From contig NZ_SGWV01000012.1 in the NCBI RefSeq assembly GCF_004216565.1, forward strand, positions 144,190 to 208,189: a stretch of DNA of 64,000 nucleotides, given 5' to 3'. Positions 1 through 64,000 of the stretch are shown piece after piece. The stretch is from Sphaerotilus mobilis (GTDB taxonomy: Bacteria; Pseudomonadota; Gammaproteobacteria; Burkholderiales; Burkholderiaceae_C). The position numbers were made by a program, and so were the translations under genes. Positions within the stretch are counted from its first letter, which is position 1. Each line of letters begins with the position of its first letter. Below the pieces are notes generated by a model. That model was given only the letters and a program-made list of their open reading frames with translations. It was not told the DNA's origin and made no database searches.

Positions 1-184
1 CGGGGCCTCGACCTCGACCAGGTGCGTGAGCTGGTGCCGCTGCAGCCGGCGGTGGCCGGGGCCTCGACCTCGACCAGGTGCGCGAGCTGGTGCCGCTGCA
101 GCCGGCGGTGGCCGGGGCCTCATCCAGGTGCGCGGGCTGGTGCCGCTGCAGCCGCAGTGGCCGGGCCTCGTCCAGGTGCGCGGG
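1..184. repeat. GC-rich tandem repeat, 50-56 bp unit (left block)
   Basis: Imperfect direct repeats share the core CGACCTCGACCAGGTGC followed by a GAGCTGGTGCC-like segment. Core starts at about 9 and 65 are 56 bp apart, and later copies are shorter. Neither 50 nor 56 is a multiple of three, so the reading frame changes at every unit. The long open frames here reflect lack of stop codons in GC-rich DNA, not a protein. The block runs off the left edge. Confidence 0.8.
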
Positions 185-269
185 CTGGCACATGCCCATC
201 AGGAAGAAGAAAAAATCCAAAACTCCCGCACGCAAAAATTTGGCTACCAGATCGGTTTCCGGTCGGGCA

Positions 270-438
270 GTTGCAGAGATTCACCACCCCCCCTCCCTTG
301 CGCTCTCCGCGCGCCGACTCGGCGGCCGTCTTGGCATCGCTGCACGGCCGGCACAGCAGCGGCTGCACGTTGTCGGCCTGGCCGGCTGGACCTGGCTCCT
401 TCAGGGCCTGATCCAGGACGGCGCAGTCGCGATCGCGC
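270..438 (-). pseudogene. HNH endonuclease C-terminal remnant (tentative)
   Basis: One minus-strand frame reads RDRDCAVLDQAL, then about 16 residues later DNVQPLLCRPCSDAKTAAE, then a short basic tail. The pattern N-x-Q-x-L-C-x-x-C-x-D-x-K-T is typical of the end of phage-type HNH nucleases, where the residue before D is usually His; here it is Ser. No start codon or upstream HNH half is visible because repeat DNA begins upstream. I read this as a decayed fragment trapped between two repeat blocks. The short length makes chance resemblance possible. Confidence 0.3.
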
Positions 439-534
439 TGTCAACGGCACAGGCGCGGATGTAGATGACGCCTGAGTCGGGCAGCGGCCCAGGTTGCCGG
501 CGGACGAGTCGCCGGCCTCGCGGGTGGACTCGGT

Positions 535-1030
535 CCAGGCCACGACCTCGACCAGGTGCACGGCTGGCGCGGTGCCAGCGGCGGCAGGCCATGACCTCGA
601 CCAGGTGCGCAAGCTGGTCCCGCTGCGGCCGGCGGCAGGCCACGACCTCGACCAGGTGCACGGCTGGCGCGGTGCCAGCGGCGGCAGGCCACGACCTCGA
701 CCAGGTGCACGAGCTGGTGCCCGGCCAGCATCGGCAGGCCTCGACCTCGACCAGGTGCACGAGCTGGTGCCCGGCCAGCATCGGCAGGCCTCGACCTCGA
801 CCAGGTGCGCGAGCTGGTGCCCGGCCGGCGGCGGCAGGCCTCGACCTCGACCAGGTGCGCGAGCTGGTGCCCGGCCGGCGGCGGCAGGCCTCGACCTCGA
901 CCAGGTGCACGGCTGGCGCGGTGCCAGCGGCGGCAGGCCTCGACCTCGACCAGGTGCGCGAGCTGGTGCCGCGCGGCCGGCGGTGGCCGGGGCCTCGACC
1001 TCGACCAGGCGCACGAGCCGGCGCCCGGCC
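535..1030. repeat. GC-rich tandem repeat, about 50-bp unit (main block)
   Basis: About ten units carry the core CGACCTCGACCAGGTGC. Between 721 and 890 the period is exactly 50 bp: the segment CCGGCCAGCA or CCGGCCGGCG recurs at 721, 771, 821 and 871. Other units are slightly longer or shorter. Two unit types alternate, one ending GAGCTGGTGCCCGGCC and one ending ACGGCTGGCGCGGTGCCAG. The period is not a multiple of three, so this is a minisatellite-like non-coding array. Confidence 0.85.
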
Positions 1031-1659
1031 AGTGCGGTGCCCGCGGCGGCAGGCGTCGACCCCCCCCACCCCCGAAACCTGCGCGCGCAGAAAAATGAGG
1101 AGCAGGCCGGTCCTCTAGACGAGGCCTCTAGAGTTTCGACGCCCCCCCCGGGGGCATGTTGAAGGCAGGTGATCGGCAAGATTCATCGCGAAAAGCACCG
1201 CAAACGCTGGTGAAGCGAGCAGAAGAAGACAAGAAGATGTGATTGAGTCAACTCATCTTCTCTTCCTTCCTGCCCCCGCTGCCCCCGCTTTGCCCCCGCC
1301 TCTGCCCCCGGTAGCCTGATCGGGCTGGAAGCCGCGCCAATACTGGGTTTCCGGCCGATTCAGCGCCGCTGCCCCCGTTGCCCCCGGTGCCTGATGCACG
1401 TCGGCCAAACGTGCACGCCACCGTTCGGCCATCTGGTGCCCTCGATCGCGTCGCGCCGAGTGCAGCGCGAAGAAGAAACCGCCCCGCCGCCTCCCCCGGC
1501 GGCCCGGGGATCGGACCCTGTCCGGGTCTGCTGCAGGCGAAGGATCAGCCCCTAGCCCTGCAGGTCAGGCTAGATGGACAACGCCCGGCGCAAGGCCGGG
1601 CGGGTGGTGTGCGTCGGTTGTCGGCCTGGCGGCAGGCGATGTGCCTCGGCCCGGTAGAG
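1031..1659. other. Gene-free stretch downstream of the integrase
   Basis: I see no convincing gene here. It contains poly-C runs (about 1060 and 1145), a small inverted repeat AGAAGATG/CATCTTCT near 1231-1264 and the C-run block described separately. All longer open frames overlap the integrase on the other strand or the repeat array. Confidence 0.6.
1273..1309 (-). other. G-quadruplex-type motif (four G5 runs on minus strand)
   Basis: Four runs of exactly five C lie at 1273-1277, 1282-1286, 1293-1297 and 1305-1309, each within TGCCCCCG-like repeats. On the minus strand this gives four G5 tracts with loops of 4 to 7 nt, which fits the canonical G-quadruplex rule. Two further C5 runs occur at 1372-1376 and 1381-1385. 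The block lies about 350 bp beyond the stop codon of the integrase. Confidence 0.6.
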
Positions 1660-2949
1660 CTATCCGGCCTTGAAGGCGAGCACCTGTGCCCCGGCTCGCA
1701 GCCGGTCGAGGTAGTCGGCCCATCGGGTCATCATGTCGCGCCGCTGCTCGAGGTACTGCGTCCGGTTGTAGGCCCGGCCCAGGGCATCGGGCACGGCGTG
1801 CGCGAGCTGCGCCTCGATCACCTCGGGCGCGATGCCCAGCCGCTCGGCAATCATGGTGCGAGCCATCGCCCGGAAGCCATGCGCCGTCATGTCGTCATTG
1901 CCGTAGCCCAGGCGACGCAGGGCGCTGCGCACGGTGTTCTCGCTCATGCAGCGCTTGGATGTGCTCAGGGCCGGGAACACGTACTGCCCGGACCCGGTCA
2001 GCGGCTGCAGCTCGGCCAGCGCCGCGAGGGCCTGAGCAGACAGCGGCACCAGGTGCGGAGGGCCGTTCACCTTGTCTGCCTTGTTCCGCTTCATGGCGTC
2101 GCCAGGAATGGTCAAGAGGGCGTCGGCGGTGTCGACCCAGGACCATTCCATGTGCCGCAGTTCGCCAGGCCGCAGCAGCAGCAGTGCCGACAGGGTCAGC
2201 GCGCAGCGGGTGACCGGGTGCCCCTGATATCCCGCCATGTCGCGCAGCAGCGCGCCGACCTGGCCTGGGTCTGTAATGGCTGCATGGTGACGTGTGACCA
2301 CAGGCCGCAGGGCGTCGCGCAGGTCGGCAGCCGGGTTGCGGGTGCATGCCCCGGTGGCGATGCCGTACCGGAAGACCTGGCCGCATGCGTCCTTGACCCG
2401 GTGCGCTGTCTCGATCGCGCCTCGTTCCTCGACGCGTCGCAGGCACTGCAGCAACTCGGGCGCCTCGATCTCGTCCAGCGGTCGCCGGCCGATCCACGGG
2501 AAGGCGTCCTGTTCCAGGCGGATGCGTGTCCGCGTAGCGTGGCCGTCGCTCACCTTGGCGGTGTGGACTGTGGCCAGCCACTCGCGGGCCACGGCCTCGA
2601 ACGATCCAGCCGGCGGCAGGCCTGCGTCGGCGGTCTTCTTCTCCGCCAGCCGCTGCCGGGCCTCTTGCTTCGCAGTCTTCCGGGCGTCGCTCGGGTCGAT
2701 GCCTGCGCTGACCATCGCCCGCGCCTCGTTCGCCTTCTTCCTGGCCAGCGCCAGGCCGGTGTCCGGGTAGGTGCCCAGACTCAGGTTCTTGCGGACGCCG
2801 TTGATCCTGTAGTCGAGCCGCCAGCCGTGCGAACCGCCCTTGACGAACAGGCGCAGGTAAAGGCCGTCGCCGTCGCTCAGCCGCGTGCGAGGGTCGCCGG
2901 GCTTGATGCTTCGGATCGTGACGTCGCCGGGGATGAGGTCGCGCGGCAT
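1660..2949 (-). CDS. P4-type tyrosine integrase
   Basis: The protein has 429 aa from the ATG at 2949, chosen because the family begins with a short M-x-(10)-DUF4102 lead. An upstream in-frame extension to 3030 runs through a hairpin region and is unlikely. Residues about 10-95 form the DUF4102 arm-binding domain (LSDGDGLYLRL, LGTYPDTGLALAR) and the rest is a core-binding plus catalytic domain. Catalytic residues visible are R260 (LLLRPGEL), HGFR at 357-360, H384 and the nucleophile Y394 (GRAYNRTQY). P4-type integrases commonly use tRNA or tmRNA 3' ends. This one starts 172 bp from the host tmRNA 3' fragment at 3121-3143, so it should belong to an element lying to the left, largely outside the window. 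It looks intact. Confidence 0.93.
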   Translation of the reverse strand: MPRDLIPGDVTIRSIKPGDPRTRLSDGDGLYLRLFVKGGSHGWRLDYRINGVRKNLSLGTYPDTGLALARKKANEARAMVSAGIDPSDARKTAKQEARQRLAEKKTADAGLPPAGSFEAVAREWLATVHTAKVSDGHATRTRIRLEQDAFPWIGRRPLDEIEAPELLQCLRRVEERGAIETAHRVKDACGQVFRYGIATGACTRNPAADLRDALRPVVTRHHAAITDPGQVGALLRDMAGYQGHPVTRCALTLSALLLLRPGELRHMEWSWVDTADALLTIPGDAMKRNKADKVNGPPHLVPLSAQALAALAELQPLTGSGQYVFPALSTSKRCMSENTVRSALRRLGYGNDDMTAHGFRAMARTMIAERLGIAPEVIEAQLAHAVPDALGRAYNRTQYLEQRRDMMTRWADYLDRLRAGAQVLAFKAG

Positions 2950-3006
2950 GCAGGAACTTTTCTTGTGCAGGAACCCGGATTGTGGAGTTCCTGCCAAAGT
3001 TCCTGC
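2950..3006. promoter_or_regulatory. Four symmetric GCAGGAAC half-sites upstream of the integrase
   Basis: The octamer GCAGGAAC occurs at 2950-2957 and 2967-2974, and its reverse complement GTTCCTGC at 2987-2994 and 2999-3006. The outer pair extends to CAGGAACTTT/AAAGTTCCTG. The array abuts the integrase start codon. It could be an operator for autoregulation or integrase/excisionase arm sites; the sequence alone cannot separate these. Confidence 0.6.
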
Positions 3007-3050
3007 TTCGAGGGCTGGAAGTCCATGCACTTCGGTGCACGTCTATGGAC

Positions 3051-3087
3051 GAAAAAAAGGCCTAAGTGATTGATTCACTTAGGCCTT
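3051..3087 (-). terminator. Rho-independent terminator behind the tmRNA 3' fragment
   Basis: The arms AAGGCCTAAGTGA (3057-3069) and TCACTTAGGCCTT (3075-3087) form a perfect 13-bp stem with a 5-nt loop. Read on the minus strand the stem is followed by a T-run (A-run at 3052-3058 on the plus strand). It lies 34 bp beyond the CCA end at 3121, the expected place for a tmRNA terminator. It may equally serve as the boundary between tmRNA and the integrase. Confidence 0.8.
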
Positions 3088-3120
3088 CTGGACTTCTATG
3101 GCCCTTGATGGACCCTGCAA

Positions 3121-3143
3121 TGGTGGAGCCGGGGGGAATTGAA
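3121..3143 (-). ncRNA. ssrA: Host tmRNA 3'-terminal fragment (split gene)
   Basis: On the minus strand this reads TTC, AATT, CCCCC, the acceptor strand CGGCTCC and the encoded ACCA. CGGCTCC pairs with GGGGCCG at the 5' end of the fragment ending at 32104 (one G-U pair), and CCCCC pairs with the GGGGG just before the break at 31765. It is therefore the missing T-loop, T-stem and acceptor end of the interrupted host tmRNA, displaced about 28.6 kb by insertion of the copper element. Confidence 0.9.
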
Positions 3144-3146
3144 GCT

Positions 3147-3158
3147 TTATCTCAGGAC
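3147..3158 (+). repeat. Left terminal inverted repeat
   Basis: TTATCTCAGGAC is identical, in inverted orientation, to the right end at 31753-31764. It is preceded by hexanucleotide GAAGCT, whose first three bases match the host T-loop. Confidence 0.85.
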
Positions 3159-3276
3159 TTTTGCTCCACTTCGCTCGATGTGAGTGACTGACTACGAGAG
3201 AAGTGCCAATGTGCACAAGTGTGCAGTCATATTCTCAAGCCATATCGGACGTGCACTTTGTGCTGTCCAGAAACAC

Positions 3277-3301
3277 TGAAGCCCGCACAAGGCGGGCTTC
3301 A
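3277..3301 (-). terminator. Terminator of the element tmRNA
   Basis: The arms TGAAGCCCGC (3277-3286) and GCGGGCTTCA (3292-3301) form a perfect 10-bp stem with loop ACAAG. It lies 16 bp past the 3' end of the tmRNA at 3317 and in its direction of transcription is followed by GTGTTTCT. Confidence 0.75.
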
Positions 3302-3316
3302 GATGAGGAAAGGGTA

Positions 3317-3688
3317 TGGAGGTGGCGGGGTTCGAACCCGCGTCCGCAAGCCTTTTCCGTCCAGTTCTACATGCGTAGCCGTCTGATTTGAGTCTCACCC
3401 TCCCAGTCGCGCAGTGGCACGCTACTGGGAGAGCCAGCACCCTTGAGTCTCGTCAGCGTCCAAGGTGCACGGGCGCTGACCAGCCAATGTGAATGACCTC
3501 TCTGTCTAACGTCTTGCGACTTCAGACGCGGCCCATTGGCCTACCGCTGAGAGGCTCACCGGTTTTAAGCGGCGAGGGCGTACGAGGTATCGTTCGCAGT
3601 TACTTTGTTTCCAGTGGTTTTACGAGCGAACTGGTGCTCGGCATGCCCTGATACGAATCCGTACCTACGTCGAAGCCAATTCACCCCC
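3317..3688 (-). ncRNA. ssrA: tmRNA (complete, element-borne)
   Basis: The one-piece tmRNA is 372 nt. The 5' end GGGGGTG pairs with CACCTCC at the 3' end (one G-U pair), followed by discriminator A; CCA is not encoded. The T-arm is GCGGG-TTCGAAC-CCCGC. The tag reading frame is 3597 to 3565, with resume codon GCG, encoding ANDTSYALAA and then TAA. About 100 nt around the tag are nearly identical to the interrupted host copy (two differences seen), while the pseudoknot region and the ends are clearly diverged. It is thus a homologue from a related genome, not a recent duplicate. tmRNA with SmpB rescues stalled ribosomes and tags their products for proteolysis. It appears fully functional and is the only intact tmRNA in the window. 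Confidence 0.96.
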
Positions 3689-3712
3689 ATAGATGTGCTT
3701 GACGAACAGGAC

Positions 3713-3718
3713 AGTATA
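3713..3718 (-). promoter_or_regulatory. Possible -10 element of the element tmRNA
   Basis: TATACT on the minus strand lies 24 nt upstream of the mature 5' end, compatible with a short leader removed by RNase P. No good -35 hexamer is seen at 17 bp, so the call is weak. Confidence 0.4.
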
Positions 3719-3877
3719 GCGCAAGTAGCGAGCATGAGAGCGCCGACGCCCGAAATCGGCCAAACGCACGCCCCACCTTAGGCCAGCTCACTGCATTGGC
3801 GGCTGGGGTGCCCCGCCAGCTTCTCCGGAAAGGCTGCGCATGAGGCGTTGGCCCCGCAGCGCAAAGCTGCGCGACGC

Positions 3878-4099
3878 TCAGAAGTTGCGATAGCGACTCA
3901 GCGGCAGCCCGTGCCGTTCGACGAATGCATTGGAGCTCTGCAGGGCCACCTGGTTGTCAGTGAGCCATTGCTCTTGTAGGCGTGTCCCCGCTGCCGCATG
4001 GCCTACCTGACCTGTTCGCGCGCCGGGGGCTCCCTCGTCACGGGCTTCGACCGGAATCGGGACAACAGCTTCGTTGCGAGGACGGTGAGCGGTGGGCAT
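3878..4099 (-). pseudogene. CcdA-like antitoxin remnant
   Basis: The last about 35 residues (LQEQWLTDNQVALQSSNAFV, then ERHGLPLSRYRNF) match the toxin-binding tail of CcdA-family antitoxins (W-x-x-x-N-x-x-A-x-x-x-x-N-x-x-V-E-x-x-G). The upstream part (from MPTAHRPRNEAVV) does not read like the family's ribbon-helix-helix domain and looks frameshifted. No ccdB-like toxin gene follows before the tmRNA. I infer a decayed, orphan antitoxin. A longer start at 4195 is possible but not supported. Confidence 0.4.
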
Positions 4100-4236
4100 G
4101 TTCGAGTCCATCAGAGCTGAGTTCAGTCTATGCCACGCACAGCTGCTTGGCCGAGGCGTTCGACTCCGTCCCACAAACCAGGGTTTGTGAGACACCTGAG
4201 TTGGGCAGCCAGGAACGAGCTTAGGCGGCTCGTTTT

Positions 4237-4302
4237 GTGTCTCGATTGCCTGTCTTGTTTTCTATGTCCCGTTTCTGTAGAGTTCAACGGGAATCGAGAC
4301 AC
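4237..4302. promoter_or_regulatory. Resolution-site-like inverted repeat before the resolvase
   Basis: Perfect inverted repeat GTGTCTCGATT (4237-4247) and AATCGAGACAC (4292-4302), with an inner pair CCCGTT (4268-4273) and AACGGG (4286-4291). It ends 8 bp before the resolvase start. This is the position and style of a res subsite that also acts as the operator of the resolvase gene. Confidence 0.6.
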
Positions 4303-4310
4303 TTCCTCAC

Positions 4311-4862
4311 ATGTCTATGCTCATTGGCTACGCCCGAGTCTCCACGGACGAACAGAACTTGGACCTCCAAACGGACGCACTGACGAAAGTCGGATGCGAG
4401 CGGCTGTTCAGCGACCAGGTCAGCGGCGCCGCCGCAGTGAAGACCGGCCTTGATGAGGCGCTGGCCTACCTTCGAGAAGGCGACACCTTGGTTGTCTGGA
4501 AGCTGGACCGGCTCGGGCGCACAGTGAAAGGGCTAGTAGAGCTGGTCGACTTGCTGAAGGGCCGCGGCATCCAGTTCCGCAGCCTGACAGATGGCATCGA
4601 CACCAGCACGCCCGCCGGCCGGTTCTTCTTCCACATGATGGCGGCCCTCGCTGAAATGGAGCGGGACTTGATTCGCGAGCGTACGACGGCCGGCTTGGCT
4701 GCGGCCCGAGCTCGCGGGCGCAAAGGTGGGCGCAAGTCGAAGTTGGATGAGGCAAAGCTCGACGCCGCCCGAAAGCTGCTCACGGCCGGCACGCCGGCCG
4801 TCGATGTCGCAAAGACCCTGGGTGTTGGGCGCGCCACGCTGTATCGGCGGTTGAGTGGATGA
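4311..4862 (+). CDS. Serine resolvase/invertase (Tn3-resolvase family)
   Basis: The protein has 183 aa, the normal length. The N-terminal catalytic domain opens MLIGYARVSTDEQ with the nucleophile serine in RVST. Further catalytic-domain signatures follow: KLDRLGRTVKGL, GIDTSTPAGRFFFHMMAALAEME and RDLIRERT. A C-terminal helix-turn-helix (VDVAKTLGVGRATLYRRL) binds the site. The inverted repeat just upstream is its likely res/operator. No Tn3-type transposase is present, so it is either a relic of a Tn3-family transposon captured by the element or a multimer-resolution function for a circular intermediate. ATG at 4317 is an alternative start. The protein looks intact. Confidence 0.9.
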   Translation: MSMLIGYARVSTDEQNLDLQTDALTKVGCERLFSDQVSGAAAVKTGLDEALAYLREGDTLVVWKLDRLGRTVKGLVELVDLLKGRGIQFRSLTDGIDTSTPAGRFFFHMMAALAEMERDLIRERTTAGLAAARARGRKGGRKSKLDEAKLDAARKLLTAGTPAVDVAKTLGVGRATLYRRLSG

Positions 4863-5143
4863 CTGTGCAGGGACAGCTACGGGGCACAGCCTGAGCTGCA
4901 GCTCAGCACTGGGGCGACGAGTCGCCTCGGGGGGCAAGTCGCTGAGTGCTATACTTTTGAGACCTTGCATCAGAGAGACCCGGAAAGGCGTCCCGGTGGC
5001 CAAGCCCGTGCACAGGGTTAGGCGCTGATGAGGAAAATGTGCATCCTTGCGAGGGCGACCTCGGACGAGGCGACCGACCAAGGTGTCGGAAGCTGGGTGC
5101 GCAGCCGCTCCTCCTCAGGTGCAAGGTTCTTTCTTTTACGACC
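4863..5143. other. Non-coding stretch after the resolvase
   Basis: No supported gene, terminator or repeat is seen. Short frames in this interval are shadows. Confidence 0.5.
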
Positions 5144-5839
5144 TCACTTCTTGAGCATGTCTGCTCGAAGTTTGGACACGCTGCCGGGCTTCGTCCAATA
5201 AGCCGTCACCAGTTTCAGGTGCACATACGGGGCCCCCGTATGCTGCAGGATTCCTGCTGGAGTCTCACCCATCGCGCTAGGTTCAAGGGCTTTGTAGGTG
5301 GCGTCGAACATCACAAGCTGGTTCTGGTACCCCTTGCCATGCTCTCCCTTGCTCGTATTTGGCGCGTAGTTCGGACTACCGTGCACGAACAGCTGGGTTA
5401 GCAGCTCGGTGACTGCAGGCTGACTTACCCCTTGGAGCGCCCGATGGTCTCGGCAGTGCTCGACGGCCGCTCTTGAAACGATGACGCAGCCAGTTCCCGC
5501 TGGAGACCGCGGCTCAAGCGCCGCAAGCTTTTTCGACGTCAACCAAAAGTTGATGAGGGCATTTGCCCGCTTGCTCAAAAACCACGAGAGTTCATCCTGG
5601 TCTGGGCCTAGGCACGGGGCAGCGCCTGTGACCCATTCGGTCAACATTTGGGCCATGGCTGCCTTAACTGCCGTCCCGGCCGCTGCAGCTACCCCCTGGA
5701 AGGCGGCCCCTTCTGTCGTCAGTCCCGCAGTCACAACAGTGCTGACGTACGACGCGGCCAGGTTGCCTTGTTGTGCTTGTGGCACCGTCAGGGCATTGGA
5801 TACCCCGTGGTTGGTGGTCATGCTGGTCGGTGAGGTCAA
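5144..5839 (-). CDS. Hypothetical protein, 231 aa
   Basis: I do not recognise this family. The protein is soluble-looking with no signal peptide or clear membrane span. The N-terminal part is rich in Ala/Thr/Val (AASYVSTVVTAGLTTEGAA). The middle and C-terminus have ordinary globular composition with several Trp and Tyr, a segment VIVSRAAVEHCRDHRAL and a basic end. Base composition is visibly lower in GC than the flanking chromosome, consistent with acquired DNA. It lies alone between the resolvase and the DUF433 gene. It could be accessory cargo or a truncated piece of a larger protein; no function can be assigned. Confidence 0.6.
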   Translation of the reverse strand: MTSPTSMTTNHGVSNALTVPQAQQGNLAASYVSTVVTAGLTTEGAAFQGVAAAAGTAVKAAMAQMLTEWVTGAAPCLGPDQDELSWFLSKRANALINFWLTSKKLAALEPRSPAGTGCVIVSRAAVEHCRDHRALQGVSQPAVTELLTQLFVHGSPNYAPNTSKGEHGKGYQNQLVMFDATYKALEPSAMGETPAGILQHTGAPYVHLKLVTAYWTKPGSVSKLRADMLKK

Positions 5840-6001
5840 TCTCCCAGCATTGTCGCTGCGCCATGTTGGAGCCAGTCTTCAAGCGCCAACGCTGAGTGCA
5901 CGGATGCGTTTCGGCCAGATTGGAATGACGAACAGTGGGCTAAGCTGAGGCCATAGCCTGCGAACCCGGCGGCCAATGTCGCCAGCAATCTTGGCCGCCG
6001 G

Positions 6002-6265
6002 TCACTTCCACCGACGCGCGGCGTTGAACGCACCAAGAGCCCACGGTCTCACGCGAATGTCATGCTCAGCCGCGTAGATGCGCGCCGCCTCGACATGTGC
6101 TTGCGTGAGCCAGGGCCAACTTTCTAGCAGCCGCTCCCAGGTCACCCCTGCGTCTACGCTCGCGAGCACGTTGGCAATCGGAAGGCGCGAACCTGCAAAT
6201 ACCGGCGTGCCGCCCATGACGTCCGCGTCGACCTCGACTTCAGGTGGATGTATGTCGAAGCTCAT
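6002..6265 (-). CDS. DUF433 domain protein (antitoxin-like)
   Basis: The protein has 87 aa from the ATG at 6265, chosen for the AGGGGA ribosome site just upstream. The sequence (VMGGTPVFAGSRLPIANVLA, then WERLLESWPWLT) is the DUF433 signature: a small helix-turn-helix-like protein usually paired with a DUF5615 PIN-type toxin as a VapBC-like pair. The toxin should follow immediately on the minus strand. Only a 66-codon frame (6036-5836) without a recognisable toxin motif is found there, so the toxin seems lost or decayed. Role as orphan antitoxin or regulator is inferred. Confidence 0.75.
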   Translation of the reverse strand: MSFDIHPPEVEVDADVMGGTPVFAGSRLPIANVLASVDAGVTWERLLESWPWLTQAHVEAARIYAAEHDIRVRPWALGAFNAARRWK

Positions 6266-6505
6266 GCTGCTTTCCCCTAACGATGTCTTCTGATGGACCG
6301 GTATGTGTCGAATCCAGCCACTCCGCGGTGCGACGTCATGCACAGACCATCGTCCCCACAGGTAATCAGCCGGTACGCGCACCGAGTACAGCGAACTGAC
6401 CGCACTCCGAAATGCGATTCAGCCCACCTTAACAAACGCCGTTGGGCTGTGGCAAAGCGCCGACCGGCTCGATGCTCGACCACAGCGTCCACGGCGCAAC
6501 TGCCG

Positions 6506-9500
6506 TCAGTTTGAATCGGCATGCAGGACGTGCACGGGTTGACTCTTCGCGACAAAACCGTGCCTCCTTCGATGCAGCAGATACCACGCCGCCGGCACCA
6601 CCAGCATCGACAGCAGAGGCGCGGTCACCATGCCACCGACCATCGGTGCGGCGATGCGCCCCATGATTTCCGAGCCGGTGCCGTGGCCCCACATCATCGG
6701 CACCAGGCCGGCCATCACGATGGCCACGGTCATGGCCTTGGGGCGCACGCGCAGCACGGCCCCCTCACGGATGGCGGCCAGCAGCGTCGCTTCGTTGTCC
6801 GGCTCGCCCGCAGCCAGGCGCTGTTTCAGCGCGTTCTCCAGGTAGACCAGCATCACCACGCCAAACTCGGCCGCCACGCCGGCCAGCGCGATGAAGCCCA
6901 CGGCCGTGGCCACCGAGATGGCGTGCCCCAGCAGCCAGACCAGCCAGAAGCCGCCGACCAGCGAGAACGGCACCGCCGCCATCACCAGCACCGCGTCCGC
7001 CGCGTTGCGGAACAGCAGGTAGAGCAGCACGAAGATGACGGCCAGCGTGGCAGGCACCACGACCTTCATGCGCTCGGTGGCTCGCTCCAGGTACTCGAAC
7101 TGCCCCGACCAGGAGATGGCGTAGCCCGCCGGCATGACGACCTCCTTCGCCACGGCCGCTTGCATGTCGTGCACCACCGAACGCAGGTCGCGGCCGCGCA
7201 CGTCGACATAGACCCAGCCGGACAGACGCGCATTTTCGCTGCGCAGCATCGGCGGGCCTTCTTCCAGCCGGACATGGGCGACATCCTGCAGCAGCAGTTG
7301 CGCGCCCTTTTCGGTCACGAAGGGCAGCGTGCGCAGGCGCTCCAGCGAGTCGCGTATCTCGCGCGGGTAGCGCAGGTTGATGGGGAAGCGCTCCCGGCCG
7401 CTCACCACCTCGCCGACGTTCTCACCGCCGATGGCGGTGGCGACGATGGCCTGTACGTCGGCGACCGACATGCCATAGCGTGCAGCGGCTGCACGGTCCA
7501 CGTCGATGTCGACGTAGCGCCCGCCGGTCAACCGTTCGGCCAATGCCGACGAGACGCCGGGCACGTTCTTCACCACGGATTCAATCTGCGTGGCCAGCTT
7601 GTCGATGGTGGCCAGGTCGGTGCCGGCGACCTTGATGCCCACCGGGCTCTTGATGCCGGTGGCCAGCATGTCGATGCGGTTGCGGATGGGTGGCACCCAG
7701 ATGTTGGACAGGCCCGGCACCTTGACCGCGCGGTCCAGCTCCTCGACCAGCTTGTCCGGCGTCATGCCCGCGCGCCATTGCTCGCGCGGCTTGAACTGGA
7801 TGGTGGTCTCGAACATCTCCAGCGGCGCCGGGTCGGTCGCGCTGTCGGCGCGGCCGGCCTTGCCGAAGACGCGTTCGACCTCGGGCACCGTCTTGATGAG
7901 CCTGTCGGTCTGCTGCAACAACTCGGTCGCCTTCGAGACCGACAGGCCCGGCAGGGCCGACGGCATGTAGAGCAGGTCACCTTCGTCCAGAGGCGGCATG
8001 AACTCGCCACCCAGCCGCATGACCGGGATGGCGGTCAGCGCTAACACCAGCCCCGCAATGAGCAGCGTGGCCTTCGGGAAGCGCAGCACGGCCTCCAACG
8101 CTGGGCGGTAGAGGCGCATCAGGAAGCGGTTCAGCGGGTTCGCGTTCTCGTGCGGAATCCGGCCCCGCACCAGCAGGCCCATCAGCACCGGCACCAGCGT
8201 CACGGACAGCGCTGCGGCCGCCGCCATCGTGTAGGTCTTGGTGAAGGCCAGCGGCGAGAACATCCGGCCCTCCTGCGCCTCCAGCGTGAACACCGGCAGG
8301 AAGGACAGCGTGATGACCAACAGCGAGAAGAACAGCGCCGGGCCGACTTCCACGGCAGAGTCGGTCACCAGCGCCCAGCGCTCCGGCGTGGTCGGCATCC
8401 GGCCGTGCTGGTGCTCGAAGGCCTCGATGTGCTTGTGGGCCGCTTCCAGCAGCACCACCACGCCGTCGAGTGCCGCGCCGCAGGCCAGCGCGATGCCGGC
8501 CAGGCTGAGGATGTTGGCGTTCAGTCCCTGCCAGTGCATGACCACGAAGGCGATGCCCACCGCGATAGGCAGCGAAATGACCGCCACCAGTGCAGAGCGC
8601 AGGTGGAACAGAAAGATGGCGCAGACCACCGTCACCGCGATGAACTCCTCGGTCAGCTTCAGCTTGAGGTTGTCGATGGAGCGGTCGATGAGCTTCGAGC
8701 GGTCATAGGTCTCGACCACCTCGACGCCCGGCGGCAGGCTGGGCTTGAGCTGTTCGAACTTGGCCTTGACCCCAGCGATGGCGGCTCGTGCGTTCTTGCC
8801 CGAGCGCATGACCACGACACCGCCGGTCACCTCGCCTTGCCCGTCCAGCTCGGCGATGCCGCGCCGCATCTCCGGCCCGAGCTGGACGATGGCGACATCG
8901 CGCAGCAGGACCGGCGTGGCGCCGGTGAGGGTGACCGGTATGCCGCGGAAGTCGTCGAGCGACTTCAGGAAGCCGCGCGAGCGCACCATGTACTCGGTCT
9001 CGGCCAGCTCGACCACCGAGCCACCGGACGACTGGTTTGCCTTCTGAAGCGCCTCCATCACCATGCCCTGCGTGACACCGACCTGGCGCATGCGGTCCGG
9101 GTCGAGCACGACCTGGTACTGACGCACCATGCCGCCGATGCTGGCGACCTCGGCCACGTCGGGCACCGTCTTCAGCTCGAACTTCAGGAACCAGTCGTTG
9201 AGTGCGCGCAGCTGGGCAATGTCGGTCTTGCCCGTCTTGTCGACCAGCGCATATTCGTAGACCCAGCCCACACCAGTCGCATCGGGCCCGAGTGCCGCGG
9301 TGGCGCCCGCCGGCAGGCGGCTCTGCACCTGGTTGAGGTACTCGACCACACGCGAGCGCGCCCAGTACGGGTCGGTCTTGTCGTCGAACAGGATGTAGAC
9401 GAAGGAGTCGCCGAAGAACGAGTAGCCCCGCACCACCTTGGCGCCCGGCACGCTGAGCATCGTCGTCGTCAGCGGATAGGTCACGAGGTCCTCGACCACC

Positions 9501-9676
9501 TGTGGCGGCTTGCCCGGGTAGCTGGTGCGCACGATGACCTGGGTGTCCGACACGTCCGGCAGGGCGTCCACCGGCGTGTTGGCCACCGAGAACAGCGCGG
9601 CGGCGACAAGAAAGGCCGTGGCGATGAGGACCAGGAAGCGGTTCGCGACCGACCAGCGGATGAGTGCGGCAATCAC
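6506..9676 (-). CDS. cusA: Heavy-metal RND efflux pump inner-membrane subunit (CusA/SilA)
   Basis: The protein has 1056 aa, full length for the HME-RND family. It opens with the first membrane helix ([20 protein letters not shown]) and the family signature [15 protein letters not shown]. It contains [13 protein letters not shown], the [14 protein letters not shown]-type membrane helix 4 region with acidic residues, a second half beginning near [11 protein letters not shown], and [20 protein letters not shown]. It transports Cu(I) or Ag(I) from periplasm and cytoplasm through the CusC channel using the proton gradient. The start overlaps the cusB stop by 4 bp (ATGA), so the two are translationally coupled. 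It is the last gene of the minus-strand copper operon. The metal is inferred from the CusF and CopA neighbours. Confidence 0.95.
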
Positions 9677-11208
9677 TTGGCGCCTCCCAGGCGGTGGACC
9701 GAGACCAGCTCGTAGTCGTCGCCCTTCTTCTTGAACTCGAAGTGCACCGAGTCACCGGGCTTCACGTCCGGGAAGGCCTTGGCGCTGGGCTTGTTGAAGC
9801 CCATGGTCATCGCAGGCCACTTGAGCTCGGCGATGGCACCGTGGGAGATGGTCAGGCTGTCGGCCTCGACGCTCTCGACCTTGCCTTGCGCCATGTAGCT
9901 CGCAGCGGCAGGGGCGGCAGCCTTCGATGCCGGCATTGAGGCCGGCGCGGACGCTTGCGTCGCTGCGGGTTCGGCCGCAGCCAGGCTGCCCAGCACAGAG
10001 CGCAGTCGCGCCTCGGAGTCGACGAGGAACTGGCCGCTGGCCACCACCTGGTCGCCCTCCGCCAATCCTTGAAGAACCTCCAGCTGGTCCCCGAGTTCAG
10101 CCCCCAGCTTGACCTCACGCGGCTCAAAGGCCCCGTTGTCCTTGCGCACGATGGCGACTGCACGCGTGCCGGTGCGGATGATGGCCTCGGACGGCACCAC
10201 CAGCCGCGATGCGGTCGGGCCGGCCACCTGCAGGCGCAGCAGCATGCCTGGGACCAGCTTGCCGCCCCGGTTGTCGACCTCGAAGCGGGCCTGCAGCGTG
10301 CGCGTCGTAGCGTTCACCTGGGGCAGGATTTCCTGCATCGTTCCCGTGAACGTCTGGCCGGGGTCGGCCTGCAGCGCTGCCGAGACCTTCTGTCCGCGCT
10401 TGAGTTGCACGGCTTGGGCCTCTGGCACTTCGGCCACAGCCCAGACCTTCTCCAGGCCGGCGATGCGGAACAGCGTCATGCCGGGCGACACGGCGACGCC
10501 CTCGCGCACCCCGAGTTCGGCGATGACGCCGCCGGCGGGTGCGACCAGGGTGTAGCGGGCGTTGGGCGTGCTGCCTTCCTCGGCCTGGCGGACCAGGTCG
10601 GCCGGGATGGACATCGCCCGCGTGCGCTCGCGCGCTGCCGCCACCAGCTCGCCCGATGCGCCCGAGCGCTTCAGCGCGATGAGCTCGTTCAGCGGCCCCA
10701 GCCATTCCGGTGCGAACACGGTGCCCAGCGCTTGTCCCTTGGCCACGCGCTCCATCGGCGCGCGTACAGCCAGGCGCTCCAGGTAGCCGGCGGTGCGCGT
10801 CTGCACCGCGACGTTCAGGCGCTCGTCGAACTGCACCGCGCCGACCGCGTCGAAGGATGCGCTGACATCGGCCCGCTTCACGACTGCGGTGCGGATGCCG
10901 AGGTTCTGCTGCACCTGCGAACTCACCTTGACGCCGGTGTCGCTGGCTTCATCGGCGTAGACGGGCTGCAGCTGCATGTCCATGAACGGCGACTTGCCCG
11001 GCTTGTCGAATCGGGCACCGGGGGTCATCGGGTCCTGCCAATACAGGACCTTGCGTTCACCGGCGGCGGATGCAGCCGCAGCAGGGGCCTGGCCCTGCGC
11101 ACCGACGCCATGCGAGGAGACGGCGCTGCTGCGGCCCAGATAGAAGGCGCCGCCGCCAATGACGAGAGCAGCAGCCAGGGCCACGACAGAAAGTTGGACG
11201 CGGCTCAT
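9673..11208 (-). CDS. cusB: RND periplasmic adaptor CusB with fused CusF-like domain
   Basis: The protein has 511 aa. An N-terminal membrane anchor/signal ([17 protein letters not shown]) is followed by [20 protein letters not shown] with the Met ligand region typical of CusB/SilB, then beta-barrel, lipoyl and hairpin domains. The last about 75 residues (from [20 protein letters not shown]) form a CusF-like copper-binding domain with WPAMTMGF, the usual W/M/M site. Fusions of this kind are known in CusB homologues. It links CusA to the outer-membrane factor and accepts metal from CusF. The gene overlaps cusC upstream and cusA downstream by 4 bp each. Confidence 0.94.
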
Positions 11209-12440
11209 TGCGCTGCTCCTTGGGACATTGGCTTGAACACGAGTTGCGCTTGGGTTTTGGCCAGGTCGCGCTTCAGGTTGAGGACCTTGCGCTGAGCCTC
11301 AACCTCGGCGTGGCGGGCCTCGAACACCATCACGAGGCTGGCTTGGTTGGAGCGGTAGGCCGCGAGCGTGGCGGCGGTGCGCTGCTTCAAGGGCTCCAGC
11401 ACGGCGGTCTGGAAGCGCTCGACGCGTTCCTGCAGGCGTCGAGCGTCGCTGGACAGCGCGGCGTACTCGCCCGCGGCGGCACGGCGGGCCTCTTCGGCGT
11501 CGGCCTCGGCCTTCTCGACCAGGGCCAGCTTGGCTGCGGTCTCGCGGTCCTGGCGTGCTGCCGGCGCCACCGGGAGCGGAATGCTCACGCCGAAGGACAT
11601 CAGGTCCGGGCGGCCGACCCGCTGGCCGTAGGACACCTCATAGCTCCAGTTCGGCTTCCGGCTTAGGCGCGCCACTTCGACCTCCTGGCGGGCCACGTCG
11701 ATGTCGCGCTGCTTGGCGACGACGAGGGGGTGCGCGGCCACAAAGGCGTCGGACGTGGGCGCGATGGCCACGTTCGGTGCGGCGAGTTCTTCGGCAGGTT
11801 CTCCCGTCCAGCGACTCAGGCCAGCGACGGCCGCTGCCTGCTGCTGACGGGTGTCGGCGGATTCATCCTCGGCAGCACCTACGGCGCTGGTCAGCCCCAG
11901 CACCTCGGCACTGTTGCCGGACAGGGTCGCTAGGCGGCCCTTGCCAGTCTCGAGCTCCTCGCGGGCGTGCTTCTCATTGAGCGCGGTGAGCTTGAGCGCT
12001 TCGCCGGCGTAGTAGGCCTCGATGTAGGCCATCGCGGTCTGCATGCGGGCGTCCGCCGCTGCGACGCCTTCCATCACCGTTTCGCGCCGGTGCATCGCGC
12101 TCGAGACGGCCTCGCGTGCCGAGCGCTTGTCGGCTGAGACCCACTCCTGGGCGATGCCGATGCGCTTCATCGTCATGTCCTCGGCGTTGGTGCTGAACCG
12201 GCCGCTGCCCGTGACGGGCAAGTTGTCGATGCCAACGGTCAGCATCGGGTCGGGCTGCTGGCCGGAGGCGCGGGCCATCTCGGCGGCGCTCATGGCGCCG
12301 GCGCGGGCCGCGCGTGCCATCTGCGAGCGCTGGACCGCCAGGTCAACGGCCTGGTCGAGGGTGAAGGGTTCTGCAACCGCCCTGATGGCTGGCAGCAAGG
12401 CGGCAGCCAGGGCGACTGCGCGCAGGATGTTTTTGGGCAC
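11205..12440 (-). CDS. cusC: Outer-membrane efflux protein (TolC/CusC family)
   Basis: The protein has 411 aa from GTG at 12440, which has GGAG eight bases upstream and gives a clean signal peptide (VPKNILRAVALAAALLPAIR, then AVAEPFTLDQAV). Longer in-frame starts run into Arg/Ser-rich low-complexity sequence overlapping the neighbour. It has two repeats of the OEP fold with long helices (for example RDIDVARQEVEVARLSRKPN). It forms the trimeric exit duct for CusAB. The stop overlaps the cusB start by 4 bp. It is one of two outer-membrane factors in the cluster. Confidence 0.9.
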   Translation of the reverse strand: MPKNILRAVALAAALLPAIRAVAEPFTLDQAVDLAVQRSQMARAARAGAMSAAEMARASGQQPDPMLTVGIDNLPVTGSGRFSTNAEDMTMKRIGIAQEWVSADKRSAREAVSSAMHRRETVMEGVAAADARMQTAMAYIEAYYAGEALKLTALNEKHAREELETGKGRLATLSGNSAEVLGLTSAVGAAEDESADTRQQQAAAVAGLSRWTGEPAEELAAPNVAIAPTSDAFVAAHPLVVAKQRDIDVARQEVEVARLSRKPNWSYEVSYGQRVGRPDLMSFGVSIPLPVAPAARQDRETAAKLALVEKAEADAEEARRAAAGEYAALSSDARRLQERVERFQTAVLEPLKQRTAATLAAYRSNQASLVMVFEARHAEVEAQRKVLNLKRDLAKTQAQLVFKPMSQGAAQ

Positions 12441-12519
12441 GGGGAGACTCCGAAGACGAACGGGAAGGACGCTGGCCTGCGGACGCACCGCAGCAGCACC
12501 GGTCAGTCGACGGAGTGGC

Positions 12520-12903
12520 TCAGACTCGGAATCGGAGCGTGGTGAGGAACAGTGGGTCCGGGGGCGGATGCACCTCGGACGACGCGGTGGCAGGCACGGC
12601 GTGCGCCTCCAAAGCGTCCAGCACGAACGGCAGCTCAAGCGCCTGGATGACCGCCACCAGGACGACGGCCGGCAACTTGACCGCCTCAAAAGTCTTGGCG
12701 GGGTTGGCCGAGTGCTCGTGGCAGAGCGCCGGCTGCTGCGTGTCCATGCCCTCGCATGGCTGGCCCGCCTGCACCATGGCGGCCATCGCTTCGGCCCCCA
12801 CTTCCTGCGGGCAGACGTAGCTCGCCAATGCCAGCTGCGAGAACAGCAGCGACAACACCACGAAGAACGCGGTGGTCAGGCGGTGGAGGCGCAGGCTGAG
12901 CAT
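12520..12903 (-). CDS. Small exported/membrane protein of the copper operon
   Basis: The protein has 127 aa and a signal peptide or anchor (LTTAFFVVLSLLFSQLALAS). Three cysteines lie in CPQEVG, QPCEGMD and ALCHEHS contexts, followed by one hydrophobic segment (LPAVVLVAVIQALELPFVL) and a C-terminus PPPDPLFLTTLRFRV. This layout is seen in small uncharacterised proteins accompanying cus/czc genes (CzcI- or DUF2946-like), but I cannot name the family securely. It lies between cusF and cusC in the same direction. A role in periplasmic metal sensing or binding is inference only. Confidence 0.7.
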   Translation of the reverse strand: MLSLRLHRLTTAFFVVLSLLFSQLALASYVCPQEVGAEAMAAMVQAGQPCEGMDTQQPALCHEHSANPAKTFEAVKLPAVVLVAVIQALELPFVLDALEAHAVPATASSEVHPPPDPLFLTTLRFRV

Positions 12904-12973
12904 GGATAGAGGTAGCTTAGAGGGGCTGAGCCAGGCGGGGCTTGTCTTAGGTCAAGCTCCGCCTGGCTTCGGC

Positions 12974-13312
12974 TTACTTCGCCACTTCGATGGCGGTCAC
13001 GGTCAGCGCACCGTTGAGGTTCTCGGCAGCGAACTTGACCTTGTCTCCGGCCTTGACGGCGTCCAGCAGCTTGCGGTCGGCCACCTTGAAGACCATCGTC
13101 ATGCCGGGCATGTCGAGGTTGGCAATCGGGCCGTGCTTGAGGGTGAGCTTGCCCTGGTCCTTGTCGACCTTGCGGACTTCACCGTCGCTCGCCGGTGCCG
13201 CTGCAGCGGATGCACCAGCCGGGTGGTGGGCGGAGTGGTCCACGTTGGACTGGGCGTGCGCCGCGGTGGCCAGGGCGAACAGGGCGGCTGCGGTGATGTG
13301 AATGAGTTTCAT
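12974..13312 (-). CDS. cusF: Periplasmic copper-binding protein CusF-like
   Basis: The protein has 112 aa. The signal peptide MKLIHITAAALFALATAAHA is followed by a short His-rich linker (VDHSAHHPAG) and the CusF OB-fold domain from about residue 43 (GEVRKVDKDQGKLTLKHGPI, then NLDMPGMTMVFKV). The conserved H-x-M-x-M region (LKHGPI ... MPGMTM) provides the Cu(I)/Ag(I) ligands; the usual Trp of E. coli CusF is not evident. It delivers metal to the CusB adaptor. It is transcribed after the DUF411 gene. Confidence 0.92.
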   Translation of the reverse strand: MKLIHITAAALFALATAAHAQSNVDHSAHHPAGASAAAAPASDGEVRKVDKDQGKLTLKHGPIANLDMPGMTMVFKVADRKLLDAVKAGDKVKFAAENLNGALTVTAIEVAK

Positions 13313-13324
13313 GAGTAGGTTCCT

Positions 13325-13783
13325 TCAAGCTTTGGGGTAGGCGGCGAACACGGTCTCGTGCCCGCTCTTGTCGATGAGAAAGACGTTGTAGGGGTCCTTG
13401 CGGGCGCCCATTTCCATGCCGGGTGAGCCGGGCGGCATGCTGGGTACGGCCAAGCCGACGGCCTTGGGCTTCAAGACCAGCAGGCGCTTGACTTCCTCAG
13501 CCGGGACGTGTCCCTCCAAGGTATAGCTCGCGACGGTCGCCGTGTGGCAGCTGCCGAACCGGTCAGGCATCCCGAGTCGTTGACGAACGGCACTGGTGTC
13601 TTCGACCAACGTCACTTTGACTGGGAACCCAGCAACCTTCAGATGGTCGACCCAGGCGCCACAGCAGCCGCAAGACGGGTTCTTGAAAACCTCGACTTGC
13701 GGCAGCGAGGTCGCCGCAATGGCCGGGAGCGAGGCGAGCGCCGTCGCACCCCAGGCCAGGGAGATAAGACGGCGCCGGTTCAC
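13325..13783 (-). CDS. DUF411 metal-binding protein
   Basis: The protein has 152 aa from GTG at 13783, which overlaps the stop of the upstream cupredoxin gene as GTGA. The start RRRLISLAWGATALASLPA gives a Tat-like or Sec signal. The mature part begins VEVFKNPSCGCCGAWVDHL, the CxCC site that defines DUF411, and continues through HTATVASYTLEGHVPAEEV, the other conserved block. DUF411 proteins are frequent in copper clusters and are thought to bind metal in the periplasm; the reaction is unknown. Confidence 0.88.
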   Translation of the reverse strand: MNRRRLISLAWGATALASLPAIAATSLPQVEVFKNPSCGCCGAWVDHLKVAGFPVKVTLVEDTSAVRQRLGMPDRFGSCHTATVASYTLEGHVPAEEVKRLLVLKPKAVGLAVPSMPPGSPGMEMGARKDPYNVFLIDKSGHETVFAAYPKA

Positions 13784-14277
13784 TTGACGACGACCTTGCC
13801 GACCATGCCCGCTTCGAAGTGTGCAGGCATTAGGCAGGCGAACTGGTACTCGCCGGCCTTCGTGAATTGCCAAACGATGTCGCCCTTCATGCCCGGCTTG
13901 ACGTGCGCCATGTTCGCGTCGGCATGTTCCATGTTCGGGAACTTGCGCATCATCTCAGCGTGTTCCTTCAGCTCCGAGACGGTGCCCAGGACCATCTCGT
14001 GCATCACCGCGCCATTATTGGCAGCGATGAACTTCACGGTCTCGCCACGCTTGATGGTGACCAGGTCAGGTGTGAAACGCATCGTGTCACTCATGTCGAC
14101 CTTGATGGTCCGGGTCACCTTCTTCGGGTCGCCCTCGCGACCGAACGCGCGCTCTTCAACCTTGGATGCGTCGAAGACGTGCGCCTTCATCGGGTGACTT
14201 TCGTCGCCATGGGCGTAGGCGCCCGCAGCGCTCAGGGCAGCCAAGGCGGCGATGGTGAGGATGTGAAGCTTTTTCAT
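13780..14277 (-). CDS. Plastocyanin-like cupredoxin (CopI-type)
   Basis: The protein has 165 aa with signal peptide MKKLHILTIAALAALSAAGAYA. The cupredoxin fold shows a complete type-1 copper site: H93 (AVMHEM), C148 and H153 (FACLMPAH) and M158 (EAGM). The mid region EHAEMMRKFPNMEHADANM is Met/His-rich. It is probably a periplasmic copper carrier or electron donor that protects against Cu(I), as described for CopI. It sits directly downstream of the multicopper oxidase gene (14 bp) and is coupled to the DUF411 gene. Confidence 0.88.
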   Translation of the reverse strand: MKKLHILTIAALAALSAAGAYAHGDESHPMKAHVFDASKVEERAFGREGDPKKVTRTIKVDMSDTMRFTPDLVTIKRGETVKFIAANNGAVMHEMVLGTVSELKEHAEMMRKFPNMEHADANMAHVKPGMKGDIVWQFTKAGEYQFACLMPAHFEAGMVGKVVVK

Positions 14278-14291
14278 GGGAATTCTTTCGT

Positions 14292-15659
14292 TCAGTGGCC
14301 GGTGTGGCCGTTGGGCTTGCGAACTTGCAGGGTGTTGGCGTCAGCGACGGGCGCGGTCGCCCGGGGTGCCTCGGACACTTCGGCGGTGTATTCAGATGCG
14401 ACGGTGCCGGCGGGGTGCTGGTACCAGCCCGGGTCCTTGTAGTCGCCAGGGGCGAGGTTGTCGCGGACCTTCACGACGCTGAACATGCCACCCATACCGA
14501 CGGGGCCGAAGGGCCCGGTGCCGGTCATCATCGGCAGCGTGTTGTCGGGGATGGGCATCTCCATCTCGGCCATGTCATGCATGCCGCGCTCGCCCATCAC
14601 CATGTAGTCGGGCACCAGGCTCGAAATCCTCTTGGCAACGTCCCGGTGGTCCACGCCAATCATGGTCGGGACGTTGTGCCCCATCGCGTTCATGGTGTGG
14701 TGGGACTTGTGGCAATGGATGGCCCAGTCGCCGGCGATGGCGTCGAACTCGATGGCCCGCATCTGGCCCACGGCGATGTCGGTCGTCACCTCGGGCCAAC
14801 GCGCCGACTTCTGCACCCAGCCGCCATCCGTGCCCGTCACCTCGAAGTGAGGCCCGTGCATGTGGATGGGGTGGTTGGTCATCGTCAGGTTGCCGACCCG
14901 GATGCGGACCTTGTCGCCCGTGCGGGCGACGAACGGGTCGATGCCCGGGAAGGCCCTGCTGTTCCACGTCCACAGGTTGAAGTCGAGCATGGTGTTGACC
15001 TTGGGCGTCGCACTGCCCGGCTCGATGTCGTAGGCGTTCAGGATGAAGCCGTAGTCGCGGTCGACCTTGAACTGCTTGATGTCCTTCGGGTGGACGATGA
15101 ACAGGCCCATCATGCCCATCGCCATCTGCGTCATCTCGTCGGCATGCGGGTGGTACATGAAGGTGCCCGAGCGCTGCAGCACGAACTCGTACATGAAGGT
15201 CTTGCCGACCTGGATGGGCGGTTGCGTCAGGCCCGTCACGCCGTCCATGCCCGAAGGCAGGAGGATGCCGTGCCAGTGCACCGAGGTGACCTCGGGCAGC
15301 TTGTTGGTGACGAAGATGCGAATGCGGTCACCCTCGACGGCTTCGATGGTCGGGCCGGGGCTGGAACCGTTGTAGCCCCAGAGATTGGCCTTCATGCCGG
15401 GCGCGATTTCGCGCACCACCGGCTCGGCGACAAGGTGGAATTCCTTGACGCCGTTCTTCATGCGCCAGGGCAGAGACCAGCCGTTGAGGGTCACGATGGG
15501 CTGGAAGGGGCGGCCATCAGGGGGAGCGGGAGGCGGCAGGGTGGCGGCTGAGGTCTGGATGACGGCCTCGGGCAGCAGCGCTGCTCCAGCCTTGCTGACG
15601 GCGGCGGCCCCAAGGAGGGACGCGCCTGCGGCCTTGAAGAAGGTTCTACGGTTGCTCAT
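14292..15659 (-). CDS. Periplasmic multicopper oxidase
   Basis: The protein has 455 aa. A Tat signal (NRRTFFKAAGASLLGAAAVS) precedes cupredoxin domains with all four copper motifs: HWHGIL, HPHADEM, HPIHMHG and HCHKSHHTMNAM. The last contains the type-1 ligands and an axial Met. A Met-rich loop MTQMAMGMMG follows the second motif. It oxidises Cu(I) to the less toxic Cu(II) in the periplasm. Length is shorter than classical CopA of Pseudomonas, closer to the cupredoxin-only oxidases of copper islands. It is in operon with the outer-membrane factor upstream. Confidence 0.93.
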   Translation of the reverse strand: MSNRRTFFKAAGASLLGAAAVSKAGAALLPEAVIQTSAATLPPPAPPDGRPFQPIVTLNGWSLPWRMKNGVKEFHLVAEPVVREIAPGMKANLWGYNGSSPGPTIEAVEGDRIRIFVTNKLPEVTSVHWHGILLPSGMDGVTGLTQPPIQVGKTFMYEFVLQRSGTFMYHPHADEMTQMAMGMMGLFIVHPKDIKQFKVDRDYGFILNAYDIEPGSATPKVNTMLDFNLWTWNSRAFPGIDPFVARTGDKVRIRVGNLTMTNHPIHMHGPHFEVTGTDGGWVQKSARWPEVTTDIAVGQMRAIEFDAIAGDWAIHCHKSHHTMNAMGHNVPTMIGVDHRDVAKRISSLVPDYMVMGERGMHDMAEMEMPIPDNTLPMMTGTGPFGPVGMGGMFSVVKVRDNLAPGDYKDPGWYQHPAGTVASEYTAEVSEAPRATAPVADANTLQVRKPNGHTGH

Positions 15660-15673
15660 GCTTGTTGTCTTTC

Positions 15674-17074
15674 TCAGTGGCCGCCAGATTGGCTCGATTC
15701 GGTCGCCTTGGCGGCGCCGACGCCGCTACCGCCACTGGGCGAGCGCCCCGTGACCGCGGTTTGCAGGTTGGTCTCAGCCACCCAGAAGTCGCGCAGTGCC
15801 TCGACGGCCCCCACGACGCCTGTCACCTGGTCCTTGGAGTCGGACAACAGGTCGAACACGCTGGCCAGCATCCCGTTGTAGCGAAGCAGGTTTTCCTCGG
15901 AGATGCGCTTGCGCAGCGGCACTACCTCATCCCGGAAGTGCTTCGCTACGTCATAGGACGTCCGGTAGGCCGAGTACGACTCGCGCACCTCGGAGCGGGC
16001 CTTGATGGCCACCGCGGCCGTGCGATTCACCGCCTGCATGTAGGTCGATTCCGCACGCGCAACCCGTGCAGAGCCGAAATCGAAGAGCGGCAGTTCCAAC
16101 TCGATTTCGTAGCCCTGGCTGAGCGCTTCGCCTGTGGCGCTCTTGTTCTGGTAGCCCACATGCAAGACGTTCACGAAGCGCGTGGCCTTGCTCAGGCCGA
16201 GTGACTTGGCAGTGGCCTCGGTCGAACGCTTGGCCATGAGCACGTCCAGCCGCTTGTCCATGGCCGTCTGCTCGGCGTCCTTGGGCTCCGCAGGCGCCGT
16301 AGGCAGGTCAGGCAATCGGTCCGGCAGCTTCACGTCGAGCTGACTGCCCGAGAGGCCGAGCGCGCGCACAAGTGCCTCGCGCGCCGCGACGGCCTGGTGC
16401 TGCGCCTTGGCCAGGTTGGTGACGGCGTCCGAGTAGAAGGACTGCTCGCGCATCTGGGCCAGCTTGCTGAAGTTGCCCGCCAGGACCATGCGCTTGGCGA
16501 GGTCGTTGGAGGCATCGGCGGCTGCCTTCACCTGCGCGAAGTAGCCCACCAACTGCTGGGCCGCCACCGCCTCGAAGAATGCCTTACGCGCCTCAGCAGC
16601 GGTACCGACGGACTCGTAGGCCGCCTGGAGCTGTGCCTGTTCGAACCGACGCTGCTCGACCTGCTTGGCCAGCGGCATGGTCAACAGCCCAAGGACGTTG
16701 AAGACGACGGCACGGTCGATTTCGACCACGCCGTTGCCACTCAGCCGCCCGAAAGTGAAAGAGGGGTTGGCCAGGCGTCCAGCGCGAACCAGGTCGGCCT
16801 CGGCGATGCCCAAATCGGCGTAACTGGCCTGCAGCTCCTTGTTGTTCAGGAGCGCGACTTCAACGGCTGCATCTGCGGTCAGCGGCTGCTTGAGCAGTTC
16901 AGCCACGCGCGTTGCCGCCGAATCCGCCTGGTCAGCAGACCGCTGATAGGACGGCGACTGGCCGATGCGGTCCTTGGTGAGCTTGTCGACGGAGTCGAAC
17001 CCGCCATCCTGCGAGAAAGAGGCGCAGCCAGTCAGCACCAGGCTGGCCACGGCAACAGCAGTGAGCCGAATCAT
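15674..17074 (-). CDS. Second outer-membrane efflux protein (TolC family, lipoprotein)
   Basis: The protein has 466 aa. The signal peptide ends in a lipobox (SLVLTGCASF), so it is probably a lipoprotein anchored in the outer membrane. The OEP fold has two repeats, for example VEVALLNNKELQASYADLGI and EIELELPLFDFGSARVARAE. It differs from the CusC gene in the same block, so two ducts are encoded with only one RND pump. Its ATG overlaps the stop of the small upstream gene (ATGA). It may serve CusAB or act as a copper-export channel of its own; this is open. Confidence 0.88.
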   Translation of the reverse strand: MIRLTAVAVASLVLTGCASFSQDGGFDSVDKLTKDRIGQSPSYQRSADQADSAATRVAELLKQPLTADAAVEVALLNNKELQASYADLGIAEADLVRAGRLANPSFTFGRLSGNGVVEIDRAVVFNVLGLLTMPLAKQVEQRRFEQAQLQAAYESVGTAAEARKAFFEAVAAQQLVGYFAQVKAAADASNDLAKRMVLAGNFSKLAQMREQSFYSDAVTNLAKAQHQAVAAREALVRALGLSGSQLDVKLPDRLPDLPTAPAEPKDAEQTAMDKRLDVLMAKRSTEATAKSLGLSKATRFVNVLHVGYQNKSATGEALSQGYEIELELPLFDFGSARVARAESTYMQAVNRTAAVAIKARSEVRESYSAYRTSYDVAKHFRDEVVPLRKRISEENLLRYNGMLASVFDLLSDSKDQVTGVVGAVEALRDFWVAETNLQTAVTGRSPSGGSGVGAAKATESSQSGGH

Positions 17075-17409
17075 GGCTTGCCTCCCTGCATCGGATGGTT
17101 CATCCCTGGCATGGACTTCATGTCATGCGCGGGCATACCGGCTTTCGGTGTTGCTGGAGGGACGGTCGCGGGGGCGGTTTGGCTGGGCTGGCTGGGTTGA
17201 ACACCCTGCTTGGCGGCAGCCGCGCCGACGGCATCGTTCAAGGCTCGCCAGTCGCCTGGTTCGAGGTCCTTGAACGGCTTGAAGTCCGCGAAGGCCGAGA
17301 TGTACTTGAGCTGAGTGGCCGGTCTGGTCGGCTCAGCGGGCTGGGCAATTGCCAGCATTGGGGCACAGGCACTGAGACCTGCGACCCACAACAAAGTGGA
17401 TTTCTGCAT
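17071..17409 (-). CDS. Small exported copper-cluster protein, 112 aa
   Basis: From ATG 17409 the protein starts MQKSTLLWVAGLSACAPMLA with a clean signal peptide ending AIAQP. The mature part has TQLKYISAFADFKPFKDLEP GDWRALNDAVG, then a Pro/Thr-rich linker and a Met/His tail (MPAHDMKSMPGMNHPMQGG) suited to Cu(I) binding. The DFKPFKDLEPGDWR type segment recurs in small proteins next to TolC genes of copper islands. Function is unknown. It is translationally coupled to the downstream TolC-like gene. Confidence 0.75.
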   Translation of the reverse strand: MQKSTLLWVAGLSACAPMLAIAQPAEPTRPATQLKYISAFADFKPFKDLEPGDWRALNDAVGAAAAKQGVQPSQPSQTAPATVPPATPKAGMPAHDMKSMPGMNHPMQGGKP

Positions 17410-17508
17410 GGATTGAACACATCTGACGAACCGAGCGGAAAGCTCGGAAATACCTCGCACGCTGGACGTGCGAGTCCCTGTCAGCCTGCTACGGCAGGCT
17501 AGGCGGGG

Positions 17509-17907
17509 TCAGATGGCTCTGGGAGGGCGGTCCTGGCCTTCCGACTGGAAGTCGGGCGCAGGCGCACTGAGAGCGGGAAACACGATGGAAGCAACCGGCA
17601 TGGCATCCGGGGCGGACGGCAGTTCCGTCACCATCGCAGCGGCGTGACATCCACTGGCACAGATGTGGCAGCTGTCACTCTTGGCTCCATCGTCGGCAGC
17701 GGTCACGCCTTTGTCTGCGTGCCCCTGGTCTACGTGGGCAGCAACGTCGTCGCCGTGCATGCCATGGTGCGCATGGCCGACTGCGGCGGTGAACTCACTC
17801 GTCTGGCCCGGTTCTGCACAAAGCATGGTCGCGGCCACCGCACCCCGGAAGGGGAGCAGCACGCAAACAAGCAGCAGAACGAGGATGCGAAAAAGTCTCA
17901 CTGACAA
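17509..17907 (-). CDS. His/Cys-rich exported protein, 132 aa
   Basis: The signal peptide (LFRILVLLLVCVLLPFRGAVA) is followed by His-rich GHAHHGMHGDDVAAHVDQGH and a cysteine motif CHICASGCH near residue 88, then a Pro-rich tail. This resembles the DUF2946/CzcI-like accessory proteins of metal operons. It lies first in the minus-strand copper block after the regulator gene. A role in binding periplasmic copper is inferred from composition only. Confidence 0.75.
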   Translation of the reverse strand: MSVRLFRILVLLLVCVLLPFRGAVAATMLCAEPGQTSEFTAAVGHAHHGMHGDDVAAHVDQGHADKGVTAADDGAKSDSCHICASGCHAAAMVTELPSAPDAMPVASIVFPALSAPAPDFQSEGQDRPPRAI

Positions 17908-17969
17908 AAGCCTAGCAGAGGTTGGTCAAGCCAATATGTCAAATAGGGCCGAAGTTTAGCGTTCAGGTG

Positions 17970-18425
17970 TCAGTTCTCACGCTTGGTCGTCGCTTGCACA
18001 AGGTGCGAGTGGTGGGCGTGGTTATCTCCACAAGGCACCTCGGACGCGAGCGAGTCGATGATGGGGCACTCGGGTCGGTCATCGCCCTTGCAGCCATGCA
18101 CCAGATGTTCGAGAGCTGCTTTCATGGCCAGAAGTTCCTTGGCCTTCTTGTCCAGTTCCTGGATGTGTTGAAGGGCGAGCGACTTGACCTCGCGGCTGGG
18201 TCGCCCTCGGTCATGCCAAAGACCCACGAGTTGTCCCACCGTCTGCAGTGAGAAGCCCAGGTCACGAGCGTGCCGGATGAAGCGAAGCGTCTCCACATCA
18301 GCCGCACCGTATTGGCGATACCCAGAGTCGGTCCGCTGGGCCGCAGGCAGCAGACCTACCTCTTCGTAGTTCCGAATCATCTTGGCCGACACGCCAGATG
18401 CAGCAGCTGCCTGACCGATGTTCAT
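17970..18425 (-). CDS. cueR: MerR-family copper-responsive regulator (CueR-like)
   Basis: The protein has 151 aa from ATG 18425; two further ATG codons at 18434 and 18428 are possible. An N-terminal winged helix (MNIGQAAAASGVSAKMIRNY EEVGLLP, then YRQYGAADVETL) is followed by the dimerisation helix and metal loop CKGDDRPECP. CueR uses two Cys in a C-x(7)-C loop, as here. The C-terminus is His-rich (CGDNHAHHSH). It activates by bending promoters with a 19-bp spacer, three of which are seen (18459-18489, 18539-18569, 20938-20968). It probably regulates its own operon and the plus-strand copZ and copA genes. Confidence 0.92.
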   Translation of the reverse strand: MNIGQAAAASGVSAKMIRNYEEVGLLPAAQRTDSGYRQYGAADVETLRFIRHARDLGFSLQTVGQLVGLWHDRGRPSREVKSLALQHIQELDKKAKELLAMKAALEHLVHGCKGDDRPECPIIDSLASEVPCGDNHAHHSHLVQATTKREN

Positions 18426-18458
18426 CATCAACAAGTTCCTTGAACCGACTTCTCGGTC

Positions 18459-18489
18459 AGTCTAAACCTTCCCCCTATGGGAGGGTCAA
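18459..18489 (-). promoter_or_regulatory. MerR-type promoter of cueR and the minus-strand copper operon
   Basis: On the minus strand the -35 TTGACC (18489-18484) and -10 TAGACT (18464-18459) are separated by 19 bp containing a CTCCC...GGGAAGG partial dyad. The overlong spacer is the hallmark of MerR/CueR-activated promoters. Confidence 0.75.
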
Positions 18490-18538
18490 GCGGTCCCGGT
18501 GGTGAGATGACAGAGGTCAAACGGGGACCGTGCTTCGC

Positions 18539-18569
18539 TTGACCTTCCTGCGGAGGGAAGGTTCAAAGT
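18539..18569 (+). promoter_or_regulatory. MerR-type promoter of copZ
   Basis: The -35 TTGACC (18539-18544) and -10 CAAAGT (18564-18569) are separated by 19 bp. The dyad ACCTTCC (18543-18549 region) / GGAAGGT (18556-18562) lies in the spacer, as in CueR operators. Confidence 0.75.
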
Positions 18570-18597
18570 GACCTCACCAACAGCGAAGGAGCTTGTG

Positions 18598-18876
18598 ATG
18601 TTCACCTACCAAGTCAACGACATGACCTGCGGTCACTGCGTCAGCGCCATCACGAAGGCGGTCTTGGCCATCGACAACGGTGCGAAGGTCGATGTGGACC
18701 TTGCCGAGCACATCGTGCGCATCGAATCGGCCAACGCCGCAGACGACACGCTCAGGCAGGCCATCCAGGCCGCTGGCTACGAGCCCACCGCCGTCAAACC
18801 GACCGTTGGGCGTCCCGAAGCGCAGCGCACCGGTGGTTGCTGCTGCGGTACTGGCGCCGCTCGGTGCGGTGCTTGA
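18598..18876 (+). CDS. copZ: Copper chaperone CopZ-like (HMA domain)
   Basis: The protein has 92 aa from ATG 18598 preceded by AAGGAG. The HMA domain carries the metal motif MTCGHC (M-x-C-x-x-C) near residue 9 and the usual fold to AAGYEP. An unusual C-terminal tail is Cys-rich (GGCCCGTGAARC), giving possible extra metal ligands. It binds cytoplasmic Cu(I) and passes it to the CopA ATPase encoded downstream. Transcription is from the CueR-type promoter immediately upstream. Confidence 0.9.
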   Translation: MFTYQVNDMTCGHCVSAITKAVLAIDNGAKVDVDLAEHIVRIESANAADDTLRQAIQAAGYEPTAVKPTVGRPEAQRTGGCCCGTGAARCGA

Positions 18877-18936
18877 TGCCGGTCAATTGAAGCCCGGCGA
18901 AAGCTGCCAGTCTTGTCACATCTTCAGGAGATAACC

Positions 18937-19428
18937 ATGCGTTCGATTCTCGTTCTCGCTACCGCCGCCACGTTTGCAGCCGGTGCGTTCGCCCAGGCCG
19001 CCCCGTCTGACAAGGACCATGCGGCACATCATCCCGCAGGTGCTTCGGCACCTGCCGCCTCTGTCAAGGCACCAGCGAAGCCCGCAGCAAAGGCGGCACA
19101 GAGGCCAGCTACCGCAGCCAGCACCCCGTCGCCTGCGCAGATGGACACCATGATGAAGTCGATGCAGGAGATGCACGACAAGATGATGGCGGCCAAGACT
19201 CCCGAAGAGCGCCAGGCCCTGATGGCCGACCACATGAAGGCCATGAAGGACGGCATGGACATGATGGGGCAGATGAAGGGCGGCAAGTCCTCGATGGGGA
19301 TGGGTGGCATGGGCGCCAAAGGCGGCATGGAGGGCATGCAGGGTCACCACGACATGATGTCCCAGCGCATGGACATGATGGAAATGATGATGGACCGCGA
19401 GGCAACTCGCTCCGCGCCTGCGAAGTGA
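18937..19428 (+). CDS. Met-rich periplasmic protein
   Basis: The protein has 163 aa from ATG 18937 (signal peptide MRSILVLATAATFAAGAFAQ; AGGAG upstream). An Ala/Pro/Lys-rich linker with one HAAHHPAG motif precedes a C-terminal half with about 30 methionines (for example MDTMMKSMQEMHDKMMA and MSQRMDMMEMMMD). Such Met arrays bind Cu(I) weakly and reversibly. It is likely a periplasmic copper buffer. No catalytic motif is seen. Confidence 0.8.
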   Translation: MRSILVLATAATFAAGAFAQAAPSDKDHAAHHPAGASAPAASVKAPAKPAAKAAQRPATAASTPSPAQMDTMMKSMQEMHDKMMAAKTPEERQALMADHMKAMKDGMDMMGQMKGGKSSMGMGGMGAKGGMEGMQGHHDMMSQRMDMMEMMMDREATRSAPAK

Positions 19429-19443
19429 CACCCAGGGGCTGCC

Positions 19444-19683
19444 ATGGACCACGACCATCATGACGTGCCGCCTTTCTGGCGCTCACCTGCGGGACTGACG
19501 CTGCTGGTAGCCCTTGCGGTCGGCGGCTTCTTTCTGGTCACGGAGCACACCGCCCACTTGTTGGGTGCTCTGCCTTACCTGCTCTTGCTGGCCTGCCCGC
19601 TGATGCATGTGTTCATGCACCGCGGCCATGGTCACCAACACGGGCAACCAAGGAGTACGGATGATGACCAACGTCGGCAATGA
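19444..19683 (+). CDS. DUF2933 small membrane protein (first copy)
   Basis: The protein has 79 aa with an N-terminal MDHDHHDVPPFWRSP, two membrane helices ([35 protein letters not shown]) and a His-rich end (HRGHGHQHG). The EHTAHLLGALPYLLLLACPL region is the DUF2933 signature. These proteins accompany copper and heavy-metal genes; the role is unknown. It overlaps the start of the next gene by 23 bp. A paralogue follows at 20349. Confidence 0.82.
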   Translation: MDHDHHDVPPFWRSPAGLTLLVALAVGGFFLVTEHTAHLLGALPYLLLLACPLMHVFMHRGHGHQHGQPRSTDDDQRRQ

Positions 19684-20329
19684 CTACGGCCTTTGGGGCA
19701 TGGTTCTCGTCAACTCCGTCGTCTTCGTCGGGTTCGCGTACAGCTTCTTCAAGCCGACGAACCTGCGGGACTGGCGCAGCTTTGGCGCGTACAGCGCCTT
19801 CGTGGTTGCCCTGTTCGCCGAGATGTACGGATTCCCGCTGACCATCTACCTGCTGTCGGGCTGGCTGGGGACCAAGTTCCCGGGTGTGAACATCTACGGG
19901 CATGACGCCGGTCATCTGTGGTGGGTCCTGACTGGCCGACAAGTTGACCCGCACTTCGGGGTCCTGCACATCCTGAGCTTCGTCTTCCTCTTTGCTGGGT
20001 TCACCTTGCTCTCGAACGCCTGGCATGTGCTGTACCACGCGCAGCGCCGGCATCAGCTGGCCAAAGCTGGCCCGTATCGCCGAGTTCGACATCCCCAATA
20101 CATCGGCTTCGTGGCCATCATGTTCGGGTTCCTGCTGCAGTGGCCGACCTTGCTGACGCTCGCGATGTTCCCGGTGCTCGTGGTGATGTACGTGCGCCTG
20201 GCGATTGCGGAGGAGCGTGACTCCGAGATGGCCTTCGGCCAGGCTTGGCGCGACTACGCGTCCCAGACCCCGCGCTTCATTCCCAAGCTGTCGGGTTGGA
20301 ACACCGACCGACCGGTCAACAGTCACTGA
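19661..20329 (+). CDS. Isoprenylcysteine carboxyl methyltransferase-like membrane protein
   Basis: The protein has 222 aa from ATG 19661, preceded by AAGGAG; ATG 19664 is equally possible. Multi-helix membrane protein with the C-terminal ICMT/phospholipid methyltransferase signature GPYRRVRHPQYIGFVAIMFG followed by EERDSEMAFGQAWRDYASQT (SAM-binding region). The substrate in bacteria is not known. Such genes lie between DUF2933 genes in many copper clusters, suggesting a membrane-modification role in metal resistance, which is inference. Confidence 0.82.
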   Translation: MMTNVGNDYGLWGMVLVNSVVFVGFAYSFFKPTNLRDWRSFGAYSAFVVALFAEMYGFPLTIYLLSGWLGTKFPGVNIYGHDAGHLWWVLTGRQVDPHFGVLHILSFVFLFAGFTLLSNAWHVLYHAQRRHQLAKAGPYRRVRHPQYIGFVAIMFGFLLQWPTLLTLAMFPVLVVMYVRLAIAEERDSEMAFGQAWRDYASQTPRFIPKLSGWNTDRPVNSH

Positions 20330-20348
20330 ATACACCTCGGACCGCCCC

Positions 20349-20600
20349 ATGAACCAGAACCCCACCCCTCCGTCCCGCTGGCGTTCACCGATGGGCATCT
20401 TCATGCTCATCGCTGGAGCGGTCGGTATTTACTACCTCCTGACGGAGCACCTGACGCACGTCACCCAGGCGATTCCGTACTTGTTCCTCCTGGCGTGCCC
20501 GTTGATGCATCTGTTCGGACACCACCACGGTGGGCACGGCGGACACGGAAGCCACGGCGAGCAGAGCCAGAGCGACGCCAAGCCTGACAAGCGGGAGTGA
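20349..20600 (+). CDS. DUF2933 small membrane protein (second copy)
   Basis: The protein has 83 aa, paralogous to the 79-aa protein at 19444: [59 protein letters not shown]. Two membrane helices precede a His/Gly-rich tail likely to bind metal on one side of the membrane. Confidence 0.82.
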
Positions 20601-20601
20601 C

Positions 20602-20769
20602 GTGAACGGGGGTAGCTGCCCAACGGGCACCTTGAAGGCTGCCGAACTGGCCTCCGGCCTGGGGGCCATCGTGCTGGGAGCGGGGCTGGCCCTGATGCTG
20701 CCCGACTGGCTGCGCAACTACGCGCTGCCGCTGCTCGTCGTCGGCGTGGTCGTCCACGGACTGGCATGA
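20602..20769 (+). CDS. Small hydrophobic membrane protein, 55 aa
   Basis: The frame starts GTG 20602, immediately after the DUF2933 stop, and encodes a short lead, then two hydrophobic segments around [20 protein letters not shown] and [17 protein letters not shown]. Tight spacing and a 4-bp overlap (ATGA) with the next small frame support translation. Family not recognised. Confidence 0.55.
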
Positions 20770-20903
20770 GCCTGAAATACCAATTGGCGCGCCGGGATGG
20801 GCCTCCCTTTTGGTGGGAGCGGACGCTGTTCTGGCTGTGCTGGACCTGCCTGGCTGGGCTTGTCGTCTGGATTGCCATCGCAGCCATCGCTGTTCAGCCG
20901 TGA
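20766..20903 (+). CDS. Small single-pass membrane protein, 45 aa
   Basis: The frame from ATG 20766 encodes [20 protein letters not shown] followed by a hydrophobic helix ([23 protein letters not shown]). It overlaps the stop of the preceding small gene by 4 bp. It lies just before the copA promoter. Function unknown; translation is supported only by coupling and composition. Confidence 0.5.
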
Positions 20904-20937
20904 AACTGGGTTTCGAGAACCGTCGATAGAACTCCGC

Positions 20938-20968
20938 TTGACCTTCCCGCTCGGGCAAGGTTGAAACT
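20938..20968 (+). promoter_or_regulatory. MerR-type promoter of copA
   Basis: The -35 TTGACC (20938-20943) and -10 GAAACT (20963-20968) have a 19-bp spacer holding CTTCCC...GGCAAGG, the same layout as upstream of copZ. The copA start codon is 24 bp downstream. Confidence 0.75.
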
Positions 20969-20991
20969 GCGAAGAAGAACAGGAGCACGCC

Positions 20992-23472
20992 ATGCCGTCA
21001 TCGAACACAGAACACCGCGCCCACGCTGGGCATGAGCACGTCCACCCCGCTGCTGAGCTGCCTTTGGCGGACGGCCACGGACCGGTGGCAGGCCATGACC
21101 ACCAGGCCCGTGTTGGCCATGGTGGTCACGCAGGTAACGCAGGTAACGCAGGTAACGCAGGTAACGCAGGTAACGCGCATGCACAGGGCGACGTCACCCA
21201 TCACAACGCGGAGCCCGGAACACATGTGATGCCAGATGGCACGGTGATGAAGGGTTCGCACTGCGACCACGCTCACCATCCCGCAGGTCACGACCACGTC
21301 GGGCATGAGCACCACCACTCGGTCGCCTCCTTGCCGGCACCTCAGGGCGACCTGAGCCAGGTCGAATACACCTGCCCGATGCACCCGCAGGTGCGCCAGA
21401 TGAACCCCGGAAACTGCCCCCTCTGCGGCATGGCCCTGGAGCCGGTGCTGGCCACGGCCGAACAGGGCGAAAGCCCCGAGTTGCGCGACATGACTCGGCG
21501 CTTCTGGATTGGGACCGCGCTCACGGTGCCGGTCTTCGCGCTCGAGATGGGGGGGCACTTCTTCAATGTCCACCAGTTCATTGCGCAGCAGGCCTCGAAC
21601 TGGGTGCAACTCCTACTGGGTACGCCTGTCGTGCTCTGGGCGGGGTGGCCGTTCTTCGTCCGCGCGGTCGCATCGGTGAAGAACCGCAGCCTGAACATGT
21701 TCTCGCTCATCGCACTGGGCACCGGTGCGGCCTGGCTGTACAGCATCGTCGGCACGGTGGTTCCTGCGCTGTTCCCCGCCGAGTTGCGCTTGGCGGACGG
21801 TGCGGTGCCCATCTACTTCGAGGCCGCGGCCGTCATCACCGTGTTGGTGCTGCTCGGGCAGGTGCTCGAACTGCGGGCGCGCGAGAAAACGTCCGGCGCC
21901 ATCAAGGCGCTGCTGGGCCTGGCGCCCAAGACGGCGGTCAAGGTCAACGCCGACGGCCGTGACGAGACGGTCCAGGTCGACGCCATCCAGGTCGGCCACT
22001 TGTTGCGTGTGCGTCCTGGCGAGAAGGTCCCGGTCGACGGCGAACTCACCGAGGGCAAGGGCAACGTCGACGAGTCGATGGTGACTGGCGAGCCGATTCC
22101 GGTGGCCAAGGCCGTGGGGTCCAAGGTCACGGCCGGGACGTTGAACCAGACCGGCGGCTTCGTGATGCGGGCCGAGAAAGTCGGTGCCGACACGCTGCTG
22201 TCCCAAATCGTGCACATGGTCGCTGCTGCCCAGCGCAGCCGTGCACCCATCCAGCGCATGGCCGACCAGGTGGCGGGCTGGTTCGTGCCCGTGGTCATGC
22301 TGGTGGCCGCGCTGACCTTCGCAGTCTGGCTGGTCTGGGGGCCCTCGCCGGCGTTCAGCTATGCGCTCATCACCGCAGTGGCGGTGCTCATCATTGCCTG
22401 CCCGTGTGCGCTGGGGCTGGCGACGCCGATGTCCATCATGGTCGGCGTGGGCAAGGGCGCGCAGCACGGCGTGCTCATCCGTGATGCCGAGGCGCTGGAA
22501 AAGATGGAGAAGGTCGACACGCTGGTGGTCGACAAGACGGGAACGCTCACTGAGGGGCGCCCGAAGGTCGTTCACATTGAAGCAGCGGCTGGCTTCGGCG
22601 CCGATGATGTGCTGCAGAAGCTGGCGAGCGTCGAACGGGCCAGCGAACATCCCTTGGCAATGGCCATCGTGATGGATGCGCAAGAGCGCAAGCTGACGCT
22701 GTTGCCGGTCACCGACTTCGACTCTCCGGTCGGCAAGGGGGTCGTCGGCACCGTCGATGCGCAAGTCGTTGTCTCTGGCAGCGCGAAGTTCCTGGCCGAG
22801 CACGCCATCGACTCAGGCCGCCTGGCCGCAGCAGCCGAAGCGCAACGGCAGAAGGCTGCCACGGTCATCTTCGTGGGCATCGGAGGCCAGCTGGCCGGTT
22901 TCGTCGCGATTGCCGACCCCATCAAGGCCACGACGCCACAGGCGCTGAAGGCTCTCCAGGCCGCCGGCGTGCGCGTGGTCATGCTGACGGGCGACGGCAA
23001 GACGACGGCCGAGGCTGTGGGCCGCGAACTGGGTATCGACGAGGTGGTGGCCGAGGTATTCCCAGAGGACAAGGCGGCCGTGGTCAAGCGCCTGCAGAGC
23101 GAAGGCCGCGTGGTGGCCATGGCAGGCGATGGTGTCAACGATGCGCCCGCGCTGGCCGAGGCCACCGTAGGAGTTGCGATGGGGACCGGAACCGACGTGG
23201 CGATGGAAAGCGCTGGCATCACGCTGCTCAAGGGCGACCTGATGGGCATCGTGCGGGCGCGCACGCTGTCCCAGGCCACCATGAGGAACATCCGGCAGAA
23301 CCTGTTCCTGAGCTTCGCCTACAACGTGGCGGGCATTCCGCTCGCCGCGGGCGTGCTCTACCCGTTTTTCGGGCTGCTGCTCTCGCCGGTAGTTGCTGCG
23401 GCGGCGATGGCGTTGTCGTCGGTGAGCGTCATCGCGAACGCGTTGCGCCTGCGTACGGCGAAGGTCGAGTGA
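20992..23472 (+). CDS. copA: Copper-exporting P1B-type ATPase
   Basis: The protein has 826 aa. The N-terminus (about residues 1-120) is His-rich ([28 protein letters not shown]) and includes five tandem GNA tripeptides. A heavy-metal-binding/YHS-like motif [20 protein letters not shown] follows instead of the usual HMA domain. Then come eight membrane helices, the CPC transport site at 470-472, phosphorylated D514 in DKTGTLTEG, the ATP-binding SEHPLA motif and the hinge [15 protein letters not shown]. It pumps Cu(I) from cytoplasm to periplasm using ATP. An N-terminus with CPMHP and His repeats is the CopF/SilP-like subtype. It ends 25 bp from the convergent helicase gene. Confidence 0.95.
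21124..21177 (+). repeat. 9-bp tandem repeat within copA
   Basis: The unit GGTAACGCA is repeated in tandem five times, encoding repeated Gly-Asn-Ala in the His-rich N-terminal extension of CopA. The length is a multiple of three, so copy changes keep the frame. Confidence 0.85.
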
Positions 23473-23497
23473 CCGGGAGCGTGGCGTGGCGTCTTGC

Positions 23498-25741
23498 TTA
23501 GCGCAGCAAGTCTGCAAGATGAAGGTCCAGTGAGACTTGGCGACTTTGGGCTCGCGGCAACCCTTCGACAGCCGCCTTCGCCGCCACCTCATCACCGACG
23601 AGCAGCACCTGCCGCTGCGCGCGCGTGACAGCCGTGTAGACCAATGTTCGGTCCAACAGGCGGTGGCCGGTCAGTGGCACGATGACGCGCGGCCATTGCG
23701 AGCCCTGGGCCTTGTGCACCGTGATGGCGTAGCCCAGTTCGAGGTCGTCGAGCATGTCCTGCACGATAGGCCGGCGCACGCCGTCGTCCCAATCGACCCA
23801 GGCCAGCGCCACGCTGGTCGCCTCGCCATCCTCGTTTGTCAGCATGCGCGGCTCATCGTCGACCTGGACGACGACGCCGAGCGAGCCGTTCTGTAAGCCA
23901 CGGTCCCAGAGGTTGCGCGTGCACAGCACCGGGTCGCCGAGGTGGAGTCCGACCCGGGCGAAGGCCTCATGCCGTTCGTCCCACACCTGAACGGCCTTGG
24001 CCTCGGCCGTGAGCGCCGACTGGCACAGGGCGTTGAGCCCCTTGGCGCCGTCGACGCCATTGCGCCGCGCGCAGAGCACCTGGGTGTTCACCGGGTCCTG
24101 CCTGTACAGGCGCAGGACCGTCTCGGGGAGGGAGGCTTCCGCTCCGGCCGAGGGGTGGACCCCGCAAGGTATGAACCCGATTGCCGCCTCTGGGTCGGGC
24201 GAAAGTGCTGGCCAGCGGCCCTCGCGAATGGAGGTCGCCGCGGCCGCGATGGCGCCGCCGTAGCGCTTGACCACCGTGAGCTGCGCCACGGGCACTTGCG
24301 GCACCGCTGTGAGCGCGTGGAGCACCAAGCCGGGCCCGACAGGCATCAGCTGCGCGGGGTCACCTACCAGCAACAGGCGTGGCGCAGGCCCGAGCACCTC
24401 GCACATCCGGCTCATCGTGATGATGTCGACCATGCTGGCCTCGTCGACGACGACCACGCTGCGTTCGTCGAAGGTACCCTCTGCTGCAGTGCGCAAAAAG
24501 CTTGCGATGGTCGAGGCGGGGCGGCCGGTGGCTTCCTGCATGCGCTTGGTCGCTCGACCTGCCAGGGCCAGTTGCGTGACGGAGATACCGGCACTGTCGT
24601 ACACGTCGTAGAGAGCCTTGAGCACGGTCGTCTTGCCGACGCCGGCGCCGCCCGTGATGAGGGCGAACGAACTGGCTGCCGCGAGGTGGACCGCTTCCCA
24701 CTGCTGGGGGTTCAGCTCGATGCCCTCAGCCTTCTCGTAGTGCAGCAGCAGCTCGTCGACATCGTCCGTGGGCAGGAGCGCCGGCCCCGTGGCCGTGAGG
24801 CGGTCGGCGACCGCCTGCGCGACCTGGCGCTCCATCACCATGGCACCCAGTGGCTGAACGCCGTGCAGGCCGACCACGAAGCTGCCGTTGGACAGGCCCT
24901 GCGACAGCGCGGTCGGGATGAGGCTGCGCCAACGGAAGGTCTTGGTCTGCGCGCCCAGGACGCCCTGAAGTACGTCCATCAGCTTGGACGAGAGCACCGA
25001 GGTGTGTCCAGCGGCGAAGACGCGGTAGCAGGCCTCCTCGATGGCGCCCTGAAGGCGGCGAGGGTCGTCCACGGCCACGCCGAAGTGCGTGCGAGCCAGG
25101 GCATCCGTCTGGCGCCACGTGGCGCAGAAGCTCAACAGTCGGTAGGGGTCTTCCTCGAGCTTCTCGGCCGTGTCGGAGCCGAAGAACTGCAGCACCTTCC
25201 GGCCGAGCGCCAAGTCAAAGCCCTGGGCCTGCAGCCACTGCAGTGTGCGGCTGTCGCCGTGCTGCGCCCAGGCCGCGACAACCTGCGCCGCGCTGTCTTG
25301 GGTGAGCACCTTCGCCAGCTCGGCAGCGTTTCGGGCATCCAGGTGGTTGTAGAGCGTCTCCCCGAACGCTTCCCAGAGCTTCCGCGCTTTGACCTGGCCG
25401 ATGCCCTCGAAAGCGGGGCTGTCAGCCATGAAGGCGATGATGTGCTCGCCCGACGGGCGCAGCAGAACGGCGCTGGAGGCGTCAATCTGCGTCTCGGCCA
25501 CCTGGTAGCCATTGACCTCCAGCAGGCGCTTAGAGGTCTCGCCAGCCACTTTCCACCATTGGCCAGGCTCGACTCGGGACCCACCCAGCGCTGCGCCCGA
25601 AGCCTTGACGACGAAGTAGCCGGTGGCGTCTTGCACCCGACCCTGGTCGTCGATGGGCTTGGCGGAGAAGATGCAGCCGCCGAAACCGCGCGGGTTCTGG
25701 CTGCGGATGGAGGCGACCCGAAGGTTCTGCTCGACGGTCAA
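23498..25741 (-). CDS. RecD-like DNA helicase of the mobility module
   Basis: The protein has 747 aa. The N-terminal part resembles the RecD2 OB/HhH region (GYFVVKAS, FEGIGQVKARKLWEAFGETL). The SF1 helicase core starts with Walker A GGAGVGKT at about residue 365, Walker B VVVDEASMVD, the GDPAQLMPVGPG motif and the C-terminal YAITVHKAQGSQWPRV and YTAVTRAQRQVLLVG motifs. 5'-3' helicase activity is expected from the family. It is the last gene of a five-gene operon and its start overlaps the preceding stop by 4 bp. I infer an accessory role in element replication, repair of intermediates or excision. It is convergent with copA. Confidence 0.88.
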   Translation of the reverse strand: MTVEQNLRVASIRSQNPRGFGGCIFSAKPIDDQGRVQDATGYFVVKASGAALGGSRVEPGQWWKVAGETSKRLLEVNGYQVAETQIDASSAVLLRPSGEHIIAFMADSPAFEGIGQVKARKLWEAFGETLYNHLDARNAAELAKVLTQDSAAQVVAAWAQHGDSRTLQWLQAQGFDLALGRKVLQFFGSDTAEKLEEDPYRLLSFCATWRQTDALARTHFGVAVDDPRRLQGAIEEACYRVFAAGHTSVLSSKLMDVLQGVLGAQTKTFRWRSLIPTALSQGLSNGSFVVGLHGVQPLGAMVMERQVAQAVADRLTATGPALLPTDDVDELLLHYEKAEGIELNPQQWEAVHLAAASSFALITGGAGVGKTTVLKALYDVYDSAGISVTQLALAGRATKRMQEATGRPASTIASFLRTAAEGTFDERSVVVVDEASMVDIITMSRMCEVLGPAPRLLLVGDPAQLMPVGPGLVLHALTAVPQVPVAQLTVVKRYGGAIAAAATSIREGRWPALSPDPEAAIGFIPCGVHPSAGAEASLPETVLRLYRQDPVNTQVLCARRNGVDGAKGLNALCQSALTAEAKAVQVWDERHEAFARVGLHLGDPVLCTRNLWDRGLQNGSLGVVVQVDDEPRMLTNEDGEATSVALAWVDWDDGVRRPIVQDMLDDLELGYAITVHKAQGSQWPRVIVPLTGHRLLDRTLVYTAVTRAQRQVLLVGDEVAAKAAVEGLPRAQSRQVSLDLHLADLLR

Positions 25742-26196
25742 CGCGGCAGCCTCCCCGTCAGGGACAGGGCGTCGCGTAGAACGGCGTACCTCTCTATCGT
25801 GCGCTTGAGCTCCGACACCTCGGCTTTGAGGCCGGCGTTCTCCTGCTCCAGGCGTCGGAGCCGTTCGGTCTCCTGGGCGGCACGAAGGCGGCCCGGCTCG
25901 CGCACCGTCGACGCTTGGGGGGCGTCAGGGTCGCGCTCAACGGCCGGAGGCAGGACGCCTCGCAGGCGCAGTGCGTCCTCCAACTCGCGAAGGGCGGCCT
26001 TGATGCGAGGATTCTGGTCGAGCGCCGACTTGGCGAAACCGCACTCCTTGGCGACCTCAACGCGAGACAACACGCCGCGGCTGGCCATCGCTCGGAAATC
26101 GTCGTCGGTCTTGCTCGCGACCCAAGTGGCAAACGTCCGGACGTTCTGCTCAGCCAATTGCTGCCCACTTGCCACTATTTCGTCCTCCTGTCGCAA
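25738..26196 (-). CDS. VPA1267-like accessory protein
   Basis: The protein has 152 aa. The N-terminal segment ASGQQLAEQNVRTFATWVAS, then KTDDDFRAM, SRVEVAKECGFAKSALDQNP and RIKAALRELEDALR looks like a small DNA-binding domain. I recall this pattern from the VPA1267 family, found next to gamma-mobile-trio genes. The C-terminal half is a coiled coil (ETERLRRLEQENAGLKAEVS). It is expressed from the recombinase operon between the 205-aa protein and the helicase. Function is unknown; a role as DNA-binding accessory factor is inferred. Confidence 0.7.
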   Translation of the reverse strand: MRQEDEIVASGQQLAEQNVRTFATWVASKTDDDFRAMASRGVLSRVEVAKECGFAKSALDQNPRIKAALRELEDALRLRGVLPPAVERDPDAPQASTVREPGRLRAAQETERLRRLEQENAGLKAEVSELKRTIERYAVLRDALSLTGRLPR

Positions 26197-26197
26197 C

Positions 26198-26815
26198 TCA
26201 TCGCTCCTGCTCCTTCAGCCGCCGCAGCGCGTCGAGGAAGGGGCGAAGTCGAGGGCCTGAGACAACAACCCGCCGGCCTGGCGCTGCCGCAAGGTCTCGA
26301 ATCTCTGCCTTGTCCATGTCCACTTCAAAAACATCGCCATCCATGTTGACGCGGTCAATCACCGCTCTGAGCGCCCAGACCGTATCTGCGTAGGCCACAT
26401 GTGCCTCAGACTCGGATAAGGCCGGTCCTCCGGCCCCAGGACGCACCACATTTCCAGCGTGTTCGCGTACTCGGGCGGCCAACTGCTCCTTCAAGGAACC
26501 AAGTTCCATTTGCGCGTCGACGAGTTTCGCCCGCAGCAGTTCAGGGGGGGCATCCTTGTCTGCAACAAAGGTAGACGCTCCGGACTGCCCCGCCAAGAAC
26601 TCCAGCAGCATTCGGTGATAGAGCGGGTTTCGAATCAAGGTCGTCCGGTGAATCTTGGTCCGCTCTGCCATGTCCGAGACGAGGGTGGCCTTGTCGGGGT
26701 ACGGCATCTTCCTTCGTCGAGCCTTTTCCAGTTCCGCGCGAAGCAACTCGACCGAGGTTCCCTGCTGGGCCGCCCGGAATGCCTTGAAGTTGTCGGTTCC
26801 CTTGGGTACGCCCAC
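26198..26815 (-). CDS. Recombinase accessory protein (GmtX/TnpC-like)
   Basis: The protein has 205 aa: basic N-terminal region (ARRRKMPYPDKATLVSDMAE) followed by RTKIHRTTLIRNPLYHRMLL, a helix-turn-helix-like pattern shared in style with TnpC of Tn554 and with the small third protein of gamma-mobile-trio loci. The middle is helical (RAKLVDAQMELGSLKEQLAA). Position directly after the large recombinase (1-bp gap) supports a shared function. TnpC of Tn554 is not essential but sets orientation and efficiency; whether that holds here is unknown. Confidence 0.65.
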   Translation of the reverse strand: MGVPKGTDNFKAFRAAQQGTSVELLRAELEKARRRKMPYPDKATLVSDMAERTKIHRTTLIRNPLYHRMLLEFLAGQSGASTFVADKDAPPELLRAKLVDAQMELGSLKEQLAARVREHAGNVVRPGAGGPALSESEAHVAYADTVWALRAVIDRVNMDGDVFEVDMDKAEIRDLAAAPGRRVVVSGPRLRPFLDALRRLKEQER

Positions 26816-26816
26816 C

Positions 26817-29800
26817 TCAAGCTCCTGCCAACAACGGGGTGGTGCTTGCGGAGGGCAATGCCACGATGCGCGGGAGCTCTTCCACCGCAGAGGCCACCTG
26901 CTCGAGCGTGAGGCCGTTCGCGTCGACGTAGGGCTTCATCAACGACGCGAAAACAGTCAGTTCACTGTGGGGAGGAACGTCCAGGAAGGCTGCTTCATCA
27001 AGCCGGCCTTGCTTGGCGAGAATCAACCTGGTGTATCGCAGAGCCTTGGCACGCACCTCTGGCGATTCAAGCGACGGGTACGCGTTCGAGTCGGCAATGC
27101 GCTGCAGGAAGAACTCGCTCTCAGAGCGGTTGCGGGTGACCAGCTCCAACTGCTTGCGCACCAGTTCCGGCTGGTCCACGTGGTAAGTCTTGTCACCTTC
27201 GCCGAATTCCCGCTGCGCAGACCGAAGAATTTCAGCTGACAGCTTCCACCCCAAGAGCTCCTTGGTGTCAAGACTCATCTCTCGGTGCAAGTTGTCGATG
27301 TCGGTCTGGTTGCACCCCTTGCGTTCAAGTAGTTGTTGCCTTGCAGCCGCTGTCCGGATGCGCTCATGCAGTTCAGCCTGCTTAGCTTCTATCCCTGGGA
27401 GGTGGTCTATGCATTTGGCGGCCAAGGGACAGATACCGCAGCGATTCATACCCCCAGTGTTCGCGATGACTTCCTTTGGGCACTGATTCCCTACAGGGCA
27501 AGCGTGAGTCGGATGCCAGCGAATGATGCTCGACGGGCTTTGTCTTAGGAGGTTGAGGGTCGAGGCATCTCCGTCCAGTTCAGACAGGGACCACAAGGCA
27601 ACCCCAGGTATGAACCTGAAGTCAGCTATGGCCTGCTCCCTGTTTCTCTCGAATGCCAACCGAACGGAGCTGTCCTTGCGCTCAGGGTGGAGGCGCGCTG
27701 AACTCTCGCCTGTGGGGTCGTAGGCCTCCCCTTCCATGGTTCGCGCGTCGATGGCCTTAAGTTTGGCCAGCAGCCGCTTGATTTGAGGAACTTGATACGT
27801 ATTGGTTACTATGGTATTCGAATGACCCAACTGTTCTGCAATCTCAGAGACCTCAAGGTCTCCGTCCTTCAGCGTCGCATAGGTCGCCCGACATGAGTGC
27901 GGTGTGTGAATGGCCCGGTAGACGTCGGAGATTGTTCCCCCTTCCACCCACTCGTCACGCTCTCGGAGCAAAATCAACGCATCGTCTGAATCAGAACGGT
28001 CCGTACCGTCCTTGCGGTTGTAGAACGCCTGGAATCCAAATAGGTACTCCACCCAGCGGTAGTCGTAGAGGCTGTCGGAGACAGGCTTAGCGGCACGGTC
28101 TGACCGAAACAAGGCGTTTACTGGCAAGAACCTGGAGTTCTCGCGGTCCTCGTAGGGCACCTCGACTGACCGGAACTTGTCGACCACCGATTCCTGAAAG
28201 TAGTACTCGGCGAGCAGTGACCTACGCACTCGCCACGAGACCAAGTTCTTCCATTCTTCATGGGTCTTGTCCGTGTTGATGTACAGCGCGTGGTAGTTCT
28301 GGTTGAGGGCATCGCCATGCAGGGAGGCCAGCGAGGCCAATCGCGGTGCCAGCTTGTCAAAGGTCCTGCGGTCCAGCCACTGCAGCGATTGAGCCCGCAA
28401 GCCGCTTTCCGCCATGGCCATCAGCAGCCGTGCAACGGTCAGATGCGGGAAATTCAACGTGACATTTCGGTTGGCTCCGACGTTGATTCGGCGCCCCTGC
28501 ACGTACAGGCCCTCCAGTCCGTCGGCGTTCGACTTCAGCGTCCGCTTCGATATAGTGAAGATGTTCGGTACCCAATCTAACTGGTACCGGCGCCTTTGGT
28601 ACCAGAAGACTGGAACGTAGCCCCATTCGGCAGTGTCGTACCCCGTTCGCGGACCGTTTGGCAGTTCGCGGAAGCGATTCCGTAGGTAGGCTTCCTGTTG
28701 GAGGAACTCACCAAAGGCCTCAACAGCCTGCCCGTAGTGAATCAGGAATGGGAAAACGTCCTCAGCGAACGGAACCTTGTCTGTCTTGCTCGCGCGCCCA
28801 GCAACTTCGTTGTCAAAGTCTGTGCGGAAAGGGTTCTGCATGCCCTTGGTGACGAACCTGCTATCGTCCTCGAAGTAGGTCTGTACGAAGCTGAAAAACT
28901 GCTGCATCGCCAAACGGGCGACATTGCGAGAACCCGGCGTGGGCCTTCGCAGGGGCAGCATTTCGTTGAGGGTGCGAGGAAGTGCGCCCAAGCCTTGGGC
29001 CTGCTCTGTGTGAAACCGAGTGCGGTCCACATAGAAGAATCTCAAAAATTTCTTGGGAGAAGATGGAAAGTCCAGCGTTGCTCCTGGGTGTCGGGACATC
29101 CACCAGGGCAAGTACAACAACACATAGTCTGCAAGCACAATCAAGGCGGACCGGACTTGCCCGTCAGTCTCATAGTCCTTCCTTCGATGGGCTAGGAACG
29201 CTCGAAAGGCTATGAACCAATTTGCACCTAGTTTGGCGATGTCTATCGACGGGCGCCCCGGATAGTTGATTGGATTGTCCAGCCAATCGTCCGGCCGAAA
29301 CCCTTTCACGCTCGACCCCCCGGTCAGGGCGGCGAAGTATTCATCTGAGGAAGAGACGTCATCTGTCGATGCGATTCGTCGAAGGTTTTCGACGAAAGGG
29401 CCGTCTGGGCGCTCGGCCCTCCTTTCGGCCTTTCGCTGGTTCTCGCGGGCATGCCGACGCTCAATGTGAGCCTTCAGTTCGATGCGCTCCCTTTCGTGCC
29501 CGTGCACGCGCATCCCGGCCAAGTTCTTCGGGTCAGACATGAACTGCTTGAAGTTCATGGTTTTGTCTGCTTCAGAGGCTCGCCAGATTAGGTACCCGTG
29601 CCGCAGGTCTCGACCGAGCGCATTCGCATCCGCGAACTCGATACACCGCAGAAGAAGGTAAGCCGGCGCCGCGGTAGAGAACTTCGAGTCGACTCCTTGC
29701 TCGAGTAGCCAGCTGTGCAGTTTCACGAATCCGTCTAGTTCAAATTCAGTGGCCTGCCGACAGGCAGTGGCCAGCATCAATTGAAGGTGACTGCGCTTGG

Positions 29801-30170
29801 CCAGCCAACGCGGAGCGATTTTCTGTACCCAGGCATCAACTTCCATGAGGAAGGGAGGTAGCGCGAAGACGCAGTTTGAGGGGGCGAGGAGAAACAACGA
29901 GGGGCCGGTGGCCGGCAGCATCACAAAGCCAGCCAAGGCAAGGTCCACCAAGGCCACCGCCGCTGGCGACCGCTCAGGGCCTGTTTTGCGCGTCAGGCCC
30001 ATTAGGTCGGCGAGCTGGACGTCAAGCATGACCTCGGAAGAGCCCTCCGGAACGGCTATGAACAGAGGAACCCCAGTGTGGGTGACAGCTCGGTGCATCG
30101 CGTCGCGCATTGCCTCCGAAAGCCCGGAGTACGTCAGCGCCACAGGGTGGGTCGAGAGATTCACGAGCAT
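26817..30170 (-). CDS. Large tyrosine recombinase (GmtZ/TnpB-like)
   Basis: The protein has 1117 aa, much longer than ordinary integrases. A long N-terminal region has no motif I can name, with a basic stretch HERERIELKAHIERRHAREN. The catalytic C-terminal half shows HSCRATYATL (H-x-x-R, about residue 757), IAEQLGHSNTIVTNTYQVPQ (His and nucleophile Tyr, about 780-790). After the catalytic domain a cysteine cluster (CPVGNQCPKE, NRCGICPLAAKC) suggests a zinc-binding module. It lies 6 bp after the first recombinase gene. Paired dissimilar tyrosine recombinases are typical of Tn554 (TnpA/TnpB) and gamma-mobile-trio (GmtY/GmtZ) elements. It is likely required for insertion at the tmRNA target. Confidence 0.85.
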   Translation of the reverse strand: MLVNLSTHPVALTYSGLSEAMRDAMHRAVTHTGVPLFIAVPEGSSEVMLDVQLADLMGLTRKTGPERSPAAVALVDLALAGFVMLPATGPSLFLLAPSNCVFALPPFLMEVDAWVQKIAPRWLAKRSHLQLMLATACRQATEFELDGFVKLHSWLLEQGVDSKFSTAAPAYLLLRCIEFADANALGRDLRHGYLIWRASEADKTMNFKQFMSDPKNLAGMRVHGHERERIELKAHIERRHARENQRKAERRAERPDGPFVENLRRIASTDDVSSSDEYFAALTGGSSVKGFRPDDWLDNPINYPGRPSIDIAKLGANWFIAFRAFLAHRRKDYETDGQVRSALIVLADYVLLYLPWWMSRHPGATLDFPSSPKKFLRFFYVDRTRFHTEQAQGLGALPRTLNEMLPLRRPTPGSRNVARLAMQQFFSFVQTYFEDDSRFVTKGMQNPFRTDFDNEVAGRASKTDKVPFAEDVFPFLIHYGQAVEAFGEFLQQEAYLRNRFRELPNGPRTGYDTAEWGYVPVFWYQRRRYQLDWVPNIFTISKRTLKSNADGLEGLYVQGRRINVGANRNVTLNFPHLTVARLLMAMAESGLRAQSLQWLDRRTFDKLAPRLASLASLHGDALNQNYHALYINTDKTHEEWKNLVSWRVRRSLLAEYYFQESVVDKFRSVEVPYEDRENSRFLPVNALFRSDRAAKPVSDSLYDYRWVEYLFGFQAFYNRKDGTDRSDSDDALILLRERDEWVEGGTISDVYRAIHTPHSCRATYATLKDGDLEVSEIAEQLGHSNTIVTNTYQVPQIKRLLAKLKAIDARTMEGEAYDPTGESSARLHPERKDSSVRLAFERNREQAIADFRFIPGVALWSLSELDGDASTLNLLRQSPSSIIRWHPTHACPVGNQCPKEVIANTGGMNRCGICPLAAKCIDHLPGIEAKQAELHERIRTAAARQQLLERKGCNQTDIDNLHREMSLDTKELLGWKLSAEILRSAQREFGEGDKTYHVDQPELVRKQLELVTRNRSESEFFLQRIADSNAYPSLESPEVRAKALRYTRLILAKQGRLDEAAFLDVPPHSELTVFASLMKPYVDANGLTLEQVASAVEELPRIVALPSASTTPLLAGA

Positions 30171-30175
30171 ATGTG

Positions 30176-31627
30176 TCAGCCGATGAGAGGTACAGCGGGC
30201 GGCGAAGGCAGCGCCAGGCCAGGGGGGAGAGCCTCCCCTTGGATAAAGTGCAGGTCATGTGCCTGCAACTTCGCCTGCAGGCGGCTGGTACGTTCTCGTG
30301 CGTATTTGCGCGTAGTGTTGACGTCCCTGTGCCCCATCAACTGCTGGACCTCCGCCAGCGTCAAGCCAGGCATCGTCTGGCCAGGTACCTCGTAGTCGTT
30401 CAACATGTAGACCCCATACGAGTGGCGAAGCGAGTGGGCTGTCCAGGTGTGTTCCCTGGCCACTGGTGGCCCGGGAATCTGCGCCCGCTTGACGGCCGAG
30501 GTGAAGGCAGAGTTCAGCGTCTCATCTGTGGCCTCGTGCAGCGGTCTACCGTAGTGCGGCTTGATGAGGTACTGGAAGACAAAGTCGTTGCCATCCTGGG
30601 GAAGTCGGTACTCCTCCTTGCGGTACCTGCTCAGGTACTCGAAGAACCAGGTCCGGTAGGGAAGGAAAAGGTACGTGCGAGAGACTGTTCGGCCCTTGAA
30701 GCGCTGGTCGCGTTCGGTTTGTGGCATTTCGCGCCCGTAGCGCAGCGAATCGGGGTCCAGGACGAACACCTCCCGCTTCGCGAAGTCGATGTCGCACCAT
30801 TGAAGGTTGAGCGCCTCCGAGCGGCGGATGCCGCTGGCGAGGAGCAGCGCCCAGAGGGCCCGGTCTCGCCAAGTCGTCGCGGCGGCAATCAAGGCCGGGA
30901 AGTGCTCGAGCGGGAAGTCCAACGAATCGACATCCATCTGGCGCTGCTGCCGGACGCTCTTGCGCAGTCCTCGAGGGCGGGTCAACTCGGTGCCGCGAAA
31001 CCGGATGACCCCGCCCAGCATGCTGGACTGCTTGAGGTGTAGGACCTCTTCCGGGCTAAACGCCGTCACGCCGTCGACTGCTTCCAACAATGGACGGTAG
31101 TCCCATGCTGCGTTCGCCACCAGCGTTGGGTCCATGCCGCCCCTGTTTAGTGCCATCTCCTTGGCCTCGTTCTCCAGCATCGCGCAGAGGCGGAGGAAGT
31201 GGTTCAGGGCGGCAATGGTGTTAGCCCAACTGCCGGCTGCCAGGGGTTCAATCTTCAGGCGTCGGGCAACGCTTCGCAGCGCTGCCTCACGGGCCTCGTC
31301 GCCCTCAGCGTAGCGGGCGCGCTCTCGCTTGCCAATCGTCAGGGAGACGTGCTCACCGCTTCGAAGCAGTTCCAAGTAGTAGTTGATTGCGTCGTTGACG
31401 ACAGAGCGACTGACTGGTGCTGCGCCAAGCACCTTGACCTCGTAGAGGTAGTCGATGAAGCGCGCGACGACCGTGGTGTACCGAAGCAACGTGGCGTACC
31501 GCAGTCCCTTCAGTCTGTGGCAGAACTCTGAAAAGACCGAGATGTACACGCCAGACGGGTCCGTCAGCCGCCAGCTCGGGCGACCGTACTCGTTGACTTC
31601 TTCCTTGCGAACGTGGACAAGCGCCAT
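30176..31627 (-). CDS. Tyrosine recombinase (GmtY/TnpA-like)
   Basis: The protein has 483 aa from ATG 31627, which has AGGAG eight bases upstream; a longer in-frame start at 31675 lacks one. The core-binding domain (YATLLRYTTVVARFIDYLYE) is followed by a catalytic domain with R in ASGIRRSEALNLQW (about 266), HSLRHSYG (about 398) and LMGHRDVNTTRKYARE with the nucleophile Tyr near 440. It is the first gene of the mobility operon, 126 bp from the right inverted repeat. It is presumably one of the two recombinases that cut the element ends and the tmRNA T-loop. Confidence 0.92.
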   Translation of the reverse strand: MALVHVRKEEVNEYGRPSWRLTDPSGVYISVFSEFCHRLKGLRYATLLRYTTVVARFIDYLYEVKVLGAAPVSRSVVNDAINYYLELLRSGEHVSLTIGKRERARYAEGDEAREAALRSVARRLKIEPLAAGSWANTIAALNHFLRLCAMLENEAKEMALNRGGMDPTLVANAAWDYRPLLEAVDGVTAFSPEEVLHLKQSSMLGGVIRFRGTELTRPRGLRKSVRQQRQMDVDSLDFPLEHFPALIAAATTWRDRALWALLLASGIRRSEALNLQWCDIDFAKREVFVLDPDSLRYGREMPQTERDQRFKGRTVSRTYLFLPYRTWFFEYLSRYRKEEYRLPQDGNDFVFQYLIKPHYGRPLHEATDETLNSAFTSAVKRAQIPGPPVAREHTWTAHSLRHSYGVYMLNDYEVPGQTMPGLTLAEVQQLMGHRDVNTTRKYARERTSRLQAKLQAHDLHFIQGEALPPGLALPSPPAVPLIG

Positions 31628-31678
31628 AAATACACTCCTGCGTGCATTCTTATTCAGCAGGATAAAGGCGCACAAGCG

Positions 31679-31704
31679 AAAAGCGCCACAAAAGTGGCGC
31701 TTTT
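31679..31704. terminator. Bidirectional terminator-like hairpin near the right end
   Basis: The arms AAAAGCGCCAC (31679-31689) and GTGGCGCTTTT (31694-31704) form an 11-bp stem with loop AAAA and flanking A/T runs on both sides. It lies between the recombinase start codon and the element end, where it could insulate the element from transcription of the truncated host tmRNA. Confidence 0.7.
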
Positions 31705-31752
31705 AGAGGTATTCAGAGGAGTGGAGGGGGGCTTAAAGCCGCTCGGAATCGG

Positions 31753-31764
31753 GTCCTGAGATAA
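31753..31764 (-). repeat. Right terminal inverted repeat
   Basis: GTCCTGAGATAA on the plus strand is the exact inverse of TTATCTCAGGAC at 3147-3158. It is followed directly by GAACCC, the host T-loop/T-stem sequence. Confidence 0.85.
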
Positions 31765-32104
31765 GAACCCCCGTCCGCAAGCCATCCTCAGGCAGTTCTA
31801 CATGCGTAGCTCTCTGATTTGAGTCTCGCAGCGTCAACGGGCAGGAGCACCCTTCGATCGCCGCCAGTCACGTAGTCTCGTTCTGGGTCGTGTGACCCGG
31901 CTCAGAACCAGCCGATGTGCATGACCTTGCCGTTGTTTCCAACACAGACCATCGGCGATCTGCTGCAAGGCTCACCGGTGTTAAGCGGCGAGGGCGTACG
32001 AGGTATCGTTCGCAGTTACTTTGTTTCCAGTGGATTTACGAGCGAACTGGTGCTCGGCATGCCCTGCTCCGATTCCGCACCCACGTCGAAACCAGGTCGG
32101 CCCC
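31765..32104 (-). ncRNA. ssrA: Host tmRNA 5' part, interrupted in the T-loop
   Basis: 340 nt from the 5' end GGGGCCGACC (32104) through the tRNA-like D region, pseudoknots and tag frame to GGGGGTTC, where the element begins. The tag (32019-31983 region) encodes ANDTSYALAA and then TAA, as in the element copy. The T-arm and acceptor strand are missing here and lie at 3121-3143. The transcript from this copy cannot be aminoacylated by alanyl-tRNA synthetase because it lacks the acceptor pair, so it should be inactive. The gene begins 15 bp after the gph stop codon, and a TAAACT -10-like hexamer overlaps the gph stop (32121-32116). Confidence 0.93.
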
Positions 32105-32118
32105 TGAAGGACGAGAGT

Positions 32119-32790
32119 TTAGGGCATCGAGAGGAAGTTCAAGAGGCCGTTCGGGTGATCGATCACCGCATCGGCGCCCCATTGGTCGATGGGCTCGCCG
32201 ATGCCGAGGTAGCCCCAGGCTGCGGCGAGAGTGGCCATGCCAGCAGCGCGGCCGGCGATGACGTCTCGGTGGTCGTCGCCCACGTAGACGCAAGCCCGTG
32301 GTGCAACGCCGATGCGGCGGGCTGCTTCCAGCAGGGGTTCGGGGTGTGGCTTGGCATGGGCCGTGGTGTCGCCGCAGACCAGCACGCAGCTGCGCGTGGC
32401 GATGCCCGCCGCCCGGACCACCGGTTCGGCGAAGCGCGTGTACTTGTTGGTGACGATGCCCCAGGGCAGGCCGGCTGCGTCGAGCGCGTCGAGCACCGGC
32501 GCCATGGCGTCGAACACACGCGTCAGGCGCGTCATGCGGGCTTCGTAGAGCGCGAGGTACTCGTCGCGCAGGCTCGGGAAACGTGGGTCGTCCACGCCGA
32601 TTCCCAGCGCCACGTCCACCATGCCGCGCGCACCCGTGCCGGTCATCGGGCGAAAGTCCGACAGCGGCAGCGGGTCCTGTCCGTGGCGCTGGCGCAGTTC
32701 GTTGGCCGCCTCGCCAAGGTCGGGGGCGCTGTCGACCAGCGTGCCATCGAGGTCGAACAGCACGGCGCCCCAGGTGCGGCGTCCGGTCAT
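32119..32790 (-). CDS. gph: Phosphoglycolate phosphatase
   Basis: The protein has 223 aa of the HAD superfamily. Motif [11 protein letters not shown] at the N-terminus, motif II/III region with GIVTNKY and [10 protein letters not shown], motif [10 protein letters not shown]. It removes phosphate from 2-phosphoglycolate formed in DNA repair or photorespiration-type reactions. The start overlaps the ubiG stop by 4 bp, the usual ubiG-gph pair of betaproteobacteria. The host tmRNA follows 15 bp downstream. Confidence 0.93.
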
Positions 32791-33503
32791 GCGGCGTCCG
32801 GGTCCTTGCGGCAGGCGACCAGGTAGTTGACGCTGGTGTCGTCGTTCAGCCAGTAGCGCTGGGTCAGCGGGTTGTATTGCATGCCGCGGGTCTGCTGCGG
32901 CGTCAGGCCGGCCTCGCGACAGGCGCGCATCAGCTCGCTCGGGCGGATGAACTTGGCGTACTCATGCGTGCCGGCCGGCAGCAGCTTGAGCACGTACTCC
33001 GCACCGACGATGGCGAACAGGAAGGACTTCAGGTTGCGGTTGAGCGTCGACAGGAAGACCCAGCCGCCCGGCTTCACGAGCCGCGCGCAGGCGTCGACGA
33101 TGGCGGCCGGATCGGGCACGTGCTCAACCATCTCCATGCAGGTGACGATGTCGAATTGGCCGGGCTGCTCGGCCGCGAGCGCCTCCGCTGAGACCAGCCG
33201 GTAGCTCACGCCCGCCTGACCGGACTCGAGGGCGTGCAACTGCGCGACCTTGAGCGAGCGCTCGGCCAGGTCGACGCCCAGCACCTCGGCTCCGCGTTGT
33301 GCCATGGCTTCGCTGAGGATGCCGCCGCCGCAGCCCACATCGACGATGCGGCGTCCGGCCAGCGGACCGGTGCATTGTTCGATCCAGCCCAGGCGCAGCG
33401 GGTTGATGCGGTGCAGCGGGCGGAACTCGCTCTCCGGGTCCCACCACTTGTGGGCCAGTTCGCTGAACTTGGCGAGTTCCTTGGGGTCGGCGTTGGCGTG
33501 CAT
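32787..33503 (-). CDS. ubiG: Ubiquinone biosynthesis O-methyltransferase
   Basis: The protein has 238 aa. SAM-binding motif [16 protein letters not shown], the N-terminal [20 protein letters not shown] and [10 protein letters not shown] blocks and [16 protein letters not shown] are all specific to UbiG. It performs both O-methylations in ubiquinone synthesis. It overlaps gph by 4 bp. Confidence 0.96.
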
Positions 33504-33583
33504 GGCGTCGTCGTTGTGCAGGGAAGTGGCTCACTGTACCGGGCTGTGTCGGGCCCCGCATCTATGTGGGTCAGCCAAAGAAA

Positions 33584-33603
33584 AACCCCGCCGTGGCGGG
33601 GTT
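33584..33603 (-). terminator. Terminator of the OmpA-family gene
   Basis: The arms AACCCCGCC and GGCGGGGTT form a 9-bp stem with loop GT and a T-run on the minus strand. It follows the OmpA-like stop by about 50 bp. Confidence 0.8.
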
Positions 33604-33655
33604 CGGGAGGCATCGACCGCTGCCGGCCTTGCGGCTGGCAGCGGTGTCGGGATGC

Positions 33656-34399
33656 TTATTTCTTCAGCGTGCGCGTGCCAACCACTTCGATCTCGACGCG
33701 GCGGTTCTTCTGCTTGCCTTCGGGCGTGCCGTTGTCAGCGACGGGCTGCTTCTCGCCCTTGCCTTCGGTGTACACGCGGTTCTGCTCGATGCCCTTGCTC
33801 ACGAGGTACTTCTTGACGGCTTCGGCGCGGTTGACCGAGAGCTTGTCGTTGTACGCGTCGGAGCCATCGGAGTCGGTGTGGCCGACGGCGATGATGACCT
33901 CGAGGTTGATGCCCTGGACCTTGCTGACCAGGTCATCGAGCTTGCCGGCGGCTTCGGGCTTGAGCACGAACTTGGCGGTGTCGAAGAAGGCGTCGGCGGC
34001 GAAGGTGACCTTCTCGCTGACCGGGGCGGCCGGTGCCGGTGCGGCTGCGGGTGCAGCCACCGGAGCCGGGGCGGGCACGACGGCCGGAGCGGGTGCCGGA
34101 GCCGGAGCCGGGGCAGGTGCCGGTGCCGGTGCGGGAGCAGGCGCGGGGGCCGGGGCCGGCGCAGGTGCCGGCGGCGGGGCCGGAGCGGGCGGCGGGGGAA
34201 CGCCGTCGCAGCCCTGATTGCCGGTCGTCGGCGTGAAGAAGCCGTTGCGCCAGCAGTATTCGTTGGTGCCGTTCTTCCAGGCCGGTGCGCCGGAGGCGTT
34301 CTGCGTGTTGCCGTTTTCAGGCTTGCCGCCGCCGACGGTGCCGCATGCGGCGAGTGCGACGGTCGCGAACAGCAGGGACACCTTGCTCAGGTTGTTCAT
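33656..34399 (-). CDS. OmpA-family peptidoglycan-associated lipoprotein
   Basis: The protein has 247 aa. The signal peptide MNNLSKVSLLFATVALAAC ends in a lipobox (C19). A 50-residue Pro-Ala repeat (about 75-125), sometimes broken by Val or Thr, acts as a flexible spacer. The C-terminal OmpA domain (about 135-245) binds peptidoglycan, with the motif KLSVNRAEAVKKYLVSKGI and the conserved GHTDSDGSD. It tethers outer membrane to cell wall. It is divergent from gyrA and has its own terminator; this is the standard gene order near gyrA and ubiG in Burkholderiales. Confidence 0.9.
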   Translation of the reverse strand: MNNLSKVSLLFATVALAACGTVGGGKPENGNTQNASGAPAWKNGTNEYCWRNGFFTPTTGNQGCDGVPPPPAPAPPPAPAPAPAPAPAPAPAPAPAPAPAPAPAPAVVPAPAPVAAPAAAPAPAAPVSEKVTFAADAFFDTAKFVLKPEAAGKLDDLVSKVQGINLEVIIAVGHTDSDGSDAYNDKLSVNRAEAVKKYLVSKGIEQNRVYTEGKGEKQPVADNGTPEGKQKNRRVEIEVVGTRTLKK

Positions 34400-34673
34400 G
34401 GTTTTCCTCTCGATGGACCGCAGAGAGCGGCAATGGACGTTCGCCCGAGCGAACGGTCTGACGCAGGACGCTTAGATCCCAAACGACGTGAAAATTATTC
34501 TGCCATAGGGACTTCTGGCGTCGGACCGTGGCAACACCCGGTTGTTGAGCCTGTCGTGGCTGTCGTCGACCGGCAACAGGTCGGGCACGCCTAAAATCCG
34601 TCGATTCGCCTGGGCGCGCCCGCTTGCGCCGTGTGCCGGAACCTGTGTCCGGCGCCGGCCTTCCCGAGATCTC

Positions 34674-37345
<2,672 letters not shown>

Positions 37346-37346
<1 letters not shown>

Positions 37347-37990
37347 TGTCCACCCGCAACCACGTCCTGACGTCCATTCCGCGCATGCCCTTGCGCAACA
37401 TGCTGGCCAGCCTGGCGCTTGGCGCCGCCTTGTCGCCGGTCCTGGCCGCCGATGCACCGGCCGCACCAGCGGCTGCTGCGGCCGTGGCCAGCCCGGCCAA
37501 GAAGGCACTGATCCAGAAGGTGCTGACGCTGCAGCAGCCCGGCATCGAGGCCATTGCCCGTGCGCTGGTCGAACAGCCGGTCGCGCCGATGGTCCAGCAG
37601 GTCTCAATGATCATCCAGACCCGCGTGCCGCCGGACAAGCGCGAGGCCTTGCAGAAGGACCTGCAGGTCGAGCTGAAGAAGTACATGGACGCGGCCATGC
37701 CGCTGGTGCGCGACAAGGCCGTGGCGGCCGCGCCGTCCACGATCGGCGCGCAGCTGGACCAGAAGTTCAGCGAGGAAGAACTGCGCCAGCTGGTGGCCTG
37801 GCTGGATTCGCCGGTCGCCCGCAAGTACCAGTTCACGCTGCCCGAGTTCCAGAAGTCGCTGACCGACAAGCTGGTTGCCGAGACCCGCAGCAGCATCGAG
37901 CCCAAGCTGCGCGATCTCGACGCCGCGATCGGCAAGCGCCTGTCCGTTGCCGCGCCGGCGGCCACCCCGGCGGCACCCGCCAAGCCCTGA
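37346..37990 (+). CDS. DUF2059 exported protein
   Basis: The protein has 214 aa with signal peptide (MPLRNMLASLALGAALSPVLAAD; ATG at 37385 is an alternative start). The domain LARALVEQPVAPM to FSEEELRQLVAWLDSPVARKY is the DUF2059 pattern. It is exported, with Pro/Ala-rich ends. The start codon shares one base with the gyrA stop (TGATG). Function unknown. In many relatives serC occupies the next position after this gene; here pheA follows directly. Confidence 0.85.
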
Positions 37991-38030
37991 ACCCGAGCGT
38001 CGCTCACGCGGCGCCGCATCCCGTCCTGCC

Positions 38031-39170
38031 ATGTCCGACCACGCGCCCGACGACGCCCTCCTTCCACCGACCCCGGCGGCTCCGGTCGACCCCGCGCTGC
38101 TCGCGCTGCGCACGCAGATCGACGCGCTCGACCGTGACCTGCTGGCGTTGCTGAACCGGCGCGCCGGGCTGGCCCTCGCGGTCGGCGAGATCAAGAAGAA
38201 GGAAGGCTCGGTGGTGTTCCGCCCCGAGCGCGAGGCGCAGGTCATCGACGGCCTGAAGGCGGTCAACCCGGGGCCGCTCAAGGGCGACAGCGTTGCGCCC
38301 ATCTGGCGCGAGATCATGAGCGCCTGCCGCTCGCTGGAGACGCCCACCCGCGTGGCCTACCTCGGCCCGGCCGGCACCTTCAGCGAACAGGCGGCGCTGG
38401 GCTACTTCGGCAGCTCGCTGGTGCGCGTGCCGTGCGCCAGCATCGACGAGGTCTTCCGCGCGACGACCGCCGGTGCGGCCGACTTCGGCGTGGTGCCGGT
38501 CGAGAACTCGACCGAGGGTGTGGTGGCGCGCTCGCTGGACCTGTTCCTGACCACGCCCTTGTTCATCATCGGCGAGACCAGCCTGTTCGTGCGCCACAAC
38601 CTGCTGCGCCGCGAGGACACGCTGGCCGGCCTGCAGGCCGTCTGCGCCCACCCGCAGGCGCTGGCGCAGTGCCACGGCTGGCTCAGCCATCACCTGCCCG
38701 ATGTGGAGCGCCGACCGGTCGCCAGCAATGCCGAGGGCGCGCGCCTGGCCGCGCTTGACCCGACGCTCGCGGCCATTGCCAGCGACCGCGCGGCCAGCGA
38801 ATGGGGCTTGCACATGGTCTCGCCAGCGATCCAGGACGATGCCAACAACCGCACCCGCTTTGCCATCGTGACCCACCCGGAACGCCACCCGGCGCCGGCG
38901 GCCTCGGGCCACGATTGCACCAGCCTGGTCGTCTCGGTGATCAACCGGCCTGGCGCGGTGCATGACATGCTGGTGCCGCTCAAGCACCACGGCGTGTCGA
39001 TGACCCGCTTCGAGTCGCGCCCGGCCCGCTCCGACCAGTGGGAGTACTACTTCTACATCGACGTGCAGGGCCATCCCGACACGCCGACCGTGGCGACGGC
39101 GCTCAAGGAACTGCGCAGCGTGTGCGCCTACTTCAAGGTCCTGGGGACGTACCCGATCGACGTGCACTGA
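38031..39170 (+). CDS. pheA: Chorismate mutase/prephenate dehydratase (P-protein)
   Basis: The protein has 379 aa from ATG 38031. Chorismate mutase domain at about 22-105 (LRTQIDALDRDLLALLNRRA), prephenate dehydratase domain at about 112-290 (VAYLGPAGTFSEQAALGYFG; VVPVENSTEG) and ACT regulatory domain at the C-terminus (TSLVVSVINRPGAVHDMLVP with FESRP). It makes phenylpyruvate and is feedback-regulated by phenylalanine. It is followed after 77 bp by tyrA. Confidence 0.96.
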   Translation: MSDHAPDDALLPPTPAAPVDPALLALRTQIDALDRDLLALLNRRAGLALAVGEIKKKEGSVVFRPEREAQVIDGLKAVNPGPLKGDSVAPIWREIMSACRSLETPTRVAYLGPAGTFSEQAALGYFGSSLVRVPCASIDEVFRATTAGAADFGVVPVENSTEGVVARSLDLFLTTPLFIIGETSLFVRHNLLRREDTLAGLQAVCAHPQALAQCHGWLSHHLPDVERRPVASNAEGARLAALDPTLAAIASDRAASEWGLHMVSPAIQDDANNRTRFAIVTHPERHPAPAASGHDCTSLVVSVINRPGAVHDMLVPLKHHGVSMTRFESRPARSDQWEYYFYIDVQGHPDTPTVATALKELRSVCAYFKVLGTYPIDVH

Positions 39171-39247
39171 GGCGGCGCCACGATCGATCCGGCGTACCAG
39201 CGAACCAGCGAACCAGCAAACAAGAACAGCAAGACGGGCGGCAAGGC

Positions 39248-40135
39248 ATGGCGATGTTCCGGCAACTGGGGGTGATCGGCTGCGGCCTGATGGGCGGCAG
39301 CTTTGCGCTGGCTCTCAAGCGCGGTGGCCTGGTCAAGCGTGTGGTCGGCTACAGCAAGTCGCCGTCGACGGTCGACCGGGCCAAGCGCCTGGGCGTGATC
39401 GACGAGTCGGCCGATTCGGCGCTGCTGGCGGTCTCGGGCTCGGACATCGTGCTGATCTCGGTGCCGGTGGCCGCGACCGAGGGCACGCTCAAGACCATCC
39501 GCCACGGCATCGAGCCGGGCGCGCTGGTGATGGACGTGGGCAGCACCAAGCGCGACGTGGTCGATGCGGCCCGGCGCGTGCTCAAGGAACGGCTGGTGTC
39601 CTTCGTGCCGGCACACCCGATCGCGGGCAAGGAAGTGGCCGGCGTCGAACACGCCGATGCGCTGCTCTACCAGAACCGCCAGGTCATCCTGACGCCCTTG
39701 TCGCAGACCGATCCGGCGCTGGTCCAGAAGGCCACCGACGTCTGGGCCGCCGTGGGCTCGCAGGTCTTGCGCATGACCCCGGAGAACCACGACACCGCGT
39801 TTGCCGCCGTCAGCCACCTGCCGCACCTGCTGGCGTTTGCCTACTTCAACGCCGTCATGGCCCAGCCGGCCGGACGCGAGTTCCTGTCGCTGGCCGGACC
39901 GGGCTTTCGCGACTTCACCCGCATCGCCGCCAGCGAGCCGGCGGTCTGGCGCGACATCCTGGCCAGCAACCGCGAGGAGGTCATCAAGCAGCTGGCCCGC
40001 CTGCGCCACGCGCTGGACGCCTTCGAGCACGTCATGCGCTCGGGCAACCAGGAGGCGCTGGAAGACCTGATCCGCAGTGCCTCCGAAGGTCGCGGCAACT
40101 GGCAGATGAACGCGCGGCCAGGCTCGGCGCGTTGA
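39248..40135 (+). CDS. tyrA: Prephenate dehydrogenase
   Basis: The protein has 295 aa from ATG 39248. NAD-binding motif GVIGCGLMGGSFALAL, then VMDVGSTKRDVV, FVPAHPIAGKEVAGVEHADA and the dimerisation region GREFLSLAGPGFRDFTRIAA. It oxidises prephenate to 4-hydroxyphenylpyruvate for tyrosine. hisC, which often lies between pheA and tyrA in Burkholderiales, is absent here. The spacer upstream has three CGAACCAG-like repeats. Confidence 0.95.
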   Translation: MAMFRQLGVIGCGLMGGSFALALKRGGLVKRVVGYSKSPSTVDRAKRLGVIDESADSALLAVSGSDIVLISVPVAATEGTLKTIRHGIEPGALVMDVGSTKRDVVDAARRVLKERLVSFVPAHPIAGKEVAGVEHADALLYQNRQVILTPLSQTDPALVQKATDVWAAVGSQVLRMTPENHDTAFAAVSHLPHLLAFAYFNAVMAQPAGREFLSLAGPGFRDFTRIAASEPAVWRDILASNREEVIKQLARLRHALDAFEHVMRSGNQEALEDLIRSASEGRGNWQMNARPGSAR

Positions 40136-40219
40136 ACGTTCCCGATCTCCCGAGGGGCCGCACCGGTTGCGGCCCTTGTCCATTTGAACTTCCCTGACTG
40201 CTGTCGCAGCCGCGCGCCC

Positions 40220-42238
40220 ATGTACGACATCCCCCACCTCGACCTGCCGCCCCTGGGCGCTGCCGCCGGCACCGTGCGCCTGCCGGGCTCCAAGAGCATT
40301 TCCAACCGTCTGCTGCTGCTGGCCGGCCTGAGCCAGGGCCGCACGACGCTGGTCGACCTGCTGGACTCGGACGACACCCGCGTCATGCTGGCGGCCCTGC
40401 GCACGCTGGGCTGCACGATCGAGCAGATCGGCCGTCTGACCCACATCGACGGTTTCGCCGGCCAGCCGGCCGTCGCCGAAGCCGAGCTCTTCCTGGGCAA
40501 CGCCGGCACCGCGATGCGCCCGCTGACCGCTGCACTGGCCGTGCTGTCGACACAAGGCAGCGGCCGGCGCTACACGCTCAAGGGCGTGCCACGCATGCAC
40601 GAGCGGCCGATCGGCGATCTGGTCGATGCGTTGCGCGGCCTGGGCGTCACGGTCGACTGTCTGGCCAACGAGGGCTACCCGCCGCTTTGCCTGGCCGGTG
40701 GAACCCTCGATCTGAACGCACCGGTCAAGGTGCGCGGTGACGTCTCCAGCCAGTTCCTGACCGCGCTGCTGCTGGCCCTGCCGCTGGCGGCCGAGCGCGC
40801 CGACGTCGTCATCGAGGTCGTTGGCGAGCTGATTTCCAAGCCCTACATCGAGATCACGCTGAACCTGCTGGAACGCTTCGGCATCGCGGTCCGGCGCGAC
40901 GGCTGGGCCCGTTTCACCATCCCGGCCGGCAGCCGCTACGTCACGCCGGGCGAGGTCCACGTCGAGGGCGACGCCTCATCGGCGTCCTACTTCATCGCCC
41001 TGGGCACGCTGGCGGGCGTCGACGCGCCGGTGCGCATCGAGGGCGTGGGCAGCGCGTCGATCCAGGGTGACATCCGCTTCGTCGAGGCCGCAGAGGCGAT
41101 GGGCGCCGTGGTCCGCGCCGAGCCCAACGCGCTGGAGGTCCGCCGTGGTGCGTGGCCGCTGCGCGCCATCGACATGGACTGCAACGCCATCCCCGACGCG
41201 GCCATGACGCTGGCCGTCATGGCGCTCTACGCCGACGGCCCCTGCACGCTGCGCAACATCGCCAGCTGGCGCGTCAAGGAGACCGACCGCATCGCCGCCA
41301 TGGCCGCCGAACTGCGCAAGGTTGGCGCGCAGGTCGAGGAGGGCGCGGACTTCATCCGTGTCTGGCCGCTGGACGTGTTCCAGCCCGCCTCGATCCACAC
41401 CTACGACGACCACCGCATGGCGATGTGCCTGTCGCTGGCGGCCTTCCACCCGCTCAAGGGTGCGACACCGGTGCCCACCCGCATCCTCGATCCGAAGTGC
41501 GTCGCCAAGACCTTCCCGGACTACTTCGAGACCCTGTTCTCGGTGGTCGCGGCCGAGCCGGCGCACATCCCGGTCATCACCATCGACGGTCCGACCGCCT
41601 CCGGCAAGGGCACGCTGGCTGCCGGCGTTGCCGCGCGGCTGGGCTATCACACGCTGGACTCGGGTTCGCTCTACCGCGTCACCGCGCTGGCCGCACGCTC
41701 GGCCGGCGTCGCGCCGGAGGACGAGGCTGGCGTGGTCGCCATCGCCCGGGCGATGAAGCTGCAGTTCGCCGGCGTCGTGGTGCTGCTCGACGGCGTCGAC
41801 GTCAGCGAGCAGTTGAGGGAAGAGCAGATCGGCGCCATGGCCTCGCAGGTCGCCGCCCATCCGGCCGTGCGCGCCGCGCTGTTCGACCTGCAGTGCGCCT
41901 TCCGTCAACTGCCCGGCCTGGTGGCCGACGGCCGCGACATGGGCACGGTGATCTTCCCGGTCGCGCCGCTCAAGGTCTTCCTGACCGCGACCGCCGCCGC
42001 GCGGGCCGAGCGACGTCATAAGCAATTGATTTCGAAGGGAATTCCTGCTAGTCTCGCCGACCTTCGCGCGGACCTGGAGGCCCGCGATGCGCGCGACCGA
42101 GGTCGCAGCACCGCACCGCTCAAGCCCGCCGAAGATGCGCTTTCCCTGGACAACTCGCTGGTTGGCATCGACGCCTCGGTGCAGCAGGTGGTGGACTGGT
42201 GGGAAGCGCGGCTGCCGTTCGGCGCGTTGGCGGGTTGA
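40220..42238 (+). CDS. aroA-cmk: Fused EPSP synthase / cytidylate kinase
   Basis: The protein has 672 aa from ATG 40220. Residues about 1-445 are 3-phosphoshikimate 1-carboxyvinyltransferase ([38 protein letters not shown], ending PDYFETL). Residues about 450-670 are CMP kinase ([20 protein letters not shown] Walker [29 protein letters not shown]). One chain covers the sixth shikimate step and CMP/dCMP phosphorylation. Separate adjacent genes are usual; fusion is known in some Burkholderiales. No internal stop or start suggests a split. rpsA follows, as in the classic cmk-rpsA pair. Confidence 0.95.
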
Positions 42239-42395
42239 TCCATTTGAGGGTCGCCGTGCCGACACGGCGACGACAGCGAACGGTTCCGGGGCCTTCCCGC
42301 CGTGCGTCAGCACACCGAGGCCCCGGTTCGACAACCTAACCCGCCACGGAAGTGGTCCGAGTCGCCGGTTCCATCGCCGGCGCAGAAAGTCCCAA

Positions 42396-44108
42396 ATGTC
42401 CCAAGCTGCTGCCTTCGAAGGCATGGAATCCTTTGCCGCGCTGTTCGAGGAATCGCTGCAACGCGCCGACATGCGCGCTGGCGAGGTCATCTCCGCCGAA
42501 GTGGTCCGCGTCGAGCACAACTTCGTCGTCGTCAACGCCGGCCTGAAGTCCGAAGCCTACGTTCCCATCGAAGAATTCAAGAACGACCAGGGCGAGATCG
42601 AAGTCCAGGTCGGCGACTTCGTCTCCGTCGCGATCGACGCGATCGAGAACGGCTACGGCGACACCATCCTGTCGCGCGACAAGGCCAAGCGCCTGGCCTC
42701 GTGGCTGTCGCTGGAAACCGCGCTGGAGTCGGGCGACTTCGTCACCGGCACGGTCAGCGGCAAGGTCAAGGGCGGCCTGACGGTGCTGGTCAACGGCATC
42801 CGCGCCTTCCTGCCGGGTTCGCTGCTCGACACGCGTCCGGTCAAGGACATGAGCCCGTTCGAGGGCAAGACCATGGAGTTCAAGGTCATCAAGCTCGATC
42901 GCAAGCGCAACAACGTCGTGTTGTCGCGTCGTGCGGTGGTCGAGGCTTCGATGGGCGAAGAGCGCGCCAAGCTGCTCGAGACGCTGCGTGAAGGCGCGAT
43001 CGTCAACGGCGTGGTCAAGAACATCACCGAATACGGTGCGTTCGTGGACCTCGGCGGCATCGACGGCCTGCTGCACATCACCGACATGGCCTGGCGCCGT
43101 GTCCGTCACCCGAGCGAAGTGGTGACGGTGGGTCAGGAACTGACGGCCAAGGTCCTGAAGTTCGACGCCGAGAAGAACCGCGTCTCGCTGGGTCTCAAGC
43201 AGATGGGCGACGACCCGTGGATCGGCGTCTCGCGCCGCTACCCGTCGAGCACCCGCCTGTTCGGCAAGGTCACCAACATCGCCGACTACGGCGCGTTCGT
43301 CGAGATCGAACCGGGCATCGAAGGCCTGGTGCACGTCTCCGAAATGGACTGGACCAACAAGAACGTCGCCCCGTCCAAGATCGTGGCCCTGGGCGACGAG
43401 GTCGAGGTCATGGTGCTGGAGATCGACGAAGACAAGCGTCGTATCTCGCTGGGCATGAAGCAGTGCAAGCAGAACCCGTGGGACGAGTTCGCGCAGAACT
43501 TCAAGCGCGGCGACCGCGTCAAGGGTCCCGTCAAGTCGATCACCGACTTCGGCGTGTTCGTTGGCCTGGCCGCTGGCATCGACGGCCTGGTGCACCTGTC
43601 CGACCTGTCGTGGAACGAGCCGGGCGAAGCCGCGGTTCGCAACTACAAGAAGGGTCAGGACGTCGAGGCGATCGTTCTGGGCATCGACGTCGAGCGCGAG
43701 CGCATCTCGCTGGGCATCAAGCAGCTCGATACCGACCCGTTCACCAGCTACACCACGCTCAATGACCGTGGCGCCCTGGTCAGCGGCAAGGTCAAGACCG
43801 TCGACGCGCGCGGCGCCGAGATCCAGCTCAACGACGACGTCACCGGCTACCTGCGTGCCTCCGAGATCGCCCGCGAGCGTGTCGAAGATGCCCGCAACGT
43901 GCTGAAGGAAGGCGAAGAAGTCTCCGCCCTGATCATCAACATCGACCGCAAGCTGCGCTCGATCCAGCTGTCGATCAAGGCCAAGGACAACGTTGAGCAG
44001 CAGGAAGCCCTGCAGCGGCTGTCGGCCGACAACCGCGAGACCGCTGGCAACGCCGGCACGACCAGCCTGGGCGCGCTGCTCAAGGCCAAGCTGGACCAGG
44101 GCAACTGA
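42396..44108 (+). CDS. rpsA: 30S ribosomal protein S1
   Basis: The protein has 570 aa. Six S1/OB motifs in tandem, each recognisable from a GxVxxITxYGAFV-like block ([60 protein letters not shown]). Starts [20 protein letters not shown]. It binds mRNA and docks it on the 30S subunit. Downstream is ihfB at 60 bp. Confidence 0.97.
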
Positions 44109-44168
44109 TCCTCGTGATGGCACGGTGCGCCGAGCCGCAAGGCCTGGCGCACCCACCCCGACCTAGCC

Positions 44169-44555
<387 letters not shown>

Positions 44556-44590
44556 ACGGACGGCCGCGAGGTCGACCCGGACTGCCCCGA

Positions 44591-44625
44591 AACCCGCCCG
44601 CAGCTGCGCTGCCGGCGGGTTTTTT
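44591..44625 (+). terminator. Terminator after ihfB
   Basis: The arms AACCCGCC (44591-44598) and GGCGGGTT (44614-44621) form a stem followed by a T-run. It lies 36 bp after the ihfB stop and before lapA. Confidence 0.82.
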
Positions 44626-44702
44626 CATGCGCGTCGCGGCCCGCTGGCATCGGGCTGTCCAGGGGCGATCCGCAGGGGGCGCCGCACTAGAATCGCGCCC
44701 CT

Positions 44703-45050
44703 ATGCGCATCCTCATCTGGGCCGTCCGAGCGGCCCTCTTCTTCGTGCTGTTCGCCTTCGCGCTGAACAACCAGCACGTGGTCCTGCTGCACTGGTTCTT
44801 CGGTGTCTCGACCCAGGCGCCGATGGTGCTGGTCGTGCTGGTGACCTTCGCCGCCGGCTGCGCGGCCGGCGTCTTCGCGATGTTGCCGGGCTGGTGGCGC
44901 CAGCATCGCCGCACCCGCGCGCTCGAGGCCGCCGTGCCGCGCACCAGCGCACCGCCGATGTCGCCCGGAGCGACGGCCGCATCGGCCACCCGCCCGGCTC
45001 CGCTGGCCACTGAACCCGAACTGCCGCACCCGCCCCGTGATGGACTTTGA
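44703..45050 (+). CDS. lapA: LapA-like inner-membrane protein
   Basis: The protein has 115 aa with two N-terminal membrane helices (VRAALFFVLFAFALNNQHVV; MVLVVLVTFAAGCAAGVFAM) joined by LLHWFFGVSTQAP, the DUF1049/LapA signature. Works with LapB in LPS assembly control. The end overlaps the lapB start by 11 bp. Confidence 0.88.
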   Translation: MRILIWAVRAALFFVLFAFALNNQHVVLLHWFFGVSTQAPMVLVVLVTFAAGCAAGVFAMLPGWWRQHRRTRALEAAVPRTSAPPMSPGATAASATRPAPLATEPELPHPPRDGL

Positions 45051-46194
45051 CCTGCAGTGGCTGCTGCTGGCCCTGCCGGCCGCCTTCGCGCTGGGCTGGC
45101 TCGCCTCGCGCATCGATCTGCGCAACTGGAAGCGCGAGGTGGAAGCCTCGCCCCGGGCCTACTTCAAGGGCCTGAACCTGCTGCTCAATGAACAGCAGGA
45201 CAAGGCCATCGACGCCTTCATCGAGGCCGTCCAGCAAGACCCGGGCAGTTCCGACCTGCACTTCGCGCTCGGCAACCTGTTCCGCCGCCGCGGCGAATAC
45301 GAACGCGCCGTGCGCGTGCACCAGCACCTGCTCGGCCGCGCCGACCTGCCCACGACCGAACGCGACCGCGCCCAGCACGCGCTGGCACAGGACTACCTCA
45401 AGGCGGGGCTGTTTGACCGCGCCGAAGCGGCCTACAAGGCCCTCGAAGGCACCGCCTTCGCGACGGAAGCCCGGCTGGCGTTGCTCAACCTGCATGAACG
45501 ATCGCGCGACTGGAAAGCGGCGATCGAGGTGGCGCGGGGCTTGGAATCGGCCGCCGTTGGCAGCTTCTCGCAGCGCGTGGCGCACTACGGTTGCGAACTG
45601 GCGCTGGAGTCCGACGCACAGGGCGACACCGCCGCTGCACAAGCCGCCCTGCAACGTGCCCGGGAAGCTGCGCCGCAGTCGGCCCGACCGCTGATCCTGG
45701 CGGGTCAGCGTCTGGCGCGTGGCGGCCAGCACGCCGAAGCGCTCGCCCTGTGGACACCCTTGTCGACCATCCATCCCGAGGCCTTCGGCATCGTCGCCAA
45801 GGACTACGCCAGCAGTGCCCAGGCCTGCGGCCAGCAGGATGACGCCCTGGCGCGCCTGAAGGTGCTGCATGCCAAGGCGCCGACGTCGGACCTGCTCGAT
45901 GCCATCCTCAGCCTGGAGCCGGACGCGCAGGAGCGCCGTCGCCTGCTGTTGCAGCAGGTCCAGGGTCAGCACAGCCTGAGCGCGGCGCTGAGCCTGGTCA
46001 ACGAGCCGGCCCCCGCGATGCTGCTGACCGAAGCCGAGCGCAGCGCCTTGCAGCAGGCCTTGACGGTGGCGGCCAAGCCGCTGCGTCGCTACCGCTGCGC
46101 CGCTTGCGGCTTCGAGGCCCAGCAGTACTTCTGGCAATGCCCGGGCTGCCACGGCTGGGACACCTTCCCGCCGCGCCGGCTGGAAGACCACTGA
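45040..46194 (+). CDS. lapB: LPS assembly protein LapB (TPR protein)
   Basis: The protein has 384 aa from ATG 45040 (GTG at 45037 is an alternative). N-terminal anchor LQWLLLALPAAFALGWLASR, many TPR repeats (YFKGLNLLLNEQQDKAIDAF; LHFALGNLFRRRGEYERAVR) and a C-terminal rubredoxin-like zinc motif (CAACGF ... CPGCHGW). LapB adapts LpxC to the protease FtsH and so limits lipid A synthesis. Follows lapA as usual. Confidence 0.94.
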   Translation: MDFDLQWLLLALPAAFALGWLASRIDLRNWKREVEASPRAYFKGLNLLLNEQQDKAIDAFIEAVQQDPGSSDLHFALGNLFRRRGEYERAVRVHQHLLGRADLPTTERDRAQHALAQDYLKAGLFDRAEAAYKALEGTAFATEARLALLNLHERSRDWKAAIEVARGLESAAVGSFSQRVAHYGCELALESDAQGDTAAAQAALQRAREAAPQSARPLILAGQRLARGGQHAEALALWTPLSTIHPEAFGIVAKDYASSAQACGQQDDALARLKVLHAKAPTSDLLDAILSLEPDAQERRRLLLQQVQGQHSLSAALSLVNEPAPAMLLTEAERSALQQALTVAAKPLRRYRCAACGFEAQQYFWQCPGCHGWDTFPPRRLEDH

Positions 46195-46227
46195 CCGCCC
46201 GCTGAAGCGCGTTCAGGCTCGCAAGGG

Positions 46228-47226
46228 TCAGCCGGTGTGCACGAGCGCCGCGTCGAAGCCGGCCTCGACCTCGGCCAGTGTCGGCACCTGGCCCTTGCCG
46301 CCATAGCTGCGCACATGGCCCGAGCCGGTCACGCCAGCCAGACCCGGTTCGTGGTCGCAGTAGATGCCCAGCGTCGGCCGCGCGTAGGCGGCGGCGAAAT
46401 GGGTGAAACCGGTATCGAGTCCGACGACCAGCCTGGCCGACGCCAGCACCGACCCGGCATCGGCGACGCTCAGGAAGGGCGGCACCACCGCATCAACCCC
46501 ACTGCCTTCGGCCAGTCGCAGCGCCAACGCCTGTTCGGCCGGACTGCCCCACAGGATCACCGGCGTCCAGCCTTGGCCGCGGATGCGCCGCGCCAGATGC
46601 TGCCAGCGGTCCTCCGGCCAGAGCTTCTCAGGCCGGCTGGCGCAGGGGATCAGCACCGCATAGGGCTCTGGCGGCTGCCAGCTGCTGACCGGCGGCGCGA
46701 GGCCGAAGTCCGGCGCGTCGACCGGCCGGGCGTAGCCCAGGTGGTCGGCGGCCAGCGCACGGTTGCGCACCACCGCATGCCACTCGCGCGAGACCCGCGC
46801 CTTGTGGCGGTAGAACAGCGAGGCCAGCGGTTCGCGGATGCTCTGCCAGTCGTAGCCGGCCCTTGGTCCGTGCGCCTGAACGGCCCACATCACGCTCTTG
46901 AGCAGGCCCTGGAAATCGATGATCAGGTCATAGCGCTCGGCCTGCAGGTCAGCCCGCAAGGCGGCGATCGCGGCGCGTGTCTCGGGCCTGCCCAGCGACT
47001 TGCGCCACTTGCGCCAGGCGATCGGCATCACCCGGCGCACGGCGGGATGGGCCTTGGGGATGGCTGCGAAAGGTGCCTCGACCAGCCAGTCGATCAACGC
47101 GCCCGGATGGGCCCGCGCGATGTCGCTGATGGCTGGCAACGCATGCACCACATCGCCCATCGAGGTCGTCTTGACGACCAGGATGCGCGGCGGCCGCCCG
47201 TTGGGCAGCAAGGCGCGCTCAGCCAC
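46228..47226 (-). CDS. waaC: Lipopolysaccharide heptosyltransferase I
   Basis: The protein has 332 aa from GTG 47226, which overlaps the stop of the DUF4254 gene by 8 bp; a TTG at 47211 is also possible. GT9 fold: RILVVKTTSMGDVVHALPAI at the N-terminus, YDLIIDFQGLLKS, and the ADP-heptose site GLDTGFTHFAAAYARPTLGIY. Adds the first heptose to Kdo of the LPS inner core. Convergent with lapB. Confidence 0.93.
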   Translation of the reverse strand: MAERALLPNGRPPRILVVKTTSMGDVVHALPAISDIARAHPGALIDWLVEAPFAAIPKAHPAVRRVMPIAWRKWRKSLGRPETRAAIAALRADLQAERYDLIIDFQGLLKSVMWAVQAHGPRAGYDWQSIREPLASLFYRHKARVSREWHAVVRNRALAADHLGYARPVDAPDFGLAPPVSSWQPPEPYAVLIPCASRPEKLWPEDRWQHLARRIRGQGWTPVILWGSPAEQALALRLAEGSGVDAVVPPFLSVADAGSVLASARLVVGLDTGFTHFAAAYARPTLGIYCDHEPGLAGVTGSGHVRSYGGKGQVPTLAEVEAGFDAALVHTG

Positions 47227-47887
47227 CCGAGGTCTTCGCCTGTTGCGCCTTCTGCTCGGCCACCAGGGCCGGGTTGAAGCGCGCGTCGTTGTACATCTTG
47301 AACTGGCGGTAGACCTTGAAATAGGCCTTGCCGGCGGCGCTGTCAGCCAGCAGGCCGTCGAGGCAGTCGCCCAGGTCCTGCCGCTGCTGCAGCAGGCGCT
47401 CAAGCTTGACCTGCGAGCTGGCGCGGTGGGCGTCGTCGACGTCGCTGCGCAGTGTCTGCTTGCGCATCGCGTCGATCTTCAGCGCCATGATGGACATGCG
47501 GTCGATCATGCTGCCGGCGGTCTCGCTGTTGAGCCGCGCCCCGGCCGGCACCGTGCTGCGCGGCGCATCGCTGCGGGCGGACTCGGCATCCACCAGCCCC
47601 AGCCCGATCAGCAGCAACTCGTCGACCCGCTCGGTCGCATCGTTGCGCGCCTGGTTGTAGCCATCGATCGCCCGCTTGTTCTTGGCGATCTCCGCCTCAC
47701 TCACCGTGGTCCGCCGCGCAAGGTCTTCCTCGGCCCACAGCAGGCAGTTGTTGCGGTGGTTGGTGGCGACCCAGTGCCACAGCGGCTCGGAGGGCAGCAA
47801 GGCGGCGTCGGCGGGCCAGGCGGGGGTGGTGAGGAGGCTGTCGTGCAGTTGGGTGACGGCGGCGGCGAGAGGCGCGGAAGAGGTCAT
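47219..47887 (-). CDS. DUF4254 protein
   Basis: The protein has 222 aa from ATG 47887 (47902 possible). Helical, soluble, with LWHWVATNHRNNCLLWAEED and KNKRAIDGYNQARNDATERV, the DUF4254 signature. Genes of this family stand next to heptosyltransferases and glycan genes in Burkholderiales; no reaction is known. Coupled to waaC. Confidence 0.85.
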   Translation of the reverse strand: MTSSAPLAAAVTQLHDSLLTTPAWPADAALLPSEPLWHWVATNHRNNCLLWAEEDLARRTTVSEAEIAKNKRAIDGYNQARNDATERVDELLLIGLGLVDAESARSDAPRSTVPAGARLNSETAGSMIDRMSIMALKIDAMRKQTLRSDVDDAHRASSQVKLERLLQQRQDLGDCLDGLLADSAAGKAYFKVYRQFKMYNDARFNPALVAEQKAQQAKTSGG

Positions 47888-47920
47888 GTCGGTGGCGGGC
47901 AAATCGAGGCAGGGCGCAAA

Positions 47921-48958
47921 TTATCGACCGGCGATCCAGCTCAGGATGGCGTTGCCCATCTGCTGGTAGCCGACCGGGGAAAGGTGGCTGTCGTTGGGAA
48001 GGTAGACGTCCCGGCGATCGCGACGCAAGTCGTTCAAGGCGCTGAAGAGATCCGGGCCGAGTCCCGCAAGTGCCAAGTTGGCGAAGTGCAACGGGGCTTG
48101 AGGCGATTCGGCTTCGCGGACGCCATAGAAGGTGGACTTGTCGGGAACGATCGCCCAGACCACGCGCCATGGGCTTGGTGCCGAGTTCCGCTGTCGCATG
48201 ACGTCGACCAGTTCGGCCGACAGCGGTCGAGCATGGACGTCAGCGGCCAGGAACAGACCGCGCTCGCATTGCAGGTGGCTGAACCATCGACACCCATCGG
48301 GCAGCGGGACAACGCGCACAGCCTCGTTGGCAAACGGTGCCGTCAACTGGATCGGCGCCTCGGCCCTTCGCGCTTGCCGGGTGTTGAACCAGGTCGCGGC
48401 ACCGTGCAGCAGGTTGGCATGAGCGTGAAACGCGATGGCTGGCGTCACCGACATTTCCACGGCTTGCGTGACGTGCGCCGAATCTCCGAGCGGTCGGGCG
48501 ACAGGGCAGTTGGCATCCCCCGTCAATCGGTTTGCCACGTTTCGTTCGACGCTCTGCAGGATCACCGTGTGTCCCTGGAAGCCTGACTGGCGCAACCGCG
48601 TCTCGAAGTCCGGGCACAACGGTCGCACGGCATCCCAGTGCAAGGTCGCGACGGCCAGTCCGGCAGCCACCAACTGGGCTTGCCAGGCCAGGCCGGTGCG
48701 TCGTTCGCCGTTTGACGAGGTCGAAAAACTGTCGCCGATCACGAGCACATCGGCCTTGTTCAGCGAGACCGAAACCAGATGCGCAACTGGCACCACGGCT
48801 TGTTGATCCCGGGCGTGGAAGTCGTGCTCAGCCAATCCAGCCAGACGCGTGAGATCACCCTGCGCAGCGGGTGTCAACCAGGACACGCACAGCAACGCCA
48901 GGGACAAGATGTAGGCAAGGCCGTAGCCGGTGAGCCATCGTCGAAGCGGGCCTTGCAT
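47921..48958 (-). CDS. AlgJ/AlgX-like SGNH protein
   Basis: The protein has 345 aa, one N-terminal membrane helix (YGLAYILSLALLCVSWLT) and a periplasmic SGNH-like domain with nucleophile block VLVIGDSFST and the Asp/His block LPNDSHLSPVGYQQ. The gene follows the MBOAT gene by 3 bp, as algJ follows algI. The pair should O-acetylate an exported polysaccharide or LPS sugar. Confidence 0.82.
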   Translation of the reverse strand: MQGPLRRWLTGYGLAYILSLALLCVSWLTPAAQGDLTRLAGLAEHDFHARDQQAVVPVAHLVSVSLNKADVLVIGDSFSTSSNGERRTGLAWQAQLVAAGLAVATLHWDAVRPLCPDFETRLRQSGFQGHTVILQSVERNVANRLTGDANCPVARPLGDSAHVTQAVEMSVTPAIAFHAHANLLHGAATWFNTRQARRAEAPIQLTAPFANEAVRVVPLPDGCRWFSHLQCERGLFLAADVHARPLSAELVDVMRQRNSAPSPWRVVWAIVPDKSTFYGVREAESPQAPLHFANLALAGLGPDLFSALNDLRRDRRDVYLPNDSHLSPVGYQQMGNAILSWIAGR

Positions 48959-48961
48959 GGG

Positions 48962-50446
48962 TCAGAACTGGAAGTAGAGAAAGGGGCTCTGGCGATTCAG
49001 GCGGCTCACGCAGAACACCAGCAGGAGTCCGCAGCCGAGGCCTTGCAGCAGGGCGGGCAAGCGTCGAAGGAATCCTGTGCCTTGCACCCAGTTCGCGGCC
49101 GTCTCCGACCAGTGACGCGAGTTGGGCAATGTCCATGCGATGAGACTTCCGACGACCAGGGTCTGATAGAAGGTCGACAGCTTGAACGGCAACTCATGGC
49201 CACGGAATGGGCCGACGGGCCATCCGTCCGGGCCGAACAGGGCTTGGTAGTAGCGGATCGAAGCATCGAGATCGACGCTGCGAAACGGGACCCACGCGAG
49301 GATGACCAGAACAAAGGTGATGGCCTGTCCGGCGCCTCGCCAGACGGGGGATGACGGAGGTCGCATGCCGCTGCGTGTGACGATCGACTGCCAGCCGTGA
49401 TTGGCGATCAGGTAGAGGCCATGCAGGGCGCCCCACAGCGCGAAGTTCCAGGAAGCGCCATGCCAGAGTCCCCCGAGGATCATGGTGAGCGCCAGATTCA
49501 GATGACGGCGTGCGGGCCCGCGTCGGTTGCCTCCGAGCCTGAAATAGAGGTAGTCGCGCAGGAAGGTGGACAGGGAGATGTGCCAACGACGCCAGAAGTC
49601 GATGATGTTGCTCGCCCGGTACGGCGAGTTGAAGTTGTCGGGCAGTGTGATGCCGAGGCAACGCGACAGGCCGATGGCCATGTCCGAGTACCCCGAGAAG
49701 TCGAAATAGATCTGCAGCGCGTAGGCCAGCAAGGCGAGCCAGGCTTCCGTTCGCCCGATCGCCATGTCCGTGGACATGGCGCCGAAGGTGAGGTCGGCAT
49801 AGGCACCCAAGGGATCGGCAATCAGCAGCTTCTTGGCGAGTCCGATCGTGAACTGGATCAGCCCCGGCACGATGTTCTGGGCGGCAGGCCGGTAGGTATT
49901 TGCCCGTTCGAACTGCGGCATCATTTGCGCGTGATGCAGGACCGGGCCCGCGATCAGATGCGGGAAGTAGGTCACGAACAGCAGGTAGTGGATAAAGCTG
50001 CTTTCCCTGACCTTGCCCTCGGTGGTATCGACGAGGAACGCGATCTGCGTGAACGTGTAGAACGAGATGCCGATCGGCAGGGTCCAGGCCAGCAGGGGCA
50101 CCTCGGGCCAGGCCAGCGCCGCGAAGCCCTGGTTCAAGTTGGACAGGAAGAAGTCCGCGTACTTGAACACGCCCAGCAAGGCGAGGTTGGCGGTCACCCC
50201 CAATGTCAGCAGCCACGATCGACGTCGCCCGTCGGATGCGGCGATCAGCCGCGCGAGCGCGAAGTTCACCGTGATCGATGCCAGCAGCAGGGGCAAGGCC
50301 TGCACGCTCCACCAGCCGTAGAAGAAGAGCGATGCCAGTCCGAGCCAGCCGGCGGCCAGTTGCACATTCCTGGCGCCGATCAGGAAGAACACCAGCGCCA
50401 CCAGCGGGAAGAACAGGTAGATGAACTCTTGTGAGTTGAACAGCAT
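48962..50446 (-). CDS. MBOAT O-acyltransferase (AlgI-like)
   Basis: The protein has 494 aa with about 11 membrane helices. MLFNSQEFIYLFFPLVALVF start, PIGISFYTFTQIAFLVDTTE, YFDFSGYSDMAIGLSRCLGI, NFNSPYRASNIIDFWRRWHI and the catalytic His in ILGGLWHGASWNFALWG. Transfers acetyl groups across the membrane to the SGNH partner encoded next. Substrate unknown. Confidence 0.93.
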   Translation of the reverse strand: MLFNSQEFIYLFFPLVALVFFLIGARNVQLAAGWLGLASLFFYGWWSVQALPLLLASITVNFALARLIAASDGRRRSWLLTLGVTANLALLGVFKYADFFLSNLNQGFAALAWPEVPLLAWTLPIGISFYTFTQIAFLVDTTEGKVRESSFIHYLLFVTYFPHLIAGPVLHHAQMMPQFERANTYRPAAQNIVPGLIQFTIGLAKKLLIADPLGAYADLTFGAMSTDMAIGRTEAWLALLAYALQIYFDFSGYSDMAIGLSRCLGITLPDNFNSPYRASNIIDFWRRWHISLSTFLRDYLYFRLGGNRRGPARRHLNLALTMILGGLWHGASWNFALWGALHGLYLIANHGWQSIVTRSGMRPPSSPVWRGAGQAITFVLVILAWVPFRSVDLDASIRYYQALFGPDGWPVGPFRGHELPFKLSTFYQTLVVGSLIAWTLPNSRHWSETAANWVQGTGFLRRLPALLQGLGCGLLLVFCVSRLNRQSPFLYFQF

Positions 50447-50467
50447 CGCCGATGTGCCCGTCGAGAT

Positions 50468-51511
50468 TCAGGGGGTCAGTTCGAGGGCCTGTCGCCAACG
50501 ATCGGCGATCTGTTCGATCGAATAGTCATTCATGGCCAACGCCCTGGCATGTTGGACATCCAGGGAGCGGCGCTCGGCCTGGTCCAGATAGCCACCGAGT
50601 GCAAAGTCCCAGTCGTCCAGCACGCTGCAGGCGCGAAACGGGGTGTAGCTCGGAATGTTGTCTGCCAGCGTGTTGAGTCCGTGCAACGAGGCGCTCAGCA
50701 ATCGGTTCGCGGTCTTGCAGGTGGTGAACGGATTGCGCTGGATCGGGATCACTGCGGCTGAGTGAAGCGAGAGCGCCTCGGAAAAGGTCCTCGAGGACCA
50801 CGGGAGATAGAACGTGGGCAACGGCCAGCCTGCCGTGACTTCCGCATGGCGTGATGCGCTGTTGCTGATGACCGTCAGGGACAACGGCTTGCGGGCATGG
50901 GCGCTCTTCAGTGCCGACGCGATGGACGAGAGGTCGCCCATGCCGCCCTCGACGCCCGAACTGCCTTGATTGCCGAACCAGACCAGGCGCCTTGCGCGAT
51001 CGATGCCGGTCCGGCTCATCCAGCGCCGCAGACGGATCATCTGCCACTGCTCCTTGGGGTGTCTCCACCGGACGGACCAGTGAGGAGCGGACGGTGACTC
51101 CGCCGCGTCAGGGACGACCACGATGTCCCTGGCCGAGGTTTCGGCGCGGACCACGTCGCCGAGCGACTCCGAGGCCGCGATCACGAGATCCACGGCGTTG
51201 CACGCCTGGACGAGGTCATCGCGACGGCGCGCCAGGTGTCCTGTCGGGTCGTCGCTGAACCAGAAGTGGTTGTCGCAGAGGTCCAGGACCAGTCGGGTGC
51301 CGGCACGTTGGCGCAGGTCGCACGCGGTCGCCAGGCTGCGGGCGTCGTAGCGCTTGGACAGCACCAGGCAAGCGGGGGGACTGGCCTTCGAGTCGAACAA
51401 GCCGACATCCAGGCCACGGCTGGTCAGGCTCTCGATGACCTGCCGACAACGCAGCCGATAGCTGGCGATGCGATCCTGGGTGGTGTGCGGCCACCACGCC
51501 GTGTGTGTCAC
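50468..51511 (-). CDS. Glycosyltransferase-like protein
   Basis: The protein has 347 aa from GTG 51511, which overlaps the methyltransferase stop as GTGA. It looks like a GT-B fold: SYRLRCRQVIESL near the start, RLVLDLCDNHFWFSDDP, DLVIAASESLGDVVRAETSA and RRLVWFGNQGSSGVEGG. The family cannot be fixed by eye. Probably adds a sugar in the surface-glycan pathway encoded here. Confidence 0.7.
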   Translation of the reverse strand: MTHTAWWPHTTQDRIASYRLRCRQVIESLTSRGLDVGLFDSKASPPACLVLSKRYDARSLATACDLRQRAGTRLVLDLCDNHFWFSDDPTGHLARRRDDLVQACNAVDLVIAASESLGDVVRAETSARDIVVVPDAAESPSAPHWSVRWRHPKEQWQMIRLRRWMSRTGIDRARRLVWFGNQGSSGVEGGMGDLSSIASALKSAHARKPLSLTVISNSASRHAEVTAGWPLPTFYLPWSSRTFSEALSLHSAAVIPIQRNPFTTCKTANRLLSASLHGLNTLADNIPSYTPFRACSVLDDWDFALGGYLDQAERRSLDVQHARALAMNDYSIEQIADRWRQALELTP

Positions 51512-52527
51512 GACGTCTTCCCGTCGTTCGGAAGAGGGCGCGCCCAGAACTCCATGCGACCGCTCTGGTGCGTCACGCCCAGAAGCCAGCCCAGCCAGCG
51601 GCGGGCCTTGCGCATGACTCGGCTGCTGTTGAACCATCGCAGCATGGCCAGACGGCGTTTTGAATGAGCGTCGATCAACTTGTATTCGACAGTTCTCAGT
51701 AGATTCAATTCGTTGGTTTGCCAGCGTGTCTTGATTAATTCCCAACCGCCTTGGGCAAGAACCGCCTTGAGCGTCTCTTGGTTATAGTGATACAAGTGCG
51801 CAGGCAGATGCAAGGCATACCAGTAGGTGCCGAAGATGCGACGATCGAATGCGTCAAAGTCGGGTACGGCGCCGACCAAGTAGCCATCGTCCTTGATCCA
51901 TCCACGAAGTTTCCGAAGTGCGGCGATCGGCTCATGCAGATGTTCGAGGACCATCCATGCCGCAATCAGGTCGGGCCGCATCTGTGGTTCACTGGCGCCC
52001 TCGATACTCGAGGTCTGCACATGCAGGCCGGTTTCTCGAGCTTGGGCGGCGGCGTGATCAGAAAACTCGATCCCTTCGACCGTCCAGCCTTTTGGCTTCA
52101 TTTCTCGAAGGTAATTGCCTGATGCACAGCCAACCTCCAGCATATGTCCTGGCAGGATTGCAGGCAGGCGCCGGGTGTCGCGTCCCCAGAAGCGTGTCAA
52201 CCTGCTGCGCAACCGGTGTCGAAACTTGTCTTTGGGTCGACCCGGCCGTGTGTCGACCGCCAGATAGGGGGCATAGTCAGCTGGGTAGTAGGCGCCGATG
52301 GTTGAGGCGGTCGGACGCGGATTGGTCCGGGTCAAGCCGCACTGGCCGCAGCAGACCACGTTGAACCGACCTGGCAAGCCATGGATACGGTCACATCCTG
52401 AGAGAACGGCCACGTCAGAGGGAGCACAGCCCAGGGGACAAGGGCGGTCTTCAAGTTCGACGCTCTCTGGAAGGCTTGGCTGTGGTGTCAACATGGCGGC
52501 GGCTTGGACTGGAAGTCTGATGAGCAT
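51508..52527 (-). CDS. SAM-dependent methyltransferase
   Basis: The protein has 339 aa from ATG 52527; ATG 52494 is an alternative, neither with a strong ribosome site. An N-terminal zinc-like cluster (CPLGCAP ... CDRI ... CCGQCGLTRTNPRP) precedes the Rossmann motif HMLEVGCASGNYLREMKPKG and AAWMVLEHLHEP. This class methylates sugars in glycan clusters. Coupled to the following glycosyltransferase gene. Confidence 0.82.
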   Translation of the reverse strand: MLIRLPVQAAAMLTPQPSLPESVELEDRPCPLGCAPSDVAVLSGCDRIHGLPGRFNVVCCGQCGLTRTNPRPTASTIGAYYPADYAPYLAVDTRPGRPKDKFRHRLRSRLTRFWGRDTRRLPAILPGHMLEVGCASGNYLREMKPKGWTVEGIEFSDHAAAQARETGLHVQTSSIEGASEPQMRPDLIAAWMVLEHLHEPIAALRKLRGWIKDDGYLVGAVPDFDAFDRRIFGTYWYALHLPAHLYHYNQETLKAVLAQGGWELIKTRWQTNELNLLRTVEYKLIDAHSKRRLAMLRWFNSSRVMRKARRWLGWLLGVTHQSGRMEFWARPLPNDGKTS

Positions 52528-52655
52528 CAGATTATCGACCGCCGCTCCAGCTTGAGGACGGGCAACTTGCGGTGAGCCCAGTTCGCTACAGTAGAGCCCC
52601 GGCAATCGAGGGCCTCGGGCACTCCAAGCCAACTTGTCCAGTCGCGAGGTCCACC

Positions 52656-53327
52656 TTGATTCGAGTGTTCATCGGCTACGACGACCGCGAAGCAGTCGCC
52701 TACCACACCTTCTGTCAAAGCATCCTGGAGACCTGCTCCGTGCCAGTGGCCTTCACGCCCTTGGTGCTGTCCTCCTTGCCTGGTTACAAGGAGACTCACG
52801 TTGACGGCAGCAATACCTTCATCTACTCACGTTTCCTGACGCCACTGCTCTGCAACTTTGACGGCTGGGCCCTTTTCGCCGACGGCGACATGATCTGCCG
52901 TCGCGACCTCGCAGAACTCTGGGCCTTGCGTGACCCGTCGAAAGCGGTCCAGGTCGTCCAGCACGACTACCAGACCAAGGCTTCGATGAAGTACCTGGGC
53001 AACAAGAATCAGAACTATCCGCGCAAGAACTGGTCGAGCGTCGTGTTGTGGAACTGTGGTCATGCCAAGCACAGGATCCTGACACCAGAATTCGTGATGC
53101 AGCAGACCGGTGCATTTCTGCATCGTTTCAGCTGGCTGTCTGACGACGACATCGGGGCGCTGCCCGTCGAATGGAACTGGTTGACGACCGAGTATCCCGA
53201 CAACGACGACGCCAAGTTGCTGCACTACACGCTCGGGACGCCGTGCTTCAAGGACTACAAGAACGCCGACATGGCCCCGATCTGGCATGAGGCACGTGAG
53301 CGATCCCAGTCGGGCATGGACGTCTGA
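52656..53327 (+). CDS. Glycosyltransferase, GT8-like
   Basis: The protein has 223 aa from TTG 52656, chosen for GAGGT just upstream and because IRVFIGYDDREAVAYHTFCQ is the natural N-terminus; upstream in-frame ATG at 52572 adds unrelated residues. ALFADGDMICRRDL carries the DxD metal motif. The C-terminal block LLHYTLGTPCFKDY matches nucleotide-sugar hexosyltransferases. Transcribed opposite to the neighbours, with the next gene. Confidence 0.78.
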   Translation: MIRVFIGYDDREAVAYHTFCQSILETCSVPVAFTPLVLSSLPGYKETHVDGSNTFIYSRFLTPLLCNFDGWALFADGDMICRRDLAELWALRDPSKAVQVVQHDYQTKASMKYLGNKNQNYPRKNWSSVVLWNCGHAKHRILTPEFVMQQTGAFLHRFSWLSDDDIGALPVEWNWLTTEYPDNDDAKLLHYTLGTPCFKDYKNADMAPIWHEARERSQSGMDV

Positions 53328-53364
53328 TCGACCCAAAGGCCCCGGCTGCGGAGCGTGACGCCAA

Positions 53365-54240
53365 GTGATCGATGTCTTCTTCTGCACGAATCGCATCAAC
53401 CACGCCATCGCGCTGGACGGAGCGATGGCCGGTGTGCGCCGACCGGCCCTGATCCTTCACGAGCCTTGGCGCTTCGGCACCGAACGGCGTCGGCAGGTGC
53501 GGTACCTGCGCATAGGCATATGGTCGCTCAGGCTGGTTCAACTGCTGGTCTTGTTGGGCTGGGTCGACACCCTGTGCGTGCCGCACCACCGGTTCAACCG
53601 CCGTGTGCTGTGGTGCCTCGAACGGGCGCGCCAGGTGGCCTACCTGGACGACGGCCTCGATACCCATCGTCCGGTGCCGAACAATTTCGACCTTGAACGC
53701 ATTTCCGGTCGCCCGACGTATTTCACGTTTGATGAGTTCCAGCGCTTGCCTGCTTGGCTGGACCGTTTTGTCATCCAGCGTGGCGTGGCGTTGAAGGCCT
53801 TGGCAGACCTGCCACCGACATTGCCGCTGCTGCCCTTGGTTGGTATCCGCCATGTCTTCGTCGAGTCGCCGGGATTGGCACCCGCACGATGGATCCGTGA
53901 CCTGCGTCTCGTCCCTGAAGAGGTGCTGGTGGTGCGGCATCCGGTGGTCGCCAAGCGATCAGCGATACCCGACGGTTGCCGCGTCGTGGAAGGCCAACAC
54001 CACAACCTCGAGGCAAGCCTGATGTCGCCAAGCACAGGCATCGACGTCTACTTTGGCGAAACCCTCGCCCTCGTGTTCGCCGCCTACGTCGGGTTGCCCC
54101 GCGAGGTTCGCGTCTGGGCGCAACTGCGCCCACCTGCGCGTGATCGTCTCCCTGGATTGTGTTGGGACCATGCCAGCCCCTGGGGAGATGACCTGCTGAT
54201 GCTGTCCAACGACCCCCCTGCTGCGACGACGACCGGTTGA
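53365..54240 (+). CDS. Hypothetical glycan-cluster protein, 291 aa
   Basis: GTG start at 53365. The sequence begins IDVFFCTNRINHAIALDGAM and has VAYLDDGLDTHRPVPNNFDL in the middle and VYFGETLALVFAAYVGLP near the end, which resembles capsule or sialic-acid type transferases only loosely. No signal peptide; one possible hydrophobic stretch (WSLRLVQLLVLLGWVDTLCV). Follows the GT8-like gene by 37 bp. Function unknown. Confidence 0.6.
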   Translation: MIDVFFCTNRINHAIALDGAMAGVRRPALILHEPWRFGTERRRQVRYLRIGIWSLRLVQLLVLLGWVDTLCVPHHRFNRRVLWCLERARQVAYLDDGLDTHRPVPNNFDLERISGRPTYFTFDEFQRLPAWLDRFVIQRGVALKALADLPPTLPLLPLVGIRHVFVESPGLAPARWIRDLRLVPEEVLVVRHPVVAKRSAIPDGCRVVEGQHHNLEASLMSPSTGIDVYFGETLALVFAAYVGLPREVRVWAQLRPPARDRLPGLCWDHASPWGDDLLMLSNDPPAATTTG

Positions 54241-54252
54241 GGCCGTCAGCCT

Positions 54253-55077
54253 TCAGCCGTTCTGGGCTCGGGACAGGCGGGCCCAGGCCATCAACCCCCT
54301 CAGACGCCACGTCCGCCGATCCCGCATCCCCAGCCGCAGGCGCATGTCCAGCAGCTGGCGCGCGGTCTTCAGGCGACCGACGCGGATCAGCTGGCGGCAC
54401 AGGTCATGCACGTCCAGGCCGCGGGCCATGTTGTCGGGTAGACGGGCGATCAGGCGGTCAAGCTCGCCGGGCGTCATGACGCGGTCCATGTTGAACAGGC
54501 CGTGGAAACCGAAGGTCGGCCCGGTTGGTGCGACGCGTTCGTGGGCGAAGCGGCTGGCCAGTTCGACGGGCGCGAAGCGGATGGCGTGCTCGCGTTCGAG
54601 GCGCTCGCGGTTCTCGTGGCAAATGCAGAGGTCTTCCGGGTGGCTGATCGCCAGGGTCGGGTCCTGCATGGCCTGCATCAGCTTCTTCGAGCGCAGCGAG
54701 AAGCCACCGTTGCCGACCGAGCGGTGGGTTGGTTCGCCTCGCAGTGGGGCGCCCAGGTAGTCGAACTCCAGGAAGCGGGGGTCCCAGGCGCTGGCGTCGA
54801 GCACGTAGCCGTCCCACTGGACGACCAGTACGTGCGAGGTGCGCACATGGGCATCGAGGCCGCGCAGCATGAAGCGCGAATAGGCAGGCACGCTGTCGAT
54901 GACAAGGTCGATGCGCTCGATGCCTTCTGGCACCGTGCCGGTCCATCCGGCATCGGTGAACAGGATGCTGCGGCCGAAGTCGACCTGGGCGAGGCAACGT
55001 TGCAGGGCCTCGATCGCGAGTTCCGGCAGGCGGGTATCGACGCAGGCGAGGGTGACGTCGGGCAGGTTCAGGCGCAT
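54253..55077 (-). CDS. DUF5672 glycosyltransferase-like protein
   Basis: The protein has 274 aa. LPDVTLACVDTRLPELAIEA opens a GT-A-like fold; VVQWDGYVLDASAWDPRFLE, FDYLGAPL and VGNGGFSLRSKKLM are the DUF5672 motifs, and ICHENRERLE follows. The family is assigned to glycan synthesis from its neighbours. Fourteen bp after the GT4 gene. Confidence 0.82.
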   Translation of the reverse strand: MRLNLPDVTLACVDTRLPELAIEALQRCLAQVDFGRSILFTDAGWTGTVPEGIERIDLVIDSVPAYSRFMLRGLDAHVRTSHVLVVQWDGYVLDASAWDPRFLEFDYLGAPLRGEPTHRSVGNGGFSLRSKKLMQAMQDPTLAISHPEDLCICHENRERLEREHAIRFAPVELASRFAHERVAPTGPTFGFHGLFNMDRVMTPGELDRLIARLPDNMARGLDVHDLCRQLIRVGRLKTARQLLDMRLRLGMRDRRTWRLRGLMAWARLSRAQNG

Positions 55078-55090
55078 GGTGGCGTCGGGC

Positions 55091-56179
55091 TCAGCGCGTC
55101 GGCGCCAGGGTGCGCAGGTAGAGGGCGACGCAGGCTTCGGCACAGGCGGTCCAGCTGAAGCTCTTGGCACGTTGGCGCAAGGCGGTGCGATGTGCGGGAT
55201 GCTCGGCACGGCGCAGACCCGCGTCGACCACCGAGCGCATCGTCGCGGGCGCGAAGTCATCGAAGTAGTCGGCGACGTCGCCACCCACCTCGGGCAGAGA
55301 AGTCAGCCGCGACAGGAAGACCGGTACGCCGAAGTGCATGGCCTCGATCGGCGGCAGGCCAAAGCCTTCGGTGAAGGACGGGAACAGGAAGCCCCGGGCA
55401 TGGGCATAGAGCCAGGCCTTCGCGCCTTCGTCGAGGTCGAGCCGGATCGTCACGTTGTGCAGACCACGTTGTGTGACCTGCTGGCGCACTTCGGCCGTGT
55501 AGGGACTGGTGGCGCCAGCCAGCACGAAGGCCTGGTCGGGCCAGCTGGCGGCAAGGTCCAGCAGCGACTGGATGTTCTTGCTCGGCGCCATGCGGCTGAT
55601 GTGCAGCAAGTATCCTGATGCTGGATCGATGCCGTCGACCGCCTGCTGTGCCACGCCGGTCAGGTCGGTGGCGCCGTTGTGGATGACGACCGGCGCGTGT
55701 GGCAGCGGCCCCAATTCGCGCTGGATGTCGGCGGCGACATGGTGGGTGATGGCGATGACCGCGTCTCGCGACAGCAGTCTCAGGCGAGTGCGGGCGCGGT
55801 AGCGTTCGATCTTGGCGGCCGACTTGGTGTGCAGGAAGTTCAGGTCGTGCACGGTCTCGACATGGCGCTGGGTGCCCAGCGGTGCACGCAGGCGGTTGTG
55901 CTGGTGCAGCGTGTGCCACAGCGCAAAGCGCACCGGCCGGACATGCAGCCAGCGCTGCGTCGTGTGGGTGGCGAGATAGCCGACCTGGTCGCCGAAGACG
56001 CCATGCCAGCGCGCCGGCAGGTGGAAGCTCAGCTGCAGGCCGTGCTGGCCTCGCAGCTCATGGGCGCGAGCGGCCAGGGCGAGTCCAAGTTGGCGCGAGA
56101 ACTCGCCCAGGCCGTCGTGCCAGTGATCGATCCGGCCGAGGCTCAGGCCGATGTGGCGGATCGCCGAGGGCGCGCTCAT
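55091..56179 (-). CDS. Family 4 glycosyltransferase
   Basis: The protein has 362 aa from ATG 56179, overlapping the waaF stop as ATGA. GT-B fold with the donor-site ISRMAPSKNIQSLLDLAASW and the E-x7-E motif in SFTEGFGLPPIEAMHFGVPV. Uses an NDP-sugar to extend the LPS core or O-chain; acceptor not known. Confidence 0.88.
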   Translation of the reverse strand: MSAPSAIRHIGLSLGRIDHWHDGLGEFSRQLGLALAARAHELRGQHGLQLSFHLPARWHGVFGDQVGYLATHTTQRWLHVRPVRFALWHTLHQHNRLRAPLGTQRHVETVHDLNFLHTKSAAKIERYRARTRLRLLSRDAVIAITHHVAADIQRELGPLPHAPVVIHNGATDLTGVAQQAVDGIDPASGYLLHISRMAPSKNIQSLLDLAASWPDQAFVLAGATSPYTAEVRQQVTQRGLHNVTIRLDLDEGAKAWLYAHARGFLFPSFTEGFGLPPIEAMHFGVPVFLSRLTSLPEVGGDVADYFDDFAPATMRSVVDAGLRRAEHPAHRTALRQRAKSFSWTACAEACVALYLRTLAPTR

Positions 56180-57123
56180 CGGGTCAGGCGATCTTCGGCC
56201 AGGGCCATGACCGCGTTGACCGTCGGCCACTCGGGCCAGCACCGCGCGATGGTGACGTCCGGTCCCCACGGCGCCCATTGCTCGGGCTTGGTCGGACCCA
56301 GCACACTGAGCACCGGCGCACCGACAGCTGCGGCCAGGTGGGCCGGTCCGGTGTCATTGCTGACCACCAGAGAGGCGCGCCGAAGCAGGCCGCCGTAAAC
56401 ACCCAGCTTGACGCCGGCCAGCAGCTTCACGCCTGGGTGTTCGCCCGTGATGATCGTGTCTTCGCCCGGACCGGGACAGGCCACCACGTCGCGCCCGGTC
56501 TGCAACAGGGCCTGCGTGAATGCGGCGAAAGCAGGCCAGGTCTTGTCCTGTTTCTCGAACTGGCCACCGGCGAAGGGGCAGATCACGACGAAGCCGGGTC
56601 GAACGCCGGCAGCTTCGAGCCGGGCATCGGCTTCAGCCTGGTCTGCTGGGCGGGTCTTCAGCGCGATCCGCTCGGGTGGCGGCGCGTCGATGCTCAGGAA
56701 GCGGCAAGCCAGCTCCCAGTAGCTGGTCAGTGCATGGCCGCCGTAGGTGATGGGCTCACTGCGCTTGAGCAGGAAACCGCGGGCTTCCTGTGCATAGCCG
56801 ACGGCCTTCAGACCGGCCAGACGCATTTCGAGCGCGCCCGAGAAGGACGTTGGGAAGACAACGGCGTTCTCGCGCCGGTCGAAAGCCTGATCGATCGCCA
56901 CGGCAGACCGGCGCAGCTCACGCAGTTGACGCACCCGCTCGCCCAGCGGTCCGGGGCGCACGTGGACAGGCCATCCCTGCCCTGCCAGAAGGGCAGGTGC
57001 CCAGCCTTTGCCGACCAGCGTCGGTGCGTAACCGTGGGCTTCCAGCAGTTGCAGGGAGGGCACGCCGAGGATCACGTCGCCGACCCAGTTGCGCAAACGG
57101 ATGATCAGGGGGCGGGCGGTCAT
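56176..57123 (-). CDS. waaF: Lipopolysaccharide heptosyltransferase II
   Basis: The protein has 315 aa. GT9 family: IIRLRNWVGDVILGVPSLQL start, CPFAGGQFEKQDKTWPAFAA, and the donor motif VVSNDTGPAHLAAAVGAPVL. Adds the second heptose of the inner core. First gene of a three-gene minus-strand unit. Confidence 0.9.
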   Translation of the reverse strand: MTARPLIIRLRNWVGDVILGVPSLQLLEAHGYAPTLVGKGWAPALLAGQGWPVHVRPGPLGERVRQLRELRRSAVAIDQAFDRRENAVVFPTSFSGALEMRLAGLKAVGYAQEARGFLLKRSEPITYGGHALTSYWELACRFLSIDAPPPERIALKTRPADQAEADARLEAAGVRPGFVVICPFAGGQFEKQDKTWPAFAAFTQALLQTGRDVVACPGPGEDTIITGEHPGVKLLAGVKLGVYGGLLRRASLVVSNDTGPAHLAAAVGAPVLSVLGPTKPEQWAPWGPDVTIARCWPEWPTVNAVMALAEDRLTR

Positions 57124-57445
57124 GGGCGGCGTGCGGGCGCTCGTGGGCGCCTGTTGGGCGTGATCGGCAGACTCGGCAAGACGGCTCTGGAGCCGCCCGT
57201 GAAGGCGGCGGATTATCGCCGTGGCCGGGCGTCGGTCGTCCGCTTCGGCACGCCCTGGCGGGGGCACCCGCCGCGCATGAGCCTTCCCCCGCCAGAGGGG
57301 CCCTCGGGGGAATGCCAGATCCTGCAGGCTTTCCTAAGGTACCCCCTGTGGCGGCCCTCCCGCCACAGGCGCCGCAGCCGTCTGCGGACGTCGCCGCCCC
57401 GACCCCAAGGGCTCGGGTGCGGCGGCAACTCGAAGGGGTAAACCT
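57124..57445. other. Intergenic stretch with GC-rich hairpins
   Basis: No gene is seen. A 10-bp perfect stem lies at 57345-57354 and 57360-57369 (CCTGTGGCGG and its inverse, loop CCCTC), and a second pairing CCCC...GGGG lies around 57289-57310. They sit between the divergent waaF and ComEA-like genes. Confidence 0.55.
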
Positions 57446-57781
57446 ATGTCCAGCTTGTTCAAGTTCCTGATCGCCGCGCTGCTTTCCTTGGGCGCCAGCC
57501 TGTGCATGGCCGCCGTTGATCTCAACAAGGGCACGCAGTCCGAACTGGAGTCCGTCAAGGGCATCGGTCCGGCCATGTCGGGCCGCATCCTTGATGAACG
57601 CAAGAAGGGCACGTTCAAGGACTGGGACGACTTCATGGCCCGGGTCAAGGGCGTGAAGACGGCCAGCGCGACGCGCTTCTCGGCGGCAGGCCTGACGGTC
57701 AATGGCGCGGCGTTTGGTGGCACGCCGGCCAAGGAGAAGGCCGATCCGGCCGCAAAGGTCGACAAGACCGCCAAGAAGTGA
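57446..57781 (+). CDS. ComEA-like helix-hairpin-helix protein
   Basis: The protein has 111 aa. Signal peptide MSSLFKFLIAALLSLGASLC MAA, then the HhH domain VDLNKGTQSELESVKGIGPA, AMSGRILDERKKGTFKDWDD and a Lys/Ala tail. Binds DNA nonspecifically, probably in the periplasm for uptake; a competence role is inferred from family resemblance. Confidence 0.85.
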   Translation: MSSLFKFLIAALLSLGASLCMAAVDLNKGTQSELESVKGIGPAMSGRILDERKKGTFKDWDDFMARVKGVKTASATRFSAAGLTVNGAAFGGTPAKEKADPAAKVDKTAKK

Positions 57782-57937
57782 TCGCGCCGAGGGGGGCAGG
57801 CTGTGTGCGCAGCCGGGTCACGTTGCGGGCCGGTCGTGCCCCCGGGCCGCGAACGGGTCTGCTCGTGCCGCGCCGGGGTGGGGTGGCCAACTGGAGCGCC
57901 GTGGCCGGGCTCGATGTCGTTGCAGTGATGGCCGCGC

Positions 57938-59308
57938 TCAGCCCGGTCGACGATCCGCAGCGGCCTCGGCTGACGCCGGAGCTGATCCGAGGCCGCTGGC
58001 CCTGGCGGCATCCCCACCCTTGGGGCGAGGCGAGTGCCAGCCGAAGAAGGCGATGACTTCCGTGCGGCGGGCTTCGGTGTCGGCCCGCCCCAGCGCCATC
58101 AGCGCCCGGGTGTAGGCCGACTCGAACAGCAGGTAGCTCGACAAGGCGCCGCCATGGGCCGGAACGCCGTGGGCAGCCGACAGGGCGGCCACGCTGGCGG
58201 CCGGCTGGCCGGTCGCCACCAGGCGCCGCGCATGGCGGCCGTTCACGCCGACGCCGCGCAGCAGCGTACGCACCGCCGTCGGAAGGGCATCGACGTGCTG
58301 GGCGGCCAGGTCATCGAGGCGCTGGCTGGGCGAGATCACCAGCGCCTCGATGGGGCGCAGCGGTGTGCGGGCCCGGGCTTCGGGCGGCAGCAGGGCCAGC
58401 GTGCTGTTGATGCGCTGGAGTCGTTCGACATCCACCGCCAGCGCATCCAGGAAGATGTTCGACAGGGCATGGCCGGCGATCTGGGCGACGCTGGGGTAGT
58501 CGTCGCTGCCCCGACGTTGGCCGGGCGGCTCGGTCATGCGGCCGGCACCGACGATCAGCACACGTTCGGCGCCCAGGTGCACGGCCGGCGAGATCGGTGC
58601 GGCCTGGCGCATCGAGCCGTCGCCGAACCACTCGCTGTCGCCGCCGATCGGCAACTGGATGGCGGGGAAGACAAACGGTATCGCTGATGAGGCCAGCAGG
58701 TGCTGGGTGTTCAGCGTGGTCCGCACGGCGATGCGCTGCGAGCGGGTCCACGGCGACAGGTCCTGGTCGGCGTCGGCTTCGTAGAAGGTGACGTGCTGGC
58801 CGGTGCTGTAGCTCGATGCGGTGACGGCCAGCGCCCGAAGGTGACCTTGCGCCATCAGCATCGGCAGACGTTCGAAGGGCACCAGGCGGTGCAGCAGCGA
58901 TTGCAGCGGGCTGTTGTCGAGCAGCGATTTCGGGCTCATGCGCCGCCAGCGGGTGAGCGCCCAGCCGAAGGACATCATCGTGAGCCAGGGCGCGCCAGCA
59001 CGGATCATCGACAGCGAGTCGGCCCGGTAGACCTGCCCGGCATGCACGTTGCGCCACAGGTCGGCGATCTCGCCGACGGCGTCGGCGAAGTCGTCGCTGC
59101 GACAGGCGAGCGCTGCCGCGTTGATGGCACCGGCCGATGTGCCGGTGATGACCTGGAAGGGGTTGCGCGGCGGCGCCTGGCAGTCGCGGGCGATGCGCAT
59201 CACCGCCTCGAGCACGCCGACCTGATAGGCGGCGCGGGCACCGCCGCCGGTCAGCAGCAGGCCGGTCACCGGGGGGACGGGGGCGGGCAGCTCGACGGCG
59301 GCGTTCAT
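57938..59308 (-). CDS. Patatin-like phospholipase
   Basis: The protein has 456 aa. Glycine loop LLTGGGARAAYQVGV, nucleophile elbow ITGTSAGAINAAAL and the catalytic Asp in WFGDGSMRQAAPI form the Ser-Asp dyad. C-terminal domain about 200 aa typical of the bacterial patatin/DUF3336-like group. Likely acts on membrane lipids. No signal peptide. Confidence 0.9.
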   Translation of the reverse strand: MNAAVELPAPVPPVTGLLLTGGGARAAYQVGVLEAVMRIARDCQAPPRNPFQVITGTSAGAINAAALACRSDDFADAVGEIADLWRNVHAGQVYRADSLSMIRAGAPWLTMMSFGWALTRWRRMSPKSLLDNSPLQSLLHRLVPFERLPMLMAQGHLRALAVTASSYSTGQHVTFYEADADQDLSPWTRSQRIAVRTTLNTQHLLASSAIPFVFPAIQLPIGGDSEWFGDGSMRQAAPISPAVHLGAERVLIVGAGRMTEPPGQRRGSDDYPSVAQIAGHALSNIFLDALAVDVERLQRINSTLALLPPEARARTPLRPIEALVISPSQRLDDLAAQHVDALPTAVRTLLRGVGVNGRHARRLVATGQPAASVAALSAAHGVPAHGGALSSYLLFESAYTRALMALGRADTEARRTEVIAFFGWHSPRPKGGDAARASGLGSAPASAEAAADRRPG

Positions 59309-59343
59309 GCCGCCAGTCTAGTCACCGCCCGGGGCCAGGCAAG

Positions 59344-59874
59344 TCAGTCGTGCCCGCGACCGTGACCGTTGCCGCGCCGGTCGTCATCGCGACGGTTGTC
59401 GCGGCGATCGTCCCAGCGCTCGTCGCGTCGTTCATCGCGCCGGTCATCGCGGCGATCGTCGCGCCGACCGTCCCGGTAGCTGACGCGGTCGTCTCGGTAG
59501 CGTCCCTGTCCGCGATGCACGTGGTCCTGATACCAGCGCTCGCGCACGAAGTAGACCGGCACGCCGCAGGCGTTGTAGCGGCTGCAATGGCGCCGCCAGT
59601 CGCGTCGATGGCCCGGTGGCACCCAGAGGTAGACGGGCTCGGGCTCGGCCACGATCACCCGGGGCGCCTCGATGACGACCGGGCGCTGCACCACCACCTG
59701 CGGCGGGGGGTAGCGGCCGATGTCGACCCGGCCGTAGACGCCGGGCTGGCTGATCTCGACCGACACGCCGACATCGATGTTTGCCGCCTGGCTTGCACCC
59801 GCCACACCGGCCAGGGTCAGGGCCATCACCACGGTCCGGGCCAGGCCTCGGGCACTCAGTTTCCAACGTTGCAT
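59344..59874 (-). CDS. Exported protein with Asp/Arg-rich tail
   Basis: The protein has 176 aa. Signal peptide (VVMALTLAGVAGASQAA), a Tyr/Pro/Val-rich body (YGRVDIGRYPPPQVVVQRPV; CSRYNACGVPVYFVRERWY) and a long C-terminal tail of alternating Arg and Asp. The body resembles small exported proteins common in Burkholderiales; function unknown. Confidence 0.75.
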   Translation of the reverse strand: MQRWKLSARGLARTVVMALTLAGVAGASQAANIDVGVSVEISQPGVYGRVDIGRYPPPQVVVQRPVVIEAPRVIVAEPEPVYLWVPPGHRRDWRRHCSRYNACGVPVYFVRERWYQDHVHRGQGRYRDDRVSYRDGRRDDRRDDRRDERRDERWDDRRDNRRDDDRRGNGHGRGHD

Positions 59875-60045
59875 CTGTCTCTCCAGAGGCCACCAGCGGG
59901 CCTCGACACCACAACGTGGCAGTTTCCGGGGGCGATGACCTCAGAGCGTTTCAGCCTGTATCCCGTGGGGTGTCCGGATGCGAGTCTGGTCGATTCGGGG
60001 CGATCGATCCCGCGTGGGCCCCCTTGAACCAGGGGGGGGGTGAGG

Positions 60046-63000
60046 TCAGGCGGGCGCCTCGTCGCCGTAGACCAATCGGGCCTGCCCGTGGCTGGCGCTG
60101 GCGCAGGCCTTCAAGGCCTCGTCGCTGGGGAAGAAGCGGGCGTCGTCGCCAAGGTCGATCTCGGCGCAGGCGCTGTCACGTTCGATCACCAGGCGGATCG
60201 GCAGGCCCTGCACCAGCTCGCCGTGTTCGGTCTCGATGCGGCGCGCCGGGTGATCGCGCAGCCATTGTTCGACCGGCGGGACGCTGCCATTGACCGGCAC
60301 GCGCAGGTAGCGGCCATGGCGGCAGCGGGCCGTGGGCAGGTCCCAGATCTGCTGGGCGTTGAAGCGCACGCCGCCGGTGAAGCGGTCGTTCTGGACCCGG
60401 CCCTGGATCAGCAGCAGCTCGTCGTCCTTGACGCGGTCCAGGTTGGCGTTGAGCAGTTCCTCGGCCACGACCGTCTCGACCGCGCCGCTGCCGTCCTCAA
60501 GCTGGAAGATCGCCGCCTTGCCGCGCTGGCCGTTGACCACCCGCAGACCGCTGACGATGCCGGCGAGCATCTGCGGCTCGCGGCTCTCGGGCACATCGGC
60601 GATCGGGCGGCGCACGAACTGGCGCACCTCGGCCTCGACCTGGTCGAACAGGTGGCCTGACAGGAAGTAGCCGATCGCGACCTTCTCGTGGCCCAGCCGG
60701 GTGCGCACGTCCCAGGTCTCGGCGGCGACGTAGTCGGGCTCCTGGGTGGAACTGCCGTGGCTGTCGCCGTCGTCGCCGAACATGTCGAACAGGCCGCCTT
60801 GGTTGGCGTGTGCGACCTGGTTGTCGGCGTAGTCGAAGGCCAGGCCGATGCTGCCCAGCAGCTCGGCGCGACCGTCCAGGCCCTTGGGATGCAGGCGGTC
60901 GAAGGCGCCGGCCTTGACCAGCGCCTCGACCACGCGCTTGTTGATGCTCTTGCGGTCGACGCGGGCGGCGAAGTCGAAGATCGAGCGGAACGGCCCGCCT
61001 TCGTCGCGCGCCCGGATGATGGCCTCGATGGCACCCTGGCCGGTGCCCTTGACGGCGCCCAGGCCGTAGCGGATGCGCTGCTTGCCTTCGGCGCCAGGGG
61101 CCGGCTCGAAGCGGTAGACGCCCAGGTTGACGTCGGGCGGGTCGAAGGTGACGCCGAACTTGGCGGCGTCGTCGCGCAGGACCCGCAGCTTGTCGGTGTC
61201 GTCCAGCTCGATGGTCATGTTGGCCGCGAAGAACTCGGCCGTGTGGTGCACCTTGATCCAGGCCGTGTGATAGGCCAGCAGCGAGTAGGCGGCGGCGTGC
61301 GACTTGTTGAAGCCGTAGCCGGCGAACTTCTCCATCAGGTCGAAGACCTCGTCGGCCTTGGTCTCGCTGATGTCGTTCTTGGCGGCGCCCTCGCGGAAGA
61401 TCTTGCGGTGGGCGGCCATCTCCTCGGCCTTCTTCTTGCCCATCGCCCGGCGCAGCATGTCGGCGCCGCCGAGGCTGTAGCCGCCCAGCACCTGGGCGGT
61501 CTGCATCACCTGCTCCTGATAGACCATGATCCCGTAGGTCTCGGACAGCACCCACTCGACCAGCGGGTGTGGGTACTCGACCGGCTCGCGGCCGTGCTTG
61601 CGGGCCACGAAGCTGGGGATCAGGTCCATCGGACCGGGGCGGTAGAGCGCGTTGAGCGCGATCAGGTCTTCCAGCCGGCTCGGCTTGGCGTCGCGCAGCA
61701 TGCGCTGCATGCCGCCGGATTCGAACTGGAACACCGCCTCGGTCAGACCGTCGGAGAAGAGCTTGTAGACCCGCGCGTCATCGAGCGGGATGGTCTCGAA
61801 GGCGAAGTCCTTGCGGTTCGGGTGGCGCGCGACGATGAAGTCCTTGGCCAGCTCCAGGATGGTCAGCGTGGCCAGGCCCAGGAAGTCGAACTTGACCAGG
61901 CCGATCGCCTCGACGTCGTCCTTGTCGTACTGGCTGACCGCCGAGTCGCTGCCTGGCTGCTGGTAGAGTGGACAGAAGTCGGTGATCTTGCCCGGCGCGA
62001 TCAGCACGCCACCGGCATGCATGCCGATGTTGCGCACCATGCCTTCGACCCGCGTGGCAAGGGTCAGCAGTTCCTTGACCTCTTCCTCCGCCTCCTCGCG
62101 CTGGTTCAGCTCGGGGGCTTCCTGACGGGCGTAGATGACCTTGTCGTCGGGCTTCTCCGGCACATGGGCCAGCGTCACCGTCTTGCCCGGCGGGGCCGGG
62201 ATCAGCTTGGCGATCGAGTCGACCTGGCCGTAGCCCATGCCCAGCACACGGCCGATGTCGCGCAGCGCGGCCTTGGCGGCCATGGTGCCGAAGGTGGCGA
62301 TCTGGCTGACCGCCTGGCGGCCGTAGCGGTCCTTGACGTAGTCGATGACCCGGTCGCGGTTGCCTTGGCAGAAGTCGATGTCGAAGTCGGGCATCGACAC
62401 CCGCTCGGGGTTCAGGAAGCGCTCGAACAGCAGGTTGTAGTGCAGGGGGTCCAGGTCGGTGATCGACAGCGCGTAGGCGACCAGCGAGCCTGCACCCGAG
62501 CCCCGGCCCGGTCCGACCGGGCAGCCGTTGGCCTTGGCCCAGCGGATGAAGTCCGAGACGATCAGGAAATAGCCCGGGAAGCCCATCTTCAGGATGGTCG
62601 TCAGCTCGAACTCCAGCCGCTCGACGTAGCGCGGCCGTTCGGCATCGCGCCGGGCGACGTCCGGGAACAACAGCTGGAGGCGTTCTTCCAGGCCCTCGAA
62701 GGAGAGCTGGCGGAAGTAGTCGGCCATCGGCATCGACGTGCCGTCGGCCAGCGTCGGCGTCGGGAAGTCGGGCAGCTGCGGCTTGCCCAGCACCAGCGTC
62801 AGGCTGCAGCGGCGGGCGATCTCCAGGGTGTTGGCAAGGGCGCTCGGGATGTCTACAAACAGGGCGCTCATGTCGGCCGCTGGCTTGAACCACTGCTCGC
62901 GGCCAAAGCGCTTGACCCGCTTGGCGTTGCCCAGCGTCTCGCCCTCGGCGACGCAGACCCGCGCCTCGTGGGCGTCGAAGTCGTCGGGTTCGAGGTACTG

Positions 63001-63612
63001 GATCGGGTGGGTCGCCACCACCGGCAGACCCAGCTTGGCGGCCAGCGGCACGCTGGCGCGCACGACGGTCTCATGGCCGGGCAGACCGGCGCGCTGCAGT
63101 TCCAGGTAGAAGCGCTGCGGGAACAGCCCGGCCAGGCGCTCGGCCAGCTCGGCGGCGCGCACCAGGTCGCCCTGCGTCAGGGCCAGGCCGATGGCGCCGA
63201 GCGGACCGCCCGACAGCGCGATCAGGCCGTCGCCCAGTTCGGCCAGCCATTCCCACTTGACCCAGGCCTGGGTGCGCTGGACGTTGGTGACCCAGGCGCG
63301 CGACAGGATCTCGCACAGGTTCAGATAGCCCTGCCGGTTCTGGCACAGCAGCAGCAGGCGGCTGGCGGGGCGTTGTTCACCGGCGGCGGCGGGGCCGTCC
63401 GGCTCCAGCCAGATGTCGGCGCCGATGATCGGCTTGACGCCCTTCTTGCGGGCCGCGTTGTAGAACTTGATCGCGCCGAACAGGTTGGCCAGGTCGGTGA
63501 TCGCCAGCGCCGGCTGGCCGTCCCGGGCCGCCGCCGCGACCCCGTCGTCGACCCGCAAGGTGCCGTCGACGACGGAGTATTCGGTGTGGGTGCGCAGGTG
63601 GACGAAGCTCAT
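60046..63612 (-). CDS. dnaE: DNA polymerase III alpha subunit
   Basis: The protein has 1188 aa from ATG 63612. PHP domain (FVHLRTHTEYSVVDGTLRVD), polymerase core with PVGPGRGSGAGSLVAYALSI and catalytic aspartates in MPDFDIDFCQGNRDRVIDYV, then fingers (HAAAYSLLAYHTAWIKVHH), HhH and OB-fold (SGLRVVNGQRGKAAIFQLED). It is the replicative polymerase subunit. Divergent from the trhO start 40 bp away. Confidence 0.97.
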   Translation of the reverse strand: MSFVHLRTHTEYSVVDGTLRVDDGVAAAARDGQPALAITDLANLFGAIKFYNAARKKGVKPIIGADIWLEPDGPAAAGEQRPASRLLLLCQNRQGYLNLCEILSRAWVTNVQRTQAWVKWEWLAELGDGLIALSGGPLGAIGLALTQGDLVRAAELAERLAGLFPQRFYLELQRAGLPGHETVVRASVPLAAKLGLPVVATHPIQYLEPDDFDAHEARVCVAEGETLGNAKRVKRFGREQWFKPAADMSALFVDIPSALANTLEIARRCSLTLVLGKPQLPDFPTPTLADGTSMPMADYFRQLSFEGLEERLQLLFPDVARRDAERPRYVERLEFELTTILKMGFPGYFLIVSDFIRWAKANGCPVGPGRGSGAGSLVAYALSITDLDPLHYNLLFERFLNPERVSMPDFDIDFCQGNRDRVIDYVKDRYGRQAVSQIATFGTMAAKAALRDIGRVLGMGYGQVDSIAKLIPAPPGKTVTLAHVPEKPDDKVIYARQEAPELNQREEAEEEVKELLTLATRVEGMVRNIGMHAGGVLIAPGKITDFCPLYQQPGSDSAVSQYDKDDVEAIGLVKFDFLGLATLTILELAKDFIVARHPNRKDFAFETIPLDDARVYKLFSDGLTEAVFQFESGGMQRMLRDAKPSRLEDLIALNALYRPGPMDLIPSFVARKHGREPVEYPHPLVEWVLSETYGIMVYQEQVMQTAQVLGGYSLGGADMLRRAMGKKKAEEMAAHRKIFREGAAKNDISETKADEVFDLMEKFAGYGFNKSHAAAYSLLAYHTAWIKVHHTAEFFAANMTIELDDTDKLRVLRDDAAKFGVTFDPPDVNLGVYRFEPAPGAEGKQRIRYGLGAVKGTGQGAIEAIIRARDEGGPFRSIFDFAARVDRKSINKRVVEALVKAGAFDRLHPKGLDGRAELLGSIGLAFDYADNQVAHANQGGLFDMFGDDGDSHGSSTQEPDYVAAETWDVRTRLGHEKVAIGYFLSGHLFDQVEAEVRQFVRRPIADVPESREPQMLAGIVSGLRVVNGQRGKAAIFQLEDGSGAVETVVAEELLNANLDRVKDDELLLIQGRVQNDRFTGGVRFNAQQIWDLPTARCRHGRYLRVPVNGSVPPVEQWLRDHPARRIETEHGELVQGLPIRLVIERDSACAEIDLGDDARFFPSDEALKACASASHGQARLVYGDEAPA

Positions 63613-63652
63613 CGGCGGGATTGTAGGGAGGGCCCTTTTTACAATCCGGCCG

Positions 63653-64000
63653 GTGAACACGCCCATCCTGAACCTCTCCGCCTACAAGTTCGTCACCCTC
63701 GCCGACGCCGCCGAATGGCGCGGCGCCCTGCAGGGCCAGGCGGTCGCCTGCCGCCTCAAGGGCACGGTGCTGCTGGCCGAGGAGGGCATCAACCTCTTCG
63801 TGGCCGGACCGGAAGCCGGCGCGCGCGCCTTTGTCGACTACCTGCGCGCCGACCCGCGGCTGGCCGATCTGGCGCCCAAGGAAAGCTGGAGCGCAGCCAC
63901 CCCGTTCCGCCACATGCGGGTCAAGGTCAAGCGGGAAATCATCCGCATGAACCAGCCGGCGATCCGGCCGGAAGCCGGACGGGCCCCCAGCGTCACGCCG
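63653..64000 (+). CDS. trhO: tRNA uridine hydroxylase / rhodanese-like (TrhO), partial
   Basis: The frame is open from GTG 63653 to the window edge (116 codons). VNTPILNLSAYKFVTLADAA, GTVLLAEEGINLFVAGP and PFRHMRVKVKREIIRMNQP are the N-terminal acylphosphatase-like part of the UPF0176/YceA family; the rhodanese domain lies beyond the window. TrhO hydroxylates U34 of some tRNAs. Confidence 0.85.
   Translation, partial: MNTPILNLSAYKFVTLADAAEWRGALQGQAVACRLKGTVLLAEEGINLFVAGPEAGARAFVDYLRADPRLADLAPKESWSAATPFRHMRVKVKREIIRMNQPAIRPEAGRAPSVTP

Follow-up and report, generated by a model that had tools for sequence, protein, structure and literature searches.

A copper-gene element splits the host tmRNA gene of Sphaerotilus mobilis and carries a whole replacement gene

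Like the element described here, ordinary tmRNA-targeting islands use a tyrosine integrase that inserts at ssrA; these islands carry the gene end, restore the gene and leave a direct repeat, as described in passages of PMC4383910, PMC3146451 and PMC12595487, whereas the element in Sphaerotilus mobilis does not. Why, then, does an element break the tmRNA gene of its host, leave it broken, and carry a whole tmRNA gene of its own? This question is addressed in a 64,000-nucleotide stretch of contig NZ_SGWV01000012.1 (hereafter the window), in related loci of other genomes, and in comparison with known integrative systems.

The split gene, its junctions and the element genes

An earlier note, made from the letters of this DNA, had proposed that a copper element of about 28.6 kb splits the host tmRNA in its T-loop, does not rebuild the gene, and supplies a complete tmRNA with the host's tag. 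Each part of this proposal was borne out. The Rfam model RF00023 (cut-off 47 bits) detected two tmRNAs on the minus strand of the window, one at 3314-3688 with a score of 188.7 bits, which passes the cut-off and is normal for the tmRNA model, and one at 31719-32104 with 144.2 bits, which lacks a genuine 3' end. The sole tmRNA reported by ARAGORN in the window was that at 3317-3688, with the tag ANDTSYALAA; the left (5') host part alone yielded no gene, and the two host flanks, once joined, yielded a tmRNA with the tag ANDTSYALAA, although each joined tmRNA was also given an alternative permuted call. The host gene is split in the T-loop, at GGGTTC^AATT, and the intervening element measures 28,624 bp (Table 1). 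The letters TTC at 3141-3143 are common to both junctions, and a 3' part ending at 3143 or at 3140 is one and the same reading. What follows goes beyond the earlier note in describing a recombinase module, att arms in inverted orientation, recurrence elsewhere and the mosaic nature of the replacement.

The doubts raised with that proposal were also dispelled. The fragments do not derive from different genes: joined they form one gene, and in a first full tree the host 5' part groups with a same-genus tmRNA with a support of 100/99. Relatives do not share the split. The tmRNA is uninterrupted in all 12 same-genus genomes examined, where it adjoins a match to the gph-type phosphatase gene of the window, and the split is therefore a derived insertion (among 60 genomes, the own genome included, a tmRNA match at E 1e-20 was present in 54 and absent in 6). 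Furthermore, a search of the whole genome with RF00023 returned 15 matches, two of them above the cut-off and both inside the window, and thus no further tmRNA above the Rfam cut-off elsewhere in the genome.

Table 1. Features of the window (coordinates within the window)
Feature	Position	Strand	Remarks
P4-type integrase gene	1660-2949		ordinary; just past the host tmRNA 3' end
Host ssrA (tmRNA), 3' part	3121..3140	-	reads AATTCCCCCCGGCTCCACCA
Integrated element	3141..31764	-	28,624 bp
Right-junction 6-bp core	3141..3146	-	AGCTTC
Right att arm	3147..3157	-	TCCTGAGATAA; exact reverse complement of left arm
Terminator-like hairpin past replacement tmRNA	3276..3302	-	1 found, 1.0 expected by shuffling
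Complete replacement tmRNA	3317..3688	-	tag ANDTSYALAA; T-loop TTCGAAC; no encoded CCA
Serine resolvase	4311-4862
Copper-handling cargo	6506..23472	.	RND pump, multicopper oxidase, P-type ATPase, others; by eye from translations
RecD2-like helicase	23498..25741	-	747 aa
VPA1267-family protein	25738..26196	-	152 aa; NF040697, 191.1 bits vs cut-off 90
X, small third protein	26198..26815	-	205 aa; conserved neighbour in related loci
Z, large tyrosine-recombinase-like protein	26817..30170	-	1117 aa
Int, tyrosine recombinase	30176..31627	-	483 aa; PF00589
Left att arm	31754..31764	-	TTATCTCAGGA
Left-junction 6-bp core	31765..31770	-	GGGTTC
Host ssrA (tmRNA), 5' part	31765..32104	-	ends GGGGGTTC, in the T-loop

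Both ends of the element are closed by 11-bp arms that form an exact inverted pair (TTATCTCAGGA / TCCTGAGATAA), and the minus strand reads the 5' part ending GGGGGTTC, then TTATCTCAGGA, the element, TCCTGAGATAA with AGCTTC, and AATTCCCCCCGGCTCCACCA. Taken together, the two ends give a near-palindromic attP in which the inverted arms TCCTGAGATAA / TTATCTCAGGA flank a 6-bp core, and this core, GGGTTC, doubles as the 5' side of the T-stem and T-loop of the tmRNA. Arms and core look like the core site of a tyrosine recombinase. Beyond the 6-bp core, the attP arms have nothing in common with the gene, so that it is rebuilt at neither junction, and an ordinary island with a restored gene end is thereby ruled out. 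An ordinary transposon with terminal inverted repeats is not favoured either, since tyrosine recombinases are encoded at the left end and the inverted repeats flank, as arms, a 6-bp core that matches the target.

The genes of Int, Z, X, the VPA1267-family protein and the RecD2-like helicase adjoin the left end of the element. Although Z had no match in Pfam, its residues R592, H758xxR761, H783 and Y792 are invariant in an alignment of three proteins, a pattern that we take to be the one expected of a tyrosine recombinase; in an alignment of five rows, two of which are distant and one of these partial, only the HxxR pair and the last tyrosine are invariant. An AlphaFold model of Z had a mean pLDDT of 32.4 and was set aside.

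Recurrence in other genomes

A scan of genome contigs with an Int alignment gave four loci from 127 pattern matches, located in Acidovorax sp. MR-S7 (80% identity), Paracidovorax konjaci (73%), Methylophilus sp. 13 (48%) and an Ignavibacteriales MAG (26% Int match). The serine resolvase of the window had no match in these four loci. MR-S7, konjaci and Methylophilus each contain a split host tmRNA together with a complete element tmRNA whose tag is that of the split host gene. The element spans 77.4 kb in Methylophilus and 6.7 kb in MR-S7, whose Z is partly deleted; in konjaci it is at least 8.7 kb long, counted from the left end to the tmRNA. This stretch of the konjaci element is filled by matches to Int, Z, X, VPA1267 and RecD2, and a motif search over about 24 kb past its tmRNA did not find a right end.

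Altogether, Z was found in seven genomes, with the left junction located in six and the right junction in six. Wherever the left junction was located (6/6), a gene is split at GGGTTC^TTAT and a whole gene with the same tag or anticodon lies on the element. Four of these cases concern tmRNA (window, MR-S7, konjaci and Methylophilus) and two concern tRNA-Gly(CCC) within one genus. In the five genomes with both ends, ARAGORN called nothing in the left part by itself; only the joined flanks gave a tmRNA or tRNA-Gly(CCC), and another such gene was called in the element. The split with whole-gene replacement is thus confirmed as real rather than a one-off rearrangement, because it recurs in other genomes with homologous recombinases. 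By tblastn, Int, Z and X occur together in five of the seven loci (window, MR-S7, konjaci, Methylophilus and the genome designated G902); in G876, Z, X and a RecD2 homolog lie on one contig and Int on another, and in G767, Int and Z were matched and X was not.

In G902 and G876 the disrupted gene is tRNA-Gly(CCC), cut at the same place (GTGGGTTC^TTATTACAGG), and the element brings a whole tRNA-Gly(CCC) that lies 54-56 bp inward of its left end; in G876 the two element ends lie on different contigs. Identity between the Z protein of G902 and the piece from G876 is 77%, against 24-26% with the three Z proteins of the tmRNA type. In G902, the anticodon stem in question, with at most one mismatch allowed, occurs only in the split and element tRNA-Gly genes, and the element gene is clearly different from the split copy. 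As both genomes belong to one genus, they may represent one event. For G767, only the right end was found, with a tDNA-like remnant; tRNA-His as its target was not supported, as two intact tRNA-His genes lie elsewhere.

The att design is shared among these elements. The inverted arms measure 11-14 bp in the tmRNA-type elements and are only partly inverted in G902 and G876, while those of Methylophilus differ in sequence (AAGTGTTTAGATAA / TTATCTAAACACTT) and enclose the same GGGTTC core. The right core is GGGTTC in MR-S7, Methylophilus and G902, AGGTTC in G876, and AGCTTC in the window; that the right core of the window is not GGGTTC, and that the arms of G902 and G876 form inverted repeats only in part, count against the main explanation set out below.

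The element type is rare. Among 299 relatives, a search with Z matched two genomes, the own genome and one other (G171); among 369 genomes of the class, it matched only the own; and a three-row Z profile run against 399 genomes of the order matched four, namely the own genome, G902, G876 and G767 (the three genome sets overlap partly). The contig of G171 matches that of MR-S7. No match to Z was found on plasmids, in viral contigs, or, with the Z of G902 as the only query, in phages, and the left-junction pattern was absent from the viral contigs. Int matched five plasmid records, all partially and below 60% identity.

A mosaic replacement tmRNA

The G3-U70 pair of tmRNA has a role in alanine charging, and the replacement keeps it. 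An encoded CCA is absent from the replacement tmRNAs of the three Burkholderiaceae-type elements, and the element-type T-loop occurs in 0 of 54 other tmRNAs. The replacement gene gave no hit in an automatic search for promoters, which counts against the main explanation; by eye, a TATACT box can be seen upstream of it. That a changed T-loop makes the replacement immune is an appealing idea for tmRNA but is not general, as the tRNA-Gly replacement of G902 keeps GGGTTCGATTCCC.

The history of the replacement was examined with trees of 59 rows, that is, 62 minus the long-branch rows L036, L097 and L098. In the 101-base tRNA-like part, the tmRNAs of the three Burkholderiaceae-type elements form one clade (100/99) against 56 rows, and the same clade is rejected for the 254-base body (lnL difference 84, p-AU 0.00174); these values are to be read with the caution that the end columns are few, that the body bootstrap is unsettled, and that the group was picked after inspection of the first full tree. 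In the 86 nt around the tag, the window copy is identical to its host at 85 of 86 positions, and equally so to another tmRNA of the set (L087), compared with 62 of 86 for the element copies of MR-S7 and konjaci. Over the 38 nt at its 5' end and the 55 nt at its 3' end, other elements are nearest, and in its pseudoknot part the nearest is L089, whereas the own host comes at rank 36. For the MR-S7 copy the closest tmRNA is L019, which belongs to another genus, and its own host is far away; copy and L019 group together in the first full tree (100/100) and share 91% identity in the pseudoknots and 95% in the tag region, where the konjaci element is equally close. In the first full tree the element copy of Methylophilus pairs as sister with the copy of its own host (100/99), and in the tree of the tRNA-like part its ends fall outside the clade of the other elements. 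These patterns suggest that the replacement tmRNA of the three Burkholderiaceae-type elements is a chimera formed by recombination with host tmRNAs, and recombination with successive hosts fits the mosaic best.

Mechanism, alternatives and relation to known systems

The window probably contains a site-specific integrative element, moved by Int and Z with the partner X, whose target gene is replaced and whose host cell would come to depend on it. Int and Z would perform the exchange at the GGGTTC core. Since element and target have only this 6-bp core in common, integration is unable to rebuild the gene, and the element brings a whole one. The element tmRNA is presumably transcribed, charged with alanine and used for trans-translation by the cell, which would thereby come to rely on the element through this RNA. 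The cell may then be able to shed the island only at the cost of this RNA, and the mutual dependence of host and element drawn in the earlier note is a natural inference. tmRNA is not essential in every bacterium. Through recombination with the tmRNAs of passing hosts, the replacement would keep its element-type tRNA-like ends and gain host-type bodies. Somewhat less firmly, we favour a broader reading, in which non-phage islands with a recombinase trio occupy the T-loops of tRNA and tmRNA genes, destroy these genes and replace them, and make translation or ribosome rescue act as the addiction module, while the replacement tmRNA retains an element-specific tRNA-like domain and its swapped messenger and pseudoknot body records earlier hosts.

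Several alternatives were weighed against this explanation. That two unrelated events coincided, with a second tmRNA left by an earlier island or duplication and a transposon later hitting the redundant copy, would accord with the P4-type integrase beside the host 3' end, which indicates that islands use this locus; yet the same arrangement with homologous recombinases recurs in all four tmRNA cases and in two tRNA-Gly cases, and the replacement sits between the element ends (in konjaci, only the left end is available), which makes coincidence very improbable. It is scarcely credible that the split host gene works as a two-piece RNA with the element copy as a spare: two-piece tmRNAs do exist, but passages of PMC11915505 describe them as products of permuted genes whose pieces come from a single transcript, whereas here 28.6 kb separate the pieces, of which the 3' one measures 20 nt. 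The mosaic could also have arisen without recombination, through separate captures of host tmRNA whose ends became alike by selection. The Methylophilus copy, sister to its own host and with ends outside the clade of the other elements, behaves as separate capture predicts; the 100/99 clade formed by the ends of three elements against 56 rows, and the lack of element-type T-loops in the other tmRNAs, speak against it, and we consider this origin unlikely.

A variant of the main explanation concerns the chemistry of movement, which could resemble that of SE elements, with the target never restored. According to passages of PMC10214605, SEs combine two tyrosine recombinases with imperfect inverted repeats of 13-19 bp around a 6-bp spacer, and it is the incoming spacer that remains at attR. 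The right cores of the window and G876, which differ from the left core, would fit such movement, and a whole-gene cargo would be sensible if the target were never restored. Nevertheless, point mutation accounts for both core differences, and the likeness is known from att anatomy rather than from proteins; we therefore regard SE-like movement as possible rather than probable.

Returning to replacement by site-specific integration, its closest counterpart is the tRNA-dependent lysogeny of temperate phages (Guerrero-Bustamante and Hatfull 2024, PMC10865867; the Lactobacillus prophage Lj965 is also pointed to in parts of the literature). As described in passages of that paper, a tyrosine integrase acts at a short common core (about 10 bp), the target is not rebuilt, and the element brings along a gene of matching isotype. 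Here, likewise, the core is short (6 bp), the target is not rebuilt, and the tag or anticodon is the same in 6/6 cases. The systems differ in that the former comprises phages, tRNAs and lambda-like integrases, whereas the latter comprises multi-recombinase islands, tmRNA as well as tRNA, inverted arms, a 6-bp core and a fixed T-loop position; the passages of PMC10865867 name tmRNA solely as an ordinary attB site. The replacement principle is thus known from temperate phages and tRNAs and is not wholly new.

The recombinase module also recalls other systems. GMT elements are multi-recombinase islands (Mahata et al. 2024, as cited in PMC12715929). The present module shares with them two recombinase-type proteins, weak similarity to GmtY and GmtZ, and a VPA1267-family neighbour. 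It appears distantly GMT-like, with scores far below the NCBIfam cut-offs: 27.1 (window), 25.9 (konjaci) and 41.6 bits (Methylophilus) against 340 for GmtY, and 15.4 (konjaci) and 24 bits (Methylophilus) against 600 for GmtZ, for which the window had no match at E 0.01. NCBIfam includes a GmtX model, and X of the window, konjaci or Methylophilus had no match to it. Several cooperating tyrosine recombinases at one end are also a feature of SE, GInt and Tn554-type elements (passages of PMC10214605 and PMC5385486), and inverted repeats around a 6-bp spacer recall SEs, with arms of 11-14 bp in the tmRNA-type elements here. Their gene sets are different, intA-tfp-intB-srap in SEs and ginABCD in GInt, and the texts of these two papers make no mention of tRNA, nor that on GInt of tmRNA. 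Group I introns also split the tmRNA T-loop, but they splice out (passages of PMC11915505). Phages carrying their own ssrA are catalogued in parts of PMC4131195, which mention second ssrA alleles and fragments from island integration, and single cases may therefore sit unnamed in databases. Among the matches listed from a largely open-access literature, there was no report of a tmRNA replaced in this way, of a non-phage carrier or of a chimeric replacement RNA.

The gene-replacing island type uses tmRNA and, in relatives, tRNA-Gly. Finders of the Islander type, which look for one restored tDNA and a fragment (passages of PMC4383910), may mis-map such elements. These findings would carry the dependence created by gene replacement beyond phage tRNAs, to tmRNA and to a class of multi-recombinase islands, and they illustrate how an island can exploit a tDNA without restoring it. 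Moreover, the chimeric replacements would offer a natural experiment on tmRNA, separating the parts that may be swapped between species from those that have to be kept as a unit.

Integrase and resolvase genes around the split tmRNA gene

Two further recombinase genes in the window are listed below. A homolog of the P4-type integrase, with 50% identity, occupies the equivalent place in Acidovorax sp. MR-S7, and the position of this gene past the tmRNA 3' end in both genomes suggests that an ordinary ssrA island adjoins the gene-replacing element. A comparison of the serine resolvase with loci L053-L056 returned no match.

Recombinase genes of the window
Feature	Position	Location
P4-type integrase	1660-2949	directly past the host tmRNA 3' end
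Serine resolvase	4311-4862	within the element, close to its right end

A tmRNA-like fragment in genome G035

In G035, a tmRNA match (L051:2761-3112; 63.8 bits) is preserved from the tag through to its complete 3' end, whereas its 5' part is foreign; it may be a long fragment displaced by an ordinary island. An intact tmRNA with a different tag lies about 66 kb away (L052:8797-9171), and a group II intron match was found at L052:11201-11494.

Distant relatives of the recombinase module

An Int match of 26% was located in an Ignavibacteriales genome (L056:10001-10837), with a tRNA-Arg(acg) 277 bp after it. Contig 37 of genome G767 (L113, L114) carries distant homologs of Int and Z, and its right end reads CTACATAA GGGTTC AACTCCCGGGGGCCACCA; the left end and target gene were sought and not found. 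In G876 (L112:1739-4931), Z is followed by distant relatives of X and RecD2, which are separated by one additional ORF. Since these relatives come after Z in G876 also, the recombinase module may be old.
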